From assembly GCA_946186575.1 (NCBI GenBank), contig CAMHNO010000005.1, positions 1 to 64,000 of the forward strand: a DNA stretch of 64,000 nt, written 5' to 3'. The position numbers were made by a program, and so were the translations under genes. Numbering within the stretch: the stretch's first letter is position 1; each line of letters begins with the position of its first letter. The notes below the pieces were generated by a model. The model searched no databases and had not been told where the DNA came from. It saw only the letters and a program-made list of their open reading frames with translations. Origin of the DNA: an uncultured Prevotellaceae bacterium. Lineage in GTDB: Bacteria; Bacteroidota; Bacteroidia; Bacteroidales; Muribaculaceae. Below, one piece after another: positions 1 to 64,000 of this stretch.

Positions 1-193
1 ACACCAGCAGTGGGCTGGCTTCCTCGTAGGTGGGAGCAGTGATGTCGGCAAGATAGTTGTTCTGTAGTTTCACATACGTGCCCGAATACACGTTTTTGAT
101 GCGGTACACGCCCTGGTCGGGCAGGGGCGTGATTGCGGTTGCGGCGGTAACCATCAAAACCGCCATGGCGATTGTGGTAAAAATCTTCCTCAT
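1..193 (-). CDS. Secreted protein, N-terminal part only
   Basis: The minus strand opens with ATG at 193 and stays open to the window edge (64 codons), so the gene continues to the left. It begins with a short basic stretch (MRKIF) and a hydrophobic segment to about residue 20 (Ala-rich, ending ATA), which reads as a Sec signal peptide. The following part contains GVYRIKNVYSGTYVKLQ, a kind of start I associate with large secreted Bacteroidales proteins (recollection, not a search). It is codirectional with the two large secreted-protein genes to the right but separated from them by a terminator and about 310 bp. Function unknown. Confidence 0.6.
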   Translation of the reverse strand, partial: MRKIFTTIAMAVLMVTAATAITPLPDQGVYRIKNVYSGTYVKLQNNYLADITAPTYEEASPLLV

Positions 194-440
194 AAAAAAA
201 TAATTAATTATCTGTTATACTTTTTGGGTTATAATTAGCTAAAGCAATACTTCTCTATTATATTCCTTTGGTTATTAAAATATTTATTGCTTGCGCTTAA
301 GCACACAAAAATACTCATTTACACATTATAATATTCTATTACCAGTAGTTTTTTAACAAAGATTAAATACTATTGCGTTCCTCACTACTCCACAGCGATT
401 TGACAGAGCATGCTCTGAAGCTACAGTTTCATTACTACGC

Positions 441-482
441 AAAAAGAGCTGCCCTCGTCAATCGAGAGAGCAGCTCTTCTTG
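441..482 (-). terminator. Rho-independent terminator of the large repeat-protein gene
   Basis: On the minus strand AAGAGCTGC and GCAGCTCTT form a stem around a short loop, followed by a run of five T. It lies about 20 bp after the stop of the gene ending at 505. The remaining sequence from 194 to 440 is AT-rich and shows no gene; I see no clear TAnnTTTG promoter for the gene starting at 193. Confidence 0.8.
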
Positions 483-504
483 AAGTCTGAACTAAGCTCT
501 GGGC

Positions 505-3500
505 TTAACGAACCACCTTGGTGGTAACAGTGCTGCCGTCGTTCATCTCCTTGACAACGATGTTCACACCCTTGAAAGGAACAGTGCTCTGCTGGCCAGC
601 GGCGTTGTAGTAGCGCACGGCCTTCACACCTTCCATTGTCTCGATGCTGTCGATGCCGGTGGGTATTGGCTCCTCGGTAACGTCGAGTATCAAGAGCTTG
701 TAGTTCTGGAATGGGTAGTTGTAGTCCTTAGTGCCAATGGGAGCTGGAGTGGCCCAGGGTTCCTTAATGTTGATCACACCGCGCACGGTGTAGCAGCGGC
801 CGTCGGCAAACTCATAATTCATGAGGCTGTAGTCCACCGTGAGGCTCTGGCCCTGGATGGCGCCAGGTTCATAGGCACGCAAGGTGTTCTCGCTTGCCTT
901 GTAGTAAGCCTTGCTCACGACGATCACCTCATCAACCTTAGGAGCGAACTCATTTGCAAGAGAATAGCTTGCTGGCTCAACCGGCTGGGCCTCTTCAATC
1001 ATGGTGGGAGTTGTCGAGATTGTGAGATATGGGTTCAGGTTCTTGCCACCAAACACGCCGCTCACACGTCCACCCTTGAAACCAGGAATGTCAGAGCCGT
1101 CGTAGTAGCTGCTGCCGTTGATGGTAATCCAGTTGCCATTGCCATCGGTAGTGAAGTACTGCTTGGTGACATTGCTCTTGTCGACCACGGTGAGGTCGTT
1201 GATAACGGTGTAATCGACACCCTCAACACCGCTTGCCAGGATGTAGCTCAGCTGTGTTCCACCGTTGATTGTGAGATACATGTTTTCGAGATCGACGGTG
1301 AGAGTGTATTCACCGGCAGGAATCTTCATAGCGCTGTCTTCCTTGTAGTCAATGGGCAGCTGGGAGTTCATGGTAGAACCAGTCACGAGGAAGTCGTAAT
1401 AGCTCTCGGCCATGAAGCGATAAGCGTTGACAGTGCTCCAGTCGTCGGCATTAGCACCAAGCTTGTGGGTGAAGGCAAAGAAACCATAGCCAGCCTCGAT
1501 GTCGGCAATGGTCACCTGGGCGGTGTAAATCTTGCCGTCCTCGGTAGTCATCTGCAAGCCATCGTTGGGAGCGAACTGGGTGTTGCCGTTTATCTGGCCA
1601 ATGACAAAGACATCGGCCTGTCCCTCCACATTCACGTTAATCTCGCCAGTGGCGAGATTGAAGGTGATGGTAACGGTGTAAGTGCCAGGCTTAACGTTTG
1701 AAATAATGTAGTTATCGGCTGGATAAGAAGTATTATTCCAATTTTTGTCGGTCACAATCTTGAACTTCACGTCACCCTCAAGATGGGTGGGTTGCGAGGT
1801 CCAAGTGTAGATGCCGCCGTCGCCAGCAGTCATATCGCCATTGCTGTTGTTAACGTCCCAAGGTGTCTCCGAGCCAAAGAGTGCAGCAGGCTCACCAGCC
1901 ACAGTATAGGTGTGCTCAGGCTCAGGAGCAAGCTCAAACTCTGCAACCACAGTGATGTCGGTGCCTGGCATTGTGAACTTGCCGTCCTCAATTTCAAATA
2001 TTGGGTCGGAAACGCTACCTCCTGCATCATAAGTATAATAAAGCTGTTTCAAAGTGTAGCCTGCGGCGGGAGTGGCAGTCACCTCAACTTCGGAGCCAAA
2101 AGCTGCGCTCGATGCCACGGTGATGCTACCGGCTTCGTCGTTGGGATAAACACTGGTGGTGATGTTGAACACTTTAGCCTTGAATTTAGCCACAATAGTC
2201 ACATCGGTGCCTGGCATATTGAACTTGCCGTTCTCAATTTCAAAAATTGGGTCGGGAACACTTCCTCCGGCATCATAAGTATAATAAAGCTCATCGATTT
2301 CATAGCCCGGGTCGGGAGTGACGGTCACAGTCACCTCTGAGCCAAATTGAGCTGTCTCGGGAGCGGTAACGGTTCCATGCTCGGTGGGAGCTACAGTAAT
2401 GGTGAAAGTGGCAGGCTTAAATGTAGCCGTAATAGTCACATTGCCACCAGGCATAGTGAACTTGCCGTTCTCAATAGGAACTGGCTGGCCACCATCGACG
2501 GTGTAATTTAGCGTCTCAAGCTCATAAGCTTCTTCAGGAGTAACAGTCACAGTCACCTCTGAGCCAAATTGAGCTGACTCGGGAGCGGTAACGGTGCCAT
2601 GCTCGGTAGGAGCAACGGTGATGTTGTAAGTTACAGGCTTGAATGTTGCGTTAACTACAACATTGGCTGCCGGCATGGTGAACTTGTTGTCGGTCACAGT
2701 AACGGGGTTGCCGTTGGTGTAGGCCACACTGAGGCTCTCAAGCATGTAGTGAGCCTCGGGGGTAACGGTGAGGGTGACCTCTTGGCCATATTCGGCAGTG
2801 GCGGGAGCAGTAACGGTGCCATGCTCTGACGGGTTCACTGTGATGGTGTACTGTACCTTGCTGACAATCCAGTGCACATGCACGTCGGCCGCTGGCATCA
2901 CAAAGGTGTAGGTGTCATTCTCAGCTGGAGTGAGAGGCAGGTTTACCTCGGTGGTGCCTTCTTCGTAAGTCGCCTGCAAGGTGGTAATCGCATAGCCGGT
3001 ATCGGCACTGGTTATGAGAGTAACGGTTTCACCCATGGAGCAGGTGCTGGGGACTGCCTGCACAAAGCCGTGGTCGCCATCGATGGCTTCTTCAACTTCT
3101 ACATTGTATTTCTTCAGCTTGAAGGTAGCATGGATGGTAACGTCGAAGTTTGGCATATTAAACTGGCCATTCTCAATGGCAATCTCAGGCTCATGAACGC
3201 CGCCGCCGGCATCGTAGCTGTAGTAGAGTCGGTCAAGCTCATAGCCCTTGTCGGGAGTCACTGTAACAGTAACTGGATCGTCATAGTAGGCTGTGGCAGG
3301 AGCCGAAATCGAGCCGTGTTCAATTCCGTCGGCAATACTGATGTTATAAAGCTTCTTAGTGAAAGTGGCCTCGATGGTCACGTCGCGAGCAGGCATCTCA
3401 AAGGTGTAGATGCCATTGCCCTGGGGAGTGGGATTGATGGCTGTGATAGAGCCGCCCACGAGCGAGGTGGCTTGCAGCGTTGCAACCTCATAGCCTGCGG

Positions 3501-4500
3501 CGGGAGTCACAGTCAGAGTTACCTGGTCGCCAAAGCAGGCTGTGGCAGGAGCCGTAACGGAGCCATGCTCAATTCCATCGGCAACAGTGATGTTGTAGGG
3601 CTTTTTAGTGAACGTGGCCTCGATGGTCACGTTGTAAGCAGGCATCTCAAAGGTGTAAGAGCCATTGCCATTGGGAGTGAGGTCAACAGATGTTTCAGAG
3701 GTGCCATACTCGTACCATGTGGCCTTTAACGATGTGATCTCGTAGCCCAAATCAGGAGTTGCTGTTACAGTTACCTGGTCGCCAAAGAAGGCTGTGGCAG
3801 GAGCCGTAACGGTGCCATGCTCAATTCCATCGTCAACAGTGATGTTGTATGGCTTTTTAGTGAAAGTGGCCTTGATGGTCACATCGTGGGCAGGCATCTC
3901 GAAGGTGTAGAGGCCATTGCCCGCAGGAGTGGCGTCAATAGCGTTTTGAGTGCCGCCGACAATCCAGGTGGCCTGCAGCGTTTCAAGCTGATAGCCCTCG
4001 GCAGGGGTCACAGTCAGTATCACATTCTCCTGATAGCTGGCCTTGGTCACGTTGCTCGTAACGGTACCATTCACGATGTCGGGCGAAATGGTGATGTTGT
4101 ACTCAATCACACCCGAGAAGTGGGCTGTGATGAGCACATTGAGTGGTGCGTCGGGCATCGTGAAGGTGTAGGTGCGCTCGTCTTTCAAGCTGGCAGGGTC
4201 ATTGCCTTGCAGCTCAATCTTGTAGCCCACATTGGGGCCATCGGCTTTCAAGCCGGGAGCTTGTGCATTTCCCGGGTCGATGGTTGCCTCGGCCACGATG
4301 TCGCTCTTTGCAATCTGGTAGCCGGCATCGGGAGTGACTGTGATGGTCACCGTCTCGCCAGCGGTAGCTGTAGCTTTGTCAACAGTCACCGAGCCGCCAG
4401 TGGTGGCTGCGACCGTGACATGCTGCTCAGCTGCCCACGCTACCGAGATGCCACATGTGAGCATCACAAGCAGTAGCAGTAATTTTTTCTTAATTTGCAT
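505..4500 (-). CDS. Large secreted protein with ten InlB-type beta repeats, putative T9SS cargo
   Basis: 1331 residues. A signal peptide (residues 1-23, ending AWAA) is followed by about ten repeats of 75-90 residues up to about residue 880. Each has a YNITV..EHGTVTAP start, a VTVTVTP..GYE middle and an FTMP..(D/N)VTI.ATF end. This is the divergent InlB B-repeat / Flg_new-like beta-grasp pattern. A non-repeated region follows, with sections resembling SusE/F-like starch-binding folds and a probable OB-like segment. The C-terminus (YYNAAGQQS..PFKGVNIVVKE, ending TTKVVR) resembles a T9SS sorting domain and matches the end of the next gene upstream. Inferred role: surface-exposed or released adhesin or binding protein exported by the T9SS encoded at 54-62 kb. 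No catalytic domain is recognised. Confidence 0.8.
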   Translation of the reverse strand: MQIKKKLLLLLVMLTCGISVAWAAEQHVTVAATTGGSVTVDKATATAGETVTITVTPDAGYQIAKSDIVAEATIDPGNAQAPGLKADGPNVGYKIELQGNDPASLKDERTYTFTMPDAPLNVLITAHFSGVIEYNITISPDIVNGTVTSNVTKASYQENVILTVTPAEGYQLETLQATWIVGGTQNAIDATPAGNGLYTFEMPAHDVTIKATFTKKPYNITVDDGIEHGTVTAPATAFFGDQVTVTATPDLGYEITSLKATWYEYGTSETSVDLTPNGNGSYTFEMPAYNVTIEATFTKKPYNITVADGIEHGSVTAPATACFGDQVTLTVTPAAGYEVATLQATSLVGGSITAINPTPQGNGIYTFEMPARDVTIEATFTKKLYNISIADGIEHGSISAPATAYYDDPVTVTVTPDKGYELDRLYYSYDAGGGVHEPEIAIENGQFNMPNFDVTIHATFKLKKYNVEVEEAIDGDHGFVQAVPSTCSMGETVTLITSADTGYAITTLQATYEEGTTEVNLPLTPAENDTYTFVMPAADVHVHWIVSKVQYTITVNPSEHGTVTAPATAEYGQEVTLTVTPEAHYMLESLSVAYTNGNPVTVTDNKFTMPAANVVVNATFKPVTYNITVAPTEHGTVTAPESAQFGSEVTVTVTPEEAYELETLNYTVDGGQPVPIENGKFTMPGGNVTITATFKPATFTITVAPTEHGTVTAPETAQFGSEVTVTVTPDPGYEIDELYYTYDAGGSVPDPIFEIENGKFNMPGTDVTIVAKFKAKVFNITTSVYPNDEAGSITVASSAAFGSEVEVTATPAAGYTLKQLYYTYDAGGSVSDPIFEIEDGKFTMPGTDITVVAEFELAPEPEHTYTVAGEPAALFGSETPWDVNNSNGDMTAGDGGIYTWTSQPTHLEGDVKFKIVTDKNWNNTSYPADNYIISNVKPGTYTVTITFNLATGEINVNVEGQADVFVIGQINGNTQFAPNDGLQMTTEDGKIYTAQVTIADIEAGYGFFAFTHKLGANADDWSTVNAYRFMAESYYDFLVTGSTMNSQLPIDYKEDSAMKIPAGEYTLTVDLENMYLTINGGTQLSYILASGVEGVDYTVINDLTVVDKSNVTKQYFTTDGNGNWITINGSSYYDGSDIPGFKGGRVSGVFGGKNLNPYLTISTTPTMIEEAQPVEPASYSLANEFAPKVDEVIVVSKAYYKASENTLRAYEPGAIQGQSLTVDYSLMNYEFADGRCYTVRGVINIKEPWATPAPIGTKDYNYPFQNYKLLILDVTEEPIPTGIDSIETMEGVKAVRYYNAAGQQSTVPFKGVNIVVKEMNDGSTVTTKVVR

Positions 4501-4519
4501 TGTTTTGATAGTTTTATCA

Positions 4520-4554
4520 AGGTGGGCTCAGCGAGTGAGCCGGAGAGCCCACCT
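4520..4554 (-). terminator. Inverted repeat between the two large secreted-protein genes
   Basis: AGGTGGGCTC (4520-4529) and GAGCCCACCT (4545-4554) form a perfect 10-bp stem in the 71-bp gap. Inside it GGCTCA and TGAGCC (4525-4541) can pair in an alternative shorter hairpin. There is no T-run on either side, so a simple terminator is doubtful. An mRNA-stabilising or attenuating structure that tunes the downstream gene is equally possible. Confidence 0.45.
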
Positions 4555-4571
4555 ATTATTATTAATTGAGA

Positions 4572-7500
4572 TTATTTCATCACTTTAACTGTGCGGGTGG
4601 TGCCATCGGTGAAGGTAATCACTGCGATGTTCATGCCGCGCCAGGGCTCGCTGCTGGCCACGCCACTGAGGTTGACATACTTGATGCCAGCCACATTGCC
4701 CTGAGCAATGATGCTCTCGATAGCGGTGGGCACGTCGCTTGCGCCAATCATAAGCATGCGTGGAGCACCGACAACCTGAGTCATGGGCAGGTAGCAGCGG
4801 TGGGCTGCCAGAGTGCCTTCCTCGCTACGGTAGAAGGTGTTGTTGTAAAGCACATAGCCCTCGGTGATGTTCTGATCCTCATCGCTACCCACGAGCAAGC
4901 TGCTATGGGTGCCAGCCTCGCCGGTGTAGAGGGTTGATGACAGCTGCTCAGCTGCTTCATCGCTATAGAGCAGCACACCCACGCCAGCTGGGATGTAAGT
5001 CACAGGCTCAATGGCAACATTGTTGCCCTGAACACCAGTCACCACATAGGCAGTAACACCCTCGGGCAGAGTCAGGTTGCGGGCACCGTTGTAGTATGTA
5101 GCCCACTGGCTATTGGCAGTAAATGCCACGCCGTCGAGCACCACAGTCTCAACAGCCACATAAGCGGTGGGATAAAGCTGAACTGTACCATTGTATTCAC
5201 TAACGACACAAGTTATGTCATATTTCAAATTAAGGTCTGTTGGATGGTCAACATCGGTGAAATATGTGCGTCCAGTGATAGTGTTGCCATTGGCATCAGA
5301 GATTGTGAAGTTCCTGTTGCTAACTGTCGTGATAGTTACATTCTTAACGATGATATATTCATTATCGTTGGCAGTAGTTATAGCGTTCACGCTCTTATCA
5401 ACTGGTGAAACTTCAACGGTTTGTTCGGTAGCAGCAAGGCTTGATGGATTTTTTGCCTCAAGCAAGCCATTGTAAAGGGTGGTGGTAGCAGTCCAATTAG
5501 CTGCCAGCACTTGTCCCTGCTCAAAACCGGTGAAGTCTTCGTTACCATAAATCAATGCCGAACCAGTCTCGTCCTTGATGTAGAGATTCCTGCCATTAAC
5601 GTAGGTAACAGTGACATTGCCAGTGAACACAAATGTGGTGTTATCTCCAAGCTCTTTATATTCGGCAATTGTTGCCACGCTCAAAATCTTCTTAAACTCC
5701 TTGCTTGCCACATTGCTGAACGCTTGGCCCTTAAAGGCTTTAGCCTTCACTGTGGTGGTCTCACTAATGGTGAATGGTGCCTGATAGAGTGTGGATTCTG
5801 CTGTTGGGTCGGTTCCATCGAGAGTGTAGCGAACTTCGGCCTCGGTATCATCACAACTGATTGTCACAGTAGTGCTGCCCGAGAATGGCGAGTCGCCCGA
5901 AATCACTGGAGTGGGCAATGTTGGTGCCACCTCTCCGCTCTTCTTGTAGAGCTGGATGGCCTTTTGCCCAGTGTAACTTGAGCTCTTGTAGTAGCGGAAG
6001 CGGGTTTGGTTGCTTGCCGAATTGTAGCGCAGGTAAGCACCACCGCTTGAAACGATGTCGGCATTGCCGTTGGCATCTATCGAAACGGTGTTGGTGTAAG
6101 CAGTTGTTTCGCTGCTTGCCAAGCCATTGGCATCGCTTGTTTGACCAATATAATAGCCGCTGGCACTCTTGAGGGTTCCAGCTGTCTTATCATAGGTGAA
6201 CGTTGCTGCATCAACCTCAGAGCTTGAGGGTATAGTGTTATTATTGATAGTCACAGCAATGCTGTTACCCACAGCATCAAGGCTCTCAAGACCGCCATTA
6301 AATGCCAGGCTACCGTCCTCATAAACAATGAGGTAAGTGCCGCTGGTAAGGTCGTCGGTCGGGGTCACCTTAACATAAGCGCCTTCAACCACGGCATTGT
6401 TGTCGGTAACGACAAGCGTTGTCAATGCGCTGTTGATGTTGAGTGTGAAGTTGCTGGCAACCTTCATAACAAAGTTGCCATTGGCAACGATAGGAATCTC
6501 GGTTCCCATGTGCTCGGCCTTAATCCAGTAACCATTGCCACCGTGCCAAGTGTTCCACTCGTCAACGAAGCCAAACTCGGTATCTGCTGCCATGTCCATG
6601 GTAATTGTCCAGCCGTCGTTGGTGGCTGTTAATGGGGTCTTAGTAGCCCAGTCATCATTAGAGTAGCTGCCCTTCATGTAGAGCTGTGCATCACGGTTTA
6701 CCGTGAGCTTCATGTCGCTACTGATAACAAAATCATTAGTGCCAGCCACTTCCAACCTGAAGTTAGCACCGTTAACCAATGGAATATCGGTGTGAGTACC
6801 ACCGTTAATGCCGTAGTAGGAGCCTCCGTCGGTAACAGTGCCACCATACCATGTGGTTGAACCATTGTCAACCTTTATGATTTTAAACTCAACGCCCTCG
6901 GCAAGCTCCACGTCGTTCAGAGCATAACTGCCATCGGCACGCTTAGTGAACTTGTTTACTTCGCTGTTCACAGCGTCCCCCCAGCCGTTGAAATTGCCCG
7001 CCAAGTAGTATTCGGGACCAGTGGTCTGAGCTTCTGTATAGCTGATGGGCAAGAACTGAGGATAAGCGTCACCATCCTTCGGTTTATAATAACCACACAC
7101 GCCTATCACATCATAAATGCCTCCATCTGTGGGGATTTCGTTGTTGAATGTGGTGTGATAACCTATAGTCTCACCACCAGCTGTGATTGTCTTGGTGCTG
7201 GTGTCGAAACTTGCGTTCTTGATAATGGCATAGCGGCCAAAGTTATCCATGTTAACCTGCGATGGTGTAAACTCCACAGGGGTCAGTTCTGTGCTTTGAG
7301 ATGAGGCGGTGAAACCATCGGGATTGGTCATCTCGGGAGCAGTATAATACACTGCCCTTGTGCCTGTGAAACCACCGGGAATCACATCACCAGGATTATA
7401 GGTCTGCCCAAGGCTTCCATAAATGAGCATTCCCTTCGAGCCATCTTGCACATAGTGGTTATCGCCATTGGCATTTGAAACGATGTACACAAGGTTGCTG

Positions 7501-8330
7501 GCAGTATATTTAAAGTTAGTGCCAGTGGAAAGGGCATTAAACTCTGCTATGCTTGAGATTGCAGGAATTGCAGTGAAAGTCTTGGTTGCAATATTACTTC
7601 TCTCAGCATTAAGGGCTGCTATCGCCTTGACAGTGGTAGTTGCATTAATGGTGAAAGGGTTAATGTAAAGAGTGCTTGAAGTGGTGGGATCACTGCCATC
7701 AAGAGTATAATAAATCGAAGCACCACTTGTCTCGCAATTTATCGACACCTGAGTGCTTCCCACAAAGGGCGTAGTGCCGCTAATCACTGGAGTGGCGACA
7801 GCCGATGCGGTCCCTACCTTTTTGTAGAAAGCAAGAACACATTTCTCAATATTGCTATTAATTGAAGTATAACAACGCCAGTCTTGATTATTGTAAACGC
7901 CCAAATAACGGCTTGTGGCTGTGTTATACAGGAAAGGTACACCATTATTGTCGAAGATGGTGAAAGCATTGTTAGAGTTGGTGCCTACCCTCACACCATT
8001 GTTGGTGGCTGTGCAATAGAGATATTTGGATTCTCCTGGCACGTTAAACTTATAGCTGCCATTGGTCACAGTCACTTCCCATTGGATTTTCTCCAGAGGG
8101 GCACTGATTTGCGTTTGGTTAGAAATAAAGCTAACCTCGGTTGCCACGGGAGGCGCACTGGTGCCTTTGTCATTCGACATTGCCATTCCGCTTGTCTTAT
8201 CGACAATCACCACAATGTCGCCAGTTGAGAGAGCGCTTGCCGCGGTCTCTTGCCATGTGTCGGCTGCCCAGCCCACGCCGGTGGCGAGGAGGGCCATCAT
8301 TAGAATTGTTAGAACTTTTTTCATAAACAA
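4572..8330 (-). CDS. Large secreted multidomain protein, putative T9SS cargo
   Basis: 1252 residues with a signal peptide (residues 1-22, ending GWAA). Two copies of a block can be seen: a chitobiase C-terminal-type Ig-like module (ISGTTPFVGSTQVSI...YYTLDGSDPT, about residues 182-255, and again about 805-880) followed by an OB-fold-like module (SIAEFNALSTGT..; TIAEYKELGDNT..). Between them lie SusE/F-like segments with YYLAGNFNGWG and YMKGSYSND. The C-terminus has YVNLSGVASSEPWRGMNIAV and ends RTVKVMK, the same pattern as the neighbouring large protein, and looks like a T9SS sorting domain. The architecture suggests a surface glycan-binding protein; no hydrolase domain is seen. It has its own promoter and is probably first in a two-gene unit. 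Confidence 0.8.
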   Translation of the reverse strand: MFMKKVLTILMMALLATGVGWAADTWQETAASALSTGDIVVIVDKTSGMAMSNDKGTSAPPVATEVSFISNQTQISAPLEKIQWEVTVTNGSYKFNVPGESKYLYCTATNNGVRVGTNSNNAFTIFDNNGVPFLYNTATSRYLGVYNNQDWRCYTSINSNIEKCVLAFYKKVGTASAVATPVISGTTPFVGSTQVSINCETSGASIYYTLDGSDPTTSSTLYINPFTINATTTVKAIAALNAERSNIATKTFTAIPAISSIAEFNALSTGTNFKYTASNLVYIVSNANGDNHYVQDGSKGMLIYGSLGQTYNPGDVIPGGFTGTRAVYYTAPEMTNPDGFTASSQSTELTPVEFTPSQVNMDNFGRYAIIKNASFDTSTKTITAGGETIGYHTTFNNEIPTDGGIYDVIGVCGYYKPKDGDAYPQFLPISYTEAQTTGPEYYLAGNFNGWGDAVNSEVNKFTKRADGSYALNDVELAEGVEFKIIKVDNGSTTWYGGTVTDGGSYYGINGGTHTDIPLVNGANFRLEVAGTNDFVISSDMKLTVNRDAQLYMKGSYSNDDWATKTPLTATNDGWTITMDMAADTEFGFVDEWNTWHGGNGYWIKAEHMGTEIPIVANGNFVMKVASNFTLNINSALTTLVVTDNNAVVEGAYVKVTPTDDLTSGTYLIVYEDGSLAFNGGLESLDAVGNSIAVTINNNTIPSSSEVDAATFTYDKTAGTLKSASGYYIGQTSDANGLASSETTAYTNTVSIDANGNADIVSSGGAYLRYNSASNQTRFRYYKSSSYTGQKAIQLYKKSGEVAPTLPTPVISGDSPFSGSTTVTISCDDTEAEVRYTLDGTDPTAESTLYQAPFTISETTTVKAKAFKGQAFSNVASKEFKKILSVATIAEYKELGDNTTFVFTGNVTVTYVNGRNLYIKDETGSALIYGNEDFTGFEQGQVLAANWTATTTLYNGLLEAKNPSSLAATEQTVEVSPVDKSVNAITTANDNEYIIVKNVTITTVSNRNFTISDANGNTITGRTYFTDVDHPTDLNLKYDITCVVSEYNGTVQLYPTAYVAVETVVLDGVAFTANSQWATYYNGARNLTLPEGVTAYVVTGVQGNNVAIEPVTYIPAGVGVLLYSDEAAEQLSSTLYTGEAGTHSSLLVGSDEDQNITEGYVLYNNTFYRSEEGTLAAHRCYLPMTQVVGAPRMLMIGASDVPTAIESIIAQGNVAGIKYVNLSGVASSEPWRGMNIAVITFTDGTTRTVKVMK

Positions 8331-8392
8331 CTATTTATTAAAGAGTTTAGGATAAAATAATCGTTGGTTTCACATGATAATATAAATTCGTG

Positions 8393-8423
8393 CAAAGTTA
8401 ATATTTTTCTTTTAAATATTCAA
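8393..8423 (-). promoter_or_regulatory. Bacteroidetes-type promoter for the large secreted-protein gene
   Basis: Minus strand: TTG at 8423-8421, a 20-nt spacer, then TAACTTTG (8400-8393). This fits the TTTG / TAnnTTTG consensus of the Bacteroidetes primary sigma factor. The leader to the ATG at 8330 is about 55 nt. Confidence 0.7.
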
Positions 8424-8457
8424 TATGTGTTGATAACTTTTTACTGCGGTGCGTAAT

Positions 8458-8483
8458 CTGAACGCGGCAAAGCCGCGCACTAC
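8458..8483 (-). repeat. REP-like element A1
   Basis: Minus strand: GTAG, then TG, then the hairpin CGCGGC-TTT-GCCGCG, then TTCAG. It differs at one base from the copy at 28791-28816. It lies about 230 bp upstream of the RAYT transposase gene and in inverted orientation to element B1 (8650-8675). Confidence 0.65.
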
Positions 8484-8515
8484 TGCAACGCCACAACATG
8501 CCGACTGCCACCACC

Positions 8516-8560
8516 ACTGCCACCACTGCTACTGCCACCACTGCTACTGCCACCACTGCT
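8516..8560 (+). repeat. 15-bp minisatellite between the two REP-like elements
   Basis: Three perfect tandem copies of ACTGCCACCACTGCT (8516-8530, 8531-8545, 8546-8560), with degenerate CCACC/CTGC copies on both sides. The following 8592-8650 stretch is rich in the complementary GGTGG/GTGGC words, so the whole spacer could fold back. No gene is supported in 8331-8710. Confidence 0.75.
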
Positions 8561-8649
8561 ATCACCACTTCAACTGCTGCCGCTATCGCTGCTGGTGGGT
8601 GGTAGTGGCTGTCGCTGTTGCGGTGGCTTGGAGTGGGTGTTGTGTTGGT

Positions 8650-8675
8650 GTAATGCGAGATTTATCTCGTTCATC
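8650..8675 (+). repeat. REP-like element B1
   Basis: Plus strand: GTAA, then TG, then the hairpin CGAGAT-TT-ATCTCG, then TTCAT. It has the same plan as A1, A2 and B2, and ends about 35 bp before the RAYT start codon. Confidence 0.6.
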
Positions 8676-8710
8676 GCTTGTCGTGCCGTTTTTTTTCTTA
8701 TTTTTGCACT

Positions 8711-9688
8711 ATGAATGACGACCGTGATAGAAAAAGACGCGAGTGGTGGCACAGGCAAAAGAATCGCCCTGCTTTCAAGCCTTCAAACCACCGCCGCAAG
8801 GCTGGTCACGACTATCGCAGCTGCTGCATCTACATGATCACGCTTGTGGTAATAGATCGCAAGCCCCTGCTTGGCACCCTGCGTGCGAGCGACTGCAACC
8901 ATTCTGAGCCGTGGGTGGAATTCAGCACCATCGGTCATGAGATACTCAAGCTGTGGCACAAGGTGCCTGACTACTACCCCGAGCTCAAGATGCTCAGGTT
9001 GTGCATCATGCCCGACCACATTCACGGCATCCTACATGTGACACAGCCCCTTAGCTGTCATCTGGGCAATGTGATTAACGGTTTTAAAAAAGGATGTAAC
9101 GACTTAACGCGAGAATCGAAGGGCCAAATGTTGTGGGAAGCTGGCTATCACGACCGCATCCTCAGCGGCAAAGGGCAACTCGATGCCATGTTCAAATACA
9201 TCGCCGACAACCCCCGCCGGTTGTGGACAAAACGCAACCACCCAGAGTTCTTCACTGTGCATCGCGACATTACAATGGGCAAGCGACAACTCTCGGTTGC
9301 CGGCAACACCTTCTTGCTCGGCTACCCCCTTAAGGTTGCTGTCATCTGTTCTCGCAGCATGAGCGACGAAGACATAGAAAAAGCAATTATTAAACATCTT
9401 GCGCTGGCGCAACGCGGTTATGTTCTGGTGTCGGCATGCATCAGTCCTGGCGAGAAACGGATTATGAGGGCCACTTTTGATGCTGGCTTCAAGCAAATTA
9501 TCCTGCTTGAAAATGGTTTTTCTGCAATGTGGAAACCCAACGGGGCACAATTTGACGCTTGTGCCAGTGGGCAAGTGCTCTTTGTCGCTCCATGGCAGCA
9601 TCACAATGAGCACAAATCCATCACCCGCGAGCAATGTCTTGAGCTGAACGCCATATCGCAGGACATTGCGACTATGATCACGCTCTAA
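8711..9688 (+). CDS. REP-associated tyrosine transposase (RAYT, Y1/HUH) with C-terminal DprA/LOG-like domain
   Basis: 325 residues from ATG 8711; an in-frame ATG at 8678 would start inside the REP/promoter region. Residues about 36-185 form a Y1 (TnpA-REP) domain. HIH at 103-105 (context MPDHIHGIL) is the metal-binding HUH motif, and Tyr146 (LWEAGYHDRI) is the likely nucleophile. WHKVPDYYP and YIADNPRRLW are typical RAYT signatures. Residues about 200-325 (YPLKVAVICSRS, RGYVLVSACISPGEK, IILLENGF, APW) read as a Rossmann domain of the DprA/LOG type. RAYTs process REP hairpins, and REP-like elements lie just upstream. There are no flanking inverted repeats of an insertion sequence, so this is probably a domesticated single-copy gene. 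The fusion is inferred by eye. Confidence 0.8.
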   Translation: MNDDRDRKRREWWHRQKNRPAFKPSNHRRKAGHDYRSCCIYMITLVVIDRKPLLGTLRASDCNHSEPWVEFSTIGHEILKLWHKVPDYYPELKMLRLCIMPDHIHGILHVTQPLSCHLGNVINGFKKGCNDLTRESKGQMLWEAGYHDRILSGKGQLDAMFKYIADNPRRLWTKRNHPEFFTVHRDITMGKRQLSVAGNTFLLGYPLKVAVICSRSMSDEDIEKAIIKHLALAQRGYVLVSACISPGEKRIMRATFDAGFKQIILLENGFSAMWKPNGAQFDACASGQVLFVAPWQHHNEHKSITREQCLELNAISQDIATMITL

Positions 9689-9722
9689 TAGGCATCTCTC
9701 ACCTCATTAGCTATTATTTTTA

Positions 9723-9753
9723 TTGCAACAGTCAAGAAAACTCACTACCTTTG
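9723..9753 (+). promoter_or_regulatory. Promoter of the first NUC1 nuclease gene
   Basis: TTG at 9723-9725, a 20-nt spacer, then TACCTTTG at 9746-9753. It overlaps an in-frame start codon at 9751, which is why the ATG at 9781 is chosen as the translation start. Confidence 0.7.
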
Positions 9754-9780
9754 TGCTTTAGTTTTAAAAATCATCAATTT

Positions 9781-10650
9781 ATGATAAGTAAGAGTCAATC
9801 TTTACAATGGCTTAAGTGGGGAGCATGGGTTGTAGCCGTTGCCGCTATTGTCTATTTCTTGAATAAAAACGACGGCAGCCAAAAGCAAACCACGGCCCAG
9901 ATAGAACAATCTCAAAACTTAGCTGCCACTGAGCAAAACACAAGTCAAACTCCAGCGCAGGGCTATAACTATGAGACGGTGCTCATGCCACGCGGCCTAA
10001 GCGACAGAGTGGTGAAATACAAAGGCTTTACCGCCCACTTCAATAAGCAACTGCACATTCCCAACTGTGTAACCTACGAAATCACAGTGACCGAGGCCAA
10101 GGGGAAACGAGAACGCAGTGGCAATTTTGAGCGAGATGAGAGCGTGGATGGCTGCCCCAACTGGTGGGACTATCGCGACTCAGGATATGACCGTGGACAC
10201 ATGGCACCGGCGGGTGACATGAAATGGGATGAGAAAGCCATGAACGAAACGTTCTTTCTCACTAACGTCTGCCCGCAAGACCCAGCTCTCAACGCCGGTG
10301 TGTGGAACGACATTGAGATGAAGGTGAGGGAGTGGGCTCGCCGCGACAAGTCGCTGATTGTAATCACCGGGCCCATTGTGGGCAACAACCCTAAAACCAT
10401 TGGAAAGAACATGGACATTGCTGTGCCCGAAGCTTTCTTCAAGGTGATTATCTCGCCTAACACCACACCCATCAAAGCCATCGCCTTCATCTGCCCCAAC
10501 AGGGCATGCGGGGGAATGCTCAAGAACTATACCGTGAGTGTCGACGAGGTGGAGAAGCGCACAGGCATGAACTTCTTCAATGCGCTGCCCGATGATTTAG
10601 AAAACAGGGTCGAGGCCACCTGCAACTTGAACCAGTGGCTCAACTGGTAG
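9781..10650 (+). CDS. DNA/RNA non-specific endonuclease (NUC1 family), membrane-anchored
   Basis: 289 residues. An N-terminal hydrophobic segment (residues about 9-28, LKWGAWVVAVAAIVYFL) without a clear cleavage site suggests a signal anchor that places the nuclease outside the inner membrane. The NUC1 core shows the catalytic DRGHMAP motif (YDRGHMAPAGDM) and the metal-site region FFLTNVCPQDPALNAGVWNDIE. The family cleaves DNA and RNA without sequence preference using a single Mg2+ ion. A second, clearly related gene follows directly (10720-11577), so this is a tandem duplication. Likely roles are nutrient or nucleic-acid scavenging or defence against extracellular DNA (inference). Confidence 0.9.
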   Translation: MISKSQSLQWLKWGAWVVAVAAIVYFLNKNDGSQKQTTAQIEQSQNLAATEQNTSQTPAQGYNYETVLMPRGLSDRVVKYKGFTAHFNKQLHIPNCVTYEITVTEAKGKRERSGNFERDESVDGCPNWWDYRDSGYDRGHMAPAGDMKWDEKAMNETFFLTNVCPQDPALNAGVWNDIEMKVREWARRDKSLIVITGPIVGNNPKTIGKNMDIAVPEAFFKVIISPNTTPIKAIAFICPNRACGGMLKNYTVSVDEVEKRTGMNFFNALPDDLENRVEATCNLNQWLNW

Positions 10651-10719
10651 ATTAATACCAAGTTCTTTTTTTGGCACACTTTTTGTTATTACAGCTCGTT
10701 GAATATTGTTTATTAATTA

Positions 10720-11577
10720 ATGATTGCTGAAATGATGAAAAAGTTAGGAAAATTCGGACTCACATGCATGGTGGCCATTGCCGCTGTCATAATTATCTCG
10801 TTTTGTGTAGATGCCAAGCACAAGAGAAACAAAGGCAACACACGTCGCGTGGAGCAGGTTAAAAGCAGTGGTCAAGTCGAGTCATCGAACCTTACCGAGG
10901 TGAGAGTGAATTCACGATACCGCAACGTGAAAAAACAATACGAAGCAATGACAGTGAACTTCAACACTGCCTATCGGGTGCCAAACTGCGTGAGCTATGT
11001 GCTCACAAGCAAGATGATTGACATCACCAATGGGCCCAATGCCGAGCACCGTCGCAACTACAAGTTCTATGCCGACCCATCGGTGAGCGGTTGCCCTGAG
11101 TGGTATGAGTATAAGGGCAGTGGATATGACCGCGGCCACATGGCGCCTGCCAACGACATGCGCTGGAGCCGCCAGTCGATGAGCGACTGCTTCTTGATGA
11201 CCAACATCTGCCCCCAAGATCACGACCTGAATGGTGGCAGCTGGAACAAACTGGAGCTCAAAGTTCACGACTGGGCCAAACGCTACGGAAAGATTATTGT
11301 GGCAACTGGACCCATATTTAATGGTTCTCTTAACCGAATAGGCAAGAATCACGACATCGTGGTGCCATCGGGGTTCTTCAAGGTGGTGCTCGACCCAGCG
11401 CGCAGTTGCGCCATTGGGTTCGTCTACGACAATCACGAGGGAGGTGGTGGAGTGCAGCGTCACGCCTGCAGCGTCGACGAGGTGGAGCGCATCACAGGTC
11501 ACGACTTCTTCAGTGCTCTACCCGCCAATGTGGAGCGACAGGTTGAGAGCTCCTTCAGCTTCAACCAGTGGAACTAA
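10720..11577 (+). CDS. DNA/RNA non-specific endonuclease (NUC1 family), second copy
   Basis: 285 residues from ATG 10720; an ATG at 10732 is an alternative. A hydrophobic N-terminal segment (about residues 11-28, LTCMVAIAAVIIISFCV) is followed by a basic linker, then the NUC1 domain with YDRGHMAPANDM and FLMTNICPQDHDLNGGSWNKLE. All recognisable active-site positions match the upstream paralogue, so both are probably active. Divergence is substantial outside the motifs, pointing to an old duplication. It lies 69 bp after its paralogue and 66 bp before mnmE; whether mnmE is cotranscribed is unclear. Confidence 0.9.
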   Translation: MIAEMMKKLGKFGLTCMVAIAAVIIISFCVDAKHKRNKGNTRRVEQVKSSGQVESSNLTEVRVNSRYRNVKKQYEAMTVNFNTAYRVPNCVSYVLTSKMIDITNGPNAEHRRNYKFYADPSVSGCPEWYEYKGSGYDRGHMAPANDMRWSRQSMSDCFLMTNICPQDHDLNGGSWNKLELKVHDWAKRYGKIIVATGPIFNGSLNRIGKNHDIVVPSGFFKVVLDPARSCAIGFVYDNHEGGGGVQRHACSVDEVERITGHDFFSALPANVERQVESSFSFNQWN

Positions 11578-11580
11578 ATT

Positions 11581-11637
11581 AATGCACAATGCACAATGCA
11601 CAATGCTCAATGCATCCACTTAACACTTAACACTTAA
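11581..11637 (+). repeat. Intergenic heptamer arrays
   Basis: Five consecutive 7-bp units AATGCAC, AATGCAC, AATGCAC, AATGCTC, AATGCAT (11581-11615), one extra base, then three perfect units CACTTAA (11617-11637). The arrays fill nearly the whole gap between the second nuclease and mnmE and end six bases before the mnmE ATG. No ribosome-binding site or promoter is obvious. Confidence 0.85.
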
Positions 11638-11643
11638 TGATAA

Positions 11644-13020
11644 ATGGACACAATTTGCGCAGTTTCAACACCTCACGGCATGGGGGGAATAGCAGTAATC
11701 AGGGTGAGCGGCGACAACGCGCTCGACGCGGTGCAACGGCGATGGCGAGGAAAGCCACTGAGCCAGATGTCAAGCCACACCGCCCACTTAGGTCACATCA
11801 TCGACTCACACGGCGACCTACTTGACGAGGCAGTGCTCACCGTGTTCCGTGCCCCTAACTCGTTCACGGGCGAGGATGTTGTGGAACTGTCGTGCCACGG
11901 CTCAATGTGGATTCAGCAGCAAGTGGTGGCCACCCTGATTGATGCCGGATGCCGCGCCGCAACAGGTGGCGAGTTCACACAGCGAGCATTTGCCAATGGC
12001 AAAATCGACCTCTCGCAGGCCGAGGCTATTGCCGACGTGATTGCCTCGCAGTCGCGAGCATCGCACCATGTGGCGATGAACCAGATGCGAGGCGCCTTCA
12101 GCCGCAAGCTCAGTGCCTTGCGCTCGCAACTGTTGCAGTTTGTGTCGCTAATTGAACTGGAGCTCGACTTCAGCGAAGAGGACGTGACATTTGCCGACCG
12201 TTCACGACTCACTACTTTGGCAACTAACATAAAAAGCGTGATTGACTCGCTTGCAGCATCTTACCACGACGGAAATGCCATCAGGAACGGTCTGCCAGTA
12301 GCAATTGTTGGACCCACCAACGCCGGCAAGTCCACTCTGCTCAATGCCCTCCTGGGCGACGAACGGGCACTGGTGAGCGACATCAAAGGCACCACTCGCG
12401 ATGTGATTGAAGACACTATTGTGATGGGAGGGACACTGATTAGATTTATCGACACGGCAGGCATCCGCGAGTCGCAGGATGTCATTGAAAGCATGGGAAT
12501 AGAGCGCTCTTTCAAGAAGATGGACGAGGCACGCATTGTGCTGTGGATGATCGATGCCACAGCTCCAGCGATGGAACTCGATGAGTTCTATTCTCAAGTT
12601 CACGACCACTGCCGCGACAAGGCAGTGATTGCCGTGGTCAACAAGATCGACGCGTCCACGGCTCAGCCTGCCATCGACCGGCTAAACACGCTAAGCTTCA
12701 ATGGGAAAATAGTAAAAATCTCCGCCCGCGAGAGCACAGGCGTTGACCAACTCAAGCAAGAGATTATAGCACAGGCTGCGTTGCCTGGGGTGAGCGATGA
12801 GAATGCCGTCATAGTCACCAACTCACGCCACTATCATGCCCTTGTGCGAGCTGGCCAGGCAATCGACCGCACCCTGCAGGGCCTTGAGAGTAACCTTAGT
12901 GGTGATCTCCTGAGCCAGGACATACGCGAGTGCATGCACTACTTGGGCGAAATCACTGGTGAAATCTCCACCGATGATATTTTAGGAGAAATCTTCGCCC
13001 ACTTCTGCATCGGCAAGTGA
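11644..13020 (+). CDS. mnmE: tRNA uridine-5-carboxymethylaminomethyl modification GTPase MnmE
   Basis: 458 residues, normal family length. With MnmG it modifies the wobble uridine of certain tRNAs, using a folate cofactor and GTP. The N-terminal folate-binding part has TICAVSTPHGMGGIAVIRVSG, and FTGEDVVELSCHG is conserved. The G domain starts at about residue 220 with the P-loop GPTNAGKST (223-231), followed by DIKGTTRD, DTAGIRES and NKID. The C-terminus ends CIGK, the conserved Cys-containing tail. Start ATG 11644 gives the expected MDTI... beginning. The gene converges on the minus-strand cluster starting with the esterase. Confidence 0.97.
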   Translation: MDTICAVSTPHGMGGIAVIRVSGDNALDAVQRRWRGKPLSQMSSHTAHLGHIIDSHGDLLDEAVLTVFRAPNSFTGEDVVELSCHGSMWIQQQVVATLIDAGCRAATGGEFTQRAFANGKIDLSQAEAIADVIASQSRASHHVAMNQMRGAFSRKLSALRSQLLQFVSLIELELDFSEEDVTFADRSRLTTLATNIKSVIDSLAASYHDGNAIRNGLPVAIVGPTNAGKSTLLNALLGDERALVSDIKGTTRDVIEDTIVMGGTLIRFIDTAGIRESQDVIESMGIERSFKKMDEARIVLWMIDATAPAMELDEFYSQVHDHCRDKAVIAVVNKIDASTAQPAIDRLNTLSFNGKIVKISARESTGVDQLKQEIIAQAALPGVSDENAVIVTNSRHYHALVRAGQAIDRTLQGLESNLSGDLLSQDIRECMHYLGEITGEISTDDILGEIFAHFCIGK

Positions 13021-13121
13021 ATTGAGCAAAGAATATTACTTTCTTAATTTTATTTTTAGCGTTTATAATTTACAATTCAATCACTTGTGGCTCCACATCG
13101 GTGTCGTGATTATTGAGTTTG

Positions 13122-13811
13122 TCAACGCACATCGACCTGCTTCAAGCACCACAAGAATCCCTTGGCTGTGCGCAAAGCATTGTCGGCAAAGTGGTTGCCG
13201 GGGTTCCACTCAAGCATGCAATGGCTTGAACCAAGCTGTTGTTGCAACAGCTCATGCTCAAAGCGGATGTTGGCACCCACCCTTGCAAAAGCCTTGTTAC
13301 GGGTGCGCTCCTCACGGTCGCCCAGGCTCAGATAGACGCTGGCAGCACCCACAGGATGCCGCAAAGCAAAGTCGCACCAACCACCAATCCACACCGAGGG
13401 CGACACTGCCGCCACAGCGCTGAAGACGGTCGACTCTTTAGAGGCCCACAACGCGAACAGTCCAGCCAGTGAATAGCCGCCAAGCACAATGGGCAACTGG
13501 CCATAATCAGCCACAAGCGCGGGTATCAGCTCACTGGTTACATAGCGAAGCGTTTCGGTGGCGTGCTCGCCCACTGCCGGGTTGCGCGACACTGCCGCAT
13601 CGTGCCATGGAGTGAGCTCAAGCTCCCAATTAGTGACTGTGAATGCCACCATCACCAATTCAGTGTCAGCACCTTGTGCAACAATCGCCATCTCGCTGTC
13701 GATGCTATCCTGCTCATGCACCCCTAACGGCTGAATGAGAAGCACACGAGGCACCTCTCCCACTTGATAAATCAAGCACTCACGGTTTCCTATTTTTCGG
13801 TTTTGTTTCAT
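13122..13811 (-). CDS. Alpha/beta hydrolase, putative esterase
   Basis: 229 residues without a signal peptide, so probably cytoplasmic. The nucleophile elbow is GGYSLAG (Ser114), and GNHF near residue 207 supplies the likely catalytic His. AAVSPSVWIGGW resembles the esterase D / Fes-type PF00756 fold. The acid residue is probably in YLSLGDREE. It is the distal gene of a set with the YdeI-like protein (2-bp gap), suggesting cotranscription. Substrate unknown. Confidence 0.75.
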   Translation of the reverse strand: MKQNRKIGNRECLIYQVGEVPRVLLIQPLGVHEQDSIDSEMAIVAQGADTELVMVAFTVTNWELELTPWHDAAVSRNPAVGEHATETLRYVTSELIPALVADYGQLPIVLGGYSLAGLFALWASKESTVFSAVAAVSPSVWIGGWCDFALRHPVGAASVYLSLGDREERTRNKAFARVGANIRFEHELLQQQLGSSHCMLEWNPGNHFADNALRTAKGFLWCLKQVDVR

Positions 13812-13813
13812 GA

Positions 13814-14167
13814 TTAGTCATTGTTAGCCATTGCTTGTTCAAGAGCGGCACGGCCTGCTGCTCTCATCAAGCCGCGCAGCTCCAGGTCGCGGCATCGCTG
13901 CATGTTGAGTTCGGTCCAGTGACTGCCCTTGCGGCGCGGCGAGAGCCGTTGAGCCAAGCGTCCATCGGGCATTTTTTTGCACGTTGAGTCAATCCAACCG
14001 AAGCACAACGCCTCTTCCACAATATCAACATATTGCAGTGCCACCCAGGGCGGCTGTTTCTTGCGATAGGAAACCACCCAGCACTCCTTCTCGCAGGCAT
14101 GCTTCTCTATGAGCCACTGCCGCAGTTCACTTCGCTCTTTAAATGTCAACAAGTTAGTCACTTCCAT
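13814..14167 (-). CDS. YdeI/OmpD-associated family protein
   Basis: 117 residues. The family signature is seen in LRQWLIEKHACEKECWVVSYRKK, EALCFGWIDSTCKK and RLSPRRKGSHWTELN. YdeI-type proteins are small, widespread and poorly understood; some are linked to bacteriocin protection. This copy ends soon after the core helix and lacks the C-terminal extension present in longer homologues. It lies between the MmcQ/YjbR gene and the esterase with gaps of 11 and 2 bp, so the three probably form one transcript. Confidence 0.8.
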   Translation of the reverse strand: MEVTNLLTFKERSELRQWLIEKHACEKECWVVSYRKKQPPWVALQYVDIVEEALCFGWIDSTCKKMPDGRLAQRLSPRRKGSHWTELNMQRCRDLELRGLMRAAGRAALEQAMANND

Positions 14168-14178
14168 GTGGCCACATA

Positions 14179-14532
14179 TTATTTCTTGCTCGATGACTTA
14201 TTGTTCTTCACCAAGTCATAAGAGTTACGCACCAACTCAAGGAGCTTGCAGTCGTCAACATCGTGGTTCACCTCAACGCTCATCCAGTAACGCTTGTCGC
14301 CGTTGAAAGGCTCGCCCACAGCTTGATACTGCTCTTTGAGCTCGGCCATGAGGCTGGGTTCGCACTTGATGGTCACAGCCTTGAAGTCATCGATATTGAA
14401 GTAGCAGAACATGTGTCCTGCCACATAGAACACAAGGATGGTGTAACGCCCCCTCGTGAATTTCTCAAATGGGGTGGCCTCGGTCACACCTGGCAGCGAG
14501 AGACAGTATTCACGAAACTCTTCTATGTTCAT
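14179..14532 (-). CDS. MmcQ/YjbR family protein (copy 1)
   Basis: 117 residues from ATG 14532; the upstream in-frame start at 14559 sits inside a terminator hairpin and is less likely. It begins MNIEEFREYCLSLPGVTEATPFE, the standard MmcQ/YjbR opening, and contains the conserved KCEPSLMAELKEQY and WMSVEV. The fold is a double-wing DNA-binding-like (CyaY-like) domain; the cellular role is unknown. The end is Ser/Lys-rich. A second, more divergent family member lies at 20881-21231. Confidence 0.85.
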   Translation of the reverse strand: MNIEEFREYCLSLPGVTEATPFEKFTRGRYTILVFYVAGHMFCYFNIDDFKAVTIKCEPSLMAELKEQYQAVGEPFNGDKRYWMSVEVNHDVDDCKLLELVRNSYDLVKNNKSSSKK

Positions 14533-14543
14533 TATGCCATGAC

Positions 14544-14584
14544 GAAAAACTACCCCCACGATTATTAAATTCAGGTGGGGGCAG
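14544..14584 (-). terminator. Terminator of the flavoprotein gene
   Basis: Minus strand: GCCCCCAC and GTGGGGG pair around a 15-nt AT-rich loop, followed by TAGTTTTT. It separates the flavoprotein gene from the YjbR-YdeI-esterase set. Confidence 0.75.
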
Positions 14585-14594
14585 TAAAATGATG

Positions 14595-15110
14595 TTAGAA
14601 CTTGCTTACCAGGTCAATAATCTTGGCGCGAGTCTCGTCGGTCTTTTGCTCATCGTTCTTGGCAGTGACGATGCCGCAATCTTCAACGCTCCAGTAGTTG
14701 CAGATGTCGCGATACTCGGCAGTGGCACCAGTGTAGACGCCTGGCGAGTAGCTCGAAGTGAGCAATGCCATCTTCTTCACCTTGGCAGGGCTGTTAACGC
14801 AATACATGCGCTGGATGGGAGCCTGCAGCTGAGCGCACAGCGTAAAGTAATAGATAGGAGCGGCGAGCACCAATGCTTCGGCCTCGGCCATCAGTGGATA
14901 TAGCTCTTGCATGTCATCCTTCTGGATGCAGGCGCCGTTGCCCTTAGTGTGGCAATACTCACATGCGAGACAGCCGGCAATCTTCTTGCGAGCAACATTT
15001 ACCACAGTTACGTTGTGACCTGCAGCCTCGGCTGCCTTCTTGCATTCGTCGGCCATCCATGCAGTGTTGCCATTGGCACGCGGCGATGCTTGTAAAATAA
15101 GAATGTTCAT
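14595..15110 (-). CDS. Flavodoxin-like NAD(P)H-dependent FMN oxidoreductase
   Basis: 171 residues. It starts MNILILQASPRANGNTA, the FMN phosphate-binding loop of the NADPH-dependent FMN reductase / iron-sulfur flavoprotein group. The conserved GCLACEYCHTKG..C motif (Cys around 47-62) is typical of this group and may bind metal or be redox-active. APIYYFTLCAQLQAPIQR is the second FMN contact. Probable role: NAD(P)H-dependent reduction of quinones or similar compounds in the cytoplasm. It has its own terminator. Confidence 0.85.
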   Translation of the reverse strand: MNILILQASPRANGNTAWMADECKKAAEAAGHNVTVVNVARKKIAGCLACEYCHTKGNGACIQKDDMQELYPLMAEAEALVLAAPIYYFTLCAQLQAPIQRMYCVNSPAKVKKMALLTSSYSPGVYTGATAEYRDICNYWSVEDCGIVTAKNDEQKTDETRAKIIDLVSKF

Positions 15111-15177
15111 AGTTTTTTCCTTGGGTTTGTTGATTAGTTATTAATTGATTAGTTAGTTGTGAAAGGTATTGTGATTT

Positions 15178-15822
15178 TTAGAATCTTTTAGCCAGTGTGG
15201 TGATGTCGCACGGCGTGATGGCGTGCTTGTGGTAGCCGTCGCGAGTGAGGGTGAGTTGCGACAATGCCACCTCGCGCATGCTGTTGGCCTGTCCCAGCAA
15301 GCGTAGCAATGGGTAGAACACGATGAAGGCATATTGCATGGCTTGAATACGCTTTTGGCCTCGTGACCATCGCATGATGGCTGGTCGCAAAGCAAAGGTG
15401 CGCTTGTAGCCCATAGTTTGAATCTCGGCCTCGGTCTTGCTCTTTACCTGTTGCCAGTATTGCTTGCCGCTGGCCGATGTGCCGGCACCGCTCAAGTAGA
15501 TAAATGTCATGTTCTCCTTGGCGGGCATGATTGAGGCAAAGTGTAGCGGTATCTCCTGCGAGATGCGCAGGTAGGCGTCGCGCGGCGTGCCCACCGAGGT
15601 GATGCCGGCGATGAAGAACACGGCATCGTAGCCTTCAAAATGCTTATCGCCAGCCTCAAGCTTCATGAAGTCGTCGACTATATATTCCTCGAGCTTAGCA
15701 TGAGTGATGCCCGACGGCTTGCGGCTTACCGATAGCACCTTCTCTACCTGCTCAACCTTGAGTAACTCTAGAAGTGTGCCCTCGCCCACATATCCTGTTG
15801 CTCCAGTGATAATTATATTCAT
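15178..15822 (-). CDS. NAD(P)-binding atypical SDR family protein
   Basis: 214 residues. The Rossmann motif ITGATGYVGEG (residues 5-15) is at the N-terminus, and FIYLSGAGTSASGK resembles the catalytic-strand region of atypical SDRs (NmrA / HIM1-like). The YxxxK-type pair is not clearly present (YWQQVKSK is the nearest), so a sensor or unusual reductase is possible. It is preceded by a good promoter and lies 67 bp before the flavoprotein gene; a redox pairing is inferred only from position. Confidence 0.75.
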   Translation of the reverse strand: MNIIITGATGYVGEGTLLELLKVEQVEKVLSVSRKPSGITHAKLEEYIVDDFMKLEAGDKHFEGYDAVFFIAGITSVGTPRDAYLRISQEIPLHFASIMPAKENMTFIYLSGAGTSASGKQYWQQVKSKTEAEIQTMGYKRTFALRPAIMRWSRGQKRIQAMQYAFIVFYPLLRLLGQANSMREVALSQLTLTRDGYHKHAITPCDITTLAKRF

Positions 15823-15875
15823 GCTATAAAATTATAGAAAGTTGATTACTACCGTTTCGAGCAGACATTTGACTG

Positions 15876-15906
15876 CAAATTTAATGATTTTTTCGGTATT
15901 ATACAA
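15876..15906 (-). promoter_or_regulatory. Promoter of the SDR gene
   Basis: Minus strand: TTG (15906-15904), a 20-nt spacer, then TAAATTTG (15883-15876). Leader of about 50 nt to ATG 15822. Confidence 0.7.
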
Positions 15907-15979
15907 GAAAACACCCGCTATGCAACCATTTTATAGCATAGCGAGTGAATCAGTGCTAACCTAATTGATTATCATTGTG

Positions 15980-16260
15980 CTAATAGGTTGAGGCGACGGC
16001 ATTAGTCAGCAGCCAACCACGGTCACGTTTCTCTAATTGAAAGGTGAGTTGCAGCGGCCAGGTGTGGCGGCCACCACCGAAGACTGCTGCTCAGCTTGGC
16101 TTTGGCCCACGAGAGTGGCATGGTTGCCGTCGACATTGATGTGAATGCGCTCATGGCTGGCGCTGTAGTAGTTGAGTGAACCTTTGGCTATAGCATTAAT
16201 ATACTCGGCTCTTGACTGTTTCATCCCCGTCATGTGGGTGAGCTCAGGGCAGTGTGAGTG
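15980..16260 (-). pseudogene. Degraded NTF2-like (DUF4440/SnoaL-type) protein
   Basis: The minus strand reads ELTHMTGMKQSRAEY..., then ASHERIHINVDGNHATLVGQSQAE in one frame. Near 16080 the homology shifts frame to AVFGGGRHTWPLQLTFQ and ends LLTNAVASTY with a stop at 15982-15980. Joined, these match the C-terminal two-thirds of the nuclear transport factor 2-like family. The N-terminal 40 or so residues are missing, and an in-frame stop lies at 16263-16261. So the gene has lost its 5' end and carries a frameshift; it cannot make the normal cone-shaped fold. Confidence 0.8.
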
Positions 16261-16303
16261 CTACCCCGAGCATGTGGACTGCCGTTAATGAGTAATGCAC
16301 GCA

Positions 16304-17149
16304 TCAGCCGTAGGTCTCAATAAGATATTTTACAAACTGAACATCGGTAAAGTTTACCGTGCCCTCGTCGTGCAAGTTGAGGGTGGCAATTAGGTTCATG
16401 TCGTCATCGCTGAGCTTGAAGTCAAAGATGTTGATGTTCTGCTCCATGCGCTCGCGGTGGGTGCTCTTGGGAATGGCGACGATGCCACGCTGAGTGAGCC
16501 ATCGAAGTGCCACTTGAGCAGCGCTCTTGCCATACTTTGAGCCAATGTCGTCGAGCAACTTACTCTTTACCACTCCCTCAACTCCTTGTCCTCCCAGCGG
16601 TCCCCAAGCCATCATGCGGGTGCCAAAATCGTTGAGTAGTGGCTGAATAGCATTTTGCTGAATCATTGGGTTGCATTGCAGCTGGTTAATCATGGGCTTG
16701 ATGTCGACATAGTGAGCGAAGTCGAAGAAACGTGCTTGCTGGAAGTTGCTCACGCCTATGGCGCGCACCTTACCAGTGGCATAGGCTTTCTCCATAGCTC
16801 GCCATGAGCCGAACACGTCGCCGTAGGCCTGGTGGATGAGCAGCAGGTCGATATAGTCGGTCTGCAACTTGCGCAGGCTCTCTTCGATGCTTGCCGCAGC
16901 TTTTTGCTCACCGGCATTTGATATCCACACTTTTGTGACGAGGAAAAGGTCCTCACGCTTTATGCCGCTCTTTGCTACCGCCGCTCCCACGCCTTCCTCG
17001 TTATAGTAGGCTTGCGCGGTATCAATCAAGCGATAACCCACGCTCAGGGCATCGCTCACGCAACGTTCACACTCTTTAGGGTCTACTTGAAACACACCGT
17101 AGCCCAGCATTGGCATTTTCACTCCATTGGTTAAAGTTATATGTTCCAT
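16304..17149 (-). CDS. Aldo/keto reductase
   Basis: 281 residues from ATG 17149; an earlier ATG at 17182 falls in the promoter region. The catalytic tetrad is visible: Asp in IDTAQAY, Tyr in the following YYNEEGVG, Lys in VTKVWI, and His in LLIHQAYGD. It is an NADPH-dependent (beta/alpha)8 barrel of the 2,5-diketo-gluconate reductase-like group, and IPKST..R near the C-terminus is the cofactor 2'-phosphate site. It follows the iron alcohol dehydrogenase gene in the same direction (about 120 bp), which suggests a shared role in aldehyde or ketone reduction (inference). Confidence 0.92.
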   Translation of the reverse strand: MEHITLTNGVKMPMLGYGVFQVDPKECERCVSDALSVGYRLIDTAQAYYNEEGVGAAVAKSGIKREDLFLVTKVWISNAGEQKAAASIEESLRKLQTDYIDLLLIHQAYGDVFGSWRAMEKAYATGKVRAIGVSNFQQARFFDFAHYVDIKPMINQLQCNPMIQQNAIQPLLNDFGTRMMAWGPLGGQGVEGVVKSKLLDDIGSKYGKSAAQVALRWLTQRGIVAIPKSTHRERMEQNINIFDFKLSDDDMNLIATLNLHDEGTVNFTDVQFVKYLIETYG

Positions 17150-17179
17150 ATCGTTATAGTTTTGAGGATTTATCGATGG

Positions 17180-17187
17180 CAAAATTA
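17180..17187 (-). promoter_or_regulatory. -7 box for the aldo/keto reductase
   Basis: Minus strand TAATTTTG, about 30 nt before ATG 17149. No -33 TTG at the usual spacing, so the promoter may be weak or activator-dependent. Confidence 0.45.
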
Positions 17188-17266
17188 TAGCAAAACAGGC
17201 AATTAGGAGTTACCCAAATTGCCTGTAATTTTTCCCAAAACGACTTATCGTCGTTAATGCGATGCT

Positions 17267-18445
17267 TTATTTCATGCACATCTTGAAGATTTCCTCAACA
17301 TCGTGCTGCTTGAGGTCGATGAAACCGTGCAGGGTGTCGCCGCCCACTGCTTTACTTGCCATGGTAGCGAAGTGTTCCTCGTCGATGCCCACTTCGGGCA
17401 ATGTGCGCTTGAGTTGCAGCGTGCCAAAGAGGAAGTCGCTAAGGCAATCGATAGCTTTGTTGGCAATCTCCATGGGAGGTAGCGATGGGTCGATGCCAAA
17501 GACGTTGACGCCAAACTGCACATATTTCGACACCGTTGCCTCGCTCAGGCAATATTTCATCCAGCGTGGTGTGAGGATTGCCAAGCCCAGGCCGTGGGTG
17601 ATGTCGTAGTAAGCCGAGAGCTCATGCTCCATGGGATGGCAGCTCCATGCTTTGCGCTTGCCGCCATTGATAAAGCCATTGATGGCCCACGACGAGGTCC
17701 ACATCAGGTTGGCGCGAGCCTCGTAGTTCTCAGGCTCTTTCATTGCTACTGGAGCAAAGCGAATTATAGTCTTCATTAGGCCCTCCATGAAGCAATCGAG
17801 CATGTAGAGGTCGTCTTGCAAGTTGAAGTACACCTCAATGATGTGCGACATCATGTCGGCAGCACCACAGGCGGTTTGGTAGGGTGAGACGGTGAAGGTG
17901 TTGGTGGGGTCTAGGAACGACGCCCGGGGCAGCAGCGCAGGAGCCAGGCGGCCGTTCTTGTCCTTGGTTTCGGGGTTAGTAATCACGCCACCAGTATCCA
18001 TTTCAGAGCCAGTGGCCGAGAGGGTGAGGATGGTGACAATGGGCAAGGCACGCTCGATGGGAGCCTGCTTGCTGTAGTCCATGAAATCCCATGGGTCGTG
18101 GTCAACAAGAGCACCTGCAGCCATGAATTTGGTGGCATCAATGGTCGAACCGCCACCCACTGCCAGCAGCACGTCGATGTTGTGATCTTTGCACATTTGT
18201 GCACCACGGCGCACCGAGTCGATGCGAGGATTAGGTTCAATGCCCGAGAGCTCATACAGCTCCATGCCGGCATCCTTTATCTCTTTCACTACCTTGTCAT
18301 AGAGGCCAATGCGCTTGATAGAGCCACCGCCATAGGTCATGAGCACTCGTGTGCCATACTTTTTGAGCTCAGAGCCCAAGTTTTTGAGTTGGTCACGGCC
18401 AAAGTAAACTCTCACGGGAATGTCGTAAATGAAATCGTTAATCAT
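17267..18445 (-). CDS. Iron-containing alcohol dehydrogenase (YqhD/BdhA type)
   Basis: 392 residues from ATG 18445. The NAD(P)-binding part has LMTYGGGSIKRIGLYD and AVGGGSTIDATKFMAAG. The metal ligands lie in CGAADMMSHIIEVYF and HPMEHELSAYYDITHGLGLAIL. The sequence resembles the butanol dehydrogenase / YqhD subgroup, which reduces aldehydes with NADPH. The translated N-terminus MINDFIYDIPVRVYFG is typical. A near-consensus -7 box (TTACTTTG, 18498-18491 on the minus strand) precedes it. Confidence 0.93.
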   Translation of the reverse strand: MINDFIYDIPVRVYFGRDQLKNLGSELKKYGTRVLMTYGGGSIKRIGLYDKVVKEIKDAGMELYELSGIEPNPRIDSVRRGAQMCKDHNIDVLLAVGGGSTIDATKFMAAGALVDHDPWDFMDYSKQAPIERALPIVTILTLSATGSEMDTGGVITNPETKDKNGRLAPALLPRASFLDPTNTFTVSPYQTACGAADMMSHIIEVYFNLQDDLYMLDCFMEGLMKTIIRFAPVAMKEPENYEARANLMWTSSWAINGFINGGKRKAWSCHPMEHELSAYYDITHGLGLAILTPRWMKYCLSEATVSKYVQFGVNVFGIDPSLPPMEIANKAIDCLSDFLFGTLQLKRTLPEVGIDEEHFATMASKAVGGDTLHGFIDLKQHDVEEIFKMCMK

Positions 18446-18575
18446 AAAGTCGTGTTTTTGATGTAAGATATATATCTGTTTTTTACTGTGCAAAGTAATA
18501 AAAAAAAATTGTGAATAGTTGATTGTGAACGTGGACGGTTCTCATTTAAAATGAATGGGGCAAACTTTGTGTGGT

Positions 18576-19115
18576 TCAGGCAGAGGTGTGGTTGGGCATC
18601 TTGGTCCAGAAGGAGCGCAACTCGGCGATAATGTCGTCGTAGTCTTGCCTGGTGAAGGTGCCAGGTCCCATAATCATGATAGTGTAGTCAATGCCGTCGA
18701 ATGAGCGTCCCACGCCAGTGTCGCGAAAGCCATTGCGCAGGTAGAAGTGGTGACGGCGACGGCGCTGCTCCAAGTTGTCGCAGTCTTGCTGCTCGGGACT
18801 TTCCATGTCGAGGATGTTGGTACAGTCGTTATATTTCTCTATCAGTTGCGACAAGATTTGTTGCCCCACACCCTTGCCACGCAAGTGCTGTGGCACAGCA
18901 AAATACCAAAACCAGTTGAAGGCGGGGCGTGGATAGACGATAGTAAAACCCATGAGTACGGCATTTTCATAGTAAGCGGTGAAGTCGAGCGGCATCTTCT
19001 CAACCAGCACCATCAAGTCGCCCCAGGGAATTTGCTCCTCCACCGGGAAAGCTGCTTCATATAGCTCCCTGAGTTTGCCGTCGGCATTGGCTGCTGTTAT
19101 CTGTATTTCGGTCAT
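18576..19115 (-). CDS. GNAT family N-acetyltransferase
   Basis: 179 residues. The acetyl-CoA site is seen in YFAVPQHLRGKGVGQQILSQLIEK (motif A, Q/RxxGxG/A), followed by YLRNGFRDTGVG (motif B). The N-terminal part YEAAFPVEEQIPW is often found in Bacteroidales GNATs annotated only by fold. Substrate unknown. It is a single gene about 130 bp upstream of the alcohol dehydrogenase promoter. Confidence 0.85.
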   Translation of the reverse strand: MTEIQITAANADGKLRELYEAAFPVEEQIPWGDLMVLVEKMPLDFTAYYENAVLMGFTIVYPRPAFNWFWYFAVPQHLRGKGVGQQILSQLIEKYNDCTNILDMESPEQQDCDNLEQRRRRHHFYLRNGFRDTGVGRSFDGIDYTIMIMGPGTFTRQDYDDIIAELRSFWTKMPNHTSA

Positions 19116-19188
19116 TAGAATGTCATTAATTATAAACTTGAATATTATTGCTTCTTTCTATGAGTTCTTCGCGAAAAGCATATTTATA

Positions 19189-19701
19189 TTACTTATGACG
19201 CATTTTATATTGCTCTAACCTTTCATTTAGAATGTAGAGAAGTTCTTCGGCTCTAATATTCAAGCCATCGGCTAACAATGTTTCTTGAGCACCCGCAACT
19301 CTAACATTGAAATTACGCATAGACTTTTTTATTTTATTGGCTTCTTCATTCTTTTTTAATTCAACGTCTTTTTTGAATTTTATGCCTATGTATTGCTTGC
19401 GAGTGTTGTGGGCTACGGTGGTGGATAATATAAATTTCTCAACGTCGGCGAATCTTACTATAAAATCTCCCACCAAATTTACGAACACAGCATCACTTGT
19501 TATGAACAGGAATGGCTTGCCAAAGAATCTCTCTCTAACTATTTGATAAAGAAAGAACAAAGCGCAAAAGACACACACCACAAGCATTATCCAATCTATT
19601 GTTGTGCGGTGTCCACACAAGCTTATACCGGCAAAAATCAAGCAGAGACTGGCACATAGTAAATATTTCCAAATGGAATGATATACTTTAATGTCTTGCA
19701 T
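19189..19701 (-). CDS. Two-pass membrane protein with PH-like domain (STM3941-type)
   Basis: 170 residues. Two membrane segments (about residues 12-29 and 34-54) are followed by a soluble part (PFLFITSDAVFVNL, FADVEKFILS, QYIGIKFKKD) that resembles bacterial PH-like domains of the STM3941 group. The function of this group is unknown. The coding region is more AT-rich than its neighbours. It lies 13 bp after the acyl-ACP thioesterase gene and is probably cotranscribed with it. Confidence 0.65.
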   Translation of the reverse strand: MQDIKVYHSIWKYLLCASLCLIFAGISLCGHRTTIDWIMLVVCVFCALFFLYQIVRERFFGKPFLFITSDAVFVNLVGDFIVRFADVEKFILSTTVAHNTRKQYIGIKFKKDVELKKNEEANKIKKSMRNFNVRVAGAQETLLADGLNIRAEELLYILNERLEQYKMRHK

Positions 19702-19714
19702 AATCGAGGATTTA

Positions 19715-20422
19715 TTAATGGTTACTGAACTCGATTATAGCGCTGGTCTCGGTGCCGATGGCCAGGCGCACTGTGATGATGCCACCATGGTTGAAAATGG
19801 TGGGAGTGAGCTGGTCGCCGAGCTTGGCTGGAACGCGGTACTCCATGCGCATGCCTTTAACCTCAAAGTCCTCGGGTAGCAGTTCCATTGCAATGCGCAC
19901 ATAGTGAGCATTGTTCATGTGCCTGTTGTAGTCGATGTCGGCTCGCATTACCCGCACAGGATCAAGAGTAACGCCGCCTTCGTGAGGCAGGATGATGCGA
20001 CGGTCGCGATAGTTCATGTCCTGCTTGTCATTAATAGCGATTGATGCGATAGTTGCCTCATCTATTCGTTTGAGACGGCCTGTCGACAAGTCCACAAAGG
20101 CTCCCATGCTCCAAGTTTTGAGGCATGGCACGCCTTGAGCATCGCGGATGAATGTGTTGCGAAAACCGAACATGGGCTTAACCTCATAGACCGATGTTGT
20201 GACGGTCAAGTCCTCCTTAAAGAGAGGCAACCTCACAATTTCGACTTGACGAGTGGCAAGCAATTGAGCCATGTTCTGGTCGTTGAAAAATTTCTTCACC
20301 GTGGGTTCAGTCTCAATCCACATCTCTGAGCAGTCTTGCATCATCTGCAATGCCGAGAAAATTTTGAGTTTACCGTTGCAGTCGCAACTGCTTGTTGTTA
20401 CCTTATAATTTAGGCTGTACAT
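19715..20422 (-). CDS. Acyl-ACP thioesterase
   Basis: 235 residues, double hot-dog fold. The second half holds DIDYNRHMNNAHYVRIAMELLP, the Asp/Asn/His catalytic region (N-x-H-x-N) of the FatA/FatB-like family. The N-terminal hot-dog shows MMQDCSEMWIE and LATRQVEIVRLPLF. The enzyme hydrolyses acyl-ACP to free fatty acid in the cytoplasm and is common in Bacteroidales. It is followed by the PH-like gene and preceded by a hypothetical gene with a 3-bp gap, implying one transcript for 19189-21920. Confidence 0.9.
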   Translation of the reverse strand: MYSLNYKVTTSSCDCNGKLKIFSALQMMQDCSEMWIETEPTVKKFFNDQNMAQLLATRQVEIVRLPLFKEDLTVTTSVYEVKPMFGFRNTFIRDAQGVPCLKTWSMGAFVDLSTGRLKRIDEATIASIAINDKQDMNYRDRRIILPHEGGVTLDPVRVMRADIDYNRHMNNAHYVRIAMELLPEDFEVKGMRMEYRVPAKLGDQLTPTIFNHGGIITVRLAIGTETSAIIEFSNH

Positions 20423-20425
20423 TTT

Positions 20426-20872
20426 TTATTGTTTAGTTTTTATATTTTTAGGCTTCCACACATAGAATCCGTGCCCTGCAGCCAGGTTTCTTATTAGTTC
20501 AAGCAAGTCTTTGCTGGGCCCATACAGGGTCATGTAGTGGTCATCGCCAGTGACGGTGATCATCGCTTGGTCGCTGCCTACTAACACATTTAGCCACTTG
20601 CGCTCAAGCACAAGTCGCTCCAATGCTGCTGGGCTTGGATTTTCCAGCAGTCGACAGCCATCCTGGACGATTATGTCATGATAACAGTTTAACGCAATCA
20701 GCACACGAGCAAACTTACGATAGATGTCACTGACTCGAGGTGGGGAGAGCAAGTATTTTTCAATTGTAAAATATTGCCCGGCACTGCCTGCCGGCACCTG
20801 CTTGGGCAATATGTCGATAATCCAATAAGGTCTGGACTTAAAGCTATCGATGTTGTAGGCAATGGCTTTCAT
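20426..20872 (-). CDS. Conserved hypothetical protein
   Basis: 148 residues from ATG 20872; an upstream extension to 20968 overlaps the preceding gene and is rejected. It opens MKAIAYNIDSFKSRPYWIID and later has GSAGQYFTIEKYLL, MTLYGPSKDLLELI and GHGFYVWKP. No signal peptide, membrane segment or known catalytic motif. I do not recognise a characterised family. It sits 8 bp after the second YjbR gene and 3 bp before the thioesterase. Confidence 0.7.
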   Translation of the reverse strand: MKAIAYNIDSFKSRPYWIIDILPKQVPAGSAGQYFTIEKYLLSPPRVSDIYRKFARVLIALNCYHDIIVQDGCRLLENPSPAALERLVLERKWLNVLVGSDQAMITVTGDDHYMTLYGPSKDLLELIRNLAAGHGFYVWKPKNIKTKQ

Positions 20873-20880
20873 CTTCTCAT

Positions 20881-21231
20881 TTAGAGTGATAAGGCATTTT
20901 GTACCTTCTTCGAAAGTTTGCCCACCACTATGCTGAACGATTCGGTGATAAGCTCCTGGACAATGCAAGTGGACAACTCGCCCAGATATAGGTCGCTCCA
21001 GTGCGCTTTGTTCATGTGATAAGCTGGCTTAATGCCATCGTAGCGGCTGCGCAGTTCGGCGGCCTGCTCAGGTGGGAGCTTCACCGCCACGCGGGGCTCG
21101 GGTGCATCGAGCTGCATGAGCAGGAACCACTTGCCTGCAATGCGCCACGACACCCAGTGCTCGGCAAATAATTCCTCGGTAACTGCCGGGTTGAGATTCA
21201 ATGCATAGTTCCTAACTTGTTCTATATCCAT
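20881..21231 (-). CDS. MmcQ/YjbR family protein (copy 2)
   Basis: 116 residues starting MDIEQVRNYALNLNPAVTEELF. VAVKLPPEQAAELRSRYDGIKPAYHMNKAHWSDLYL carries the family pattern (K.. ..LR....I.PAYHMNK.HW). It is shorter and more divergent from copy 1 at 14179-14532. It has a 3-bp gap to the thioredoxin-like gene upstream and an 8-bp gap downstream. Role unknown. Confidence 0.85.
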   Translation of the reverse strand: MDIEQVRNYALNLNPAVTEELFAEHWVSWRIAGKWFLLMQLDAPEPRVAVKLPPEQAAELRSRYDGIKPAYHMNKAHWSDLYLGELSTCIVQELITESFSIVVGKLSKKVQNALSL

Positions 21232-21234
21232 AGC

Positions 21235-21723
21235 CTACTCAGCGCCAACGGCCTTTGGAGTCCAGTTGTTAAAGAATCGCAGCACTTTCTCCTTGTTGTA
21301 GCCCTTTCCTTCCTCGAGGTAGCTTGAGTCTTGAATGTGAATCACATTGCCATCTGACCCAAGCACCACAAACACTGGATAGCCAAAGCGGCCAGGGTTG
21401 CCCAAGCGCTTGAGCATGGCCTTGTCGCGAGACTCGTTGGTTGTGCTATGAGGATTGTAGCTCACATGTGCGTAAACAAAGTTTTCGTCAACCACTTGTT
21501 CAATCTCCTCATCATCGGTGATGAATTTAGCAAACCGCAAGCACCAGGGACACCAGTTGCCGCCCACCTGGCAAATCACAAACTTGCCTTGCTGCCGAGC
21601 TTGGACAAGTGCCTTGTCGATTTGCTCCATTGGGTCGATATCGTCGTTATACACCTTAGGCAGCTGTGCATTAGCACCCAATGCCAATAATGCTAAAATG
21701 GTTATGGCTAAGATTTTCTTCAT
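21235..21723 (-). CDS. Secreted thioredoxin-like protein (CPWC)
   Basis: 162 residues. A signal peptide (MKKILAITILALLALGANAQ) is followed by a DUF255/thioredoxin_7-type fold with the redox motif CPWC (residues 58-61, context GGNWCPWCLRF) and a conserved GYPVFVVLG segment carrying the cis-Pro. Probably a periplasmic thiol-disulfide exchange protein. It is the second gene of the 21920-19189 series, after the small Cys-containing protein. Confidence 0.88.
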   Translation of the reverse strand: MKKILAITILALLALGANAQLPKVYNDDIDPMEQIDKALVQARQQGKFVICQVGGNWCPWCLRFAKFITDDEEIEQVVDENFVYAHVSYNPHSTTNESRDKAMLKRLGNPGRFGYPVFVVLGSDGNVIHIQDSSYLEEGKGYNKEKVLRFFNNWTPKAVGAE

Positions 21724-21737
21724 TTTTTAATGCTAAT

Positions 21738-21920
21738 TTAATATTTGGTGAAATTGTACTTATTGCGCAGAGCAGCTTTCTCGTCATCGTTGCGACTGGT
21801 GAAATAGGCTTTCCAGCCTGGACAGAAGTTAATGTGCCAGCGCCAGAAGCGCCCTAACATTGAATTTGGTTTCTTGTCGTAGTGAGCTCGGAACTTACAG
21901 TTCTCGCAGTTGTGTGCCAT
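21738..21920 (-). CDS. Small Cys/His protein, conserved-looking
   Basis: 60 residues from ATG 21920. Cys5, Cys8, His29 and Cys33 (NCENC, RWHINFCPGW) could form a zinc site. A Trp/Arg-rich core (GRFWRWHINFCPGWKAYF) is flanked by charged ends. It resembles a small protein I recall as common in Bacteroidales genomes, with no known role. It lies 14 bp before the thioredoxin-like gene, so it may be first in this transcript; TAATTTTA near 21960 (minus strand) is a one-mismatch -7 box. Confidence 0.65.
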   Translation of the reverse strand: MAHNCENCKFRAHYDKKPNSMLGRFWRWHINFCPGWKAYFTSRNDDEKAALRNKYNFTKY

Positions 21921-21996
21921 AATAGTTGATGTCATGAATTAATAATCGGTAAAATTAGAGTAAAAAGTTGACACAGCCAAAAAGCAATGGCGTTTT

Positions 21997-22027
21997 TTGT
22001 TTCTATCGGCGTTTTTTAGTAATTTTG
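21997..22027 (+). promoter_or_regulatory. Promoter of the SpoU methyltransferase
   Basis: TTG (21997-21999), a 20-nt spacer, then TAATTTTG (22020-22027). ATG follows at 22046, giving a very short leader. Confidence 0.75.
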
Positions 22028-22045
22028 TGCGACAAAAAGTGAACT

Positions 22046-22849
22046 ATGGCAATAATTGAGATCACATCGCTGCAGCAAGATGGAGTGGAGGTGTTTGGCA
22101 CCTTGACCGAAGCACAGCTGCGCAACCGTCTTGAGCCTGACAAGGGAATTTTCATCGCCGAGAGCCCCAAGGTGATAGACGTGGCGCTCAACGCCGGATA
22201 TGAGCCGCTGTCGCTGCTCTGCGAGCGGCGTCACATCGAGGGCGATGCTGCGAGCATCATTGCACGGTGTGGCGATGTTCCCGTTTACACAGGTGAGCGC
22301 CAACTACTGGCACAGCTCACGGGATATGTGCTCACACGTGGCGTGCTGTGTGCCATGCGCCGGCCCAAGGTGCCCAGCGTTGAGCAAGTGTGCTGTGGCG
22401 CTAAGCGTGTTGTAGTGATTGACGGTGTTACCGACACTACTAACATAGGCGCAATCTTCCGTTCGGCAGCCGCTCTGGGCATTGATGCTGTGCTGCTCAC
22501 TCGCACCAGCTGTGACCCGTTGAACCGCCGTGCTGTGCGTGTGTCGATGGGCTCGGTGTTTCTGGTGCCCTGGACTTGGCTTGATGCCCCAATACAGAGC
22601 CTTAATTCTCTTGGCTTCAAAACTGCTGCCATGGCACTGAGCGACAATTCAATCAGCCTTGACGACAAGACGCTTGTCGCAGAGCCACACCTTGCTATAG
22701 TGATGGGCACCGAAGGCGACGGCCTGCCCCATGAAACTATAGAGCAGGCCGACTATGTGGTGCGCATTCCCATGAGTCACGGCGTTGACTCGCTCAATGT
22801 AGCTGCCGCATCGGCAGTAGCGTTCTGGGAGCTGCGTTCTCGACTTTAG
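22046..22849 (+). CDS. TrmH/SpoU-family RNA 2'-O-methyltransferase
   Basis: 267 residues. The N-terminal substrate-binding part has GIFIAESPKVIDVALNAG. The SPOUT domain shows motif 1 DGVTDTTNIGAIFRSAAALG, motif 2 IVMGTEGDGLP and motif 3 IPMSHGVDSLNVAAASAVAFWE. It uses SAM to methylate rRNA or tRNA ribose; the exact target cannot be told from sequence. The stop codon is 6 bp from the stop of the convergent GH53 gene. Confidence 0.92.
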   Translation: MAIIEITSLQQDGVEVFGTLTEAQLRNRLEPDKGIFIAESPKVIDVALNAGYEPLSLLCERRHIEGDAASIIARCGDVPVYTGERQLLAQLTGYVLTRGVLCAMRRPKVPSVEQVCCGAKRVVVIDGVTDTTNIGAIFRSAAALGIDAVLLTRTSCDPLNRRAVRVSMGSVFLVPWTWLDAPIQSLNSLGFKTAAMALSDNSISLDDKTLVAEPHLAIVMGTEGDGLPHETIEQADYVVRIPMSHGVDSLNVAAASAVAFWELRSRL

Positions 22850-22877
22850 CAAGCATCACCTCACCGTGCTTGCTTGT
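22848..22877. terminator. Hairpin overlapping two convergent gene ends
   Basis: AGCAAGCA (22848-22855) and TGCTTGCT (22867-22874) pair around an 11-nt loop and are followed by TGTTT on the plus strand. The stem includes the end of the methyltransferase gene and the last codons of the GH53 gene. T-runs are weak. Confidence 0.4.
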
Positions 22878-23869
22878 TTAAAAGCATCCATGATGGCTGT
22901 GGGACGATGGTTTTGGAAAGCCCCAAGTGGATATTGCCCTTCGGCCTCGGGAGCCCAGTAGAACACACCGGTGCAGTTGCCGTGAGTTTGATTGCGTGCA
23001 GCATCTATCAGTTTTGACATGAAGGCTTTTCCTGCCTCGGGTCGCCGAGCTTCATATCCGGTCTCGACTATCATCACCGGACAGCCGTACTCGGCGCTGA
23101 GCGCATTGATGTTCTCTATCACTCGCTCCAGAGTCTCGTCTTCACTCTTAGTAAGCCCAGCCTCCATGTCCCAATAGGGATAAACACTCACGCCCATCAT
23201 GTCCCATCGTGCCTTATATTTCTTGAGGCCATCAAAGACGATGTGGTAACGATTGATGTCGCATGCTGCATCAAGGTGCACAATGCAAGTGGCGTGAGGG
23301 TATACCTTCTTGGCTGCACGGTAGCCAGCTTGGGTGAGGCCGGCATACTGCTGCATGTTGTCGGGCACACGGCCCATAGGCCACAGGAAGCCGTTGGTGG
23401 TCTCGTTTCCAATCTGAATCCACTTCACGTCGATGCCACCAGCCTTTAGCAGCTTGAGCGTCTCGGTGGTGTGCATGGCCACTGCGCGCTTCATTGCCTC
23501 GTAATTGTAGTGCCGCCAGCGAGCAGGTATGTTCTGCTTGCCTGGGTCGGCCCACCAGTCGCTGTAGTGAAAGTCAATCATTATTGCCATCCCCTGAGCT
23601 TGCGCCCGTCGGGCCATAGCCAGCACGTCGTGCATGTCGCACTCTCCGTCGCGTGGGTTGACCCACACGCGCAGCCTTGCCGCATTAATTCCTAACTCAC
23701 GCATTAGCGTGATGTTGTCGCGTTCCTGCCCAGCATTGTTGTAAAGCTTCACTCCGCGACGCTCCAGCTCACTCGTGCCACTGATGTCGGCACCAAGCCA
23801 AAAGTTGGTCTGAGCCGCTACTCCCAGAACCAGTGTAGTTGCTATTAAAAAAAATGTTATTCTTTTCAT
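22856..23869 (-). CDS. Arabinogalactan endo-beta-1,4-galactanase (GH53)
   Basis: 337 residues from ATG 23869. Signal peptide MKRITFFLIATTLVLGVAAQ. The GH53 barrel shows FWLGADISGTSELE, RLRVWVNP, MIDFHYSDWWADPGKQ, the acid/base Glu156 in QIGNETTNG and the nucleophile Glu269 in VETGYE. It cleaves beta-1,4-galactan side chains of pectin, acting in the periplasm or at the outer membrane. No SusC/SusD or regulator lies nearby, so it is not in a classical polysaccharide utilisation locus here. No T9SS-type C-terminus. Confidence 0.93.
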   Translation of the reverse strand: MKRITFFLIATTLVLGVAAQTNFWLGADISGTSELERRGVKLYNNAGQERDNITLMRELGINAARLRVWVNPRDGECDMHDVLAMARRAQAQGMAIMIDFHYSDWWADPGKQNIPARWRHYNYEAMKRAVAMHTTETLKLLKAGGIDVKWIQIGNETTNGFLWPMGRVPDNMQQYAGLTQAGYRAAKKVYPHATCIVHLDAACDINRYHIVFDGLKKYKARWDMMGVSVYPYWDMEAGLTKSEDETLERVIENINALSAEYGCPVMIVETGYEARRPEAGKAFMSKLIDAARNQTHGNCTGVFYWAPEAEGQYPLGAFQNHRPTAIMDAFKQASTVR

Positions 23870-23890
23870 GACTATGCCTAAGTTTTGCGA

Positions 23891-23920
23891 CAAAGATACT
23901 TAGAAATAACAAAATAGCAA
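23891..23920 (-). promoter_or_regulatory. Promoter of the GH53 gene
   Basis: Minus strand: TTG (23920-23918), a 19-nt spacer, then TATCTTTG (23898-23891), about 20 nt before ATG 23869. Confidence 0.7.
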
Positions 23921-23978
23921 ATAATTTACCCCATAAGTTATTATTTGAGATGGACTATAGTAACTATATCAACTACAA

Positions 23979-24018
23979 AAAAGAAAGGTGTTCTACCAAG
24001 CAAAACAGAACACCTTTT
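23979..24018 (-). terminator. Terminator of the metacaspase operon
   Basis: Minus strand: AAAGGTGTTCT and AGAACACCTTT form an 11-bp stem with a 12-nt loop, followed by CTTTTTTG. It lies about 20 bp after the Sel1-repeat gene and before the GH53 promoter. Confidence 0.85.
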
Positions 24019-24039
24019 ATTATATTATAGATTACTGAC

Positions 24040-25956
24040 TCAGAATTCAGTTTTATCAAGCAAAGCCTTTATGGGGTCATAATCATCTGGAATCTCTCTC
24101 AGCTTCATTATGTGGTCATCAATGTTTTCGCATGGGAAAAGTGGTTTGATCTTCCCACTCTCATAGAGCTTAGCCAGCTCACTGGCCACACTTCTGTTGC
24201 CATCATAGAACGCCCATTGCTCCTCGGCCTGCTGATAATACTTTATCGCATCCTTGTTCTTTTTATCGTCCCTCAGCATGTTGCCATAGCGGCATTGCGC
24301 CAGTCCGTTACCAGCATTGGCAGCGGTTTTCATGAGATCCTTAGCTTGTTTTTCATCTTTCTTGACCACCTTGCCATCGGCATTCAGGTAAATCAATGCC
24401 AACTGGTAGCAAGCGGCATGATAGGCCTTTCTTGACTCTTTTTTGGTAGTAGGCACTCCATTTACCTCAATGGTTTTAACGTCATAGTAATCTTTAGTCA
24501 CTTGCTCGAGCAGAGAAATCGCTTGCTTGAATTCATTGCCCTTTGCGTAGCACATGGCCTCCATGGTCACGGCTTCGCCCACAGCGGTTTTCTTCAGTTC
24601 TTTGAAAATAGCAAACGCCTCTTTCATGTCATTATCATAATAGGCATTCATGCCTTTCAGGAACATAAAGAACGGGTCGTTTTGCTCCTTCAGCTCAGCA
24701 ACCAAGTTGTGATATTTATCCTTCAAAGAGTCGGTCTCGACAAGCGAAATCCAGTGAATGGCCTTGAAATAGTCTCGGTCTACCATGTAACTGGTTCGAT
24801 AGCAATTACCCAAAGTCCATCTTGCAAGGTCATCGCCTGCTGAGGCAGCATCTTCAATCCATTGCATAGCCTTCTTGCGAGTGTTGTCGTCCTTATCATA
24901 TAGGTATATTTCACCAAGCCTTACTTTGGCACCCACATGACCAAACTCTACAGCCTTACGGAAGTCGGCAATAGCCAGCAAAGTGTCTCGCTCCACCCCG
25001 TCGCCTTCATAGAGCATCACGCCGCGGTGATAGATGGCATCCACATTAGTGGAATCGCCCTTAATCACTTTATCAAAATACTGGAATGCCATCACTCGAT
25101 TCTCTCGAGAGTGCCCTTTTTCGTATAATCTGGTAGCAACCTTGAGCATGCTGTCTACATCGCCCAGCTCGGCAGCCCGCTTAGTGTACTCGTAGGCTTT
25201 TTTCTTATCGATACTCTCATTGCCCAGGCCCTTGTCATAAATCTCACTCAATAGCTTGAGGAAGAACACATCATCGCCGTCGGCAAGCAAGTTCAGCACC
25301 TCGAGCACCTGGTCGTCGCCTTTTTCTACTGCTTCAAGATATAAATCACGTGCTCTATCCACATCGGCTTTCACTCCATCGCCGTAGTAATAGCAAGTGG
25401 CAAGCATTACCGTGGCATGAGTATTACCCAGATTATGAGCTTTCTTAAACCAACTCGATGCCTCTTTATAGTCCATTTCCTCACCTTCGGCTGTGTAGTA
25501 GTACATGCCCAGCAGATAGGCGGCCTCAGCAGCTTCTTCGTCATTCCCATTTTTTGCCTTGTCCTTCAATATCTCGATTGAGTCGACTGGCTGCTCGGCC
25601 TTGATTCGCTCCGAAACAGTGCCTTGATTGTTATTAATCAAGTCTTGCAAGTTAGGAACCGTGTTACCGGAGCGTGGCTTAATCAAGTCGTTTTTTTTGC
25701 CATTGTTCAAGCCATTGAGCAACCCCTTAACTTTTGAAACATTGTCTTGCTGTTCTGGTTTAGCATCCTTATCACCATCTCTATCAGTGGCAGGCGGAAC
25801 AGCAGGTTTTGCCTTGCTCGGATTTGACCTTGATTGAGGCTTAGGCACTGTGGTCGAAGCGCCTCTATTCCTGCTACTGTGTTGGGCATTAACAGGAGTG
25901 AATCCTGCTATTAGCACTAAAGCCATCACTATGGTTAAAACATTGAATCGTTTCAT
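24040..25956 (-). CDS. Secreted Sel1/TPR-repeat protein
   Basis: 638 residues. Signal peptide (residues 1-24, ending VNAQ) and a Pro/Ser/Lys-rich, disordered-looking segment to about residue 110. From about residue 135 there are multiple Sel1-type repeats (AAYLLGMYYYTAEGEEMDYKEA, ATVMLATCYYYGDGVKADVDRA, AIYHRGVMLYEGDGVERD and others), then more TPR-like helices to the end. Such solenoids mediate protein-protein contacts, usually in the periplasm. It is last in a four-gene operon with metacaspase, acidic anchor protein and zinc-ribbon protein (38-bp gap), and might be the scaffold or substrate of that set (inference). Confidence 0.85.
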   Translation of the reverse strand: MKRFNVLTIVMALVLIAGFTPVNAQHSSRNRGASTTVPKPQSRSNPSKAKPAVPPATDRDGDKDAKPEQQDNVSKVKGLLNGLNNGKKNDLIKPRSGNTVPNLQDLINNNQGTVSERIKAEQPVDSIEILKDKAKNGNDEEAAEAAYLLGMYYYTAEGEEMDYKEASSWFKKAHNLGNTHATVMLATCYYYGDGVKADVDRARDLYLEAVEKGDDQVLEVLNLLADGDDVFFLKLLSEIYDKGLGNESIDKKKAYEYTKRAAELGDVDSMLKVATRLYEKGHSRENRVMAFQYFDKVIKGDSTNVDAIYHRGVMLYEGDGVERDTLLAIADFRKAVEFGHVGAKVRLGEIYLYDKDDNTRKKAMQWIEDAASAGDDLARWTLGNCYRTSYMVDRDYFKAIHWISLVETDSLKDKYHNLVAELKEQNDPFFMFLKGMNAYYDNDMKEAFAIFKELKKTAVGEAVTMEAMCYAKGNEFKQAISLLEQVTKDYYDVKTIEVNGVPTTKKESRKAYHAACYQLALIYLNADGKVVKKDEKQAKDLMKTAANAGNGLAQCRYGNMLRDDKKNKDAIKYYQQAEEQWAFYDGNRSVASELAKLYESGKIKPLFPCENIDDHIMKLREIPDDYDPIKALLDKTEF

Positions 25957-25994
25957 ATTATAATTTGATTAAAAAATAAATCTCTGACTTCTTT

Positions 25995-26423
25995 TTACTG
26001 ACGCTCTATTGCCGCTGGGTCAACAGCTTTGTAAAGAATCATTGTGGAGCAATCATTGCACTTGGCCGCAAGCACCTTGCCTGCAGTCTTTGGCAACAGG
26101 GTGATGTCGCTGCCGCAATCGGGACAGATAGCCCTATAGGGCCTGTAGACGACTGCCCTTTGCTTAATGACATATAGTTTTTCCCTCACTCTATCAGGTT
26201 GCCCGAGGACTGGCTCCACAACACGCGGACTCACAAACACATTTTTAGGGTCTTTCCTTTCACTTGCTGGTGGAGCGAACTTCAGTTTTATTCTTGCCTT
26301 GCAATGCGGGCACTCCAACGCATAGCTCCCATGCTTCGATGGCAAACTAACTCTGAATTGTCCCTGGCATGTGGCACATGAGAGCCTTAACTGAGTGTGA
26401 GTTTTATTATGTGTTTTATCCAT
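25995..26423 (-). CDS. Double zinc-ribbon protein
   Basis: 142 residues from ATG 26423. Two CxxC/CxxC pairs are visible: CATCQ..CPHCK in the N-terminal third and CPDCG..CNDCS in the C-terminal third, each typical of a zinc ribbon. The linker is basic and Pro-rich (KFAPPASERKDPKN). No signal peptide, so cytoplasmic. It lies 50 bp after the acidic membrane-protein gene and 38 bp before the Sel1 gene. The function of these ribbons (nucleic-acid or protein binding) cannot be told. Three of the four proteins of this operon look exported, so a cytoplasmic ribbon protein is unexpected. Confidence 0.75.
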   Translation of the reverse strand: MDKTHNKTHTQLRLSCATCQGQFRVSLPSKHGSYALECPHCKARIKLKFAPPASERKDPKNVFVSPRVVEPVLGQPDRVREKLYVIKQRAVVYRPYRAICPDCGSDITLLPKTAGKVLAAKCNDCSTMILYKAVDPAAIERQ

Positions 26424-26473
26424 AATCGTTGAATTACTAAGCAATGCATGAGTTGATGATTGTGCATTGAGTG

Positions 26474-27640
26474 CTACTGAGCAACAGGATCGATGGCAGC
26501 AAAGTCGGCGCCATTATCGCCCCCGCCAGCATCTATGCTGTGGCTGTCGAAGCTGTGCATGTCGAGTGCAGGGTCAACCTCGGGCACTGCCTCGATGGGT
26601 TCGGGCATCGCACTCTCGTGAACGTCGCTGTGCGAGGCATGATGGATATGGCTATCGTCTTGCACAACAACCTGGGCATGGTCGTCATTGTCGAGGGAGG
26701 CCTCTACGTTCTCATCAATTATTATAGCACCTTGAGCCTCGCTCACTACTTGAGCCTCGCCCAACACTTGAGCCTCGCTCACCACCTGAACATAGTTGTC
26801 GTTGATGTCGCCATCTTCGCCAAGCAGAGCCACCACTTGCTCGCTGTCCTCCACATCGAGCACTGCATCGATGTCGATCTCGTCGTTGTCGATGCCTGCC
26901 ACCATCACATTGGGGTGAGGAGTCTCGGAACCCATTGCCGCATTAGGACGGTCGACAACAGCAATAAGCTCACCGCCGTCGGTGTTGATGATGTCTTGCC
27001 TGATGTCGCTATTGACGGCATAATGCACATTAGAGTCGGGAGCGAGATATCCGCCATCGTCATGAAGCATCTCGTTAAAGTCGCCTGCTGTGTAGGCCGC
27101 TGCGGCAAACATGTCGTCGACCACCACACCAGTGGTTGGGTCCATATATAAATCATAGACTCCCGAGCCTGGCTCCGACTCGGCCATGGCCACTTCATGG
27201 CCATGAGAGTCCTGGAACACCATCACCCTAACATGATTGCCTTCGATATCGGTTATCTCCCTCCACCCCACTGGTGTGAGTTCCACACCGGTGTCGGAGT
27301 CGATCTGGTCGTTGTTGGTGAGCTCATCGAGCTGTTGCTTGCCCACGCCATTTGCCGTGCCACCACCGCCTATCACTCTCACCTTAGCATCACCAGTGTG
27401 TGCCACAGAGTGATCGGCTATCACGTCGCCTGCCTGGTCGTCGTCAATGTTGACAAGTGCAACAACGTCGTCAATTATCTCATCTACATTCTCGGCATTT
27501 AGCATCATGGCTCCTGCCGATGCACCCACCACAGTCACTACACCGGCACCTGCTCCTAAGGCCACAGTAGTTACATTGCTATCATTTTTCTTTTTATTGG
27601 CTTGACCCACTCGCGGTGTGGTCTTCTTCTGCTTCTTCAT
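26474..27640 (-). CDS. Acidic single-pass membrane protein of unknown function
   Basis: 388 residues. A strongly basic N-terminus (MKKQKKTTPRVGQANKKK) precedes one Gly/Ala/Val-rich membrane segment (residues about 23-47); the rest is very rich in Asp, Glu and Val, with His near the end. By the positive-inside rule the acidic part faces the periplasm. A central segment (TDIEGNHVRVMVFQDSHGHEVAMAE, VYDLYMDPTTGVVVDD) looks folded. A near-repeat of VVSEAQ / VLGEAQ / VVSEAQ lies around residue 285. No known domain recognised. The Asp-rich character might bind Ca2+ or offer caspase cleavage sites, but metacaspases normally prefer Arg/Lys. Second gene of the metacaspase operon. Confidence 0.75.
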   Translation of the reverse strand: MKKQKKTTPRVGQANKKKNDSNVTTVALGAGAGVVTVVGASAGAMMLNAENVDEIIDDVVALVNIDDDQAGDVIADHSVAHTGDAKVRVIGGGGTANGVGKQQLDELTNNDQIDSDTGVELTPVGWREITDIEGNHVRVMVFQDSHGHEVAMAESEPGSGVYDLYMDPTTGVVVDDMFAAAAYTAGDFNEMLHDDGGYLAPDSNVHYAVNSDIRQDIINTDGGELIAVVDRPNAAMGSETPHPNVMVAGIDNDEIDIDAVLDVEDSEQVVALLGEDGDINDNYVQVVSEAQVLGEAQVVSEAQGAIIIDENVEASLDNDDHAQVVVQDDSHIHHASHSDVHESAMPEPIEAVPEVDPALDMHSFDSHSIDAGGGDNGADFAAIDPVAQ

Positions 27641-27684
27641 AGTAGTTATTTTGTATTATGAGTTTCTGATTTCTGATTTCTGGC

Positions 27685-28458
27685 CTACCACTTGGCAAGC
27701 ACCACATTGTTGGCCCTTGAGGGGCAAATGAGCTGCGGATGCTGTACCATGCCACCCACCTCGCGACTGCCATTCATGCGACTCACCACCTCGCTGTAGA
27801 CATACTCATAGAGCTCAATCAGCGTCACACTGCGGTCTCTATTCTTGTCGGCCATGCCACGCAGCCCCTTGATTACCGCCTGCCCAAAGATTGAGTGCTT
27901 CCAGTGAGGCAAGTTCACGCTTTTGGAGGTTTCCTCGGGCCTTGACGAGACCATGAACGAGATGCCACTCTTCACCAAGTTGTTATGCCAGTTGGGGTCA
28001 CTGGTCAACCCTTGAGCCACCGTACCCGAGTGGCAAGCCATTATGAACACAAAGATGTTCTTGGTCTTACTCTTCGACAGAATGTCGATAATTTCCCTGT
28101 AAGTGATGTGTTCGCCGCCATAAGTGAGAATGTAGCCCTTCTCGGTTCCGTGAGTTGCGAAGTAAAGGAGGATGCGGTCGTCGGCACTCCTTGTGGCTGC
28201 TACAATTTTCTGAAGCCGGGTAAGGATATTGTCGCGGGTAGCATATTTATTGGTTACAACACTTGCCCGATAGCCTTGGTTCACGAGCACCTTTTTCAAG
28301 TCGATTGCATCGTTCTGCGCACTCATGATGTCTTCTGCATTAGGAGTGCCACACTTCGACAAGCCCATGCACAATGCAAAAGAATTGCCGGCCCAAGCCT
28401 GGGCACTGACAACAAAAATTGAAATCACAAGAAAAAGGATGGTAGCGATTTTTTTCAT
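27685..28458 (-). CDS. Secreted metacaspase (caspase family, C14)
   Basis: 257 residues. Signal peptide about residues 1-23 (ending AWAG). The p20-like fold shows the catalytic His103 (YFATHGTEKG) and Cys142 (FIMACHSGT), with SAQNDAIDLKKVLVNQGY upstream, a typical C14 opening. Later PHWKHSIFGQAVIKGLRG and DRSVTLIELYEYVYSEV continue the caspase core. Family members cut after Arg/Lys (metacaspases) or Asp. A secreted copy would act in the periplasm. It heads a four-gene operon with gaps of 44, 50 and 38 bp and has its own promoter. Confidence 0.88.
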   Translation of the reverse strand: MKKIATILFLVISIFVVSAQAWAGNSFALCMGLSKCGTPNAEDIMSAQNDAIDLKKVLVNQGYRASVVTNKYATRDNILTRLQKIVAATRSADDRILLYFATHGTEKGYILTYGGEHITYREIIDILSKSKTKNIFVFIMACHSGTVAQGLTSDPNWHNNLVKSGISFMVSSRPEETSKSVNLPHWKHSIFGQAVIKGLRGMADKNRDRSVTLIELYEYVYSEVVSRMNGSREVGGMVQHPQLICPSRANNVVLAKW

Positions 28459-28516
28459 GTTTATATAGTTTATTAAATTATCACGCCGTGCTCCTGGCGC
28501 TTTATCTATTGCAATG

Positions 28517-28548
28517 CAAAATTAACTATTTAGTACCCCTAATTGCAA
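28517..28548 (-). promoter_or_regulatory. Promoter of the metacaspase operon
   Basis: Minus strand: TTG (28548-28546), a 21-nt spacer, then TAATTTTG (28524-28517). Leader about 55 nt to ATG 28458. Apart from this, the REP-like element and the YARHG promoter, 28549-28857 holds no supported gene. Confidence 0.7.
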
Positions 28549-28740
28549 ATTTCAAACGACTTATTGTATCAAATCACTGCTTTTAATGACGAAATGCACC
28601 ACTTTGCACTGCATTATCTCGTGGATGTTCACACCACAAAGTTAATCATTTTTCTTCACAACTGCAGCACAACTGCACATAACAATAACAAAAAAAAACA
28701 AAAAAACGCAAAACATTTTCTTTCAACCACGGGCCACAGT

Positions 28741-28822
28741 GTGCTCTGGAAGCGGCTGTTGTGTTGCGTAGTGCGCAGCTGTTATGTTGCGTAGTGCGCG
28801 GCTATGCCGCGTTCAGGAGCAC
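28741..28822 (+). repeat. REP-like element A2 with a partial copy, framed by GTGCTC/GAGCAC
   Basis: The complete unit is 28791-28816: GTAG, TG, hairpin CGCGGC-TAT-GCCGCG, TTCAG. A partial unit (TTGCGTAGTGCGC, 28764-28776) precedes it and recurs 23 bp later (28787-28799). GTGCTC (28741-28746) and GAGCAC (28817-28822) bracket the 82-bp block as an inverted repeat. The complete unit differs from A1 by a single base. Confidence 0.7.
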
Positions 28823-28857
28823 AACACGCTCCGCCCCTGCAAATAATTGACTGGCAG

Positions 28858-28890
28858 TTTTGCTCGTTCCAGAAAAAAACACTATATTTG
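28858..28890 (+). promoter_or_regulatory. Promoter of the YARHG gene
   Basis: TTTTG (28858-28862), a 20-nt spacer, then TATATTTG (28883-28890); ATG at 28915. Confidence 0.75.
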
Positions 28891-28914
28891 CACTATTAAT
28901 AGAAAAGATTTGTT

Positions 28915-30042
28915 ATGAAAAAAAATATCTTCTTAACCATTCTCTCTCTAATGGCAATCACAATCAATGCCCAAGACCCGCACAACATGTTAGCATGCAA
29001 TCCCGAGAAGCTAATGAGCACCTTTGAGCAGGGAATAGCCACACACTTGGCTCATCGAAACGACAAGCGGCAAGTTCTCAACACCAAGCAGATGCTCACC
29101 AGCCTCACAGAGCAACTGTGGACCGATGGACGATTTGTCTTCTCCACATTCTACGACCCCGACAGGCGAGTGGTAGAAGCAGGCTTTAACCGCCACATGG
29201 AGCCCACGCCATGGATGGTCGAACCCCACGAGCTTAAGCTCGCCGGCAACAAGGCCAAAATGAAACAAAAGCCTGGACTCAGTGTCACTGTCGAGAAGCT
29301 GGGCCACTACACCATGCTTGTATATCGCAATGCCCAAGGTGCACCAGTCAGGGCCTACTACCATATCGACCTCGACAGCTCAAACGACGGCAGTTGGGTT
29401 ATATTCCTCCACTACATTCTTGCAGGCAACTACAAGCTAAAAAACGGCAATAATGCAGTGTTCGGCCCGTGGCAAGACTTCTATGATGGCGATTCCTTCA
29501 ACACCGACCCCGGCATTTACCAGATAATTCTCCACCCACAGGCGAGCACAATCGACATCATCTATGGCGATGGCCGTGTGAGCCATGGCGACCCAAGCAG
29601 TCCAAAATACGACAAGATGCCTGGCGGCGGAGGAGCAGGAGCCCTAATGGGTCCCATGGCATGGCAAGTGAAGCTCACAGGCGATGGACTCGAAGCCTGC
29701 GTCGCCCACGACGAGCCTTTTGTGGATCACCGCCCTCGGCTCGAAGAGGGAACCAATGTCCTTACCAAGGTGCAGTGCCCGTGGCAGGGGGTTGATGGCA
29801 AATGGGCTTTTGCCTCGGTCATACCATTGACTCACGAGCTGCTCAGGCTCTTTCCCAAGGATGTGCTCGAACTCATGCGCGCCGAGATTTATGCCCGCCA
29901 TGGCGACACCTTCAAGAGCGCAGCCAATCAGCAGTACTTCGACCAGCAGTCCTGGTACAAGAAAAAGGGCAAGGCAGTGGTGCTCACCGACATAGAGCGC
30001 TTCAACGTGGCCCTGATCAAATACATAATGAACAACCCATAA
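28915..30042 (+). CDS. Secreted YARHG-domain protein
   Basis: 375 residues. Signal peptide MKKNIFLTILSLMAITINAQ. The middle part (residues about 100-290) is unassigned, with DGDSFNTDPGIYQIILHP and a Gly-rich loop (MPGGGGAGALMGP). The C-terminal 85 residues form a YARHG domain (LMRAEIYARHGDTF...YFDQQSWYKKKG), found in extracellular and peptidoglycan-associated proteins of Bacteroidota and Firmicutes. Divergent from the metacaspase operon. Single gene; function unknown. Confidence 0.8.
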   Translation: MKKNIFLTILSLMAITINAQDPHNMLACNPEKLMSTFEQGIATHLAHRNDKRQVLNTKQMLTSLTEQLWTDGRFVFSTFYDPDRRVVEAGFNRHMEPTPWMVEPHELKLAGNKAKMKQKPGLSVTVEKLGHYTMLVYRNAQGAPVRAYYHIDLDSSNDGSWVIFLHYILAGNYKLKNGNNAVFGPWQDFYDGDSFNTDPGIYQIILHPQASTIDIIYGDGRVSHGDPSSPKYDKMPGGGGAGALMGPMAWQVKLTGDGLEACVAHDEPFVDHRPRLEEGTNVLTKVQCPWQGVDGKWAFASVIPLTHELLRLFPKDVLELMRAEIYARHGDTFKSAANQQYFDQQSWYKKKGKAVVLTDIERFNVALIKYIMNNP

Positions 30043-30065
30043 CTCACAACTCAAAGGGTTCAGTC

Positions 30066-30128
30066 TTGAGCGTCGGTCGTGTTAGTGTAGAGCGAGCTTT
30101 CAGCTCGTTCATCATCAGCGAGGCTCAA
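30066..30128 (+). repeat. REP-like element B2 inside a larger palindrome
   Basis: 30087-30112: GTAG, AG, hairpin CGAGCT-TTC-AGCTCG, TTCATC. TTGAGC (30066-30071) and GCTCAA (30123-30128) bracket it. It lies between the YARHG gene and ligA. Flanking gaps carry heptamer-like runs (ACCCATA ACTCACA ACTCAAA from 30036; ACTCATA ATTCACA ATCCATT just before ligA). Confidence 0.6.
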
Positions 30129-30168
30129 AACTCATAACTTTAAAAACTCATAATTCACAATCCATTGA

Positions 30169-32256
<2,088 letters not shown>

Positions 32257-32262
32257 TAAAAA

Positions 32263-32304
32263 ACTGACAACTAACAACTAATAACTGAAAACTATTTACT
32301 ACCT
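32263..32304 (+). repeat. Heptamer array running into a promoter
   Basis: Six consecutive 7-bp units, each starting ACT: ACTGACA, ACTAACA, ACTAATA, ACTGAAA, ACTATTT, ACTACCT. The last unit contains the first five bases of the -7 box (TACCTTTG). Confidence 0.85.
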
Positions 32305-32307
32305 TTG
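32300..32307 (+). promoter_or_regulatory. -7 box for the DUF4199-GT2 transcript
   Basis: TACCTTTG; a canonical TTG at -33 is missing because that region consists of the ACTNANA heptamers. Confidence 0.65.
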
Positions 32308-32346
32308 CAGTTTGTAACACCAAAGTAAGATAATTTCAATTACATC

Positions 32347-32895
32347 ATGGAGCAGAACAAGAATGTTTTCATCATCAGCGCCGAGCTGGGAGTGCCATTT
32401 GGCGCATTGCTAACGGTGGCATCGCTCTCGTCGGTGTTCTTCGACAGGATTCAGCCCCTCTCGCTGGTTGTCTTACTTGTCGTCATAGCTGCTCCTATTG
32501 TTCTCTACATGATGGCAAGGAGATACTTTGTGGCGAGCAATGGTTTTGCCACATTCAGCGAGTTGTGGACTCTTGCCATCTTCACCACCATCGCCGGGTC
32601 GCTCATCTGCGGCCTTGTCACTTATGTGGTGATAACGTGCTTCAGGCCCGACTTTCTCTACGAACAAGTGCAATTCGTTATCGACACCTTAAAGCATGAA
32701 CCAGGCAATCAGGAACTTGTAGACACACTCGAAAAGATGAAAAAAGGCAACTTTATGCCCAGTGCCTTCGACTACTGCTTGCAGATGTTCTGGCTCACAA
32801 CCAGTCTGGGCTGCCTGGGAGGCATGGTCATTGCTCTGATAGCAGGCAAAATTCCCTTGAAAAACAATGATTCCGAGACAATTAGAACTTTATAA
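32347..32895 (+). CDS. DUF4199 membrane protein
   Basis: 182 residues with four predicted membrane segments (about residues 15-32, 38-57, 73-95, 148-168). The layout, with a loop of about 50 residues between segments three and four (FRPDFLYEQVQFVIDTLKHE), fits DUF4199, often found directly before a GT2 glycosyltransferase in Bacteroidota, as here (32-bp gap). The pairing suggests a role with lipid-linked sugar transfer, not proven. Confidence 0.85.
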   Translation: MEQNKNVFIISAELGVPFGALLTVASLSSVFFDRIQPLSLVVLLVVIAAPIVLYMMARRYFVASNGFATFSELWTLAIFTTIAGSLICGLVTYVVITCFRPDFLYEQVQFVIDTLKHEPGNQELVDTLEKMKKGNFMPSAFDYCLQMFWLTTSLGCLGGMVIALIAGKIPLKNNDSETIRTL

Positions 32896-32927
32896 TAAAA
32901 ACCAACACATAATATAGACTAAGAATT

Positions 32928-33881
32928 ATGGACATATCGGTTGTTGTACCACTATTTAATGAGGCTGAGTCGCTGCCAGAGCTTGCGGCATGGATCAAGA
33001 AGGTGATGACCGAGCACGGCTTCACCTACGAGGTGCTGATGATTAACGACGGCAGCACCGACAACTCGTGGGAAGTGATAAAAAAACTAAGCGCCGACAA
33101 CCCTTGCATCAAGGGTGTGTGCTTCCGTCGCAACTATGGCAAGTCGCCAGCACTGTTCACTGGCTTTGAGAGAGTGCAGGGCGATGTAGTCATTACCATG
33201 GATGCCGACCTACAGGACTCTCCCGACGAGATACCTGAGCTCTACCGCATGATCAAGGAAGACGGTTTTGACCTGGTGAGCGGCTGGAAGCAGAAACGCT
33301 ACGACCCGCTATCGAAGACCATACCCACAAAGCTATTCAATGCCACAGCACGCAAGGTGAGTGGCATCAAGAACCTTCACGACTTCAACTGCGGCCTCAA
33401 GGCCTACCGTCGCGACGTGGTCAAGCACATCGAGGTCTATGGCGACATGCACCGCTATATCCCCTATCTTGCCAAGAACGCCGGTTTCGACAAGATAGGC
33501 GAGAAGGTAGTCCACCACCAGGCTCGCAAGTATGGCAAATCAAAATTCGGCCTTGACCGATTTGTCAACGGGTATCTCGACCTAATGACACTGTGGTTCC
33601 AGTCAAAGTTTGGCGTCAAGCCCATGCACTTCTTTGGACTGCTGGGAAGCTTGATGTTCTTCATTGGTCTTATTGCAGTGATTGCTGTGGGCGCCATCAA
33701 GCTCTACAACATGTATGCTGGCAACCACTACATACTGGTTACCGACTCGCCCTATTTCTATCTGGCTCTCACTTGCATGATACTGGGCACGCAACTCTTC
33801 CTGACGGGCTTCCTGGGCGAACTCATAGCTCGCAACTCGGCAGGTCGCAACCACTATGAAATAGAAGAGGAAATTAAGTGA
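32928..33881 (+). CDS. Family 2 glycosyltransferase, DPM1/GtrB-like
   Basis: 317 residues. A GT-A domain (residues 1-225) with VVVPLFNEAESLPELA, LMINDGSTDNS, the metal-binding region TMDADLQDSPDEIPELY and HDFNCGLKAYRRDV; two C-terminal membrane segments (about 233-257 and 273-298). Enzymes of this type transfer a sugar from a nucleotide donor to undecaprenyl or dolichyl phosphate on the cytoplasmic side. Probable substrate is undecaprenyl phosphate. Partner of the DUF4199 gene upstream; the DUF6452 lipoprotein starts 15 bp after it. Confidence 0.92.
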   Translation: MDISVVVPLFNEAESLPELAAWIKKVMTEHGFTYEVLMINDGSTDNSWEVIKKLSADNPCIKGVCFRRNYGKSPALFTGFERVQGDVVITMDADLQDSPDEIPELYRMIKEDGFDLVSGWKQKRYDPLSKTIPTKLFNATARKVSGIKNLHDFNCGLKAYRRDVVKHIEVYGDMHRYIPYLAKNAGFDKIGEKVVHHQARKYGKSKFGLDRFVNGYLDLMTLWFQSKFGVKPMHFFGLLGSLMFFIGLIAVIAVGAIKLYNMYAGNHYILVTDSPYFYLALTCMILGTQLFLTGFLGELIARNSAGRNHYEIEEEIK

Positions 33882-33896
33882 TAATTGTGGGCAGAG

Positions 33897-34379
33897 ATGA
33901 GATTTAGACTTAATCATAGCATGTGTATGGCGGTTTTGATGGCAATGACCGCAGCTCTGCTTGTGCCGTCGTGCAACAACGACAACTGTGGCGGCAACAG
34001 CAACGGCATACCGCTGGCAGCGTTTTATGAAGACGGCAACAATGTGACCATCACTAACCTGACAGTCTATGGAATAGGTGCTCCCAACGATAGCTGCATC
34101 ATCACCAATAGCAGTGTCAGCCAAGTCTATCTGCCACTGCGCATCACTGCCAGTTCGTGCCAGTATGTCTTCAACTACAACACTGAGGGCATTGCCAACG
34201 ACACTATCACTCTGAACTATGATATCATACCCTACTTTGAGTCGCACGAGTGCGGTGCCATGTATCAGTTTAACATCAAATCATGGGAATTCACTCAAAA
34301 TGTCATCGACTCAATATCAATCCCTAAACCGCTGATTACTAACAGCGACGTTGTAACCATCAACATTCACTTGCAATGA
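33897..34379 (+). CDS. DUF6452-type lipoprotein
   Basis: 160 residues from ATG 33897 (a TTG at 33885 is possible). Signal peptide with lipobox LLVPSC, so lipid-anchored. The mature part (TITNLTVYGIGAPNDSCI, QVYLPLRITASSCQYVFNY, DTITLNYDIIPYFESHECG) matches the pattern I know for DUF6452, which occurs as a pair with DUF6048. Its stop overlaps the next start by 4 bp (ATGA), indicating translational coupling. Function unknown, probably outer-membrane assembly or maintenance. Confidence 0.75.
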   Translation: MRFRLNHSMCMAVLMAMTAALLVPSCNNDNCGGNSNGIPLAAFYEDGNNVTITNLTVYGIGAPNDSCIITNSSVSQVYLPLRITASSCQYVFNYNTEGIANDTITLNYDIIPYFESHECGAMYQFNIKSWEFTQNVIDSISIPKPLITNSDVVTINIHLQ

Positions 34380-35299
34380 GCACATCGGTAACACACAAAA
34401 TAGCATTGTGCCTCATCGCTGCACTGATAACGCTGCCGATGCTTGCACAGGAGCAGCAAGAGCGCAAAGTGACTCCTGTGAAACCCACAACTAACAAGGT
34501 GCTCACACCACCCAAAGGCACATCGGAAGACATTATTAACCAGTACCTTACTGGCGACACCGCTCAAGCTCGAGCCAAGGAACGCAAAGACTCGCTTGCT
34601 AAGATATATCCGCGCTACCCAAAGCTCAACGAGCTGAGGCTTGGATTGAACTTTGGCGACTTGCTCATGATGGCATTTGGACAAAAACACGCATCGGTCG
34701 ACGTGAGCGCCACTCTTAACATGTGGAACAGGTTCCAACCAGTGGCGGTGCTGGGTTTTGGACGTGCTAAGGACAGCCCCATCGACATGAACTTCACTTA
34801 CAGCGGCAAACTATCGCCCTACTTCAAACTTGGCGCAAACTACAACTTCCTGTTCAAGAGCGACCCACAATATCAACTATATGCCGGTGTAAGGCTTGGA
34901 ATGTCGGCCTTCAAATATGATGTGACAGATGTCACGGTAAACAACCCATATTGGGGCGAAATCAACCAGAGCTACGAGCTGCGTGGTTTGAGCGCAAATG
35001 CCTTGTGGGGTGAACTTCTCGCCGGCCTTAAGGTGGGCATCAAGGGCAACTGGGCACTGGGATGGGAAGTGAAATATCACGGCATCTTCAAGGAGAAGAA
35101 AAATGCCAGCGGCAAACCATGGTACATCCCCGGCTACGGAACTCGTAATGGCAACTGGGCATTCGGAATCTCGCTCTTCTACACCATTCCGCTCAACCGC
35201 GACCGCTGGCCAGTGAAGGAAGATAAGAACAAGGCCAAACAAGCCAATCAAGGTAATCAAGACAATGCCAACCAGGTGCGACCTCCCATAAAAAATTGA
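34376..35299 (+). CDS. DUF6048-type outer-membrane barrel
   Basis: 307 residues. Signal peptide ending MLAQ, then a disordered Lys/Pro/Thr-rich stretch. From about residue 80 it shows alternating hydrophobic strands with turns (LRLGLNFGDLLMM, FKLGANYNFLFK, YQLYAGVRLGMSAF, ALGWEVKYHGIF, WAFGISLFYTIPLN), as in an eight- to ten-stranded beta barrel. The end is a polar Lys/Gln/Asn tail. Translationally coupled to the DUF6452 lipoprotein, so the two probably act together at the outer membrane. Confidence 0.75.
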   Translation: MSTSVTHKIALCLIAALITLPMLAQEQQERKVTPVKPTTNKVLTPPKGTSEDIINQYLTGDTAQARAKERKDSLAKIYPRYPKLNELRLGLNFGDLLMMAFGQKHASVDVSATLNMWNRFQPVAVLGFGRAKDSPIDMNFTYSGKLSPYFKLGANYNFLFKSDPQYQLYAGVRLGMSAFKYDVTDVTVNNPYWGEINQSYELRGLSANALWGELLAGLKVGIKGNWALGWEVKYHGIFKEKKNASGKPWYIPGYGTRNGNWAFGISLFYTIPLNRDRWPVKEDKNKAKQANQGNQDNANQVRPPIKN

Positions 35300-35302
35300 C
35301 TC

Positions 35303-36277
35303 ATGATCACTGCCACCAACTTTAACCACATCAACAGCATCGTGGCCTATTTGCGACGTGTGCCCTATGACATTGCCCCAAAACGGCTCTACGATGGTCG
35401 CACCCTTTATCAAGGATACGTCGCTGGCGATGATACGAGCTTCGACACGTGTTTTGACTCTCGAGTCTACAATCACTTCATTGCCACGGGAAAGATGACG
35501 AAGATTGTTGAAGAATCGTTGGCCAGAGCCTTTCATGACCATGCGATGCACACGGCGTTGAACGATTTTTTCAAGGAGCACGACAGTCACCGCTGCGTGG
35601 GTGTGATGGGAGGACATGCGCTCAAGCGTGACGATGAGGCCTACCGCACCATAACGCTGCTGAGCAAGCAACTCACCGAGCGGGGATTTGTCATGATTAG
35701 CGGCGGCGGACCTGGTGCCATGGAAGCCACGCACCTGGGTGCATGGATGGCAGGCAGGAGCATGGCCGAGGCCGACGATGCGTTAAGCATTCTGGCCCAA
35801 GCCCCAACCTTTCATAGCTGTGAATGGATGCATACTGCCTTTCAGGTAATGGAGAAATATGAGCAGTCGCGGTATGTGAGCTTGGGCATACCCACATGGC
35901 TTTACGGTCACGAGCCTTCGACACCCTTAGCTACCCACATTGCCAAGTTCTTCGACAACAGCATCCGCGAGGACAGCATTCTTACACTGGCCTACGGAGG
36001 AATCATCTATGCCCCGGGCAGCGCGGGCACGATGCAGGAGATTTTTCAAGAAGCAGTGCAAAACCACTATCTGTCGTTTGGTTTCTCGAGTCCAATGATA
36101 TTTCTTGGCACGAAATTCTGGAGCACAGAAATGCCCGTCTATCCGCTACTTAAGAGCTTGATGGAGACGGGCAAATATAAGAACTTGAGATTAACTATCA
36201 CCGACGATTGTGCTCAAGTGATTAAGGAGCTTGAAGCCTTTGTCAAAGAGCTACCAGCCAATAGCAACAAAGATTAA
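35303..36277 (+). CDS. LOG-family (TIGR00730-like) nucleotide-binding protein
   Basis: 324 residues. The Rossmann core has VGVMGGHALKRDD, MISGGGPGAMEATHLGA and the PGG.GT..E-type signature in variant form, APGSAGTMQEIFQEA. LOG proteins are lysine decarboxylase-like folds that include cytokinin riboside monophosphate phosphoribohydrolases and nucleotide 5'-monophosphate glycosidases. The N-terminal 90 residues are an extension. The variant motif leaves the catalytic Glu in place, so activity is plausible. Three bases after the DUF6048 gene. Confidence 0.8.
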   Translation: MITATNFNHINSIVAYLRRVPYDIAPKRLYDGRTLYQGYVAGDDTSFDTCFDSRVYNHFIATGKMTKIVEESLARAFHDHAMHTALNDFFKEHDSHRCVGVMGGHALKRDDEAYRTITLLSKQLTERGFVMISGGGPGAMEATHLGAWMAGRSMAEADDALSILAQAPTFHSCEWMHTAFQVMEKYEQSRYVSLGIPTWLYGHEPSTPLATHIAKFFDNSIREDSILTLAYGGIIYAPGSAGTMQEIFQEAVQNHYLSFGFSSPMIFLGTKFWSTEMPVYPLLKSLMETGKYKNLRLTITDDCAQVIKELEAFVKELPANSNKD

Positions 36278-36370
36278 CTCAAGTTTTTGAATCTTCTGAG
36301 AAACGCAATGGCAGGGACAGACCATACTCCACCAATGCGAATGTGAGCTTTTTATCCAATCTTGAATCTC

Positions 36371-37321
36371 TTATTCTTCCACTCTCAGACTTGCGAGAGC
36401 TTGGTCGTACTCGAAAATCAGACGTTGCATCACCGTTGCCACTGGCTCAATGTCGTTGCCATTGAGCAGCGATGCCGCTTGGCCTATCTCGAGCTCGCCA
36501 TTTTTGATGTCTCCATCAAAGATGCCCACTTTGGTTTTCCCTATTCCTATTATCTCAAGGAGCTCCTCGGGGCTGGCGCCACGATTCTCGGCCTCTTCTA
36601 TCGCGTCATAAAACCCGCCTTTAACCAGGCGCGTGGGAGAGAGCTTGCGCAGCAACAGCTTTGTATCGCCTTCCTTCAGGTCAAGGCAGCGACGCTTGAA
36701 AGCCTCGTGTGCGCCACTCTCCTGAGTCAGAGCAAAGAGGGTGCCTATCTGCACTCCCTCGGCACCAAGCACTCGAGCAGCCAGCATTGCCTCGCCGCTT
36801 GCTATGCCACCGGCTGCAATCAGAGGCAGATGAGTGGCGCGGCGAGCAGCAGGTATCAGGCACATGGTTGTGGTCTCCTCCTTGCCGTTATGTCCGCCTG
36901 CCTCAAATCCTTCGGCAACCACTGCATCGACTCCTGCCTCCTCACATTTGCGAGCAAATGTCGACGAAGCCACTACATGAGCAACCTTGATGCCACGTTC
37001 GTGCAGCCAGCCGGTCCACTTTTTAGGGCTTCCAGCACTGGTGAACACCACTGGGACCTGCTCTTGCGCTATCACTTCCATCATCTCGGCGCTATTAGGT
37101 TTCATTAATGGTACGTTAACGCCAAATGGCCGGGAAGTGGCGGCTTTGCACTTGGCAATGTGCTCTTGAAGCACCTCGGGAGTCATCGATCCAGCACCTA
37201 TCAGTCCCAATCCACCTGACTCCGACACCGCCGCAGCCAGTCGCCATCCACTGCACCACACCATGCCGCCGGCAATGATGGGATATTCAATTCCAAAAAG
37301 ATTAGTTATTCTGTTATTCAT
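36371..37321 (-). CDS. Nitronate monooxygenase / FabK-like flavin enzyme
   Basis: 316 residues. FMN-dependent TIM barrel starting ITNLFGIEYPIIAGGMVWCSG. FGVNVPL, VVAEGFEAGGHNG, LIAAGGIASGEAMLAARVLGAEGVQIGTLFA are the phosphate- and flavin-binding elements shared by nitronate monooxygenases and FabK enoyl-ACP reductases. Sequence alone does not separate the two. It has its own -7 box and no cotranscribed neighbours. Confidence 0.88.
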   Translation of the reverse strand: MNNRITNLFGIEYPIIAGGMVWCSGWRLAAAVSESGGLGLIGAGSMTPEVLQEHIAKCKAATSRPFGVNVPLMKPNSAEMMEVIAQEQVPVVFTSAGSPKKWTGWLHERGIKVAHVVASSTFARKCEEAGVDAVVAEGFEAGGHNGKEETTTMCLIPAARRATHLPLIAAGGIASGEAMLAARVLGAEGVQIGTLFALTQESGAHEAFKRRCLDLKEGDTKLLLRKLSPTRLVKGGFYDAIEEAENRGASPEELLEIIGIGKTKVGIFDGDIKNGELEIGQAASLLNGNDIEPVATVMQRLIFEYDQALASLRVEE

Positions 37322-37350
37322 TTTTTAGTTTATTTTTTGTTATTATTGTT

Positions 37351-37358
37351 CAAAATTA
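37351..37358 (-). promoter_or_regulatory. -7 box for the nitronate monooxygenase-like gene
   Basis: Minus strand TAATTTTG, 30 nt before ATG 37321; no clear TTG at -33. Confidence 0.5.
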
Positions 37359-37619
37359 CACACATTTTTTGACATTGCCACACTAAAGCATCATCTAATT
37401 GGCAAAAATGCATCACATTCACCAGTTTCCAAGAAGACCCGCTATGCTCAAAACAACTTTTTGCAACAATTTTGCGCATACGATTACCTAACTTAATGTG
37501 CTTGATAATAATAAAATAGCATGCACACAGAAGCGCAACATTGATTGAAGTGCGATGCTGGATTATGCCCCACGATGCGCCAGCCCATCTCAGTGCAACA
37601 GGCAAAGCAATAACTAATA

Positions 37620-37733
37620 CTATAAGGACTGCGTGCCACCAGGCAGAACCGAGTGAGTGATGAGCACGCACAGGCACGCAAAAGAACGGATGGCATCTAT
37701 CCAATAAAGTCTGCTGGGGTCGTTGTTCTCCAT
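37620..37733 (-). pseudogene. Acyltransferase-3 family remnant
   Basis: From ATG 37733 the minus strand reads MENNDPSRLYWIDAIRS then FACLCVLITHSVLPGGT, the unmistakable opening of an OafA-type acyltransferase (RLYWIDAIR...ITHS), and stops at 37622-37620. Frames downstream to about 37440 still encode hydrophobic, membrane-like peptides (VLIVLVIALPVALRWAG, SINVALLCACYFIIIKH), but no continuous match. So a gene of about 330 residues has been reduced to a fragment. An intact relative is at 51313-52323. Nothing else is supported in 37359-37758. Confidence 0.65.
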
Positions 37734-37758
37734 TGAGCAATTATTTTATACTGACATT

Positions 37759-38850
37759 TTAACTGGGCTGGATGGTTGCGACAATATACTCCGAGCGAGT
37801 GCCTATGCGGTACTTGCCGCCCCAGATGCCAAGCCCGGAGCTCACGTAGTATTGTGTATTGCCTTTCTTGTATGAGCCCCACGCGTCCTCATACATCGAG
37901 TGCACCAGCAGACTCACAGGCCACACCTGCCCCTCATGGGTGTGGCCGCTGAACTGGAAGTCCACTCCATTCTGCTGCGACTCTTCAAGGTGATAGGGCT
38001 GATGGTCGAGCAAAATGATGAACTTGCTGCGATCCACTCCCTCAAGCAACTGAGCAGTGGTCTTGCGCTTGAAATTGGAACGGTCGTCACGCCCGGCTAT
38101 CACAAGGTCGCCCACTGTGAGCGTAGTGTCGCGCAGCAGGGTGACACCCGCCCGATTGTAGAAGTCGAGTGCGCGGTCTATTCCCATTATATACTCATGG
38201 TTGCCCAGGCAAGCCACCACTGGTGCTCGGAGCTGGTGGAAAGCCGCCGCCATGTTTTCCTCGAGCAGCGGCCTGACGTAGCCGTCAATTATGTCGCCCG
38301 CAACAAGTATTAGGTCGGGGTTCTCGGCGTTAATCATCTTCACCCACAGCTGCCACTCAGCATTGCGATTGTGATAGCCTAAATGCAAGTCGCTGACCAT
38401 AATCACTCGCATGGGTTTGGACATGGTTTTGCTTGTTTTGACTGTCAACGGCTGGCGAACTTTGTTGTGATAATGGATGTTGCCATAGATGAGCAAGCCA
38501 GCCATCACGACAGTGATGCCACTCGACATCCACGCATTGCTGTGCAACCATTGCTTGGGCACAAGGTGGACAACCCGTCCCACATCGAGCACTACAAAGA
38601 TTATGAGAAGATAAAGAAAAACAATGAGCCATGAAGTGCCAACGTCGTAGGCCACCGATGCCAAGCTCAGCGGCATGCGGTCGAAAGCTCCAAAAAGGCC
38701 TACAATCATCATAACGAGCGATGCTGCCATAACGACCACAACCGTCCATCGCGCCCATGACGGCAAGGCAAGCACTTGATAAACATGCCACAAGACATAG
38801 CCATGAGCAAGCAGCGCCACAAGAATTATCACAATAAATCCCATTCTCAT
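37759..38850 (-). CDS. Membrane-anchored metallophosphoesterase (YkuE/YaeI-like)
   Basis: 363 residues from ATG 38850 (a TTG at 38865 is possible). Four membrane segments in the first 140 residues, then a calcineurin-like domain: VSDLHLGYHN, AGDIIDG, CLGNHEY, LLDHQP and FSGHTHEGQVWP supply the dinuclear metal ligands. YkuE/YaeI-type proteins are linked to hydrolysis of lipid phosphates such as UDP-diacylglucosamine-like substrates, but the substrate here is open. Divergent from the nitroreductase-like gene. Confidence 0.9.
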   Translation of the reverse strand: MRMGFIVIILVALLAHGYVLWHVYQVLALPSWARWTVVVVMAASLVMMIVGLFGAFDRMPLSLASVAYDVGTSWLIVFLYLLIIFVVLDVGRVVHLVPKQWLHSNAWMSSGITVVMAGLLIYGNIHYHNKVRQPLTVKTSKTMSKPMRVIMVSDLHLGYHNRNAEWQLWVKMINAENPDLILVAGDIIDGYVRPLLEENMAAAFHQLRAPVVACLGNHEYIMGIDRALDFYNRAGVTLLRDTTLTVGDLVIAGRDDRSNFKRKTTAQLLEGVDRSKFIILLDHQPYHLEESQQNGVDFQFSGHTHEGQVWPVSLLVHSMYEDAWGSYKKGNTQYYVSSGLGIWGGKYRIGTRSEYIVATIQPS

Positions 38851-38878
38851 AGAATCGATTAACAAGTAAAAATATGTG

Positions 38879-38886
38879 CAAATTTA
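38879..38886 (-). promoter_or_regulatory. -7 box for the metallophosphoesterase gene
   Basis: Minus strand TAAATTTG about 29 nt before ATG 38850. It faces away from the TAAATTTG at 38940, so the 120-bp gap is a divergent promoter region. Confidence 0.6.
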
Positions 38887-38939
38887 GTCATTTTAATTTT
38901 TATTCACGTCATCAACATCGTTTTTTCAAGATTATTCAT

Positions 38940-38947
38940 TAAATTTG
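38940..38947 (+). promoter_or_regulatory. -7 box for the nitroreductase-like gene
   Basis: TAAATTTG 22 nt before ATG 38970. A related word (CAAATTTACC) repeats just after it. Confidence 0.6.
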
Positions 38948-38969
38948 TCCCAAATTTACCATTTACATT

Positions 38970-39572
38970 ATGAGAACTTACAAATTATTCTTTTTAGTGA
39001 TAATAACGCTTATGGCAAGTTTTTCAATTTACGCCGAGGAGCTCCCAGCTCCACACACCACAGGTGGCCAACCACTGATGAAAGTCATTGGCGACCGCAA
39101 GTCGAGCCGCGACTACAAGGCAGGCGCCACGGTCAGCAAGCAAGACCTGAGCAACATGCTGTGGGCGGCTTGGGGCGTGACCCACGACGGCAAGCACACA
39201 GTAGCCACCGCAATGAATCGCCAGGAACTTGTGATATATGTAATCACTCCCACCGAGGCGAGCCTGTACAACCCTGAGGACAACACCCTCACCGTGGTCA
39301 ACACAGGCGACTTCCGCAAGCTGGCCACAATGCAAGACTTTGCAGCAATAGCGCCCATCAACATAGTGCTTGCCGTCGACACCAGCAAGCAGGACAAGCC
39401 AGAGTTCCAAGGCTACACTGCAGGTGCCGCATCGCAAAACATATACTTGTACTGCGCCCAAGCAGGACTGAAAACGGTGGTTCGCGCAGGCTATGACCGC
39501 GAAAAGCTGCCACAAGCATTGAAGCTGCCTGCCAGCCAACGCATCATGCTCGTTCAGACTGTGGGCAAATAA
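38970..39572 (+). CDS. Exported nitroreductase-fold protein (SagB/ThcOx-like)
   Basis: 200 residues. Signal peptide MRTYKLFFLVIITLMASFSIYA. The nitroreductase pattern is seen in GDRKSSRDYKAGATVSKQDLSNMLWAAWGV (R-S-R-Y/D FMN phosphate site), AGAASQNIYLYCAQAGLKTVVRAGYD and a final ASQRIMLVQTVG. FMN-bound redox enzymes of this fold are usually cytoplasmic; a signal peptide implies export of the apo or holo form. It precedes the DUF5715 gene by 30 bp, likely one transcript. Confidence 0.85.
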   Translation: MRTYKLFFLVIITLMASFSIYAEELPAPHTTGGQPLMKVIGDRKSSRDYKAGATVSKQDLSNMLWAAWGVTHDGKHTVATAMNRQELVIYVITPTEASLYNPEDNTLTVVNTGDFRKLATMQDFAAIAPINIVLAVDTSKQDKPEFQGYTAGAASQNIYLYCAQAGLKTVVRAGYDREKLPQALKLPASQRIMLVQTVGK

Positions 39573-39602
39573 AGCACACAACAAAAGCATAAACAACTTA
39601 TC

Positions 39603-40370
39603 ATGTCATCATCAAAATCCATTATAGCCGTTATCACCGCTCTTGCTGTGATAGCTGCTCTAACGCACTCCTGCAAAGAAGAAAAGCACTATCGCGACTA
39701 CTTCGACACCAGCCAGCTCGATGTGATAGCCACCATTGGCCAATCGAAGTCGAAACTCGAAGACCATCACTTGGACTATGACACTACATGGGTTGACGCC
39801 AACGGGATGCATCACATCGCAATCGACCCGCTGCCCGACAGCTATGACAGCCTTTTCGTCGATATAAACCCAGTGCAACGCCCCCATGCCACCCGCAACG
39901 GCATTGAACCCATCAAGAACTATCACGATGCCTACAGGCTGAGGCAGCCGTTGGTGAAAATCGCCACCTGCGACGCATACTATCTCGACACCCTCACCCA
40001 CTCAATGCCCTTCCTTGTGCCCAAGGCAGCGAAGGTGCTTGAAGATATTGGATGCGCCTTCACCGACTCTGTGCTGGCTCACGGCGGTAGCCCCTACCGC
40101 ATAGTGGTTACCAGCTGCACACGCACCTACCACAGTGTGGGCAAGCTGCTAAAGGTGAACCGCAACGCATCGCCCACGTCTTGCCACATGTATGGCACCA
40201 CATTCGACCTTAGCTGGACGCATTATGAGCCCTTGAACAACAACTTCCTCATCAATCGTGAGGACTTGAAGAACATTCTGGGCCATGTGCTACTCGACTT
40301 CCAGCGTAAGAACCGCTGCACCGTGCTCCATGAGCGCGGCCAGTGCTGCTTCCACATTACAGTAAAATAA
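39603..40370 (+). CDS. DUF5715-type lipoprotein, possible M15-like peptidase fold
   Basis: 255 residues. N-terminal hydrophobic segment with Cys24 (LTHSCKEE) suggests a lipoprotein. The C-terminal half has VVTSCTRTYHSVGKLLKVN, then SPTSCHMYGTTFDLSW, which matches the SxHxxGxAxD zinc-site pattern of D-Ala-D-Ala carboxypeptidase-type (M15/YcbK) proteins, and a final CCFHITV, matching their last His ligand. The family call (DUF5715) is from memory. A peptidoglycan-directed role is inferred. Confidence 0.7.
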   Translation: MSSSKSIIAVITALAVIAALTHSCKEEKHYRDYFDTSQLDVIATIGQSKSKLEDHHLDYDTTWVDANGMHHIAIDPLPDSYDSLFVDINPVQRPHATRNGIEPIKNYHDAYRLRQPLVKIATCDAYYLDTLTHSMPFLVPKAAKVLEDIGCAFTDSVLAHGGSPYRIVVTSCTRTYHSVGKLLKVNRNASPTSCHMYGTTFDLSWTHYEPLNNNFLINREDLKNILGHVLLDFQRKNRCTVLHERGQCCFHITVK

Positions 40371-40403
40371 CTTATAAATCATACAACAAACCTAATTACA
40401 AAA

Positions 40404-41138
40404 ATGACTGAACAAACTGCAATTGCCAACTATCTGAAATATACAGGCAAGAAATCGTTCAATTTCACAACTGCACTCATCGACATGGACGGAGTGCTGT
40501 TCGACTCAATGAAAAATCACACCCGCGCCTGGGTGAAACTTATGAAAAAGAACGGCATCAAGTGCACACGCGATGAGTTCTACATGTATGAAGGCATGAC
40601 TGGCCGCGACATCATCAAGATGAAATTTAAAAATGGCGCCGGCAAGAACATCACCGACGATGAGGCTCAAGCGCTTTACAAGGTCAAGACCCGCTACTTC
40701 ACCGAGCTGGGCGACGTTGAAACAATAGATGGCACCCTCGAGGTGCTCCAAGCTTTGCGCAAGGCTGGCATCAAGTGTGTGTTGGTCACCGGATCTGGCA
40801 CACAATCAATGCTCGAGCGTGTTGACAGAGACTATCCCGAGATCTTCGACGAGCAGCGCATCACCGCTGTAGATGTCAAGCGCGGCAAGCCCAACCCTGA
40901 ACCCTACCTCAAAGCTATGGTCAAGGTTGGTGTCCAGCCCAACGAGTGCATCGTGCTCGAGAATGCCCCACTTGGAGTTCAGGCTGGTCACACAGCAGGC
41001 TGCTTCACTATTGGGGTAACCACCGGTCCCATCCCCGAGAAAGACATGTACAAGGCTGGTGCCGACATGGTCTACAAAGACATGGCAACCCTGCTCGCAG
41101 CTCTCCCCGAGCTGGAGAAAGCCTTCAATGCCCAGTAA
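40404..41138 (+). CDS. HAD-superfamily phosphatase (phosphoglycolate phosphatase/beta-PGM-like)
   Basis: 244 residues. Motif I DMDGVLFDS (Asp27 nucleophile, Asp29), motif II LVTGSG, motif III Lys in VKRGKPNPEPYL and motif IV VLENAPLGVQAG. The alpha-helical cap of type C1 lies between residues 35 and 105 (MTGRDIIKMKFK). Subfamily I-A enzymes act on phosphorylated sugars or phosphoglycolate. The stop TAA shares one base with the aroB start (TAATG), indicating tight coupling. Confidence 0.9.
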   Translation: MTEQTAIANYLKYTGKKSFNFTTALIDMDGVLFDSMKNHTRAWVKLMKKNGIKCTRDEFYMYEGMTGRDIIKMKFKNGAGKNITDDEAQALYKVKTRYFTELGDVETIDGTLEVLQALRKAGIKCVLVTGSGTQSMLERVDRDYPEIFDEQRITAVDVKRGKPNPEPYLKAMVKVGVQPNECIVLENAPLGVQAGHTAGCFTIGVTTGPIPEKDMYKAGADMVYKDMATLLAALPELEKAFNAQ

Positions 41139-42190
41139 TGTCGCAGCACATCATCTACAGCAATCAAGTTGATGCCACCCTCAGCGCCGTGATTGAGGGT
41201 GGCAATTACCATAATGTGGCGGTTCTTGTTGACCAGAACACCCGTCAGCACGTGCTGCCCATGCTTGCCAGCAGCCTTGAAAAGGCTATGGTGATTGAAA
41301 TTCCAGCTGGCGACGAGCACAAGACCCTCAACAGCCTGATTAGTGTGTGGGAGGCATTAGAAAGCTGTGGCGCCACTCGCCAGTCGCTGCTCGTGAACCT
41401 GGGTGGCGGCATGGTCACCGACTTGGGCGGTCTTGCGGCTGCCACGTTCAAGCGCGGCATAGCTTGTGTCAACGTCCCCACCACCCTGCTCGGTGCCGTC
41501 GATGCTGCCGTGGGTGGCAAGACTGGCATCAACTTCATGGGCTTGAAAAACGAGATAGGCACCTTTGCCCCTGCCCGCCACGTGATAATTAGCACCTGCT
41601 TCTTCTCGACCCTCCGGCACGAAGATATTCTCTCGGGCTATGCCGAGATGCTAAAGCATGCCATACTGAACAGTTGTCACGAATTCACAGCACTTTTAGA
41701 CCAAGACTTGAATGCAACAGACAGCGACCATCTGCTCGAGCGTCTCAAGGCCTCGGTCAAGTTAAAAGAAGACATTGTAAATAAAGACCCCACCGAGCAA
41801 GGCTTGCGCAAAGCCCTAAATCTGGGGCACACAGTGGGGCATGCCTTGGAAAGCCATGCCTTGGAAACTGGATCGCCCGTTGCCCACGGCTATGCCGTGG
41901 CGTGGGGACTGGTTGTTGAGACTGTGCTATCACACATGATACTGGGGTTCCCAAGCGACGACCTGTACGCTCTGGCAAGTTTTGTAAAGCAAAACTATGG
42001 AGCGCCATCTGTCACATGCGAACACTACGACCGCCTCATCGCACTCATGCGCCACGACAAGAAGAGTGCTGCAGGCGAGATCAACTGCACTTTGCTGAGG
42101 CAATGCGGAGAGCCAACGATTAACAACAAAATAGATGTAGATAGTTTGCAGTCGGCTCTCGACATCATGCGCGACTTGCTGGGAGTGTAA
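41138..42190 (+). CDS. aroB: 3-dehydroquinate synthase
   Basis: 350 residues from ATG 41138; the frame is open further upstream but that overlaps the HAD gene. Second step of the shikimate pathway: DAHP to 3-dehydroquinate with NAD+ and a divalent metal. Seen: PAGDEHKTLNS, GGGMVTDLGGLAAATFKRG, PTTLLGAVDAAVGGKTGINF, KNEIGTF, the metal-ligand regions SGYAEMLKHAIL and LNLGHTVGHALE, and VAWGLVVE. Translationally coupled to the HAD gene. Other aro genes are not in this window. Confidence 0.95.
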   Translation: MSQHIIYSNQVDATLSAVIEGGNYHNVAVLVDQNTRQHVLPMLASSLEKAMVIEIPAGDEHKTLNSLISVWEALESCGATRQSLLVNLGGGMVTDLGGLAAATFKRGIACVNVPTTLLGAVDAAVGGKTGINFMGLKNEIGTFAPARHVIISTCFFSTLRHEDILSGYAEMLKHAILNSCHEFTALLDQDLNATDSDHLLERLKASVKLKEDIVNKDPTEQGLRKALNLGHTVGHALESHALETGSPVAHGYAVAWGLVVETVLSHMILGFPSDDLYALASFVKQNYGAPSVTCEHYDRLIALMRHDKKSAAGEINCTLLRQCGEPTINNKIDVDSLQSALDIMRDLLGV

Positions 42191-42236
42191 TACTTGAGCA
42201 TTTTTTTTGTGCACTCCTCACCAACCTCCCATCCAG

Positions 42237-42271
42237 CAACTGATGCTCAACAACTGATGCTCAACAACTGA
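42237..42271 (+). repeat. 14-bp tandem repeat (2 x 7)
   Basis: CAACTGATGCTCAA occurs at 42237-42250 and 42251-42264, with a third half copy (CAACTGA) to 42271. The period is twice seven, in line with the other intergenic heptamer arrays. Confidence 0.8.
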
Positions 42272-42292
42272 CCCTCGACAAACTCACTTTAC

Positions 42293-42339
42293 AACATTAC
42301 GCCCCAAGAGGCTCATTGGTCCTTTTGGGGCGTAATGTT
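42293..42339. terminator. Bidirectional terminator between aroB and the DUF4595 gene
   Basis: AACATTACGCCCCAA (42293-42307) pairs perfectly with TTGGGGCGTAATGTT (42325-42339). A T-rich tail (GATTTT) follows on the plus strand and a T-run on the other. It separates two convergent genes. Confidence 0.9.
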
Positions 42340-42375
42340 TGATTTTCTCCTTGCTCAGAGCATTGCTGCGACACT

Positions 42376-43215
42376 CTACCTGTAGGTGTATTTCACCGTG
42401 GTTTTGGGCACCTCGCTGGTGGTGTAGCTCGTGATGTAGCCATCGCTGTCAAGGATGTAACTAATGTTGTATCGCTTAAGCACCAACTGATGAGTTTCGG
42501 GGTCTTCGGTGCCGTTTTTGAGCACAGCTCCTGGCAGCGTGGCGCTTGTGGCACCATAGTAACCTGCATTGCGCAACACCTCGCAAACGATTATTGTGAA
42601 GGTGAAGGGGTTATTTGAATTAATATCGATGCCAGCCTTGTTGGGAACCGATGTTGTGTAGTCGTAGGCAACGCTGTCGCTGTGATTGATGTCACTTACC
42701 TTCCAGTAATCGAGCCTGCCGTCGGCCCAGCCATTTGTAGTGAGTGTGGTATAAGACGGATTAACCACTTGTGCATACTCCATGTGATTACTATAGTCGT
42801 AGGCGAGCCCTGCAACAGTGCGACTGCTGCTCACGTTGGTCAAGCGAGTGAAGGCTCCCTGTGCATTGACTTCAAAGGAATAAGTCACAGGCTGAATCTT
42901 CTTTTCGCAGATGATGGCACCATTCTTGTAGTCGAAATTGATAATCTCCTTATTAGTTTCGGCTCCTGTCTTGTCGTGATAGGTAGCAGTAATCTTGCTC
43001 ACATGGTTGTTAGCGTCGTATTCGACAACTGCAACCGATGAGCCTCCATTCTCCTGACTACGCTCAATCTTTGAAATCATCTTGTGCCCTGCGGGCAGTT
43101 GAGGATAGATCATGTTAAACTCACGCGTGAAGTCAATCTTCTTTGGTTCGTCGTCGCTGCAAGCCACCATAGTCATGGCAGCCAGTGCAATTGCCAGATA
43201 TTTAAAAAATTTCAT
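42376..43215 (-). CDS. DUF4595-like lipoprotein
   Basis: 279 residues from ATG 43215. Signal peptide with lipobox (LAAMTMVACSDDE), Cys19. The mature part is made of short beta repeats of the type VVEYDANNHVSKITATYHDK and YSYDYSN-like, ending ISYILDSDGYITSYTTSE..TTVKYTYR, as in the YD/RHS-like beta sheets of DUF4595. Probably an outer-membrane lipoprotein; function unknown. Single gene with its own promoter. Confidence 0.8.
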   Translation of the reverse strand: MKFFKYLAIALAAMTMVACSDDEPKKIDFTREFNMIYPQLPAGHKMISKIERSQENGGSSVAVVEYDANNHVSKITATYHDKTGAETNKEIINFDYKNGAIICEKKIQPVTYSFEVNAQGAFTRLTNVSSSRTVAGLAYDYSNHMEYAQVVNPSYTTLTTNGWADGRLDYWKVSDINHSDSVAYDYTTSVPNKAGIDINSNNPFTFTIIVCEVLRNAGYYGATSATLPGAVLKNGTEDPETHQLVLKRYNISYILDSDGYITSYTTSEVPKTTVKYTYR

Positions 43216-43248
43216 TGCTTTTACTATTAAAATAATTATTAGTGAGCG

Positions 43249-43280
43249 CAAAGATAACAACTAAACCACACACTCTCCAA
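43249..43280 (-). promoter_or_regulatory. Promoter of the DUF4595 lipoprotein gene
   Basis: Minus strand: TTG (43280-43278), a 21-nt spacer, then TATCTTTG (43256-43249). Confidence 0.7.
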
Positions 43281-43355
43281 ACTATTAAACAAGTTTAACG
43301 ATTATATCACAGCAAAATGTTCAATTGGCATTAGGCTTTATGGCCGAAATAATAG

Positions 43356-43363
43356 TAACTTTG
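43356..43363 (+). promoter_or_regulatory. -7 box for the MATE exporter gene
   Basis: TAACTTTG, 14 nt before ATG 43378, so the leader is very short. The -33 region holds only TTT. Confidence 0.6.
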
Positions 43364-43377
43364 CACCGTTTTTCAAT

Positions 43378-44688
43378 ATGAATCTATCAAAAATAAACAA
43401 AGAGATAATGGCAATCTCGCTGCCAGCGATAATTGCCAACATAGCCGAGCCCTTGCTGGGTCTCTTCGACACGGGCATTGCCGGTCATTTAGGTGCCCCG
43501 CAGTTCATTGGCGCTGTGGCAGTGGGCGCTATGATGATGAACGTGCTGTACTGGAACTTTGGCTTCCTGCGCATGAGCACATCAGGAATCACAGCACAGG
43601 CCTACGGCAGCGGCTCGCAGCAGGCTCAGGTCGACACACTCGAGCGGTCGAGCATCATTGCGCTAATTGCTGGGCTGGCAATGGTTGCGCTGCAGGTACC
43701 CATCAAGTGGTTGTTGCTATGGATAATGGCACCGAGTCCTGAAGTGAGTGCCCTTGCAGGCACTTATTTCACGATTGTGGTGTGGGGTGCTCCGGCAGTG
43801 CTGCTTACGATGTCGCTCAAGGGGTGGATGCTGGGCATGCAAGACTCTCGCAGCCCAATGGTCATCTCAATAGGAGTGAATGTGCTCAACGTGATAGTGA
43901 GCCTGATTGCTGTGTACTGGCTTGAGATGGGTTTCAAGGGCGTAGCTGTGGGCACGCTCGCTTCGGTGTGGGCAGGGGTGATATATGCCCTGTGGTGCGT
44001 GTCGAAGAAATTTCCAGCTATCGCCAGCAGCCTGCGCCTGTCGCGAGCTTTCAACTTCGAGGGCAGCGCCCGTTTTTTCAAGGTGAGCGGCGACATCTTT
44101 GTGCGCTGCATCTTCATGCTCATCGTGAACCTTTACTTCATTCGCGCTGGTGCCGGCTGTGGCGACATAGTGCTTGCTGTCAACACAATGATGCAGCAAC
44201 TTTTCCATCTTTACAGCTACTTCATGGACGGCATAGCCTTTGCCGGCGAGGCAGTTGCTGGCAAATACTACGGAGCTCAAGACCACCGCTCGATGCACCG
44301 CTGTGTGCGCTGGCTCTTTGTGTGGAGCACAGCCATCACAGCCATTTTTGTCATCGCCTATAGTATTTTTCCTGAGCCCATCTTCGCGATGTTCACCAAC
44401 GATGCCAATGTAGTAATTGAGGCTATGCGCTATCACTGGTGGTGCTCTTTAGTGCCGGTGGTGAGCATGGCGGCTTTTGTGTGGGACGGAGTGTTTATTG
44501 GAGTGACGGCAAGCCGTGGCATGCTCGTGGCTGTAGCAGTGGCATGCGTTGTGTTTTTCGTGCTTTATCTCAGTCTTCCCGCAGCACTTGGCAACCACTC
44601 GCTGTGGATTGCCTTCATGGGCTTCTTGAGCACACGCAGCTTAGTGCAGACCGCCTTGTGGCTCCGCCGCTGGAGGTCGGTCACATAA
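43378..44688 (+). CDS. MATE family efflux transporter
   Basis: 436 residues with about 12 membrane segments. Seen: IMAISLPAIIANIAEPLLGLFDTGIAGHLG and the Gly/Pro-containing helices typical of the DinF-like branch of the MATE family (Na+- or H+-driven drug export). The two-fold repeat is visible, with FMDGIAFAGEAVAGKYYG starting the second lobe pore helix. It is separate from dusB, which has its own promoter. Substrate unknown. Confidence 0.93.
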   Translation: MNLSKINKEIMAISLPAIIANIAEPLLGLFDTGIAGHLGAPQFIGAVAVGAMMMNVLYWNFGFLRMSTSGITAQAYGSGSQQAQVDTLERSSIIALIAGLAMVALQVPIKWLLLWIMAPSPEVSALAGTYFTIVVWGAPAVLLTMSLKGWMLGMQDSRSPMVISIGVNVLNVIVSLIAVYWLEMGFKGVAVGTLASVWAGVIYALWCVSKKFPAIASSLRLSRAFNFEGSARFFKVSGDIFVRCIFMLIVNLYFIRAGAGCGDIVLAVNTMMQQLFHLYSYFMDGIAFAGEAVAGKYYGAQDHRSMHRCVRWLFVWSTAITAIFVIAYSIFPEPIFAMFTNDANVVIEAMRYHWWCSLVPVVSMAAFVWDGVFIGVTASRGMLVAVAVACVVFFVLYLSLPAALGNHSLWIAFMGFLSTRSLVQTALWLRRWRSVT

Positions 44689-44721
44689 CAGCCCGAAGTC
44701 ATCATTTTTTAAACTTAAGTG

Positions 44722-44752
44722 TTGCATGATGGTGGTTAAATTCTTAACTTTG
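44722..44752 (+). promoter_or_regulatory. Promoter of dusB
   Basis: TTG (44722-44724), a 20-nt spacer, then TAACTTTG (44745-44752); ATG at 44776. Confidence 0.75.
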
Positions 44753-44775
44753 CAACAATTTTAATAGCTTTATTA

Positions 44776-45780
44776 ATGAAAATAGGCAACATAGATTTAG
44801 GACCCAGGCCTGTGATGTTGGCTCCCATGGAAGACGTGACCGACGTGTCGTTCCGCCAAATCTGCCGCGAACAGGGTGCCGACATGGTTTACACCGAGTT
44901 TGTGAGTGCCGATGCAGTGATACGCAACATCGACTCAACGCTACGCAAAATGGTGATAAATGCCGGTGAGCGTCCGGCAGCTATTCAGATTTATGGTCGC
45001 GAGCTTGGACCCATGGTCGAGGCGGCCAAGATTGCACAGGAGGCCAATCCCGATGTTCTTGACCTGAACTTTGGCTGCCCAGTGAAAAAGGTTGCCCGCA
45101 AGGGTGCTGGAGCTGGATTGCTACGCAACGTGCCGCTCATGCTCGAGATTACACGCGAGGTGGTGAAAGCAGTGAAAGTTCCCGTCACCGCCAAGACTCG
45201 CCTGGGCTGGGACTGCAACAGCAAGATCATTGTGGAACTTGCCGAGCAGTTGCAAGACTGCGGCATCCAAGCACTAACAATACATGGCCGCACCCGCTCG
45301 CAAATGTATAATGGCGATGCCGACTGGACACTGATAGGCCAGGTGAAGAACAATCCCCGCATGACCATTCCCATCATTGGCAACGGCGACATCACCAGCG
45401 CCCAGAAGCTTGCCCAGCACTACGACCGCTATGGTGTGGATGGCATCATGGTTGGACGAGCATCGATAGGCGCTCCGTGGATATTCCGCGAGATGAAACA
45501 ATATCTGCTGAGTGGCACCATGCCCTCGATTAGCCGCCACGAGAAGATGGAGCTGCTACGCCGCCAAATCGATGAGAGCATCTCCCGCATCGACGAGTAT
45601 AGCGGCATCTTGCACATCCGACGCCACCTGGCAGCGACGCCGCTGCTCAAGGGCATCAAGAACTTCAGGGAAACGCGCATTGCCATGCTTCGCGCAAGCA
45701 CCAAAGCCGAACTCATGCGCATCCTCGACCACATTGAGCAAGACATATTCCCTACGCTCAGCGAGCAAGAACCTAAATAA
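44776..45780 (+). CDS. dusB: tRNA-dihydrouridine synthase DusB
   Basis: 334 residues. FMN-dependent reduction of uridines in the tRNA D-loop with NADPH. Seen: LAPMEDVTDVSFRQICRE, VYTEFVSADA, QIYGRE, DLNFGCPVKKVARKGAGAGLL with the catalytic Cys, ALTIHGRTRSQMYNG, IPIIGNGDI and VDGIMVGRASIGAPWIF. The C-terminal helical domain follows. DusB is the form normally found in Bacteroidota. It is followed after 28 bp by rpoN, likely on the same transcript. Confidence 0.95.
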   Translation: MKIGNIDLGPRPVMLAPMEDVTDVSFRQICREQGADMVYTEFVSADAVIRNIDSTLRKMVINAGERPAAIQIYGRELGPMVEAAKIAQEANPDVLDLNFGCPVKKVARKGAGAGLLRNVPLMLEITREVVKAVKVPVTAKTRLGWDCNSKIIVELAEQLQDCGIQALTIHGRTRSQMYNGDADWTLIGQVKNNPRMTIPIIGNGDITSAQKLAQHYDRYGVDGIMVGRASIGAPWIFREMKQYLLSGTMPSISRHEKMELLRRQIDESISRIDEYSGILHIRRHLAATPLLKGIKNFRETRIAMLRASTKAELMRILDHIEQDIFPTLSEQEPK

Positions 45781-45808
45781 ATGTGAAACAAAATATCAAG
45801 CAACAATC

Positions 45809-47329
45809 ATGAGCGACAATAACGACTTCAAGCAAATACAAAAACTGAGCCAGGAACAGGTGCAAGTGCAACGCGCTCACCAGAATCAGGTGATACTGGG
45901 CCAGCTCATTGAGATGAACGATGAGGAGATAAAAGACCGCATCGAGCTTGAACTTGACGATAATCCAGCACTGGAGCAAGCCGACGAGCATGAGCAAGCC
46001 GACAACTACTCTAAAGCTGACGACGAGAGCAATGACGACGAGAACACAAGCGAGGTGGACAAGGGTGACGAAGACCCCTTTGAGTCGCCCTATGCCCAGA
46101 ACGATGACGATGACACCGACACTGGCGACGACGGACTGGCTTTTATCCAGACGCGGCGACGCTCTGGCACCGAAGGCGAGAGTTATCGACCACCGGTGGT
46201 GAACGAGGAGTCGATGTATGAGATGCTCATGGCTCAGGTGCGAGAGCGCGACCTCGACGAGAGGCAACTGCTAATTGCCGAGTATATCATAGGCGAGATC
46301 GATGACGATGGCTTGATGCGGCGTTCTATACCCTCGATATGCGGCGACATCATCTCTCGCGAGAACGAATTTGTCACTCCACAAGAGGTAGAGGAAGTGC
46401 TCGAGGTAATCCAAGACCTGGAGCCCGCAGGGATAGGCGCCACAAGCACCCAAGAGTGCATTTTGTTCCAGATTGAGGACATGAAGGGTGTTGACATGCA
46501 AGCGGCTCAAGTGGCTCACGCTATCATCAAGGAGCACTTCAACGCCTACGAGAAGCACCATTACGACAAAATTCTCAGCAATCTGGGCATCGACAAGGAA
46601 CTCTTTGCTCGTGCCGACCAGATTATCAAGCGCACCAATCCCCGTCCGGGCAACATCTTTGGCACTGGCGAGCGCATGGGCAATGCCACTCACATCACCC
46701 CCGACTTCATTGTCACTACCGATAACGACAAGCTGCAACTAACTGTGGTGAACGACATCCCCGAACTGCAAATCTCAGAGAGCTATCAGCTTGAATACAA
46801 ACGCATCACAAGCAACAAAAGCAAAACCGTGAAAGAGCGCGACGAGGACGTGCTCATCAAGCGACAATATGAGAATGCAAGCAACTTCATCAAACTCCTG
46901 AAGATGAGGCAGGAAAAGCTGTTCAACATCATGAAGGCAATAATGCTCAAGCAGCAGGAGTTCTTCATCACTGGCGACACCATGACCCTCAAGCCAATGG
47001 TTCTGAACGACATTGCCGAAGCTACGGGCTATGACGTGTCGACAATCTCAAGAGCACATCAAAACAAATATGTCGACACCAACTGGGGCATCTTCGACTT
47101 GAAGTACTTCTTCAGCAAGGGACTTGACGATAACGACCAGGTGTCGTCAACGGCTATCAAGGAGACACTCAAGCAACTCATCGACAACGAGGACAAGAAA
47201 AAGCCCCTGAGCGACGAGCAGCTGTGCCAAGCATTGCAGGAAAAAGGCTTCCCCATCAAGAGGCGCACTGTGGCAAAATATCGCGACAGCCTGGGTCTGC
47301 CAGTAGCTCGCCAGCGCAAGTCGTTATAA
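45809..47329 (+). CDS. rpoN: RNA polymerase sigma-54 factor
   Basis: 506 residues from ATG 45809 (the frame is open upstream inside dusB). Region I is Gln-rich (QIQKLSQEQVQVQRAHQNQVILGQLIEMNDEEI), region II strongly acidic (about residues 50-120), then the core-binding domain (YIIGEIDDDG, LEPAGIGATSTQECIL) and the DNA-binding domain (DIAEATGYDVSTISRAHQNKYV) ending with the RpoN box RRTVAKYRDSLG. Sigma-54 directs promoters at -24/-12 and needs AAA+ activators; none is encoded here. It is typical in Bacteroidales. Confidence 0.95.
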   Translation: MSDNNDFKQIQKLSQEQVQVQRAHQNQVILGQLIEMNDEEIKDRIELELDDNPALEQADEHEQADNYSKADDESNDDENTSEVDKGDEDPFESPYAQNDDDDTDTGDDGLAFIQTRRRSGTEGESYRPPVVNEESMYEMLMAQVRERDLDERQLLIAEYIIGEIDDDGLMRRSIPSICGDIISRENEFVTPQEVEEVLEVIQDLEPAGIGATSTQECILFQIEDMKGVDMQAAQVAHAIIKEHFNAYEKHHYDKILSNLGIDKELFARADQIIKRTNPRPGNIFGTGERMGNATHITPDFIVTTDNDKLQLTVVNDIPELQISESYQLEYKRITSNKSKTVKERDEDVLIKRQYENASNFIKLLKMRQEKLFNIMKAIMLKQQEFFITGDTMTLKPMVLNDIAEATGYDVSTISRAHQNKYVDTNWGIFDLKYFFSKGLDDNDQVSSTAIKETLKQLIDNEDKKKPLSDEQLCQALQEKGFPIKRRTVAKYRDSLGLPVARQRKSL

Positions 47330-47353
47330 CCCATAACCGATAACCCACAACTC
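47326..47353 (+). repeat. Heptamer array after rpoN
   Basis: ATAACCC, ATAACCG, ATAACCC, ACAACTC (four 7-bp units in register), overlapping the rpoN stop codon. Confidence 0.8.
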
Positions 47354-47372
47354 AAAAAACAGCATTCATCCC

Positions 47373-48023
47373 ATGACTTCGCATTTAGCAAGAATAAGAC
47401 TGCTCACCGAGCTTGCAAAGCTCGTCTCGACGGTATTGAGCCCATTGCTCACCCCGAGCTATGGAATGTTCCTTGCTATAAACATCTCGCCCAAGGTGCT
47501 TGATGGCACTGGTCAGCGAGCATGGCTCCTTGTGATTTTTTTAGGCATCACTTGCATGCTTCCTATGGCTACCATAGCCGTGCTTCACAATTTCAACATT
47601 GTGAAAGACAAGCGCATGACACGCCGCAGAGAGCGTTTGATTCCCTACTTGACGGCAGCAGCCTACTACGGAATTGCCGTGTGGTACCTCATGTACAACC
47701 ACGAGCCGCAGTGGCTGGCTATGTACGTTGCTGGTGGTGGCTTAGCATGCCTTGTGTCGGCAATTGTCAACCTCAGGTGGAAAATCAGTGCTCACATGGC
47801 AGGAATTGGAGGAGTGCTGGCATTTCTGTGGCAGCTCGATGCAATGGAGCTCTCGGTGATTAGCCCTGTGTGGATGACATTTTTCATTTGCACAACCATC
47901 ATGCTCTGTGGCGTGCTGGGCAGCGCCCGCATGCTGCTCAAGCGCCACGACTTCCTTCAGGTGCTTGCCGGCTTCGTCAACGGACTGGTGTGTGTGTCGC
48001 TGATGATGCGCCTGTTTGGATAA
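47373..48023 (+). CDS. PAP2-like membrane protein
   Basis: 216 residues with six predicted membrane helices. LIPYLTAAAYYGIAVWYLM and RWKISAHMAGIGGVLAFL resemble the PAP2-superfamily proteins that lie after rpoN in Bacteroidales, but the complete KxxxxxxRP / PSGH / SRxxxxxHxxxD phosphatase motif is not seen (only SAH). It may be a non-catalytic relative. 43 bp after rpoN. Confidence 0.65.
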   Translation: MTSHLARIRLLTELAKLVSTVLSPLLTPSYGMFLAINISPKVLDGTGQRAWLLVIFLGITCMLPMATIAVLHNFNIVKDKRMTRRRERLIPYLTAAAYYGIAVWYLMYNHEPQWLAMYVAGGGLACLVSAIVNLRWKISAHMAGIGGVLAFLWQLDAMELSVISPVWMTFFICTTIMLCGVLGSARMLLKRHDFLQVLAGFVNGLVCVSLMMRLFG

Positions 48024-48091
48024 ATTAGGCTGCACGTCGGCATAAAACAATAACGTTACATCTTTCAATGCATAAAAAGTAAATAACTAAC

Positions 48092-49903
48092 ATGTTCAAC
48101 TACCATCGCCGCAAGACAGTCACAGTCAACATAGGTCACACACCGCTCGGAAGCAACTTCCCAGTGAGGGTACAGTCGATGACAAGTACGTCGACTAACG
48201 ATATCGAGGCCAGCGTGGCACAGTGCCTGCGCATTGCCCAAGCAGGGGCTCACTACGTGCGACTGACCACTCAAGGTGTGCGTGAGGCCGAAAACTTGGG
48301 AATCATTCGCACACGCCTGCATGAGCTTGGATGCACAGTGCCCTTGGTTGCCGACATTCATTTCAATCCCCGAGCCGCCATGGCAGCAGCACAGATTACC
48401 GACAAGGTGCGCATCAATCCTGGCAACTTTGTCGACCCTGCCCGTCAGTTCAAGAGCTTGAGCTATACTACCCAGGAATATCAAGCCGAACTGCAGCGCA
48501 TACACGACAAGCTGGTGCCGTTCATTGAGCTGTGCCGAGAGCATGGAACAGCAGTGCGACTGGGCGTGAACCACGGTTCACTGAGCGACCGCATCATGAG
48601 CCGTTATGGCAACACCGCTGCCGGCATGGTCGAGAGCGTGATGGAATACTTGCGCGTGTTTGTCGAGCAGCAGTTCTCCGATGTGGTAATCTCGATGAAA
48701 GCCTCGAATGTGGTGGTCATGGTAGAGGCTGTGCGGAGGCTTGTCGATGCCATGGATCGTGAGGACATGCACTTCCCGCTGCACTTGGGAGTGACCGAGG
48801 CAGGATTTGGCGAGGATGGCCGCATCAAGAGCGCCGTGGGCATTGGAGCGCTGATGAGCCAGGGAATGGGCGACACCATTCGCGTGTCGCTAAGCGAAGA
48901 TCCCGAGCTCGAGGTGCCAGTGGCAAACAAGCTCGTCGAGTATATAGCCAGCCGCAATGAGCATCCACACATCGGAGGGCATTACTATGAAGGCTATGAC
49001 CCGCTCAGGCCTGAACGACGCATCGCACCGAGCATTGCGGGCATGGTGGGCGGAAAGAAGCCCATAGTCATAGCATCGTGCCACCCCCTGGATATTGATG
49101 GCAACCGACACCCCGACTTCTACTATAGCAAGTCTGGAGCGCACAACAAGGACGACATGTTCATTGTGCCTGCAAGTGCTTATAGTGGTGAGAGCAACAC
49201 TTCTCCCCTATTCACGCTCGAAAACTGGGACAACTCGGTCGAAGCGCCCCTCAAGTGGCTTGAAGTGCCAGCCAGCACACCTGCCGAGAGGCTTCATTTC
49301 GTTAAAGACCTCGACAATGTGGCACTCATCATCAGCCCCGATAACACCAACATTCCTGGCTGCCAACAGGCACTCATTCACTCACTGGTTGATGCTGGGC
49401 TCAAGTGCCCGATGATTCTTCACAATGCCTATCTCGACAACGAAAGCGAATGGTTGCAAGTGAAGGCTGGCGCCGATCTGGGCGCTGTACTCCTTAACGG
49501 GTTGGGCGACGGCATCTGGCTCGAAGCACCACACTACCACAATCCTAACGAGGTGGTGGGCTTTGCCTTTGCCATCCTTCAGGCAGCACGCCTGCGCACA
49601 ACCAAGACCGAGTTCATCTCATGCCCGAGCTGCGGACGCACGATGTTTGACCTGCAGACCACCGTGCACCGCGTGCAAGAAGCCACATCCCACCTCACCC
49701 ACCTGAAAATAGGCGTGATGGGATGCGTGGTGAATGGTCCTGGCGAGATGGCCGACGCCGACTATGGCTATGTGGGTGCCGCAGTGGGCAAGATAAGCCT
49801 TTACAAGGGCAAACAATGCATCGAGAAGAACATTCCCGAGGACCAAGCCATTACCCGCCTTATTGCCCTGATTAAAGAAAATGGCGACTGGGTGGACCCT
49901 TGA
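48092..49903 (+). CDS. ispG: (E)-4-hydroxy-3-methylbut-2-enyl-diphosphate synthase, long form
   Basis: 603 residues, against about 370 in most bacteria. Penultimate step of the MEP isoprenoid pathway. The N-terminal TIM barrel shows VRVQSMTSTSTNDIEASVAQ, ADIHFNPRAA and INPGNF; a large insertion of about 230 residues (about 270-490) follows, as in plant and Bacteroidota/Chlamydiae enzymes. The C-terminal domain has the 4Fe-4S ligands Cys511, Cys514, Cys545 and Glu552 (SCPSCGRT, GCVVNGPGEM). Start ATG 48092, after a 68-bp gap. Confidence 0.96.
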   Translation: MFNYHRRKTVTVNIGHTPLGSNFPVRVQSMTSTSTNDIEASVAQCLRIAQAGAHYVRLTTQGVREAENLGIIRTRLHELGCTVPLVADIHFNPRAAMAAAQITDKVRINPGNFVDPARQFKSLSYTTQEYQAELQRIHDKLVPFIELCREHGTAVRLGVNHGSLSDRIMSRYGNTAAGMVESVMEYLRVFVEQQFSDVVISMKASNVVVMVEAVRRLVDAMDREDMHFPLHLGVTEAGFGEDGRIKSAVGIGALMSQGMGDTIRVSLSEDPELEVPVANKLVEYIASRNEHPHIGGHYYEGYDPLRPERRIAPSIAGMVGGKKPIVIASCHPLDIDGNRHPDFYYSKSGAHNKDDMFIVPASAYSGESNTSPLFTLENWDNSVEAPLKWLEVPASTPAERLHFVKDLDNVALIISPDNTNIPGCQQALIHSLVDAGLKCPMILHNAYLDNESEWLQVKAGADLGAVLLNGLGDGIWLEAPHYHNPNEVVGFAFAILQAARLRTTKTEFISCPSCGRTMFDLQTTVHRVQEATSHLTHLKIGVMGCVVNGPGEMADADYGYVGAAVGKISLYKGKQCIEKNIPEDQAITRLIALIKENGDWVDP

Positions 49904-50014
49904 TTTAAACATAATTAATTGTTGGTGCTTGATTCACAATCGGTCACGATCATAAAAACGCTGCATTGCTAAAGCAAATGGCTCAACCAACGGCAAAAAA
50001 ACACCGACAGATAG

Positions 50015-50044
50015 CTAAAAACTAAAAACTATTGCGTATCTTTG
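50015..50044 (+). promoter_or_regulatory. Promoter of the GT2 gene with two heptamers
   Basis: TATCTTTG at 50037-50044, preceded by CTAAAAA twice (50015-50028). The leader to ATG 50096 is about 45 nt. The rest of 49904-50014 holds no gene. Confidence 0.65.
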
Positions 50045-50095
50045 TAGCAAATTTAAGAATCAACTGTTGCACAAAAGAGAGAGAAAGACAAGGCA

Positions 50096-51280
50096 ATGAT
50101 CTTCTCGCTAAATATACATTATATTATATGGTGCTTGCTGGGGGTGGCGCTTGTGCTATCGCTGGTGTGGGTAGTGTGGTATAACAGCCGTAGCATGAAG
50201 CTGTTAAAGTTCATCAAATACAAGGAACGCACACGCCGCTACCTTTATCCCGAAGACCTACCCAGCGTGTCGGTTATCGTCTTTGCCAACAACGATGAGA
50301 AATGGCTCAACAAGTTCTTGCCTGCTATTATGCGGCAAAAGTACCCGTCACCCTTCGAGGTGATTGTGGTGGACGACGCGTCGTTCGACGGCACCAAGGA
50401 TCTCGTGGGCGAGATGATGGTCTACTTCGACCACCTGAAAATCGTCACTGTACCCGACCAAACTCGCTCACTCTCACGCAAGAAACTGGCAGTGATGCTC
50501 GGCATTAAGGCTTCGCAACACGACATAGTGCTCACAACCAACGCTAACTGCCAGATTCACAGCGACCGATGGCTGATGGCAATGATGCGCAACTTCGGGC
50601 CTGGTGTCGACATCGTACTGGGCTATTCGCACTTTGCCCACGACAACGATCGCGGCATAGGCAAGAACTATCGTGTGCTCGACGAGATGACCACCGCGAT
50701 GCAATGGATATTGAGCGCCGCCAAGGGCAAACCCTACCGAGGCACAAGCGACAACCTTGCCTATCGCAAGGAGGTGTTCTTCAACAACAAGGGCTTCTCC
50801 AAGTCGCTCGACATGAAATGGGGCGACGACGACATCTTCATCAGCGAGATAGCCACCAGCCGCAATACCCGTCTGGAACTGATACCAGCAAGCTATGCCA
50901 CATCTCACTACGACGACCTGCCTCATGCCTTCAGCACCCTAAAATCGCGCCGCGACTTCACCTCGCGCCATGTGAAATACAAGACACAGTTCCGTTGTCA
51001 GGCTTGGATGTCGCTGCTCTACTGGTTGCGACTGGCTGCAATTGTCACTGCCGTCACGCTGTGCTATACTAATCTGGCCGTGATTGGCGCTGCAGCCATC
51101 ATCCTTCTCATCACATGGCTGCCCATGATGCTGGCCACCTTCCGCAACTGCTACCTGCTGCGGCTTCCTTTGCTGTTGTTCTCAGTTCCCTTGATGACTC
51201 TCATCCGTCCCATTATCAACACGGGCTACAAAATCAAAGGCCTCTTCACCCGCAAGAACAACTACACCTCAATTATGTGA
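50096..51280 (+). CDS. Membrane-anchored family 2 glycosyltransferase
   Basis: 394 residues. One N-terminal membrane helix (about residues 8-28), a GT-A domain (PSVSVIVFANNDEKWLNKFLPA, VIVVDDASFDGTKDL, TNANCQIHSDRWL in the DXD region, GDDDIFISEIA) and two or three C-terminal membrane helices (about 310-370). The layout resembles bacterial GT2 enzymes that make and move polysaccharide. Acceptor unknown. The acyltransferase that follows after 32 bp might decorate the same polymer (inference). Confidence 0.85.
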   Translation: MIFSLNIHYIIWCLLGVALVLSLVWVVWYNSRSMKLLKFIKYKERTRRYLYPEDLPSVSVIVFANNDEKWLNKFLPAIMRQKYPSPFEVIVVDDASFDGTKDLVGEMMVYFDHLKIVTVPDQTRSLSRKKLAVMLGIKASQHDIVLTTNANCQIHSDRWLMAMMRNFGPGVDIVLGYSHFAHDNDRGIGKNYRVLDEMTTAMQWILSAAKGKPYRGTSDNLAYRKEVFFNNKGFSKSLDMKWGDDDIFISEIATSRNTRLELIPASYATSHYDDLPHAFSTLKSRRDFTSRHVKYKTQFRCQAWMSLLYWLRLAAIVTAVTLCYTNLAVIGAAAIILLITWLPMMLATFRNCYLLRLPLLLFSVPLMTLIRPIINTGYKIKGLFTRKNNYTSIM

Positions 51281-51312
51281 GACACCTGAAATCCGACTTC
51301 TGACATCTCATT

Positions 51313-52323
51313 ATGATTAAAACACTCACCAGCTGGCGTGGCATCTTTGCCCTGTGCATCGTGTGTTTCCACTTTGCGATGCACGAGTTTGACCAGATGG
51401 CCTATGCCGGGGTGACGTTCTTCTTCATGCTCAGTGGCTTTCTGGTAACATTCCACCACAAGCACATTGCCAGTGCCAAGCAATTCTACAGGCGGCGCAT
51501 GTGGCGCATCTTTCCACTTCACTGGCTTGCTCTGACGCTGATGATAATCCTCGACCTTGCCATTATGCACAAGTTCCATTACCAATGGGACCTACCGCTG
51601 CATGTGGTGCTGTTGCAATCGTGGGTGCCAAGCGAGCAGGTGTTCTACAACTACAGCATCCACTCCTGGTTCTTGAGTTCACTGCTGGCATGCGTCATTT
51701 TCACCCCACTGCTGCTCAAGTTCTTGCAGCTTTCGAGCCGCAGGGTGGCATGGACAGCAATCATTGTGGCGTGCGCAGCAGTGGCAGCTGTCAACATTAC
51801 CGGCACCGACAGCTTGCGCAGCTACCTCTATGTGTGTCCTCTCGCCCGCATGGTAGATTACAGCTTGGGCATGATACTCGGCGCAACGATGCGTGAGCGC
51901 CCCAGCTCCAAGCCTTACTCCACAATTCGAGCCACAGTCATCGAGGTGGCCACTCTGGCGGTGTTTGCAACATTCATCGCTGCACATGCCAGTGGCAATG
52001 CAGTTGTGGCACAACTTGAAAACTCGGCCATGTGGTGGATTCCCATGTCGCTATTGCTGGTGTCGTGCACATTGCTGCATGGCAGCGAGGGACTGATTGG
52101 CAGACTCTTGAGCATCAAGCCACTGGTGTGGCTCGGCGAGATAAGCTTCGAGGTCTACATTCTGCAAAAGCTGGTCAACAATGCATTCTGTTACCTTGTG
52201 GCACCCTTCTGTGGCCACTACGGTATTCTCATCTACGACTACAGCTTCGCCTGCACTCTTCCGCTGCTCATCGTCACCGCATGGGCAGTGCACAAAGCAT
52301 TCAACTACTTATCACACCCCTAA
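51313..52323 (+). CDS. Acyltransferase-3 family membrane protein
   Basis: 336 residues, about ten membrane helices. It opens LTSWRGIFALCIVCFHFAMHEF, with the conserved Arg and His of the OafA/NodX family, then FFFMLSGFLVTFHHK and RRMWRIFPLHWLALTL. These enzymes transfer acyl groups (often O-acetyl) to cell-surface sugars. Cotranscribed with the GT2 upstream. A remnant of a related gene is at 37620-37733. Confidence 0.93.
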   Translation: MIKTLTSWRGIFALCIVCFHFAMHEFDQMAYAGVTFFFMLSGFLVTFHHKHIASAKQFYRRRMWRIFPLHWLALTLMIILDLAIMHKFHYQWDLPLHVVLLQSWVPSEQVFYNYSIHSWFLSSLLACVIFTPLLLKFLQLSSRRVAWTAIIVACAAVAAVNITGTDSLRSYLYVCPLARMVDYSLGMILGATMRERPSSKPYSTIRATVIEVATLAVFATFIAAHASGNAVVAQLENSAMWWIPMSLLLVSCTLLHGSEGLIGRLLSIKPLVWLGEISFEVYILQKLVNNAFCYLVAPFCGHYGILIYDYSFACTLPLLIVTAWAVHKAFNYLSHP

Positions 52324-52344
52324 ATCATCCTGAAAAACAAGTTC

Positions 52345-52370
52345 GTGAAGGGCCGCCCTGCGGCCTTAAG
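52345..52370 (+). repeat. Hairpin with a REP-like plan (weak)
   Basis: GTGA, AG, hairpin GGCCGC-CCT-GCGGCC (6-3-6), TTAAG. It shares the 4-2-15-TT(C/A)A layout with the REP-like elements but differs at both conserved ends. It could instead be a terminator for the acyltransferase gene, though a T-run is missing. The rest of 52371-52530 shows no gene. Confidence 0.4.
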
Positions 52371-52530
52371 ATTGTTACATCTCCGGTGCTATAACTAAAA
52401 AGATATTAGCGCAAAGCACAGTAATATTAAGTGCAAAGCACGGCAAAGAACAAGTTTGCGAGGAGCCTCAAAAAGATGTCGCCACTTTCAGACCTCTTTC
52501 GGTTAATAATTATTAAATATCGAGATATTT

Positions 52531-52563
52531 TTATCGTTTTTCGATAAATATGATATATCTTTG
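52531..52563 (+). promoter_or_regulatory. Promoter and probable XRE operator of the DUF2975 operon
   Basis: TATCTTTG (52556-52563) is the -7 box. Just upstream TTATCG-TTTTT-CGATAA (52531-52547) is a perfect inverted repeat covering the -33 region, and ATATC-GA-GATAT (52517-52528) is a second one with the same TATC core. Such placement fits a repressor site; the XRE protein encoded downstream is the natural candidate. Confidence 0.6.
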
Positions 52564-52605
52564 CAGGCGAAATCAATCTTATTAACTTTAAATCTTTTTT
52601 TCGTT

Positions 52606-53088
52606 ATGAACAAGACAACAGTAAAATTCTTAAAAGTCGTGTGCTACGTGATACTGGCATTCATTCCATTTTGGCTCATCTTCTATGGTGTGCAGTCCTA
52701 CTTCGTTCTCACCACCGGCAGTGGCGAGGGCGTGATTAATTGGGGTTCGCCGAGAATAGGAGTAAAAGTCACATTCTTCGTTTTGCATCGCCTTGCAATG
52801 CTCACCATGGCTGGGTTATTTACCGCTTTTATAATTAACATCTTAAGGTATTTGAAAAATGGCACCCTTTTCAGTCGTGCTAATGTAACACTGCTATGGG
52901 TTATGGTGCTGGTGCTGCCCATCTACTCCTTCTTGAGCGACAACGTTAACATAGCTTGCGCCAAAACCGATGAACTGACCGTAGTCGTTACCGACAACAT
53001 TTTCCTCTATCCAATGGTGGCACTAATCATCGCATCGCTCTACAAGATTGCCTACGACGTTGCCCAAGAACAAAAACTAACAATTTAA
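52606..53088 (+). CDS. DUF2975 membrane protein
   Basis: 160 residues from ATG 52606. Four membrane helices (about residues 8-32, 58-82, 95-113, 128-152) with YLKNGTLFSRANV between helices two and three, the typical DUF2975 pattern. These proteins are regularly encoded with a small XRE regulator of the YozG type, as here (4-bp gap). Function unknown; some act as membrane-located regulators of a partner transcription factor. Confidence 0.85.
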   Translation: MNKTTVKFLKVVCYVILAFIPFWLIFYGVQSYFVLTTGSGEGVINWGSPRIGVKVTFFVLHRLAMLTMAGLFTAFIINILRYLKNGTLFSRANVTLLWVMVLVLPIYSFLSDNVNIACAKTDELTVVVTDNIFLYPMVALIIASLYKIAYDVAQEQKLTI

Positions 53089-53092
53089 AACT

Positions 53093-53308
53093 ATGATCGT
53101 AGTGAATCTTGATGTGATGATGGCGCGGCGCAAGATGTCGCTGGGCGAGCTTAGCGAGCGAGTGGGCATCACCCTTGCCAACCTCTCAATCCTGAAAAAC
53201 GGCAAAGCCCGAGCCGTGCGCCTCTCGACCCTCGACGCCATTTGCCGAGCACTCGACTGCACACCAGGCGACATCCTGGAGTACCGTCCTGACAATAATG
53301 AACAGTAA
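53093..53308 (+). CDS. XRE-family (Cro/CI-like) transcriptional regulator, YozG type
   Basis: 71 residues, almost entirely one helix-turn-helix domain: MSLGELSERVGITLANLSILKNGKARAVRLSTLDAICRALDCTPGDILEY. It forms a pair with the DUF2975 gene and probably represses or activates their shared promoter by binding the inverted repeat at 52531-52547 (inference). Confidence 0.92.
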   Translation: MIVVNLDVMMARRKMSLGELSERVGITLANLSILKNGKARAVRLSTLDAICRALDCTPGDILEYRPDNNEQ

Positions 53309-53346
53309 TTAACGTTATATGTTGTATAATTTAATTCATAAATAAG

Positions 53347-54264
53347 ATGAAAAAAACTTACTTACTGCTGCTTGCCGCAGCAATTGCAGCACCCTGCATG
53401 AGTGGCGCTGAATCAAGCGACACAGTTAAAGTCATTAACAATCCCAACAAAGTCACCATCACCAAGGGTGAAGGCGAGGTAAAACTGAAAGTGGACGGGA
53501 GCAACGATGACAAGGATTATCAGTATGAGTATAAAATCACTACCGACACCGACAACCGCCTCTATGCACAAGAGAGCGAGAGCGGACACATGAGGTTCCG
53601 TCACCCATTTTCAAGGTATGACAGCACCTACAAGGTGCCACACTGGGAAGTGTTCACCAGCGACCTCATGTTTGGCTGGGGGCGTCATAGTGTTGCCGAT
53701 GGCGACCGTGATTGCGTTAAAAAGTCGATGAGCGAGATTGGCATCCTCAACCTCGTGGCTCTGGCCCGAGTGTTCAACCAGGGCCGCTCGCGAGTGTCGC
53801 TCGGCATCGGTTTCAACTGGCATCGCTATGGTCTTGAGAAGCCCTACTTCTGGAGTCGCGATGAAGATGGAGTGCTTGGTTACAATAAGCTTGACGAGCA
53901 ACACGACAAGCATCGCACCACCCTGCTCGTGCGCTCAATGCAGTTCCCACTGATGTTTAACCAGTCGCTGGGCAAGAACTGGAACGTGGCAGTGGGAGCA
54001 GTGATGAACTGGAACTTCTTTGCCGACTACAAGAACTCCTACCGCATGGGCAAGAGCGACTTCAGCGAGACCACTCGCGGCCTCAACCAGCGCAAGATCT
54101 CGTTCGACGGCATCGCAATGCTAAGCTGGGGTGGTCTGGGCATGTACTTCCGCTACGCGCCACAGAGCGTGATGAAAACCGGCTGGGGACCCGAAATCAA
54201 GAACCGCTGGACCCTGGGCATAGTGCTGCGAGGCTTCCCCCACCGCAAGCATCAACACAAATAA
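53347..54264 (+). CDS. Predicted outer-membrane beta-barrel protein
   Basis: 305 residues. Signal peptide (about residues 1-20). Residues 26-60 are charged and low in complexity. From about residue 95 there are barrel-like strands (VFTSDLMFGWGRHSV, RVSLGIGFNWHRYGL, WNVAVGAVMNWNFF, IAMLSWGGLGMYFRYAP), ending WTLGIVLRGFPHRKHQHK. I do not recognise a named family. It lies 38 bp after the XRE gene and ends at a strong terminator. Confidence 0.7.
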   Translation: MKKTYLLLLAAAIAAPCMSGAESSDTVKVINNPNKVTITKGEGEVKLKVDGSNDDKDYQYEYKITTDTDNRLYAQESESGHMRFRHPFSRYDSTYKVPHWEVFTSDLMFGWGRHSVADGDRDCVKKSMSEIGILNLVALARVFNQGRSRVSLGIGFNWHRYGLEKPYFWSRDEDGVLGYNKLDEQHDKHRTTLLVRSMQFPLMFNQSLGKNWNVAVGAVMNWNFFADYKNSYRMGKSDFSETTRGLNQRKISFDGIAMLSWGGLGMYFRYAPQSVMKTGWGPEIKNRWTLGIVLRGFPHRKHQHK

Positions 54265-54290
54265 TTCCTCTATCGTCAACATCGCTACAT

Positions 54291-54330
54291 CATCCTGGCT
54301 CCACTATCTGACGCGAGCCAGGATGTTTTG
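54291..54330 (+). terminator. Terminator before the T9SS locus
   Basis: CATCCTGGCTC (54291-54301) and GAGCCAGGATG (54315-54325) form an 11-bp stem, followed by TTTTG. It separates the barrel gene from porT. Confidence 0.85.
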
Positions 54331-54449
54331 TGTTCGGCACAATCCAACTTGGACAAAATGTGCATCATGCGGCCTTAATTTATTTTTTGGATATTCAAAA
54401 ACACAAAATATTGCAATAACAGCGACAAAATTTCGTTATTAATGTTATA

Positions 54450-55193
54450 ATGAGTATTCACAACTATCGCCATATAGTATTTTTAGTTCTCCTCATTTGG
54501 GCATCGACTACAGTAGCTCAAGACAACGACAAAATCTTGAACCGCCAGTATGCCGACATGAAGCGCATACATTATGGCTTCTCGGTAGGTGCCAATTTCC
54601 AAGACCTGCTCATCACCAACAATGGTTATGTGAGCGACGATGGTCAGTCATGGTTTGCTTCGGTGCCCAACCATTCTCCTGGTTTCAGTGTGAATGTGCT
54701 TGCCGATTTGCGAATATCTAACCATCTGAACTTGAGGTTCTCACCAGGTATGTACTTTGGCAACAAAGTGGTAAAGTACTATAATGCCACTCCACCAGCC
54801 GATGCTCTCGAGCCCTCAATCTTCAAGCAGAGCCAGAACGTAAAAGCCACCTACATAGTGGTGCCTATTGACCTGAAATTCTCGTCCAGGCGATTCCACA
54901 ACGTGAGACCCTACCTCACTGGAGGTGCCATGGCAGTCTACGACCTTAGCAAGGAACGCCCCGAGCAGTTGCGCCTCAAGGACTTTGACGTGATGCTCAC
55001 GGTGGGCATGGGTTGCGACATATACCTCCCTTTCTTCAAGCTCTGCCCCGAGGTGAAATTCTGCTTCGGTCTTAAGAACCTGCTCGAGACCAACCGTCCC
55101 GACCTCCAAGACAACCCAGCGATGGAGGTTTTCACCAAGAGCATCAGCAAAGTTAAAAACAACATGGTGGTTGTCACTTTCTATTTTGAATAA
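54450..55193 (+). CDS. porT: T9SS protein PorT-like outer-membrane barrel
   Basis: 247 residues, about the size of Porphyromonas PorT. Signal peptide (about residues 1-23, ending TVAQ). The segment MKRIHYGFSVGANFQDLLITNN is the PorT-type opening, followed by barrel strands (LRFSPGMYFGNKVV, YIVVPIDLKFS, YLTGGAMAVYDLS, MLTVGMGCDIYLPFFKLCPEVKFCFGL). PorT is an outer-membrane factor needed for T9SS-dependent secretion. It lies 8 bp before porP, so it heads the T9SS operon here. The exact name rests on motif memory and position. Confidence 0.75.
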   Translation: MSIHNYRHIVFLVLLIWASTTVAQDNDKILNRQYADMKRIHYGFSVGANFQDLLITNNGYVSDDGQSWFASVPNHSPGFSVNVLADLRISNHLNLRFSPGMYFGNKVVKYYNATPPADALEPSIFKQSQNVKATYIVVPIDLKFSSRRFHNVRPYLTGGAMAVYDLSKERPEQLRLKDFDVMLTVGMGCDIYLPFFKLCPEVKFCFGLKNLLETNRPDLQDNPAMEVFTKSISKVKNNMVVVTFYFE

Positions 55194-55201
55194 AACAAGT
55201 A

Positions 55202-56191
55202 ATGCACAAGCTCAAAATACATATCTTCTCACTGGCAATGTGGACGTTTCTTGTGGTGGCAATGCTCCCACACGAAGCCAAAGCACAAATCGACGCTCAG
55301 CTCACGCAATACTGGGCTCTGCCATCCTACTATAACCCAGCCGAGATAGGCAAGGTTGATTTCATCCACATCACAGCCGGCAGCAAGCTGCAGTGGATAG
55401 GAATCAAGCATGCTCCCATGAACTTTCTGGCCATGGCCGACATGCCATTCAAGTTTTTGGGCAAGAGATGGGGAACAGGACTTATGCTGCAGCAAGAAAG
55501 CGTGGGTTTGTTCAGTACTCAGACCATTGCCGCACAACTTGCATGGAAAAAGAAAATGCTGGGCGGCACGCTGAGCGTGGGCATCCAGGCAGGATTGCTC
55601 AACCAATCGTTCAAGGGCGACAGCATCAGAATGCCTGAGAACGACCAGGCCCACACAAGTGCCGACGACGCCATCCCCAAGGGCGTGGTCAACGGCCGTG
55701 CCCTCGATGTGGCCGCTGGCGTGTCGTTCACTCACAAGTGGTTCTGGGCAGCCATCTCGGCCACCCATGTCACATCGCCAACCATCAACCTGAAAGCCGG
55801 AGAAAACGAGGAAGATTTGTATCAATTTAACACCGGCCGCTACTTTTATTTCATGGGAGGTAGCAATATTCCAGTAAAAAACACGTTATTTGAAATACAG
55901 CCTTCAGTCCTTGTCAAGACCGATACTAAGTTTTGGCAATTTGAGGCAACAGCACGTGTACGGTACAACAAGTTCCTTTCGGGAGGTGTTGCTTATCGTC
56001 ACAAAGATGCTGTTAGTGCCATGATTGGTGCCGAGTTTAAGAATTTCTTCATTGGCTATGCCTACGACTACCCCATCTCGGCTATCAGCAAGGCCACACA
56101 CGGTAGCCACGAGTTGTTCTTGAACTACAATGTGAAGCTCAACTTGGGCGAGGTGAACAGGAACAAGCACAAGAGCATCAGGATAATGTAA
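55202..56191 (+). CDS. porP: PorP/SprF family T9SS membrane protein
   Basis: 329 residues with a signal peptide. The mature start QIDAQLTQYWALPSYYNPAEIG is characteristic of the PorP/SprF family, followed by outer-membrane barrel strands (GTGLMLQQESVGLFST, LSVGIQAGLLNQSF, FFIGYAYDYPISA). PorP helps anchor and assemble the T9SS ring with PorK, N and the trans-envelope complex. It sits directly before gldK, the arrangement known from Porphyromonas gingivalis (porP-K-L-M-N). Confidence 0.9.
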   Translation: MHKLKIHIFSLAMWTFLVVAMLPHEAKAQIDAQLTQYWALPSYYNPAEIGKVDFIHITAGSKLQWIGIKHAPMNFLAMADMPFKFLGKRWGTGLMLQQESVGLFSTQTIAAQLAWKKKMLGGTLSVGIQAGLLNQSFKGDSIRMPENDQAHTSADDAIPKGVVNGRALDVAAGVSFTHKWFWAAISATHVTSPTINLKAGENEEDLYQFNTGRYFYFMGGSNIPVKNTLFEIQPSVLVKTDTKFWQFEATARVRYNKFLSGGVAYRHKDAVSAMIGAEFKNFFIGYAYDYPISAISKATHGSHELFLNYNVKLNLGEVNRNKHKSIRIM

Positions 56192-56265
56192 CAGCTATTG
56201 TGCCTGCTCACAAAGGCTTTTTTAGGGTTTGAACATAAAAAAAGATAACAATTCTATAGAATATA

Positions 56266-57711
56266 ATGAAAAAGTTATTGATCTTTATTTTAGCGACTTT
56301 AGCATTAGCCTCTTGCAGTGGTATTCGCAAGAGTGTCAACAGCGGCGGCGGTGAAGTGACTGGAGTGGGAGCAATCTACTACAGCGAGCCCACACCCTAC
56401 GGAATGGTTCTCATTGACTGCGGCTCGATGAAGGAGGGACCTGCCCAGCGCGATTCGCTGTGGGGCATTGACTCCACGGCCCGCGGCGTGAGCGTCGACG
56501 CCTTTTGGATGGATGAGAACGAAGTCACCAACAGCAAGTACAAGCAGTTTGTATACTGGGTGAGAGATTCCATCATCCGTGAGCGCCTCGCCGACCCTGC
56601 CTACGGAGGCAACGAAGAGTTCAAAATTGAGGAAGACAAAGATGGAAACCCCATTACTCCACACCTGAACTGGAGCCGTTCCATTCCATGGAAGAACCCC
56701 AGCGAAGATGAAGAGAGGGCTATCGAGAGCGTTTATCGCACCAATCCCATCACTGGCCGCAAAGAGCTCGACCCCAGGCAGATGAACTACCGCTACGAGG
56801 TGTATAACCTCACCGAGGCTGCCAAGCGTCGCAACCGCTTTGAGCCAGAGCGTCGTGACTACAACACCGACCATGCCGTGCCCACCACCAACCCCATCAT
56901 CAGCAAGGACACCGCATTTGTCGACGACGACGGCCGCATCATCCGTCAGACAATCACTCGCACCTTGCAGAGCGACTACGACTTCCTGAACACCTATATA
57001 GTAAACATATTCCCCGACACCACCTGCTGGATCAACGACTTTGAGAATAGCTATAACGAGCCCTACGTGAGAATGTATTTTGCCAACGGCAACTACAACA
57101 ACCACCCCGTGGTGGGCGTGAGCTGGGAACAAGCCAACGCATTCTGCCACTGGCGCACCGAGTTCTTGAAGAAGTCGCTGGGCAAGGAAGGAGTCTACAT
57201 CGAACCATTCCGTCTGCCCACCGAGGCTGAGTGGGAATATGCCGCTCGTGCAGGTAAAAACGAAAACATCTACCCGTGGGACGGCAGTTTGCCGCTAACT
57301 GAGGACGAAGGGTGCTTCTATGCCAACTTTAAACCCAACGAAGGCAACTATGTGCGAGACGGAAGCATCATAACCTCGCCAGTTGGCACCTATGAGCCCA
57401 ACGACAACGGACTCTTTGACATGGCTGGCAACGTGAGCGAGTGGACATCAACGAGCTACACCGAGAGCATCGACCGCATGACCAACGACCTCAACCCTGA
57501 GTATCGCTACTATGTGGCCAAAGAAGACCCCTACAAAATGTCGCGCAAGATTGTCAGAGGCGGCTCGTGGAAAGATGTGGCACACAACATACGCAGCGAC
57601 ATTCGCATGTGGGAATACCAGAACGAGCAGCGCTCCTACATAGGGTTCCGATGCGTTCGCACAAAGGTGGGATTCACCAAGTCGAAGCGCAAGAACAACT
57701 GTTGCGACTAA
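56266..57711 (+). CDS. gldK: GldK/PorK, T9SS ring lipoprotein
   Basis: 481 residues. Lipobox LALASCSGIR, so outer-membrane lipoprotein facing the periplasm. The formylglycine-generating-enzyme-like (SUMF1) domain shows GMVLIDCGSMKEG, DAFWMDENEVTNSKYKQF, PVVGVSWEQANAFCHWRTEF, RLPTEAEWEYAARAG, GLFDMAGNVSEWTS and RGGSWKD. GldK and GldN form the large ring beneath the outer membrane. A weak hairpin with six T (56202-56223) lies between porP and gldK and may thin transcription. Confidence 0.95.
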   Translation: MKKLLIFILATLALASCSGIRKSVNSGGGEVTGVGAIYYSEPTPYGMVLIDCGSMKEGPAQRDSLWGIDSTARGVSVDAFWMDENEVTNSKYKQFVYWVRDSIIRERLADPAYGGNEEFKIEEDKDGNPITPHLNWSRSIPWKNPSEDEERAIESVYRTNPITGRKELDPRQMNYRYEVYNLTEAAKRRNRFEPERRDYNTDHAVPTTNPIISKDTAFVDDDGRIIRQTITRTLQSDYDFLNTYIVNIFPDTTCWINDFENSYNEPYVRMYFANGNYNNHPVVGVSWEQANAFCHWRTEFLKKSLGKEGVYIEPFRLPTEAEWEYAARAGKNENIYPWDGSLPLTEDEGCFYANFKPNEGNYVRDGSIITSPVGTYEPNDNGLFDMAGNVSEWTSTSYTESIDRMTNDLNPEYRYYVAKEDPYKMSRKIVRGGSWKDVAHNIRSDIRMWEYQNEQRSYIGFRCVRTKVGFTKSKRKNNCCD

Positions 57712-57759
57712 ACCTTGTTCACCATAAAAATTTGAAAACTATTAAAGCAAAATATTAAC

Positions 57760-58947
57760 ATGGCTACCGATAAAAGAACTACAAAGATACAGCGCAAGAG
57801 AAAAAGGCAGATGGTCACCCAGCGTTTTTTCAACTTTGCCTATAGTATTGGTGCTGCAATCGTTATTTGGGGTGCTCTGTTCAAAATCCTGCACTTGCCT
57901 CAAGGCGACCTGCTGCTCATCATCGGTATGGGCACCGAGGTGCTGATGTTTATCATCACTGCCTTTGAGCGCCCCGAGAAGGAATATCACTGGGAAGACG
58001 TGTTCCCTGTTCTCGACACTGCCGACCCCGACGACCGACCACCATTCACTGGTGGAGCAGCAACAACCACTGGCAATGTGACCATCAACGGCGACATCAC
58101 CGCTGCATCAACAGCAGCAGGTGAAACAACTACTGGCGAGGGCTCAGCAGCAGCTGGCGAAGCAGGCCCCATCGTCATCGCTCCTCCTGTGCCTTCAATA
58201 AGCGCCGGAGAGCTTCCTGCCGACGGCACCACAGTGGTTGCAAGCCCCGAGGTAGCAGCTGCCATCGCTGCCATGAGTTCACAAGAAGTGAAAGCCGTTA
58301 TGGGCCTGCCACAAGGCATTCAGCTGAGCGAGGAAGAGACACAATCGCTGAGCGACAGCATTGCCAAGATGAACTCGGCAAGCGACCAGCTCTCGAAGAT
58401 GGCCGAGCTAACCGATGCCACCCAGCAGTATCTCAGCCAGATGAGTGCCATCAGCGAGCAAATGCAGCGACTGAGCGAGACCACTACCGCACTCAATAAT
58501 GTACAGCAAACTCTTCTCTCGAGTTATGAGGCAATAACAAGCAACAGCGAGAATATCACCCAAAACACCACTGGCTACATCGAGCAGATGGAAGCTCTTA
58601 ACCGCAATGTGGGCGGCCTGAACACCATCTATGAGATTCAGCTCAAGAGCATCTCGTCGCAGCTCGAAAGCATCGATCGTGTGAACCGCGGGCTGAAGGA
58701 CATTCGCGACATGTATGAGAAATCGGCTGCCGAGAGCGCTCACTATTGCGACGAGACCGAGAAGATGGCTCGCTACATGAAGCAACTCAATAGCGTCTAT
58801 GAGAAGATGATCAAGGCCATGACAGTTAACATGTATAACCCCATGGCCGGCAACATGATGGCCGGGATGAGCGACACAGCCACCCCTGCACAGCAGCAAG
58901 TTGATGACAGCTACGACGACTATAGCAACAACAACTACGAAGAATAA
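57760..58947 (+). CDS. gldL: GldL/PorL, T9SS motor subunit
   Basis: 395 residues. Two membrane helices near the N-terminus (about residues 22-45 and 50-68; FFNFAYSIGAAIVIWGALFKILHLPQGDLLLIIGM region, with the conserved Glu in TEVLMF). A long low-complexity Ala/Gly/Thr linker (about 88-165) and a coiled-coil region rich in Ser/Gln/Met follow. GldL and GldM use the proton gradient to power the T9SS. The C-terminal part is longer than in most homologues I recall (about 215 to 310 residues). Confidence 0.93.
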   Translation: MATDKRTTKIQRKRKRQMVTQRFFNFAYSIGAAIVIWGALFKILHLPQGDLLLIIGMGTEVLMFIITAFERPEKEYHWEDVFPVLDTADPDDRPPFTGGAATTTGNVTINGDITAASTAAGETTTGEGSAAAGEAGPIVIAPPVPSISAGELPADGTTVVASPEVAAAIAAMSSQEVKAVMGLPQGIQLSEEETQSLSDSIAKMNSASDQLSKMAELTDATQQYLSQMSAISEQMQRLSETTTALNNVQQTLLSSYEAITSNSENITQNTTGYIEQMEALNRNVGGLNTIYEIQLKSISSQLESIDRVNRGLKDIRDMYEKSAAESAHYCDETEKMARYMKQLNSVYEKMIKAMTVNMYNPMAGNMMAGMSDTATPAQQQVDDSYDDYSNNNYEE

Positions 58948-58981
58948 TTCACACACACTCACATCCCACACAACTTAGATA

Positions 58982-60565
58982 ATGGCAACTGGAAAAAATC
59001 AGTCACTGGCGAAGATGTCGCCACGTCAGAAGATGATAAACCTCATGTATATCGTCTTGACGGCCATGCTTGCGCTCAATGTGTCGAACGATGTACTGAA
59101 CGGTTTCAGCCAGGTTGAGGAAGGCCTCAAGCGCTCTAACCGCACCATCACAGCGCGCAACATGCAGATGATGGCTCAACTCCAGGCTTTCTACAACAAA
59201 GACCCTAAAAACGGGCTGCCGCTACTCAACTCGGGCAATGAGGTGAGAAATGCTACCGACAGCCTCTACTTCTATATCGACACCCTCAAGACTCTCATCA
59301 TCAAAGAAGCCGATGGACCTAAAGGTGACGTAAACAACATCGTGAACCGCGACAACCTGAGTGCATCGAGTGTGGTAATGCTCTCGCCCGAGACAAGACG
59401 AGGAATGGACTTGAGGCTGCGCATCAATCAGTTCAAGAACTACATGACCAAGTTTCTTGAAGACCCCGACAAGCGTCGCAACCTGGAGTCGGCTCTCTCG
59501 ACCGAACCTTTCAAAGTGAAGGGCGAAATCACCAACAAAACATGGGAGGAGTCGCTCTTTGAGAACATGCCTGCCGTTGCAGCCATCTCATTGCTCACTA
59601 AGCTACAAAACGACGTGAGGTTTGCCGAAGGCGAGGTGCTGAGCCACCTGCTCGCACTGACCAACGCCGACCTTAGCGAGCTCAAAGTGAACTGGATTAA
59701 CGCCTTCGTCATTCCACAATCAAGAGTGGTAATGCGAGGCTCAAAGTATAAATCGCAAATCGTGCTCGCCGCCATCGACTCCACACAGCGACCCATCGTC
59801 TATGTTAACGGAGCTCGACTCAACAACCGCGAGGGCATTTACGAGGTGGGGACAAGCCGCTCGGGCACATTCGACTACTCGGGCTACATCGAGGTCATTG
59901 GACAAGACGGACAAGTCTACAAGCGCGACTTCAAGTCGAGCTACACCGTCATCGACCCCATCGCCACCGTGAGTGCGACCATGATGAATGTATTCTATGC
60001 CGGAATCGACAACCCCGTGTCGATATCGGTGCCAGGAATTGGCGACGGCACAGTGAGCGCCACAATGACCAATGGCTCGCTCGTCAAGAGTGGCGATGGC
60101 TGGATTGCTCATCCCACTCAAGTGGGTGCCGAGTGCGTCATCACAGTAACGGTTGAGATGGACGGCGCGAGAACCAATGTGGGCTCTACATCGTTCAAGG
60201 TGAGAAAACTGCCCGACCCAACGGCCTATATCGCCTATCGCGATGCCGAGGGCAACGCGGCTCGATACAAAGGCAGCCGTCCGTTCCCCAAGAGGACATT
60301 GCTTGAGGCCAGTGGCCTGCATGCCGCTATCGACGACGGTCTGCTCAACATCGAGTTTACAGTAGTGAGCTTCGAGACTATAATCTTCGACTCAATGGGC
60401 AACGCCATCCCCGAGGTCTCGGCAGGCAGCAGCTTCTCTGAGCGCCAGAAGAACAGCTTCCGCCGCATGCAGCGCGGCAAGCGATTCTACATCTCGCGCA
60501 TCAAGGCTCGCGGCCCCGACGGCATCACTCGCGACTTGTCGCCCGTTGAAGTCATTGTCAATTAA
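58982..60565 (+). CDS. gldM: GldM/PorM, T9SS trans-periplasmic motor subunit
   Basis: 527 residues. One N-terminal membrane helix (about residues 16-36, MINLMYIVLTAMLALNVSN) pairing with GldL, then the periplasmic shaft domains: helical D1 (GLKRSNRTITARNMQMMAQL) and the beta domains D2-D4 (VVMRGSKYKSQIVLAA, ISVPGIGDGTVSATMTNG). The protein transmits motor movement across the periplasm to the GldK/N ring. Gap of 34 bp to gldL. Confidence 0.95.
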   Translation: MATGKNQSLAKMSPRQKMINLMYIVLTAMLALNVSNDVLNGFSQVEEGLKRSNRTITARNMQMMAQLQAFYNKDPKNGLPLLNSGNEVRNATDSLYFYIDTLKTLIIKEADGPKGDVNNIVNRDNLSASSVVMLSPETRRGMDLRLRINQFKNYMTKFLEDPDKRRNLESALSTEPFKVKGEITNKTWEESLFENMPAVAAISLLTKLQNDVRFAEGEVLSHLLALTNADLSELKVNWINAFVIPQSRVVMRGSKYKSQIVLAAIDSTQRPIVYVNGARLNNREGIYEVGTSRSGTFDYSGYIEVIGQDGQVYKRDFKSSYTVIDPIATVSATMMNVFYAGIDNPVSISVPGIGDGTVSATMTNGSLVKSGDGWIAHPTQVGAECVITVTVEMDGARTNVGSTSFKVRKLPDPTAYIAYRDAEGNAARYKGSRPFPKRTLLEASGLHAAIDDGLLNIEFTVVSFETIIFDSMGNAIPEVSAGSSFSERQKNSFRRMQRGKRFYISRIKARGPDGITRDLSPVEVIVN

Positions 60566-60622
60566 TATCAGCCACAAGAGCTGCATTAAGATATTGTTTA
60601 GTTACATCTTAAACTCATTATA

Positions 60623-61741
60623 ATGAAATACTTGAAAGTTATATTCTTGGGATTGGCATTAGCTATAGCCTGGTCAGGGCTCAGCGCACAAGTTGTGCGC
60701 AGAGACGGCCAAGAGCGACGTGACAAGGACAACAACACTGGTCCTCAAATCTCGGGACGCCAACAGGCTTTTTACGAGCAGAACGAGCCCAGCGAGGCCG
60801 ACCTGCAGTGGACAAAGACAGTGTATCGAGTGCTCGACCTGAACAAGGGTAAAAATCCGGCACTTTACTACCCAGCAGAGCCCAACGAGGACGGCCAAAG
60901 CCTGTTCTTCATCATCATGCGACTGCTTGCTAATGATCAAATTTCGGTCTATGAGTACCTTGACGGACGCGAGATGTTTACCGATGAATACAAAATCAAG
61001 GTAGACCAACTGCTCGACCGCTTCCACATTCTCTATAGCGAGGCAAAAGGCAGCACCGAGAAGCATCGTAAGTATGCCATCGAAGATGCCGACATTCCAG
61101 GATTTGAGATTTTGAGCTACTACATCATCGAGAAATGGTCGTTCGACACTCGCAGCAACAAGATGATGTGCCGTGTCGACGCTCTGTGCCCTGTGCTCCA
61201 TCGTCAGGATGAGTTTGGTGGCGACCCCATCAAGTTCCCAATGTTCTGGGTGAAGCTCAACGACATCAGGCCTTACATCGCTCAGCAGTATGTGTTCACC
61301 GACGATGACAACAACCTCTCACGCTACAACCTTGACGATTTCTTCAAGCTCAACATGTATCATGGAGACATCTACAAGGTTAAGAACTTGCGCAACCTCT
61401 CGCTCATGGAGCTTTATCCCGACCCCAAAGACCTAAAGCATGCTCAAGACTCTATCGAGGAGCGACTGCACCGCTTCGACAAGAACCTGTGGGCTCCCTC
61501 GCGCGAAGAGCTGCAAGCTAAAGCTGAAGAGCAGCGACGTCTTGAAGCTGAGCAGCGAGGCGAGGACATCGACGACGAAGCACCTGCTCAAGCCGAACAG
61601 AAACCTGCCAGCAAGCCTCGTTCCAAGCGAGGCAGCAGCGAGCAAAAGCCACAAAAGCCCAAGAAGAAACCTGCTGCAAAATCAAAGCCACAAAGCAGCA
61701 ACCAGGGAGCTACCCGCTCGGTTCGAAACCGCAAGCGTTAG
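60623..61741 (+). CDS. gldN: GldN/PorN, T9SS ring protein with basic C-terminal tail
   Basis: 372 residues. Signal peptide (about 1-22, ending LSAQ). The core (LQWTKTVYRVLDLNKGKNPALYYP, YEYLDGREMFTDEYK, WVKLNDIRPYIAQQY) is the GldN family, the periplasmic partner of GldK in the ring. The last 75 or so residues (from about 300) are low in complexity and rich in Lys, Pro, Ala and Ser. GldN has no enzymatic role known. It closes the operon, followed by a strong terminator. Confidence 0.93.
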   Translation: MKYLKVIFLGLALAIAWSGLSAQVVRRDGQERRDKDNNTGPQISGRQQAFYEQNEPSEADLQWTKTVYRVLDLNKGKNPALYYPAEPNEDGQSLFFIIMRLLANDQISVYEYLDGREMFTDEYKIKVDQLLDRFHILYSEAKGSTEKHRKYAIEDADIPGFEILSYYIIEKWSFDTRSNKMMCRVDALCPVLHRQDEFGGDPIKFPMFWVKLNDIRPYIAQQYVFTDDDNNLSRYNLDDFFKLNMYHGDIYKVKNLRNLSLMELYPDPKDLKHAQDSIEERLHRFDKNLWAPSREELQAKAEEQRRLEAEQRGEDIDDEAPAQAEQKPASKPRSKRGSSEQKPQKPKKKPAAKSKPQSSNQGATRSVRNRKR

Positions 61742-61770
61742 ACACACTTAGCCCCCCTACTGGTAAAAAC

Positions 61771-61818
61771 AATTCACGCCCAGCACTCATCATTGAGCAC
61801 TGGGCGTGAATTATTTTT
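61771..61818. terminator. Bidirectional terminator between gldN and menA
   Basis: AATTCACGCCCAG (61771-61783) and CTGGGCGTGAATT (61800-61812) pair perfectly, followed by ATTTTT on the plus strand and preceded by a T-run on the other. It separates two convergent genes. Confidence 0.9.
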
Positions 61819-61836
61819 GCATTTCCCTCATCTTCA

Positions 61837-62730
61837 TCACATCACAAATGCCACCAGCATGAGGATTGTGAAGATTAGCATGTTGCGAGCCGTGGCACCA
61901 AGCAAGGGATTGAGAGCAGCACCCTGGCGGCGCATGAGCTTAATCCAAGTGACAACGTGCAGCATCAAGTAGAGTGCAGGCACAGCATAGGTCCACACTG
62001 GCATGTTTTTATTAAGATAGATTATGAGCCATAGTGGTGATAGCATGGCTATTGCCATGAAGCCATTGAACAGATAGGCCACAGCGGCAAGTTTGCGACC
62101 AAAAATCACCACTGCAGTGCGCTTGCCAGCATCGATGTCGTCATCCATGTCGCGATAGTTGTTCACCAGCAGCACATTCACGCCCATGAAGCCTATTGTG
62201 ATGCCGCCCAGCACTGCCAGGGCATCGATGCGGCCAGCAATCACATAGTAGCTGAAGAACACTGGCACAATGCCATAGAAGACAAACACCGTGAGTTCGC
62301 CCAACCCATGATAAGAAAGTGGATAAGGCCCGGCACTGTAGGCAAGAGCAAACACCGCAATCAGAACTCCGACAGGAACAAGCTGCCAACCGCCATAGGG
62401 AATGAGTGCGCACCCCACCGCGCAAGCCAGTGCCAGAGTGGCATAGGTGGCATTGCGCAGCGTCACTGGCTTGATATCGCCCTCGGTAACACCGCGACGG
62501 GGACCCACACGGCCCTTCTTGTCGGCCCCGTGCTTAAAGTCATAATATTCGTTTGCAAAGTTCGACACCACCTGTGCCAGCAGTGCAAACACCAAGCAGA
62601 GCACTGCGGGCATCCACTTGAAGTGGTTTTGCCACACAGCAATGCCTATTGCCATCAGCACTCCGCTAAGCGACACTGGCAGTGTGCGAAGCCGCATAGC
62701 CTCGATCCAAATCTTTAATTTCTTTCTCAT
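61837..62730 (-). CDS. menA: 1,4-dihydroxy-2-naphthoate polyprenyltransferase
   Basis: 297 residues, about eight to nine membrane helices. The UbiA-family Asp-rich motifs are NEYYDFKHGADKKG and NNYRDMDDDIDAGKRT. MenA attaches the prenyl chain to DHNA in menaquinone synthesis at the inner membrane, which fits the fumarate-respiring lifestyle of Bacteroidales. Probably in one unit with the YfcE-like and ribE genes to its right (51-bp and 47-bp gaps). Confidence 0.93.
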   Translation of the reverse strand: MRKKLKIWIEAMRLRTLPVSLSGVLMAIGIAVWQNHFKWMPAVLCLVFALLAQVVSNFANEYYDFKHGADKKGRVGPRRGVTEGDIKPVTLRNATYATLALACAVGCALIPYGGWQLVPVGVLIAVFALAYSAGPYPLSYHGLGELTVFVFYGIVPVFFSYYVIAGRIDALAVLGGITIGFMGVNVLLVNNYRDMDDDIDAGKRTAVVIFGRKLAAVAYLFNGFMAIAMLSPLWLIIYLNKNMPVWTYAVPALYLMLHVVTWIKLMRRQGAALNPLLGATARNMLIFTILMLVAFVM

Positions 62731-62781
62731 AATTTTTGAGTTCTCTGTGTTGCTTGTTAAGGTTCTATAAGCACAATAGTG

Positions 62782-63309
62782 TCACTCCACTATGCGTCCT
62801 TGGGGGTTAGTGCGATCGTCGGCAAGTTCAATTACCTGACAACCTGTGACCGTGCCAGCATCGAGAGTAAGGCGAATTAGCGTTCTTACCTTCTGCCAAC
62901 CCTGGCGGCCAGCAGCACCAGGATTGATGGTGAGCACACCCAAGCTGCGGTCGGGGATTACCTTTAAAATGTGACTGTGCCCGCAAACGAAGAGTTTTGG
63001 TTGCACCAGGTCGAGTCGCGATTTGATTCCTGGAGCATAACGACCGGGATAGCCACCAATGTGCGTCATCATCACCTTCACCCCCTCAATGGTGAATATC
63101 TCGGTTTCGTTAAACCGACGCCGCAGGTCTTGTCCGTCAGCATTGCCCCACACGGCCCTAAGCTGTGGCCCTATCGCCTCGATCATGTCGATAAGAGCCT
63201 CGTTGCCAATGTCGCCAGCATGCCATATCTCGTCGCAGTCGGCAAAGTGCTCACGATACCGGTCATCCCAGTAGCAATGCGTGTCGCTTATGATGCCTAT
63301 AGTTTTCAT
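62782..63309 (-). CDS. YfcE-type metallophosphodiesterase
   Basis: 175 residues. Starts MKTIGIISDTHCYWDDR, with AGDIGN, VWGNADGQ, MTHIGG and CGHSH as metal ligands: the calcineurin-like phosphodiesterase fold of the YfcE/MJ0936 group, acting on phosphodiesters such as cyclic nucleotides or related metabolites. Cytoplasmic. It lies between ribE and menA. Confidence 0.9.
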   Translation of the reverse strand: MKTIGIISDTHCYWDDRYREHFADCDEIWHAGDIGNEALIDMIEAIGPQLRAVWGNADGQDLRRRFNETEIFTIEGVKVMMTHIGGYPGRYAPGIKSRLDLVQPKLFVCGHSHILKVIPDRSLGVLTINPGAAGRQGWQKVRTLIRLTLDAGTVTGCQVIELADDRTNPQGRIVE

Positions 63310-63356
63310 TAAAAGATGTCACTAAGATAAATATTTGCTCAACTAATGGTTTCGTC

Positions 63357-63965
63357 TCAATTAGAGAATTCCATGAGGCGAGCAAGGTACTTGCCAATGA
63401 TGTCGAACTCAAGATTTACTACTGTGCCCTCCACTATATTATGAAAGTTGGTGAGCTCGTGGGTGTAGGGGATGATGGCAACCTCAAAGCTGTTGCGTTC
63501 ACTGTTGCACACCGTGAGGCTGGTGCCATTCACAGTTATGCTTCCCTTCTCGACGGTGACATAGCCCTTGCGTGCCATGGCTGGATCCACATCGTAGTGG
63601 AAGGTGTAATACCAGCTGCCGTCGGCCTCACGCACACTGGTGCATGTGGCAGTCTGGTCAACATGGCCTTGCACAATGTGCCCGTCGAGGCGTCCGTTCA
63701 TGAGCATGCTTCGCTCCACGTTTACCTCATCGCCCACTTTGAGCAGGCCCAAATTGCTACGATCGAGCGTCTCCTGGATGGCAGTGACGGTATAGGTGCC
63801 ATCACCTGGCAATTTCACCACAGTGAGGCACACACCATTGTGCGACACACTTTGGTCGATTTTCAGCTCTTCAACAAAGCTGCACTTCAACGTGATGTGC
63901 AAGTTGCCATCTTCTCTCTCAAGCAACACTACGCGTGCAGCCTCTTCTACTATTCCTGAAAACAT
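63357..63965 (-). CDS. ribE: Riboflavin synthase alpha subunit
   Basis: 202 residues. Two tandem lumazine-binding domains: MFSGIVEEAARV with VSHNGVCLTVV and GHIVQGHVDQ with VNGTSLTVC. Converts two molecules of 6,7-dimethyl-8-ribityllumazine to riboflavin plus the pyrimidinedione. The opening MFSGIVEE is the conserved active-site end. The upstream region, including any FMN riboswitch, lies outside the window; the last 35 bases show none. Confidence 0.95.
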   Translation of the reverse strand: MFSGIVEEAARVVLLEREDGNLHITLKCSFVEELKIDQSVSHNGVCLTVVKLPGDGTYTVTAIQETLDRSNLGLLKVGDEVNVERSMLMNGRLDGHIVQGHVDQTATCTSVREADGSWYYTFHYDVDPAMARKGYVTVEKGSITVNGTSLTVCNSERNSFEVAIIPYTHELTNFHNIVEGTVVNLEFDIIGKYLARLMEFSN

Positions 63966-64000
63966 ATTACTAATTGTAAATATCCTAATTGTTGATTTCT

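Follow-up and report, generated by a model that had tools for sequence, protein, structure and literature searches.

A probable low-copy REP/RAYT system with a predicted DprA-like domain and lineage-typical element heads in an uncultured Prevotellaceae bacterium

The stretch of DNA analyzed here (the window) comprises the first 64,000 nt of contig CAMHNO010000005.1 (C5) in the draft genome of an uncultured Prevotellaceae bacterium (GCA_946186575.1; 2.7 Mb in 80 contigs). It harbors the gene of a RAYT-like protein, P0001, and four short elements, A1, B1, A2 and B2 (Table 1), which a first-pass annotation had placed correctly, strands included, and described as sharing a GTAR-NG-hairpin-TTCA plan. 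A hairpin-aware scan, run over the whole window with the pattern GTAR-NN-(perfect 4-7 bp stem, 2-6 nt loop)-TTCA, returned these four elements and no others, against a chance expectation of 0.08 (maximum 1) in 60 order-1 Markov random windows. As that annotation also held, A1 and A2 are nearly identical, differing by one loop base, and B1 and B2 preserve the GTAR and TTCA ends around different stems (CGAGA and CGAGC). All four lie between the main ORFs, in the gaps 8330/8711 (A1 and B1), 28458/28915 (A2) and 30042/30172 (B2), the last being overlapped by an alternative frame of 111 aa (29802-30137). At gathering thresholds, Rfam gave no match within the window.

Table 1. Elements and RAYT gene of the window, with scores under the covariance model R1 described in the text.
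Feature	Position	Strand	Description
A1 with leader	8456..8497	minus	head GTAG at 8483, stem CGCGGC; R1 50.9 bits, seed
A1 core	8483-8459	minus	GTAG-TG-CGCGGC[TTT]GCCGCG-TTCA
B1 with leader	8636..8676	plus	head GTAA at 8650, stem CGAGA; R1 54.6 bits, seed
B1 core	8650-8673	plus	GTAA-TG-CGAGA[TTTA]TCTCG-TTCA
RAYT gene P0001, 325 aa	8711..9688	plus	predicted Y1/HuH about 37-177 and DprA-like 182-322; Pfam Y1_Tnp, AlphaFold2, PDB comparison
Truncated half-copy immediately 5' of A2	28755..28777	plus	R1 18.7 bits, weak
A2 with leader	28778..28818	plus	head GTAG at 28791; R1 49.2 bits, seed
A2 core	28791-28815	plus	as A1 except one loop base
B2 with leader	30073..30114	plus	head GTAG at 30087, stem CGAGC; R1 55.6 bits, seed
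B2 core	30087-30111	plus	GTAG-AG-CGAGC[TTTCA]GCTCG-TTCA
B2 outer stem	about 30066-30128		DNA fold z -4.2

R1 was built on eight seeds, namely the four window elements, three further strong matches of the same genome and one copy from G118, a genome of the same genus. In this alignment GTA, G-C and TTCA are invariant and the leader positions are conserved, giving a consensus of about 36 nt that consists of the leader TGTYGTGTTNN, GTARNG, a 5-6 bp hairpin and TTCA. The G118 copies, taken one per locus at 19 loci from an alignment in which 2 of 40 places were unanchored and three (L175, L177 and L180) had a half-unit as their anchor, delimit the same unit: because their information content rises at -11 and drops past about +24 to +27, we set the repeat at about 36 nt (TGTYGTGTT-NN-GTAGTG-hairpin-TTCA). 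Outside it information is lower, with a few positions reaching 0.6, partly due to arrays. The repeat thus exceeds the 26 nt first proposed, the conserved unit beginning about 11 nt before GTAR; with its leader, the repeat has the form of a REP, an intergenic palindrome of 20-40 bp with a GTAG tag.

The stem covaries, three of five pairs being changed on both sides among the eight seeds and four of five among 33 G118 matches, the latter in an alignment fitted to the model. Stems in the genome are CGCGGC (A1 and A2), CGAGA (B1), CGAGC (B2 and the copies at C6:57330 and C9:46600) and CAAGC (C2:75572), and GTAA replaces GTAG in B1 and C6:57330. An additional outer stem is present in B2, C6:57330 and C9:46600 (whole-segment DNA fold z of -4.2, -5.0 and -3.8, respectively); the corresponding folds of A1, B1 and A2 barely beat shuffles (z of -1.4, -0.9 and -0.7). 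The junction of half-copy and element at A2 recurs in G118 (L175 and L177). A1 and B1, with heads facing and 166 nt apart, form the only inverted pair, the other copies in the genome being single or partial direct repeats, and this genome accordingly lacks the dispersed inverted REP pairs that define REPINs.

Among the candidates scored (up to 150 per genome), R1 finds seven matches of at least 46 bits in the genome under study (G000), all of them seeds and all between main ORFs, three lying outside the window (C2:75572, C6:57330 and C9:46600). An eighth match, of 28.9 bits (C39:7325), may be a degenerate copy and is followed by weak ones. A raw genome search for GTARNG..TTCA was discarded as evidence, since its 177 matches, against 274 in a reversed control, are uninformative alone. 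Copy number is thus not high: seven clear copies here, at least 24 in G118 (28 bits or more) and three in G157. The first-pass annotation had held that only a few copies genome-wide would tell against the family, and the count in our genome leans that way, while that in G118 points in the opposite direction. Many G118 copies carry a CAAGC..GCTTG stem, the type also seen at C2:75572, and some stand in direct arrays; in the stretches fetched from that genome, 26 of 33 matches have no overlapping ORF of 100 aa or more.

Across the genus we sampled 37 distinct genomes, drawn from sets of 31 and 10 with four in common. R1 matches of at least 33 bits among the candidates scored are restricted to G000 (seven), G118 (at least 19, one of them a seed) and G157 (three), and these are the same three genomes that encode a homologue at least 60% identical to P0001 (P0001 itself, 79% and 61%, respectively). 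The other 34 yielded no such match among the candidates scored, their best score being 31.5 bits (G155, with head GTAT), and two congeners without any RAYT-family match, G098 and G143, reach only 18.5 and 16.6 bits. This distribution supports the earlier proposal that a RAYT serves the family, with one counterexample to the expected contrast between relatives with and without the gene: G148, 89% complete, holds a 29.6-bit GTAGTG element and no RAYT match.

B1 lies 61 nt upstream of the RAYT start, and this placement is kept upstream of the 79% orthologue in G118, there with GTAG; the G118 counterpart of A1 is at C26:121, at the start of another contig, with its downstream flank shared. In G157 the 61% orthologue has a B-type element on both sides and an A-type element downstream; the B1 hairpin recurs beside it, and all three matches of at least 33 bits adjoin its RAYT. 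Because A and B types flank this one orthologue, the suggestion of two stem subfamilies gains support, and because elements of both types adjoin the gene we regard P0001 with A1 and B1 as a REPtron. As expected of a RAYT, P0001 is flanked by hairpins with a GT[AG]G-type head that have copies elsewhere. In 30 other genus genomes, 10 of 53 R1 matches of at least 20 bits fall within 300 bp of a RAYT homologue, against 0.07 expected, the remaining 43 lying away from any detected RAYT. The input to this test, from which our own genome was excluded, comprised 76 R1 matches down to 18.9 bits and, once pieces had been merged, 74 RAYT places; a weak partial row (G152:C71) was omitted.

The AlphaFold2 model of P0001 (pLDDT 92.5) predicts two domains, the first with the fold of a RAYT. 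In agreement with this, the protein has the HuH and Y---NP motifs given for class 2 in the subclass descriptions of PMC6006769, and across 57 homologues H103 and H105 of a PDHIH motif, Y163 and N167 are invariant, P168 being kept in at least 90%. Since its score against the NCBIfam equivalog REP_Tyr_transpos (42.1 bits) is below the cut-off of 80, we call P0001 RAYT-like by fold, motifs and neighbours. The second domain matches DprA structurally over its length, so that the RAYT of this bacterial family appears, from the model, to be fused to a DprA-like domain. Sequence similarity is faint: Pfam DNA_processg_A gives 11.1 bits (E 0.22; cut-off 29.6) and matches three of 57 family members at E <=1, and hhalign matches the C-terminal domain only weakly to DprA proteins of the genus, at Prob 3.5 and E 0.012 against Prob 1.3 and E 0.04 for the reversed control, for which reason we base the assignment on structure comparison. 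Relative to DprA and the DprA-like ShosA (PDB 4ljk, 3uqz and 8zva), P0001 has only their one domain, joined to Y1, and the DprA stretch SGLAyGID aligns to SACISPGEK. PADLOC returned no match for three family members, and in the open-licence PMC literature we found no published description of a transposase-DprA fusion, and nothing relevant on ShosA or on REPs and transposases in Prevotella.

Homologues of P0001 are found in at least 71 of 148 family genomes, with some matches spanning the Y1 half only, and reach nine per genome among the matches listed. The nearest named relatives of P0001, at nine loci, come from uncultured Prevotellaceae, Muribaculaceae or Bacteroidales assemblies, one from roe deer abomasum. 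Our genome has four RAYT-family genes, one split into two reported pieces by an insert. Enrichment of tetranucleotides over all hairpins proved to be noise, and recurrent hairpins were used instead. Such hairpins flank 32 of 80 RAYT loci (48 lack them), against 3 of 80 distant, longer control stretches; the 80 loci are not independent, about ten representing one GTGG clade. In 27 of the 32, GTR stands 5' of the stem in both copies, the top of 32 classes (runner-up, 17), and it is also present, alongside other classes, in the three control loci.

The first-pass annotation regarded the GTAG-type head as a RAYT signature, which holds for the window and fails as a fixed rule. GTAG or GTAA typifies the P0001 clade together with the sister loci L117 and L137; other lineages use GTAT-TG, GTAC, GTGG-G or GTGC. 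Mapped onto the protein tree with its 35 thinned tips, head class takes 13 changes, whereas 500 shuffles averaged 21.0 ± 1.4 and never fell below 17. Labels in this comparison followed the recurrence rule except at L001, L018, L023, L032, L115, L117 and L136, set by hand, with L020, L022, L026, L137 and L145-L147 added by hand; GTAA was pooled into GTAG and GTGT into GTGC. The tree is a quick one, thinned by four near-identical rows and then by ten rows of the GTGG clade, and includes L020, an apparently frameshifted gene translated in a single frame without correction. When searched exactly in 31 genomes, a GTGG-type element gives ten matches, all within 160 bp of a RAYT; at one or two mismatches 24 further matches appear, several away from RAYTs, including a one-mismatch match in G163, a genome without a RAYT match. 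In a test of head-dependent cleavage dinucleotides, one offset out of 58 reached z 3.7. Seven of 42 parsable RAYT genes carry an in-frame hairpin with a nearby GTR between the HuH and W motifs. In the short flanks of such hairpins, GTR is often expected by chance.

The system resembles the REPtrons that REPs form with RAYTs (TnpAREP) in Proteobacteria (E. coli, Stenotrophomonas and Marinomonas), as portrayed in PMC8266576, in its Y1/HuH and Y---NP motifs and in neighbouring hairpins with a GTAG-type head and intergenic copies. It departs from them in its DprA-like second domain, its 11-nt conserved leader, its few copies and heads that differ as GTRN from paralogue to paralogue. The W-E of the P0001 family also contrasts with the W-Q described for 4er8-type proteins. 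Among the TnpAY1 subclasses of PMC6006769, subclass 2.4 (Cyanobacteria, Bacteroidetes and others) is similar in being present in Bacteroidetes and in the in-gene hairpin inserts reported for it, REP-like and in frame between HuH and Y in some genes. Table 1 of that work gives it a median of 194 aa, NH[IFV]H, WQ, YIxNNP and no C-terminal domain, whereas the P0001 family has about 325 aa, DHIH, WE, YIADNP and the DprA-like domain. Subclass 2.6, likewise in Bacteroidetes and with unusual flanking hairpins that have copies elsewhere, differs in its 179 aa, NH[LIV]H, WQ, YIH[QN]NP and lack of a GT[AG]G head. No subclass in that table unites DHIH, WE, YIxDNP, about 325 aa, REPs and Bacteroidetes; the automatic REP search described there relied on GT[AG]G heads. 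What is new here is the second domain of the RAYT and the diversity of heads.

Taken together, these results support a low-copy REP/RAYT system, sparse as a family and lineage-typical in its heads, and we put at roughly 80% the probability that all four elements belong to a small REP family and that the RAYT next to A1 and B1 is the cognate enzyme of this family. RAYTs act on hairpins of the lagging strand, and DprA loads RecA. If P0001 works like the RAYTs studied so far, its Y1/HuH domain would bind the single strand, folded into hairpin and GTAR head, and would cut and rejoin it, occasional new copies resulting mostly between genes; the DprA-like domain would presumably bind the exposed single strand and perhaps hand it over to RecA or a partner.

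Unlikely, in our judgment, is that the RAYT has been domesticated for a host task, such as dealing, through its DprA-like domain, with hairpin single strands where forks have stalled, the elements being regulatory or binding sites and their spread a by-product. Such a role would fit the fusion itself, the low copy number, the conserved position of B1 close upstream of the start codon, and paralogues that are diverged and single rather than identical copies (43-52% identity between genes of our genome). Nevertheless, the patchy distribution across family genomes, the stops in several RAYT genes (L019, L021, L040, L048, L066 and L070) and element types private to lineages make a selfish element likelier than a core function. 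It is less probable still that a TIRtron-like RAYT transposon ends in these hairpins, with gene and flanks moving together and solo hairpins as remnants: many RAYTs do have elements on either side and exact GTGG-type elements occur, in the 31 genomes searched, exclusively next to RAYTs, but A1 and B1 are both upstream of P0001, with no GTAR..TTCA element within 350 bp downstream, G118 has at least 24 matches to a single close orthologue, and recent gene transposition is not seen because the paralogues are diverged. Intergenic hairpins of the ordinary kind, such as terminators or mRNA ends, that share a motif by chance or convergent function would suit the location and the unremarkable folds of A1, B1 and A2, but are extremely improbable given a common leader, head, stem and TTCA, four elements where 0.08 were expected, dispersed G118 copies of the same sequence, and the contradicting RAYT association and G118 copy count.

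Within the REP/RAYT reading, a tentative extension, more doubtful than not, is that this RAYT clade acquired a DprA-like domain for binding single strands and came to vary its head code, with a GTRN tetranucleotide private to each paralogue and, by analogy with the Marinomonas guide rule, a cleavage dinucleotide private to each lineage, the DprA-like domain passing the cut strand to RecA or another partner. If so, several mutually insulated hairpin systems would coexist within one genome. In the experiments on Marinomonas REPs reported in PMC8266576, replacing GTAG by GTGG or GTAC redirects cleavage to different dinucleotides. The GTAT, GTAC, GTGG and GTGC lineages found in nature therefore offer a direct test of the guide rule, and their fourth-base changes make the guide model testable on natural pairs. 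That one genome can carry a number of paralogues, each paired with a private element, bears on how RAYTs spread REPs, and the fusion to a DprA-like domain, if confirmed, would suggest a physical link between the single strands handled by RAYTs and DprA/RecA-type processing.

Truncated half-units, consisting of the head and the 5' stem of the hairpin, abut the leader of the next full unit in the window and at two stretches of the congener G118 (L175 and L177); the half-unit/full-unit junctions resemble each other in the two genomes. A gene coding for a protein with a caspase-like domain adjoins the REP-like element A2.

Hairpins also occur at RAYT genes outside the window. A tandem array with a period of ~53 bp, the hairpins of which do not present a clear GTRN head, lies immediately 5' of a RAYT paralogue of the genome under study (G000), and in-frame hairpin inserts are found between the HuH and W/Y motifs of L011, also in G000, and of other RAYT genes. 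Elements A1 and B1 are separated by a simple-repeat tract of the CCACCACTGCC / TGGTGGCAGT type, and the G118 contigs carrying their counterparts end near the place of this tract.

Four matches to R1, the covariance model of the unit, fall within a single uninterrupted frame of 1233 codons in G118, and a GTAGTG element (29.6 bits) is present in G148, a congener without a match to the RAYT family of P0001.

Coordinates of the hairpin-related features and of the gene next to A2
Feature	Location	Strand
CAAGC[TTTA]GCTTG tandem array	L009 ~4190-4440 (G000:C55)	
In-frame hairpin inserts	L011 3863-4879 (G000:C4); other RAYT genes	
Simple-repeat tract	window 8490-8640	
Caspase-like domain gene (Peptidase_C14)	window 27685-28458	minus
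Half-units	window 28742-28790; L175, L177 (G118)	
Four R1 matches	within L179 (G118:C41:32300-36000)	minus
GTAGTG element	L099 (G148:C150:51368)	

The half-unit junctions may be a vestige of the process that generates copies.
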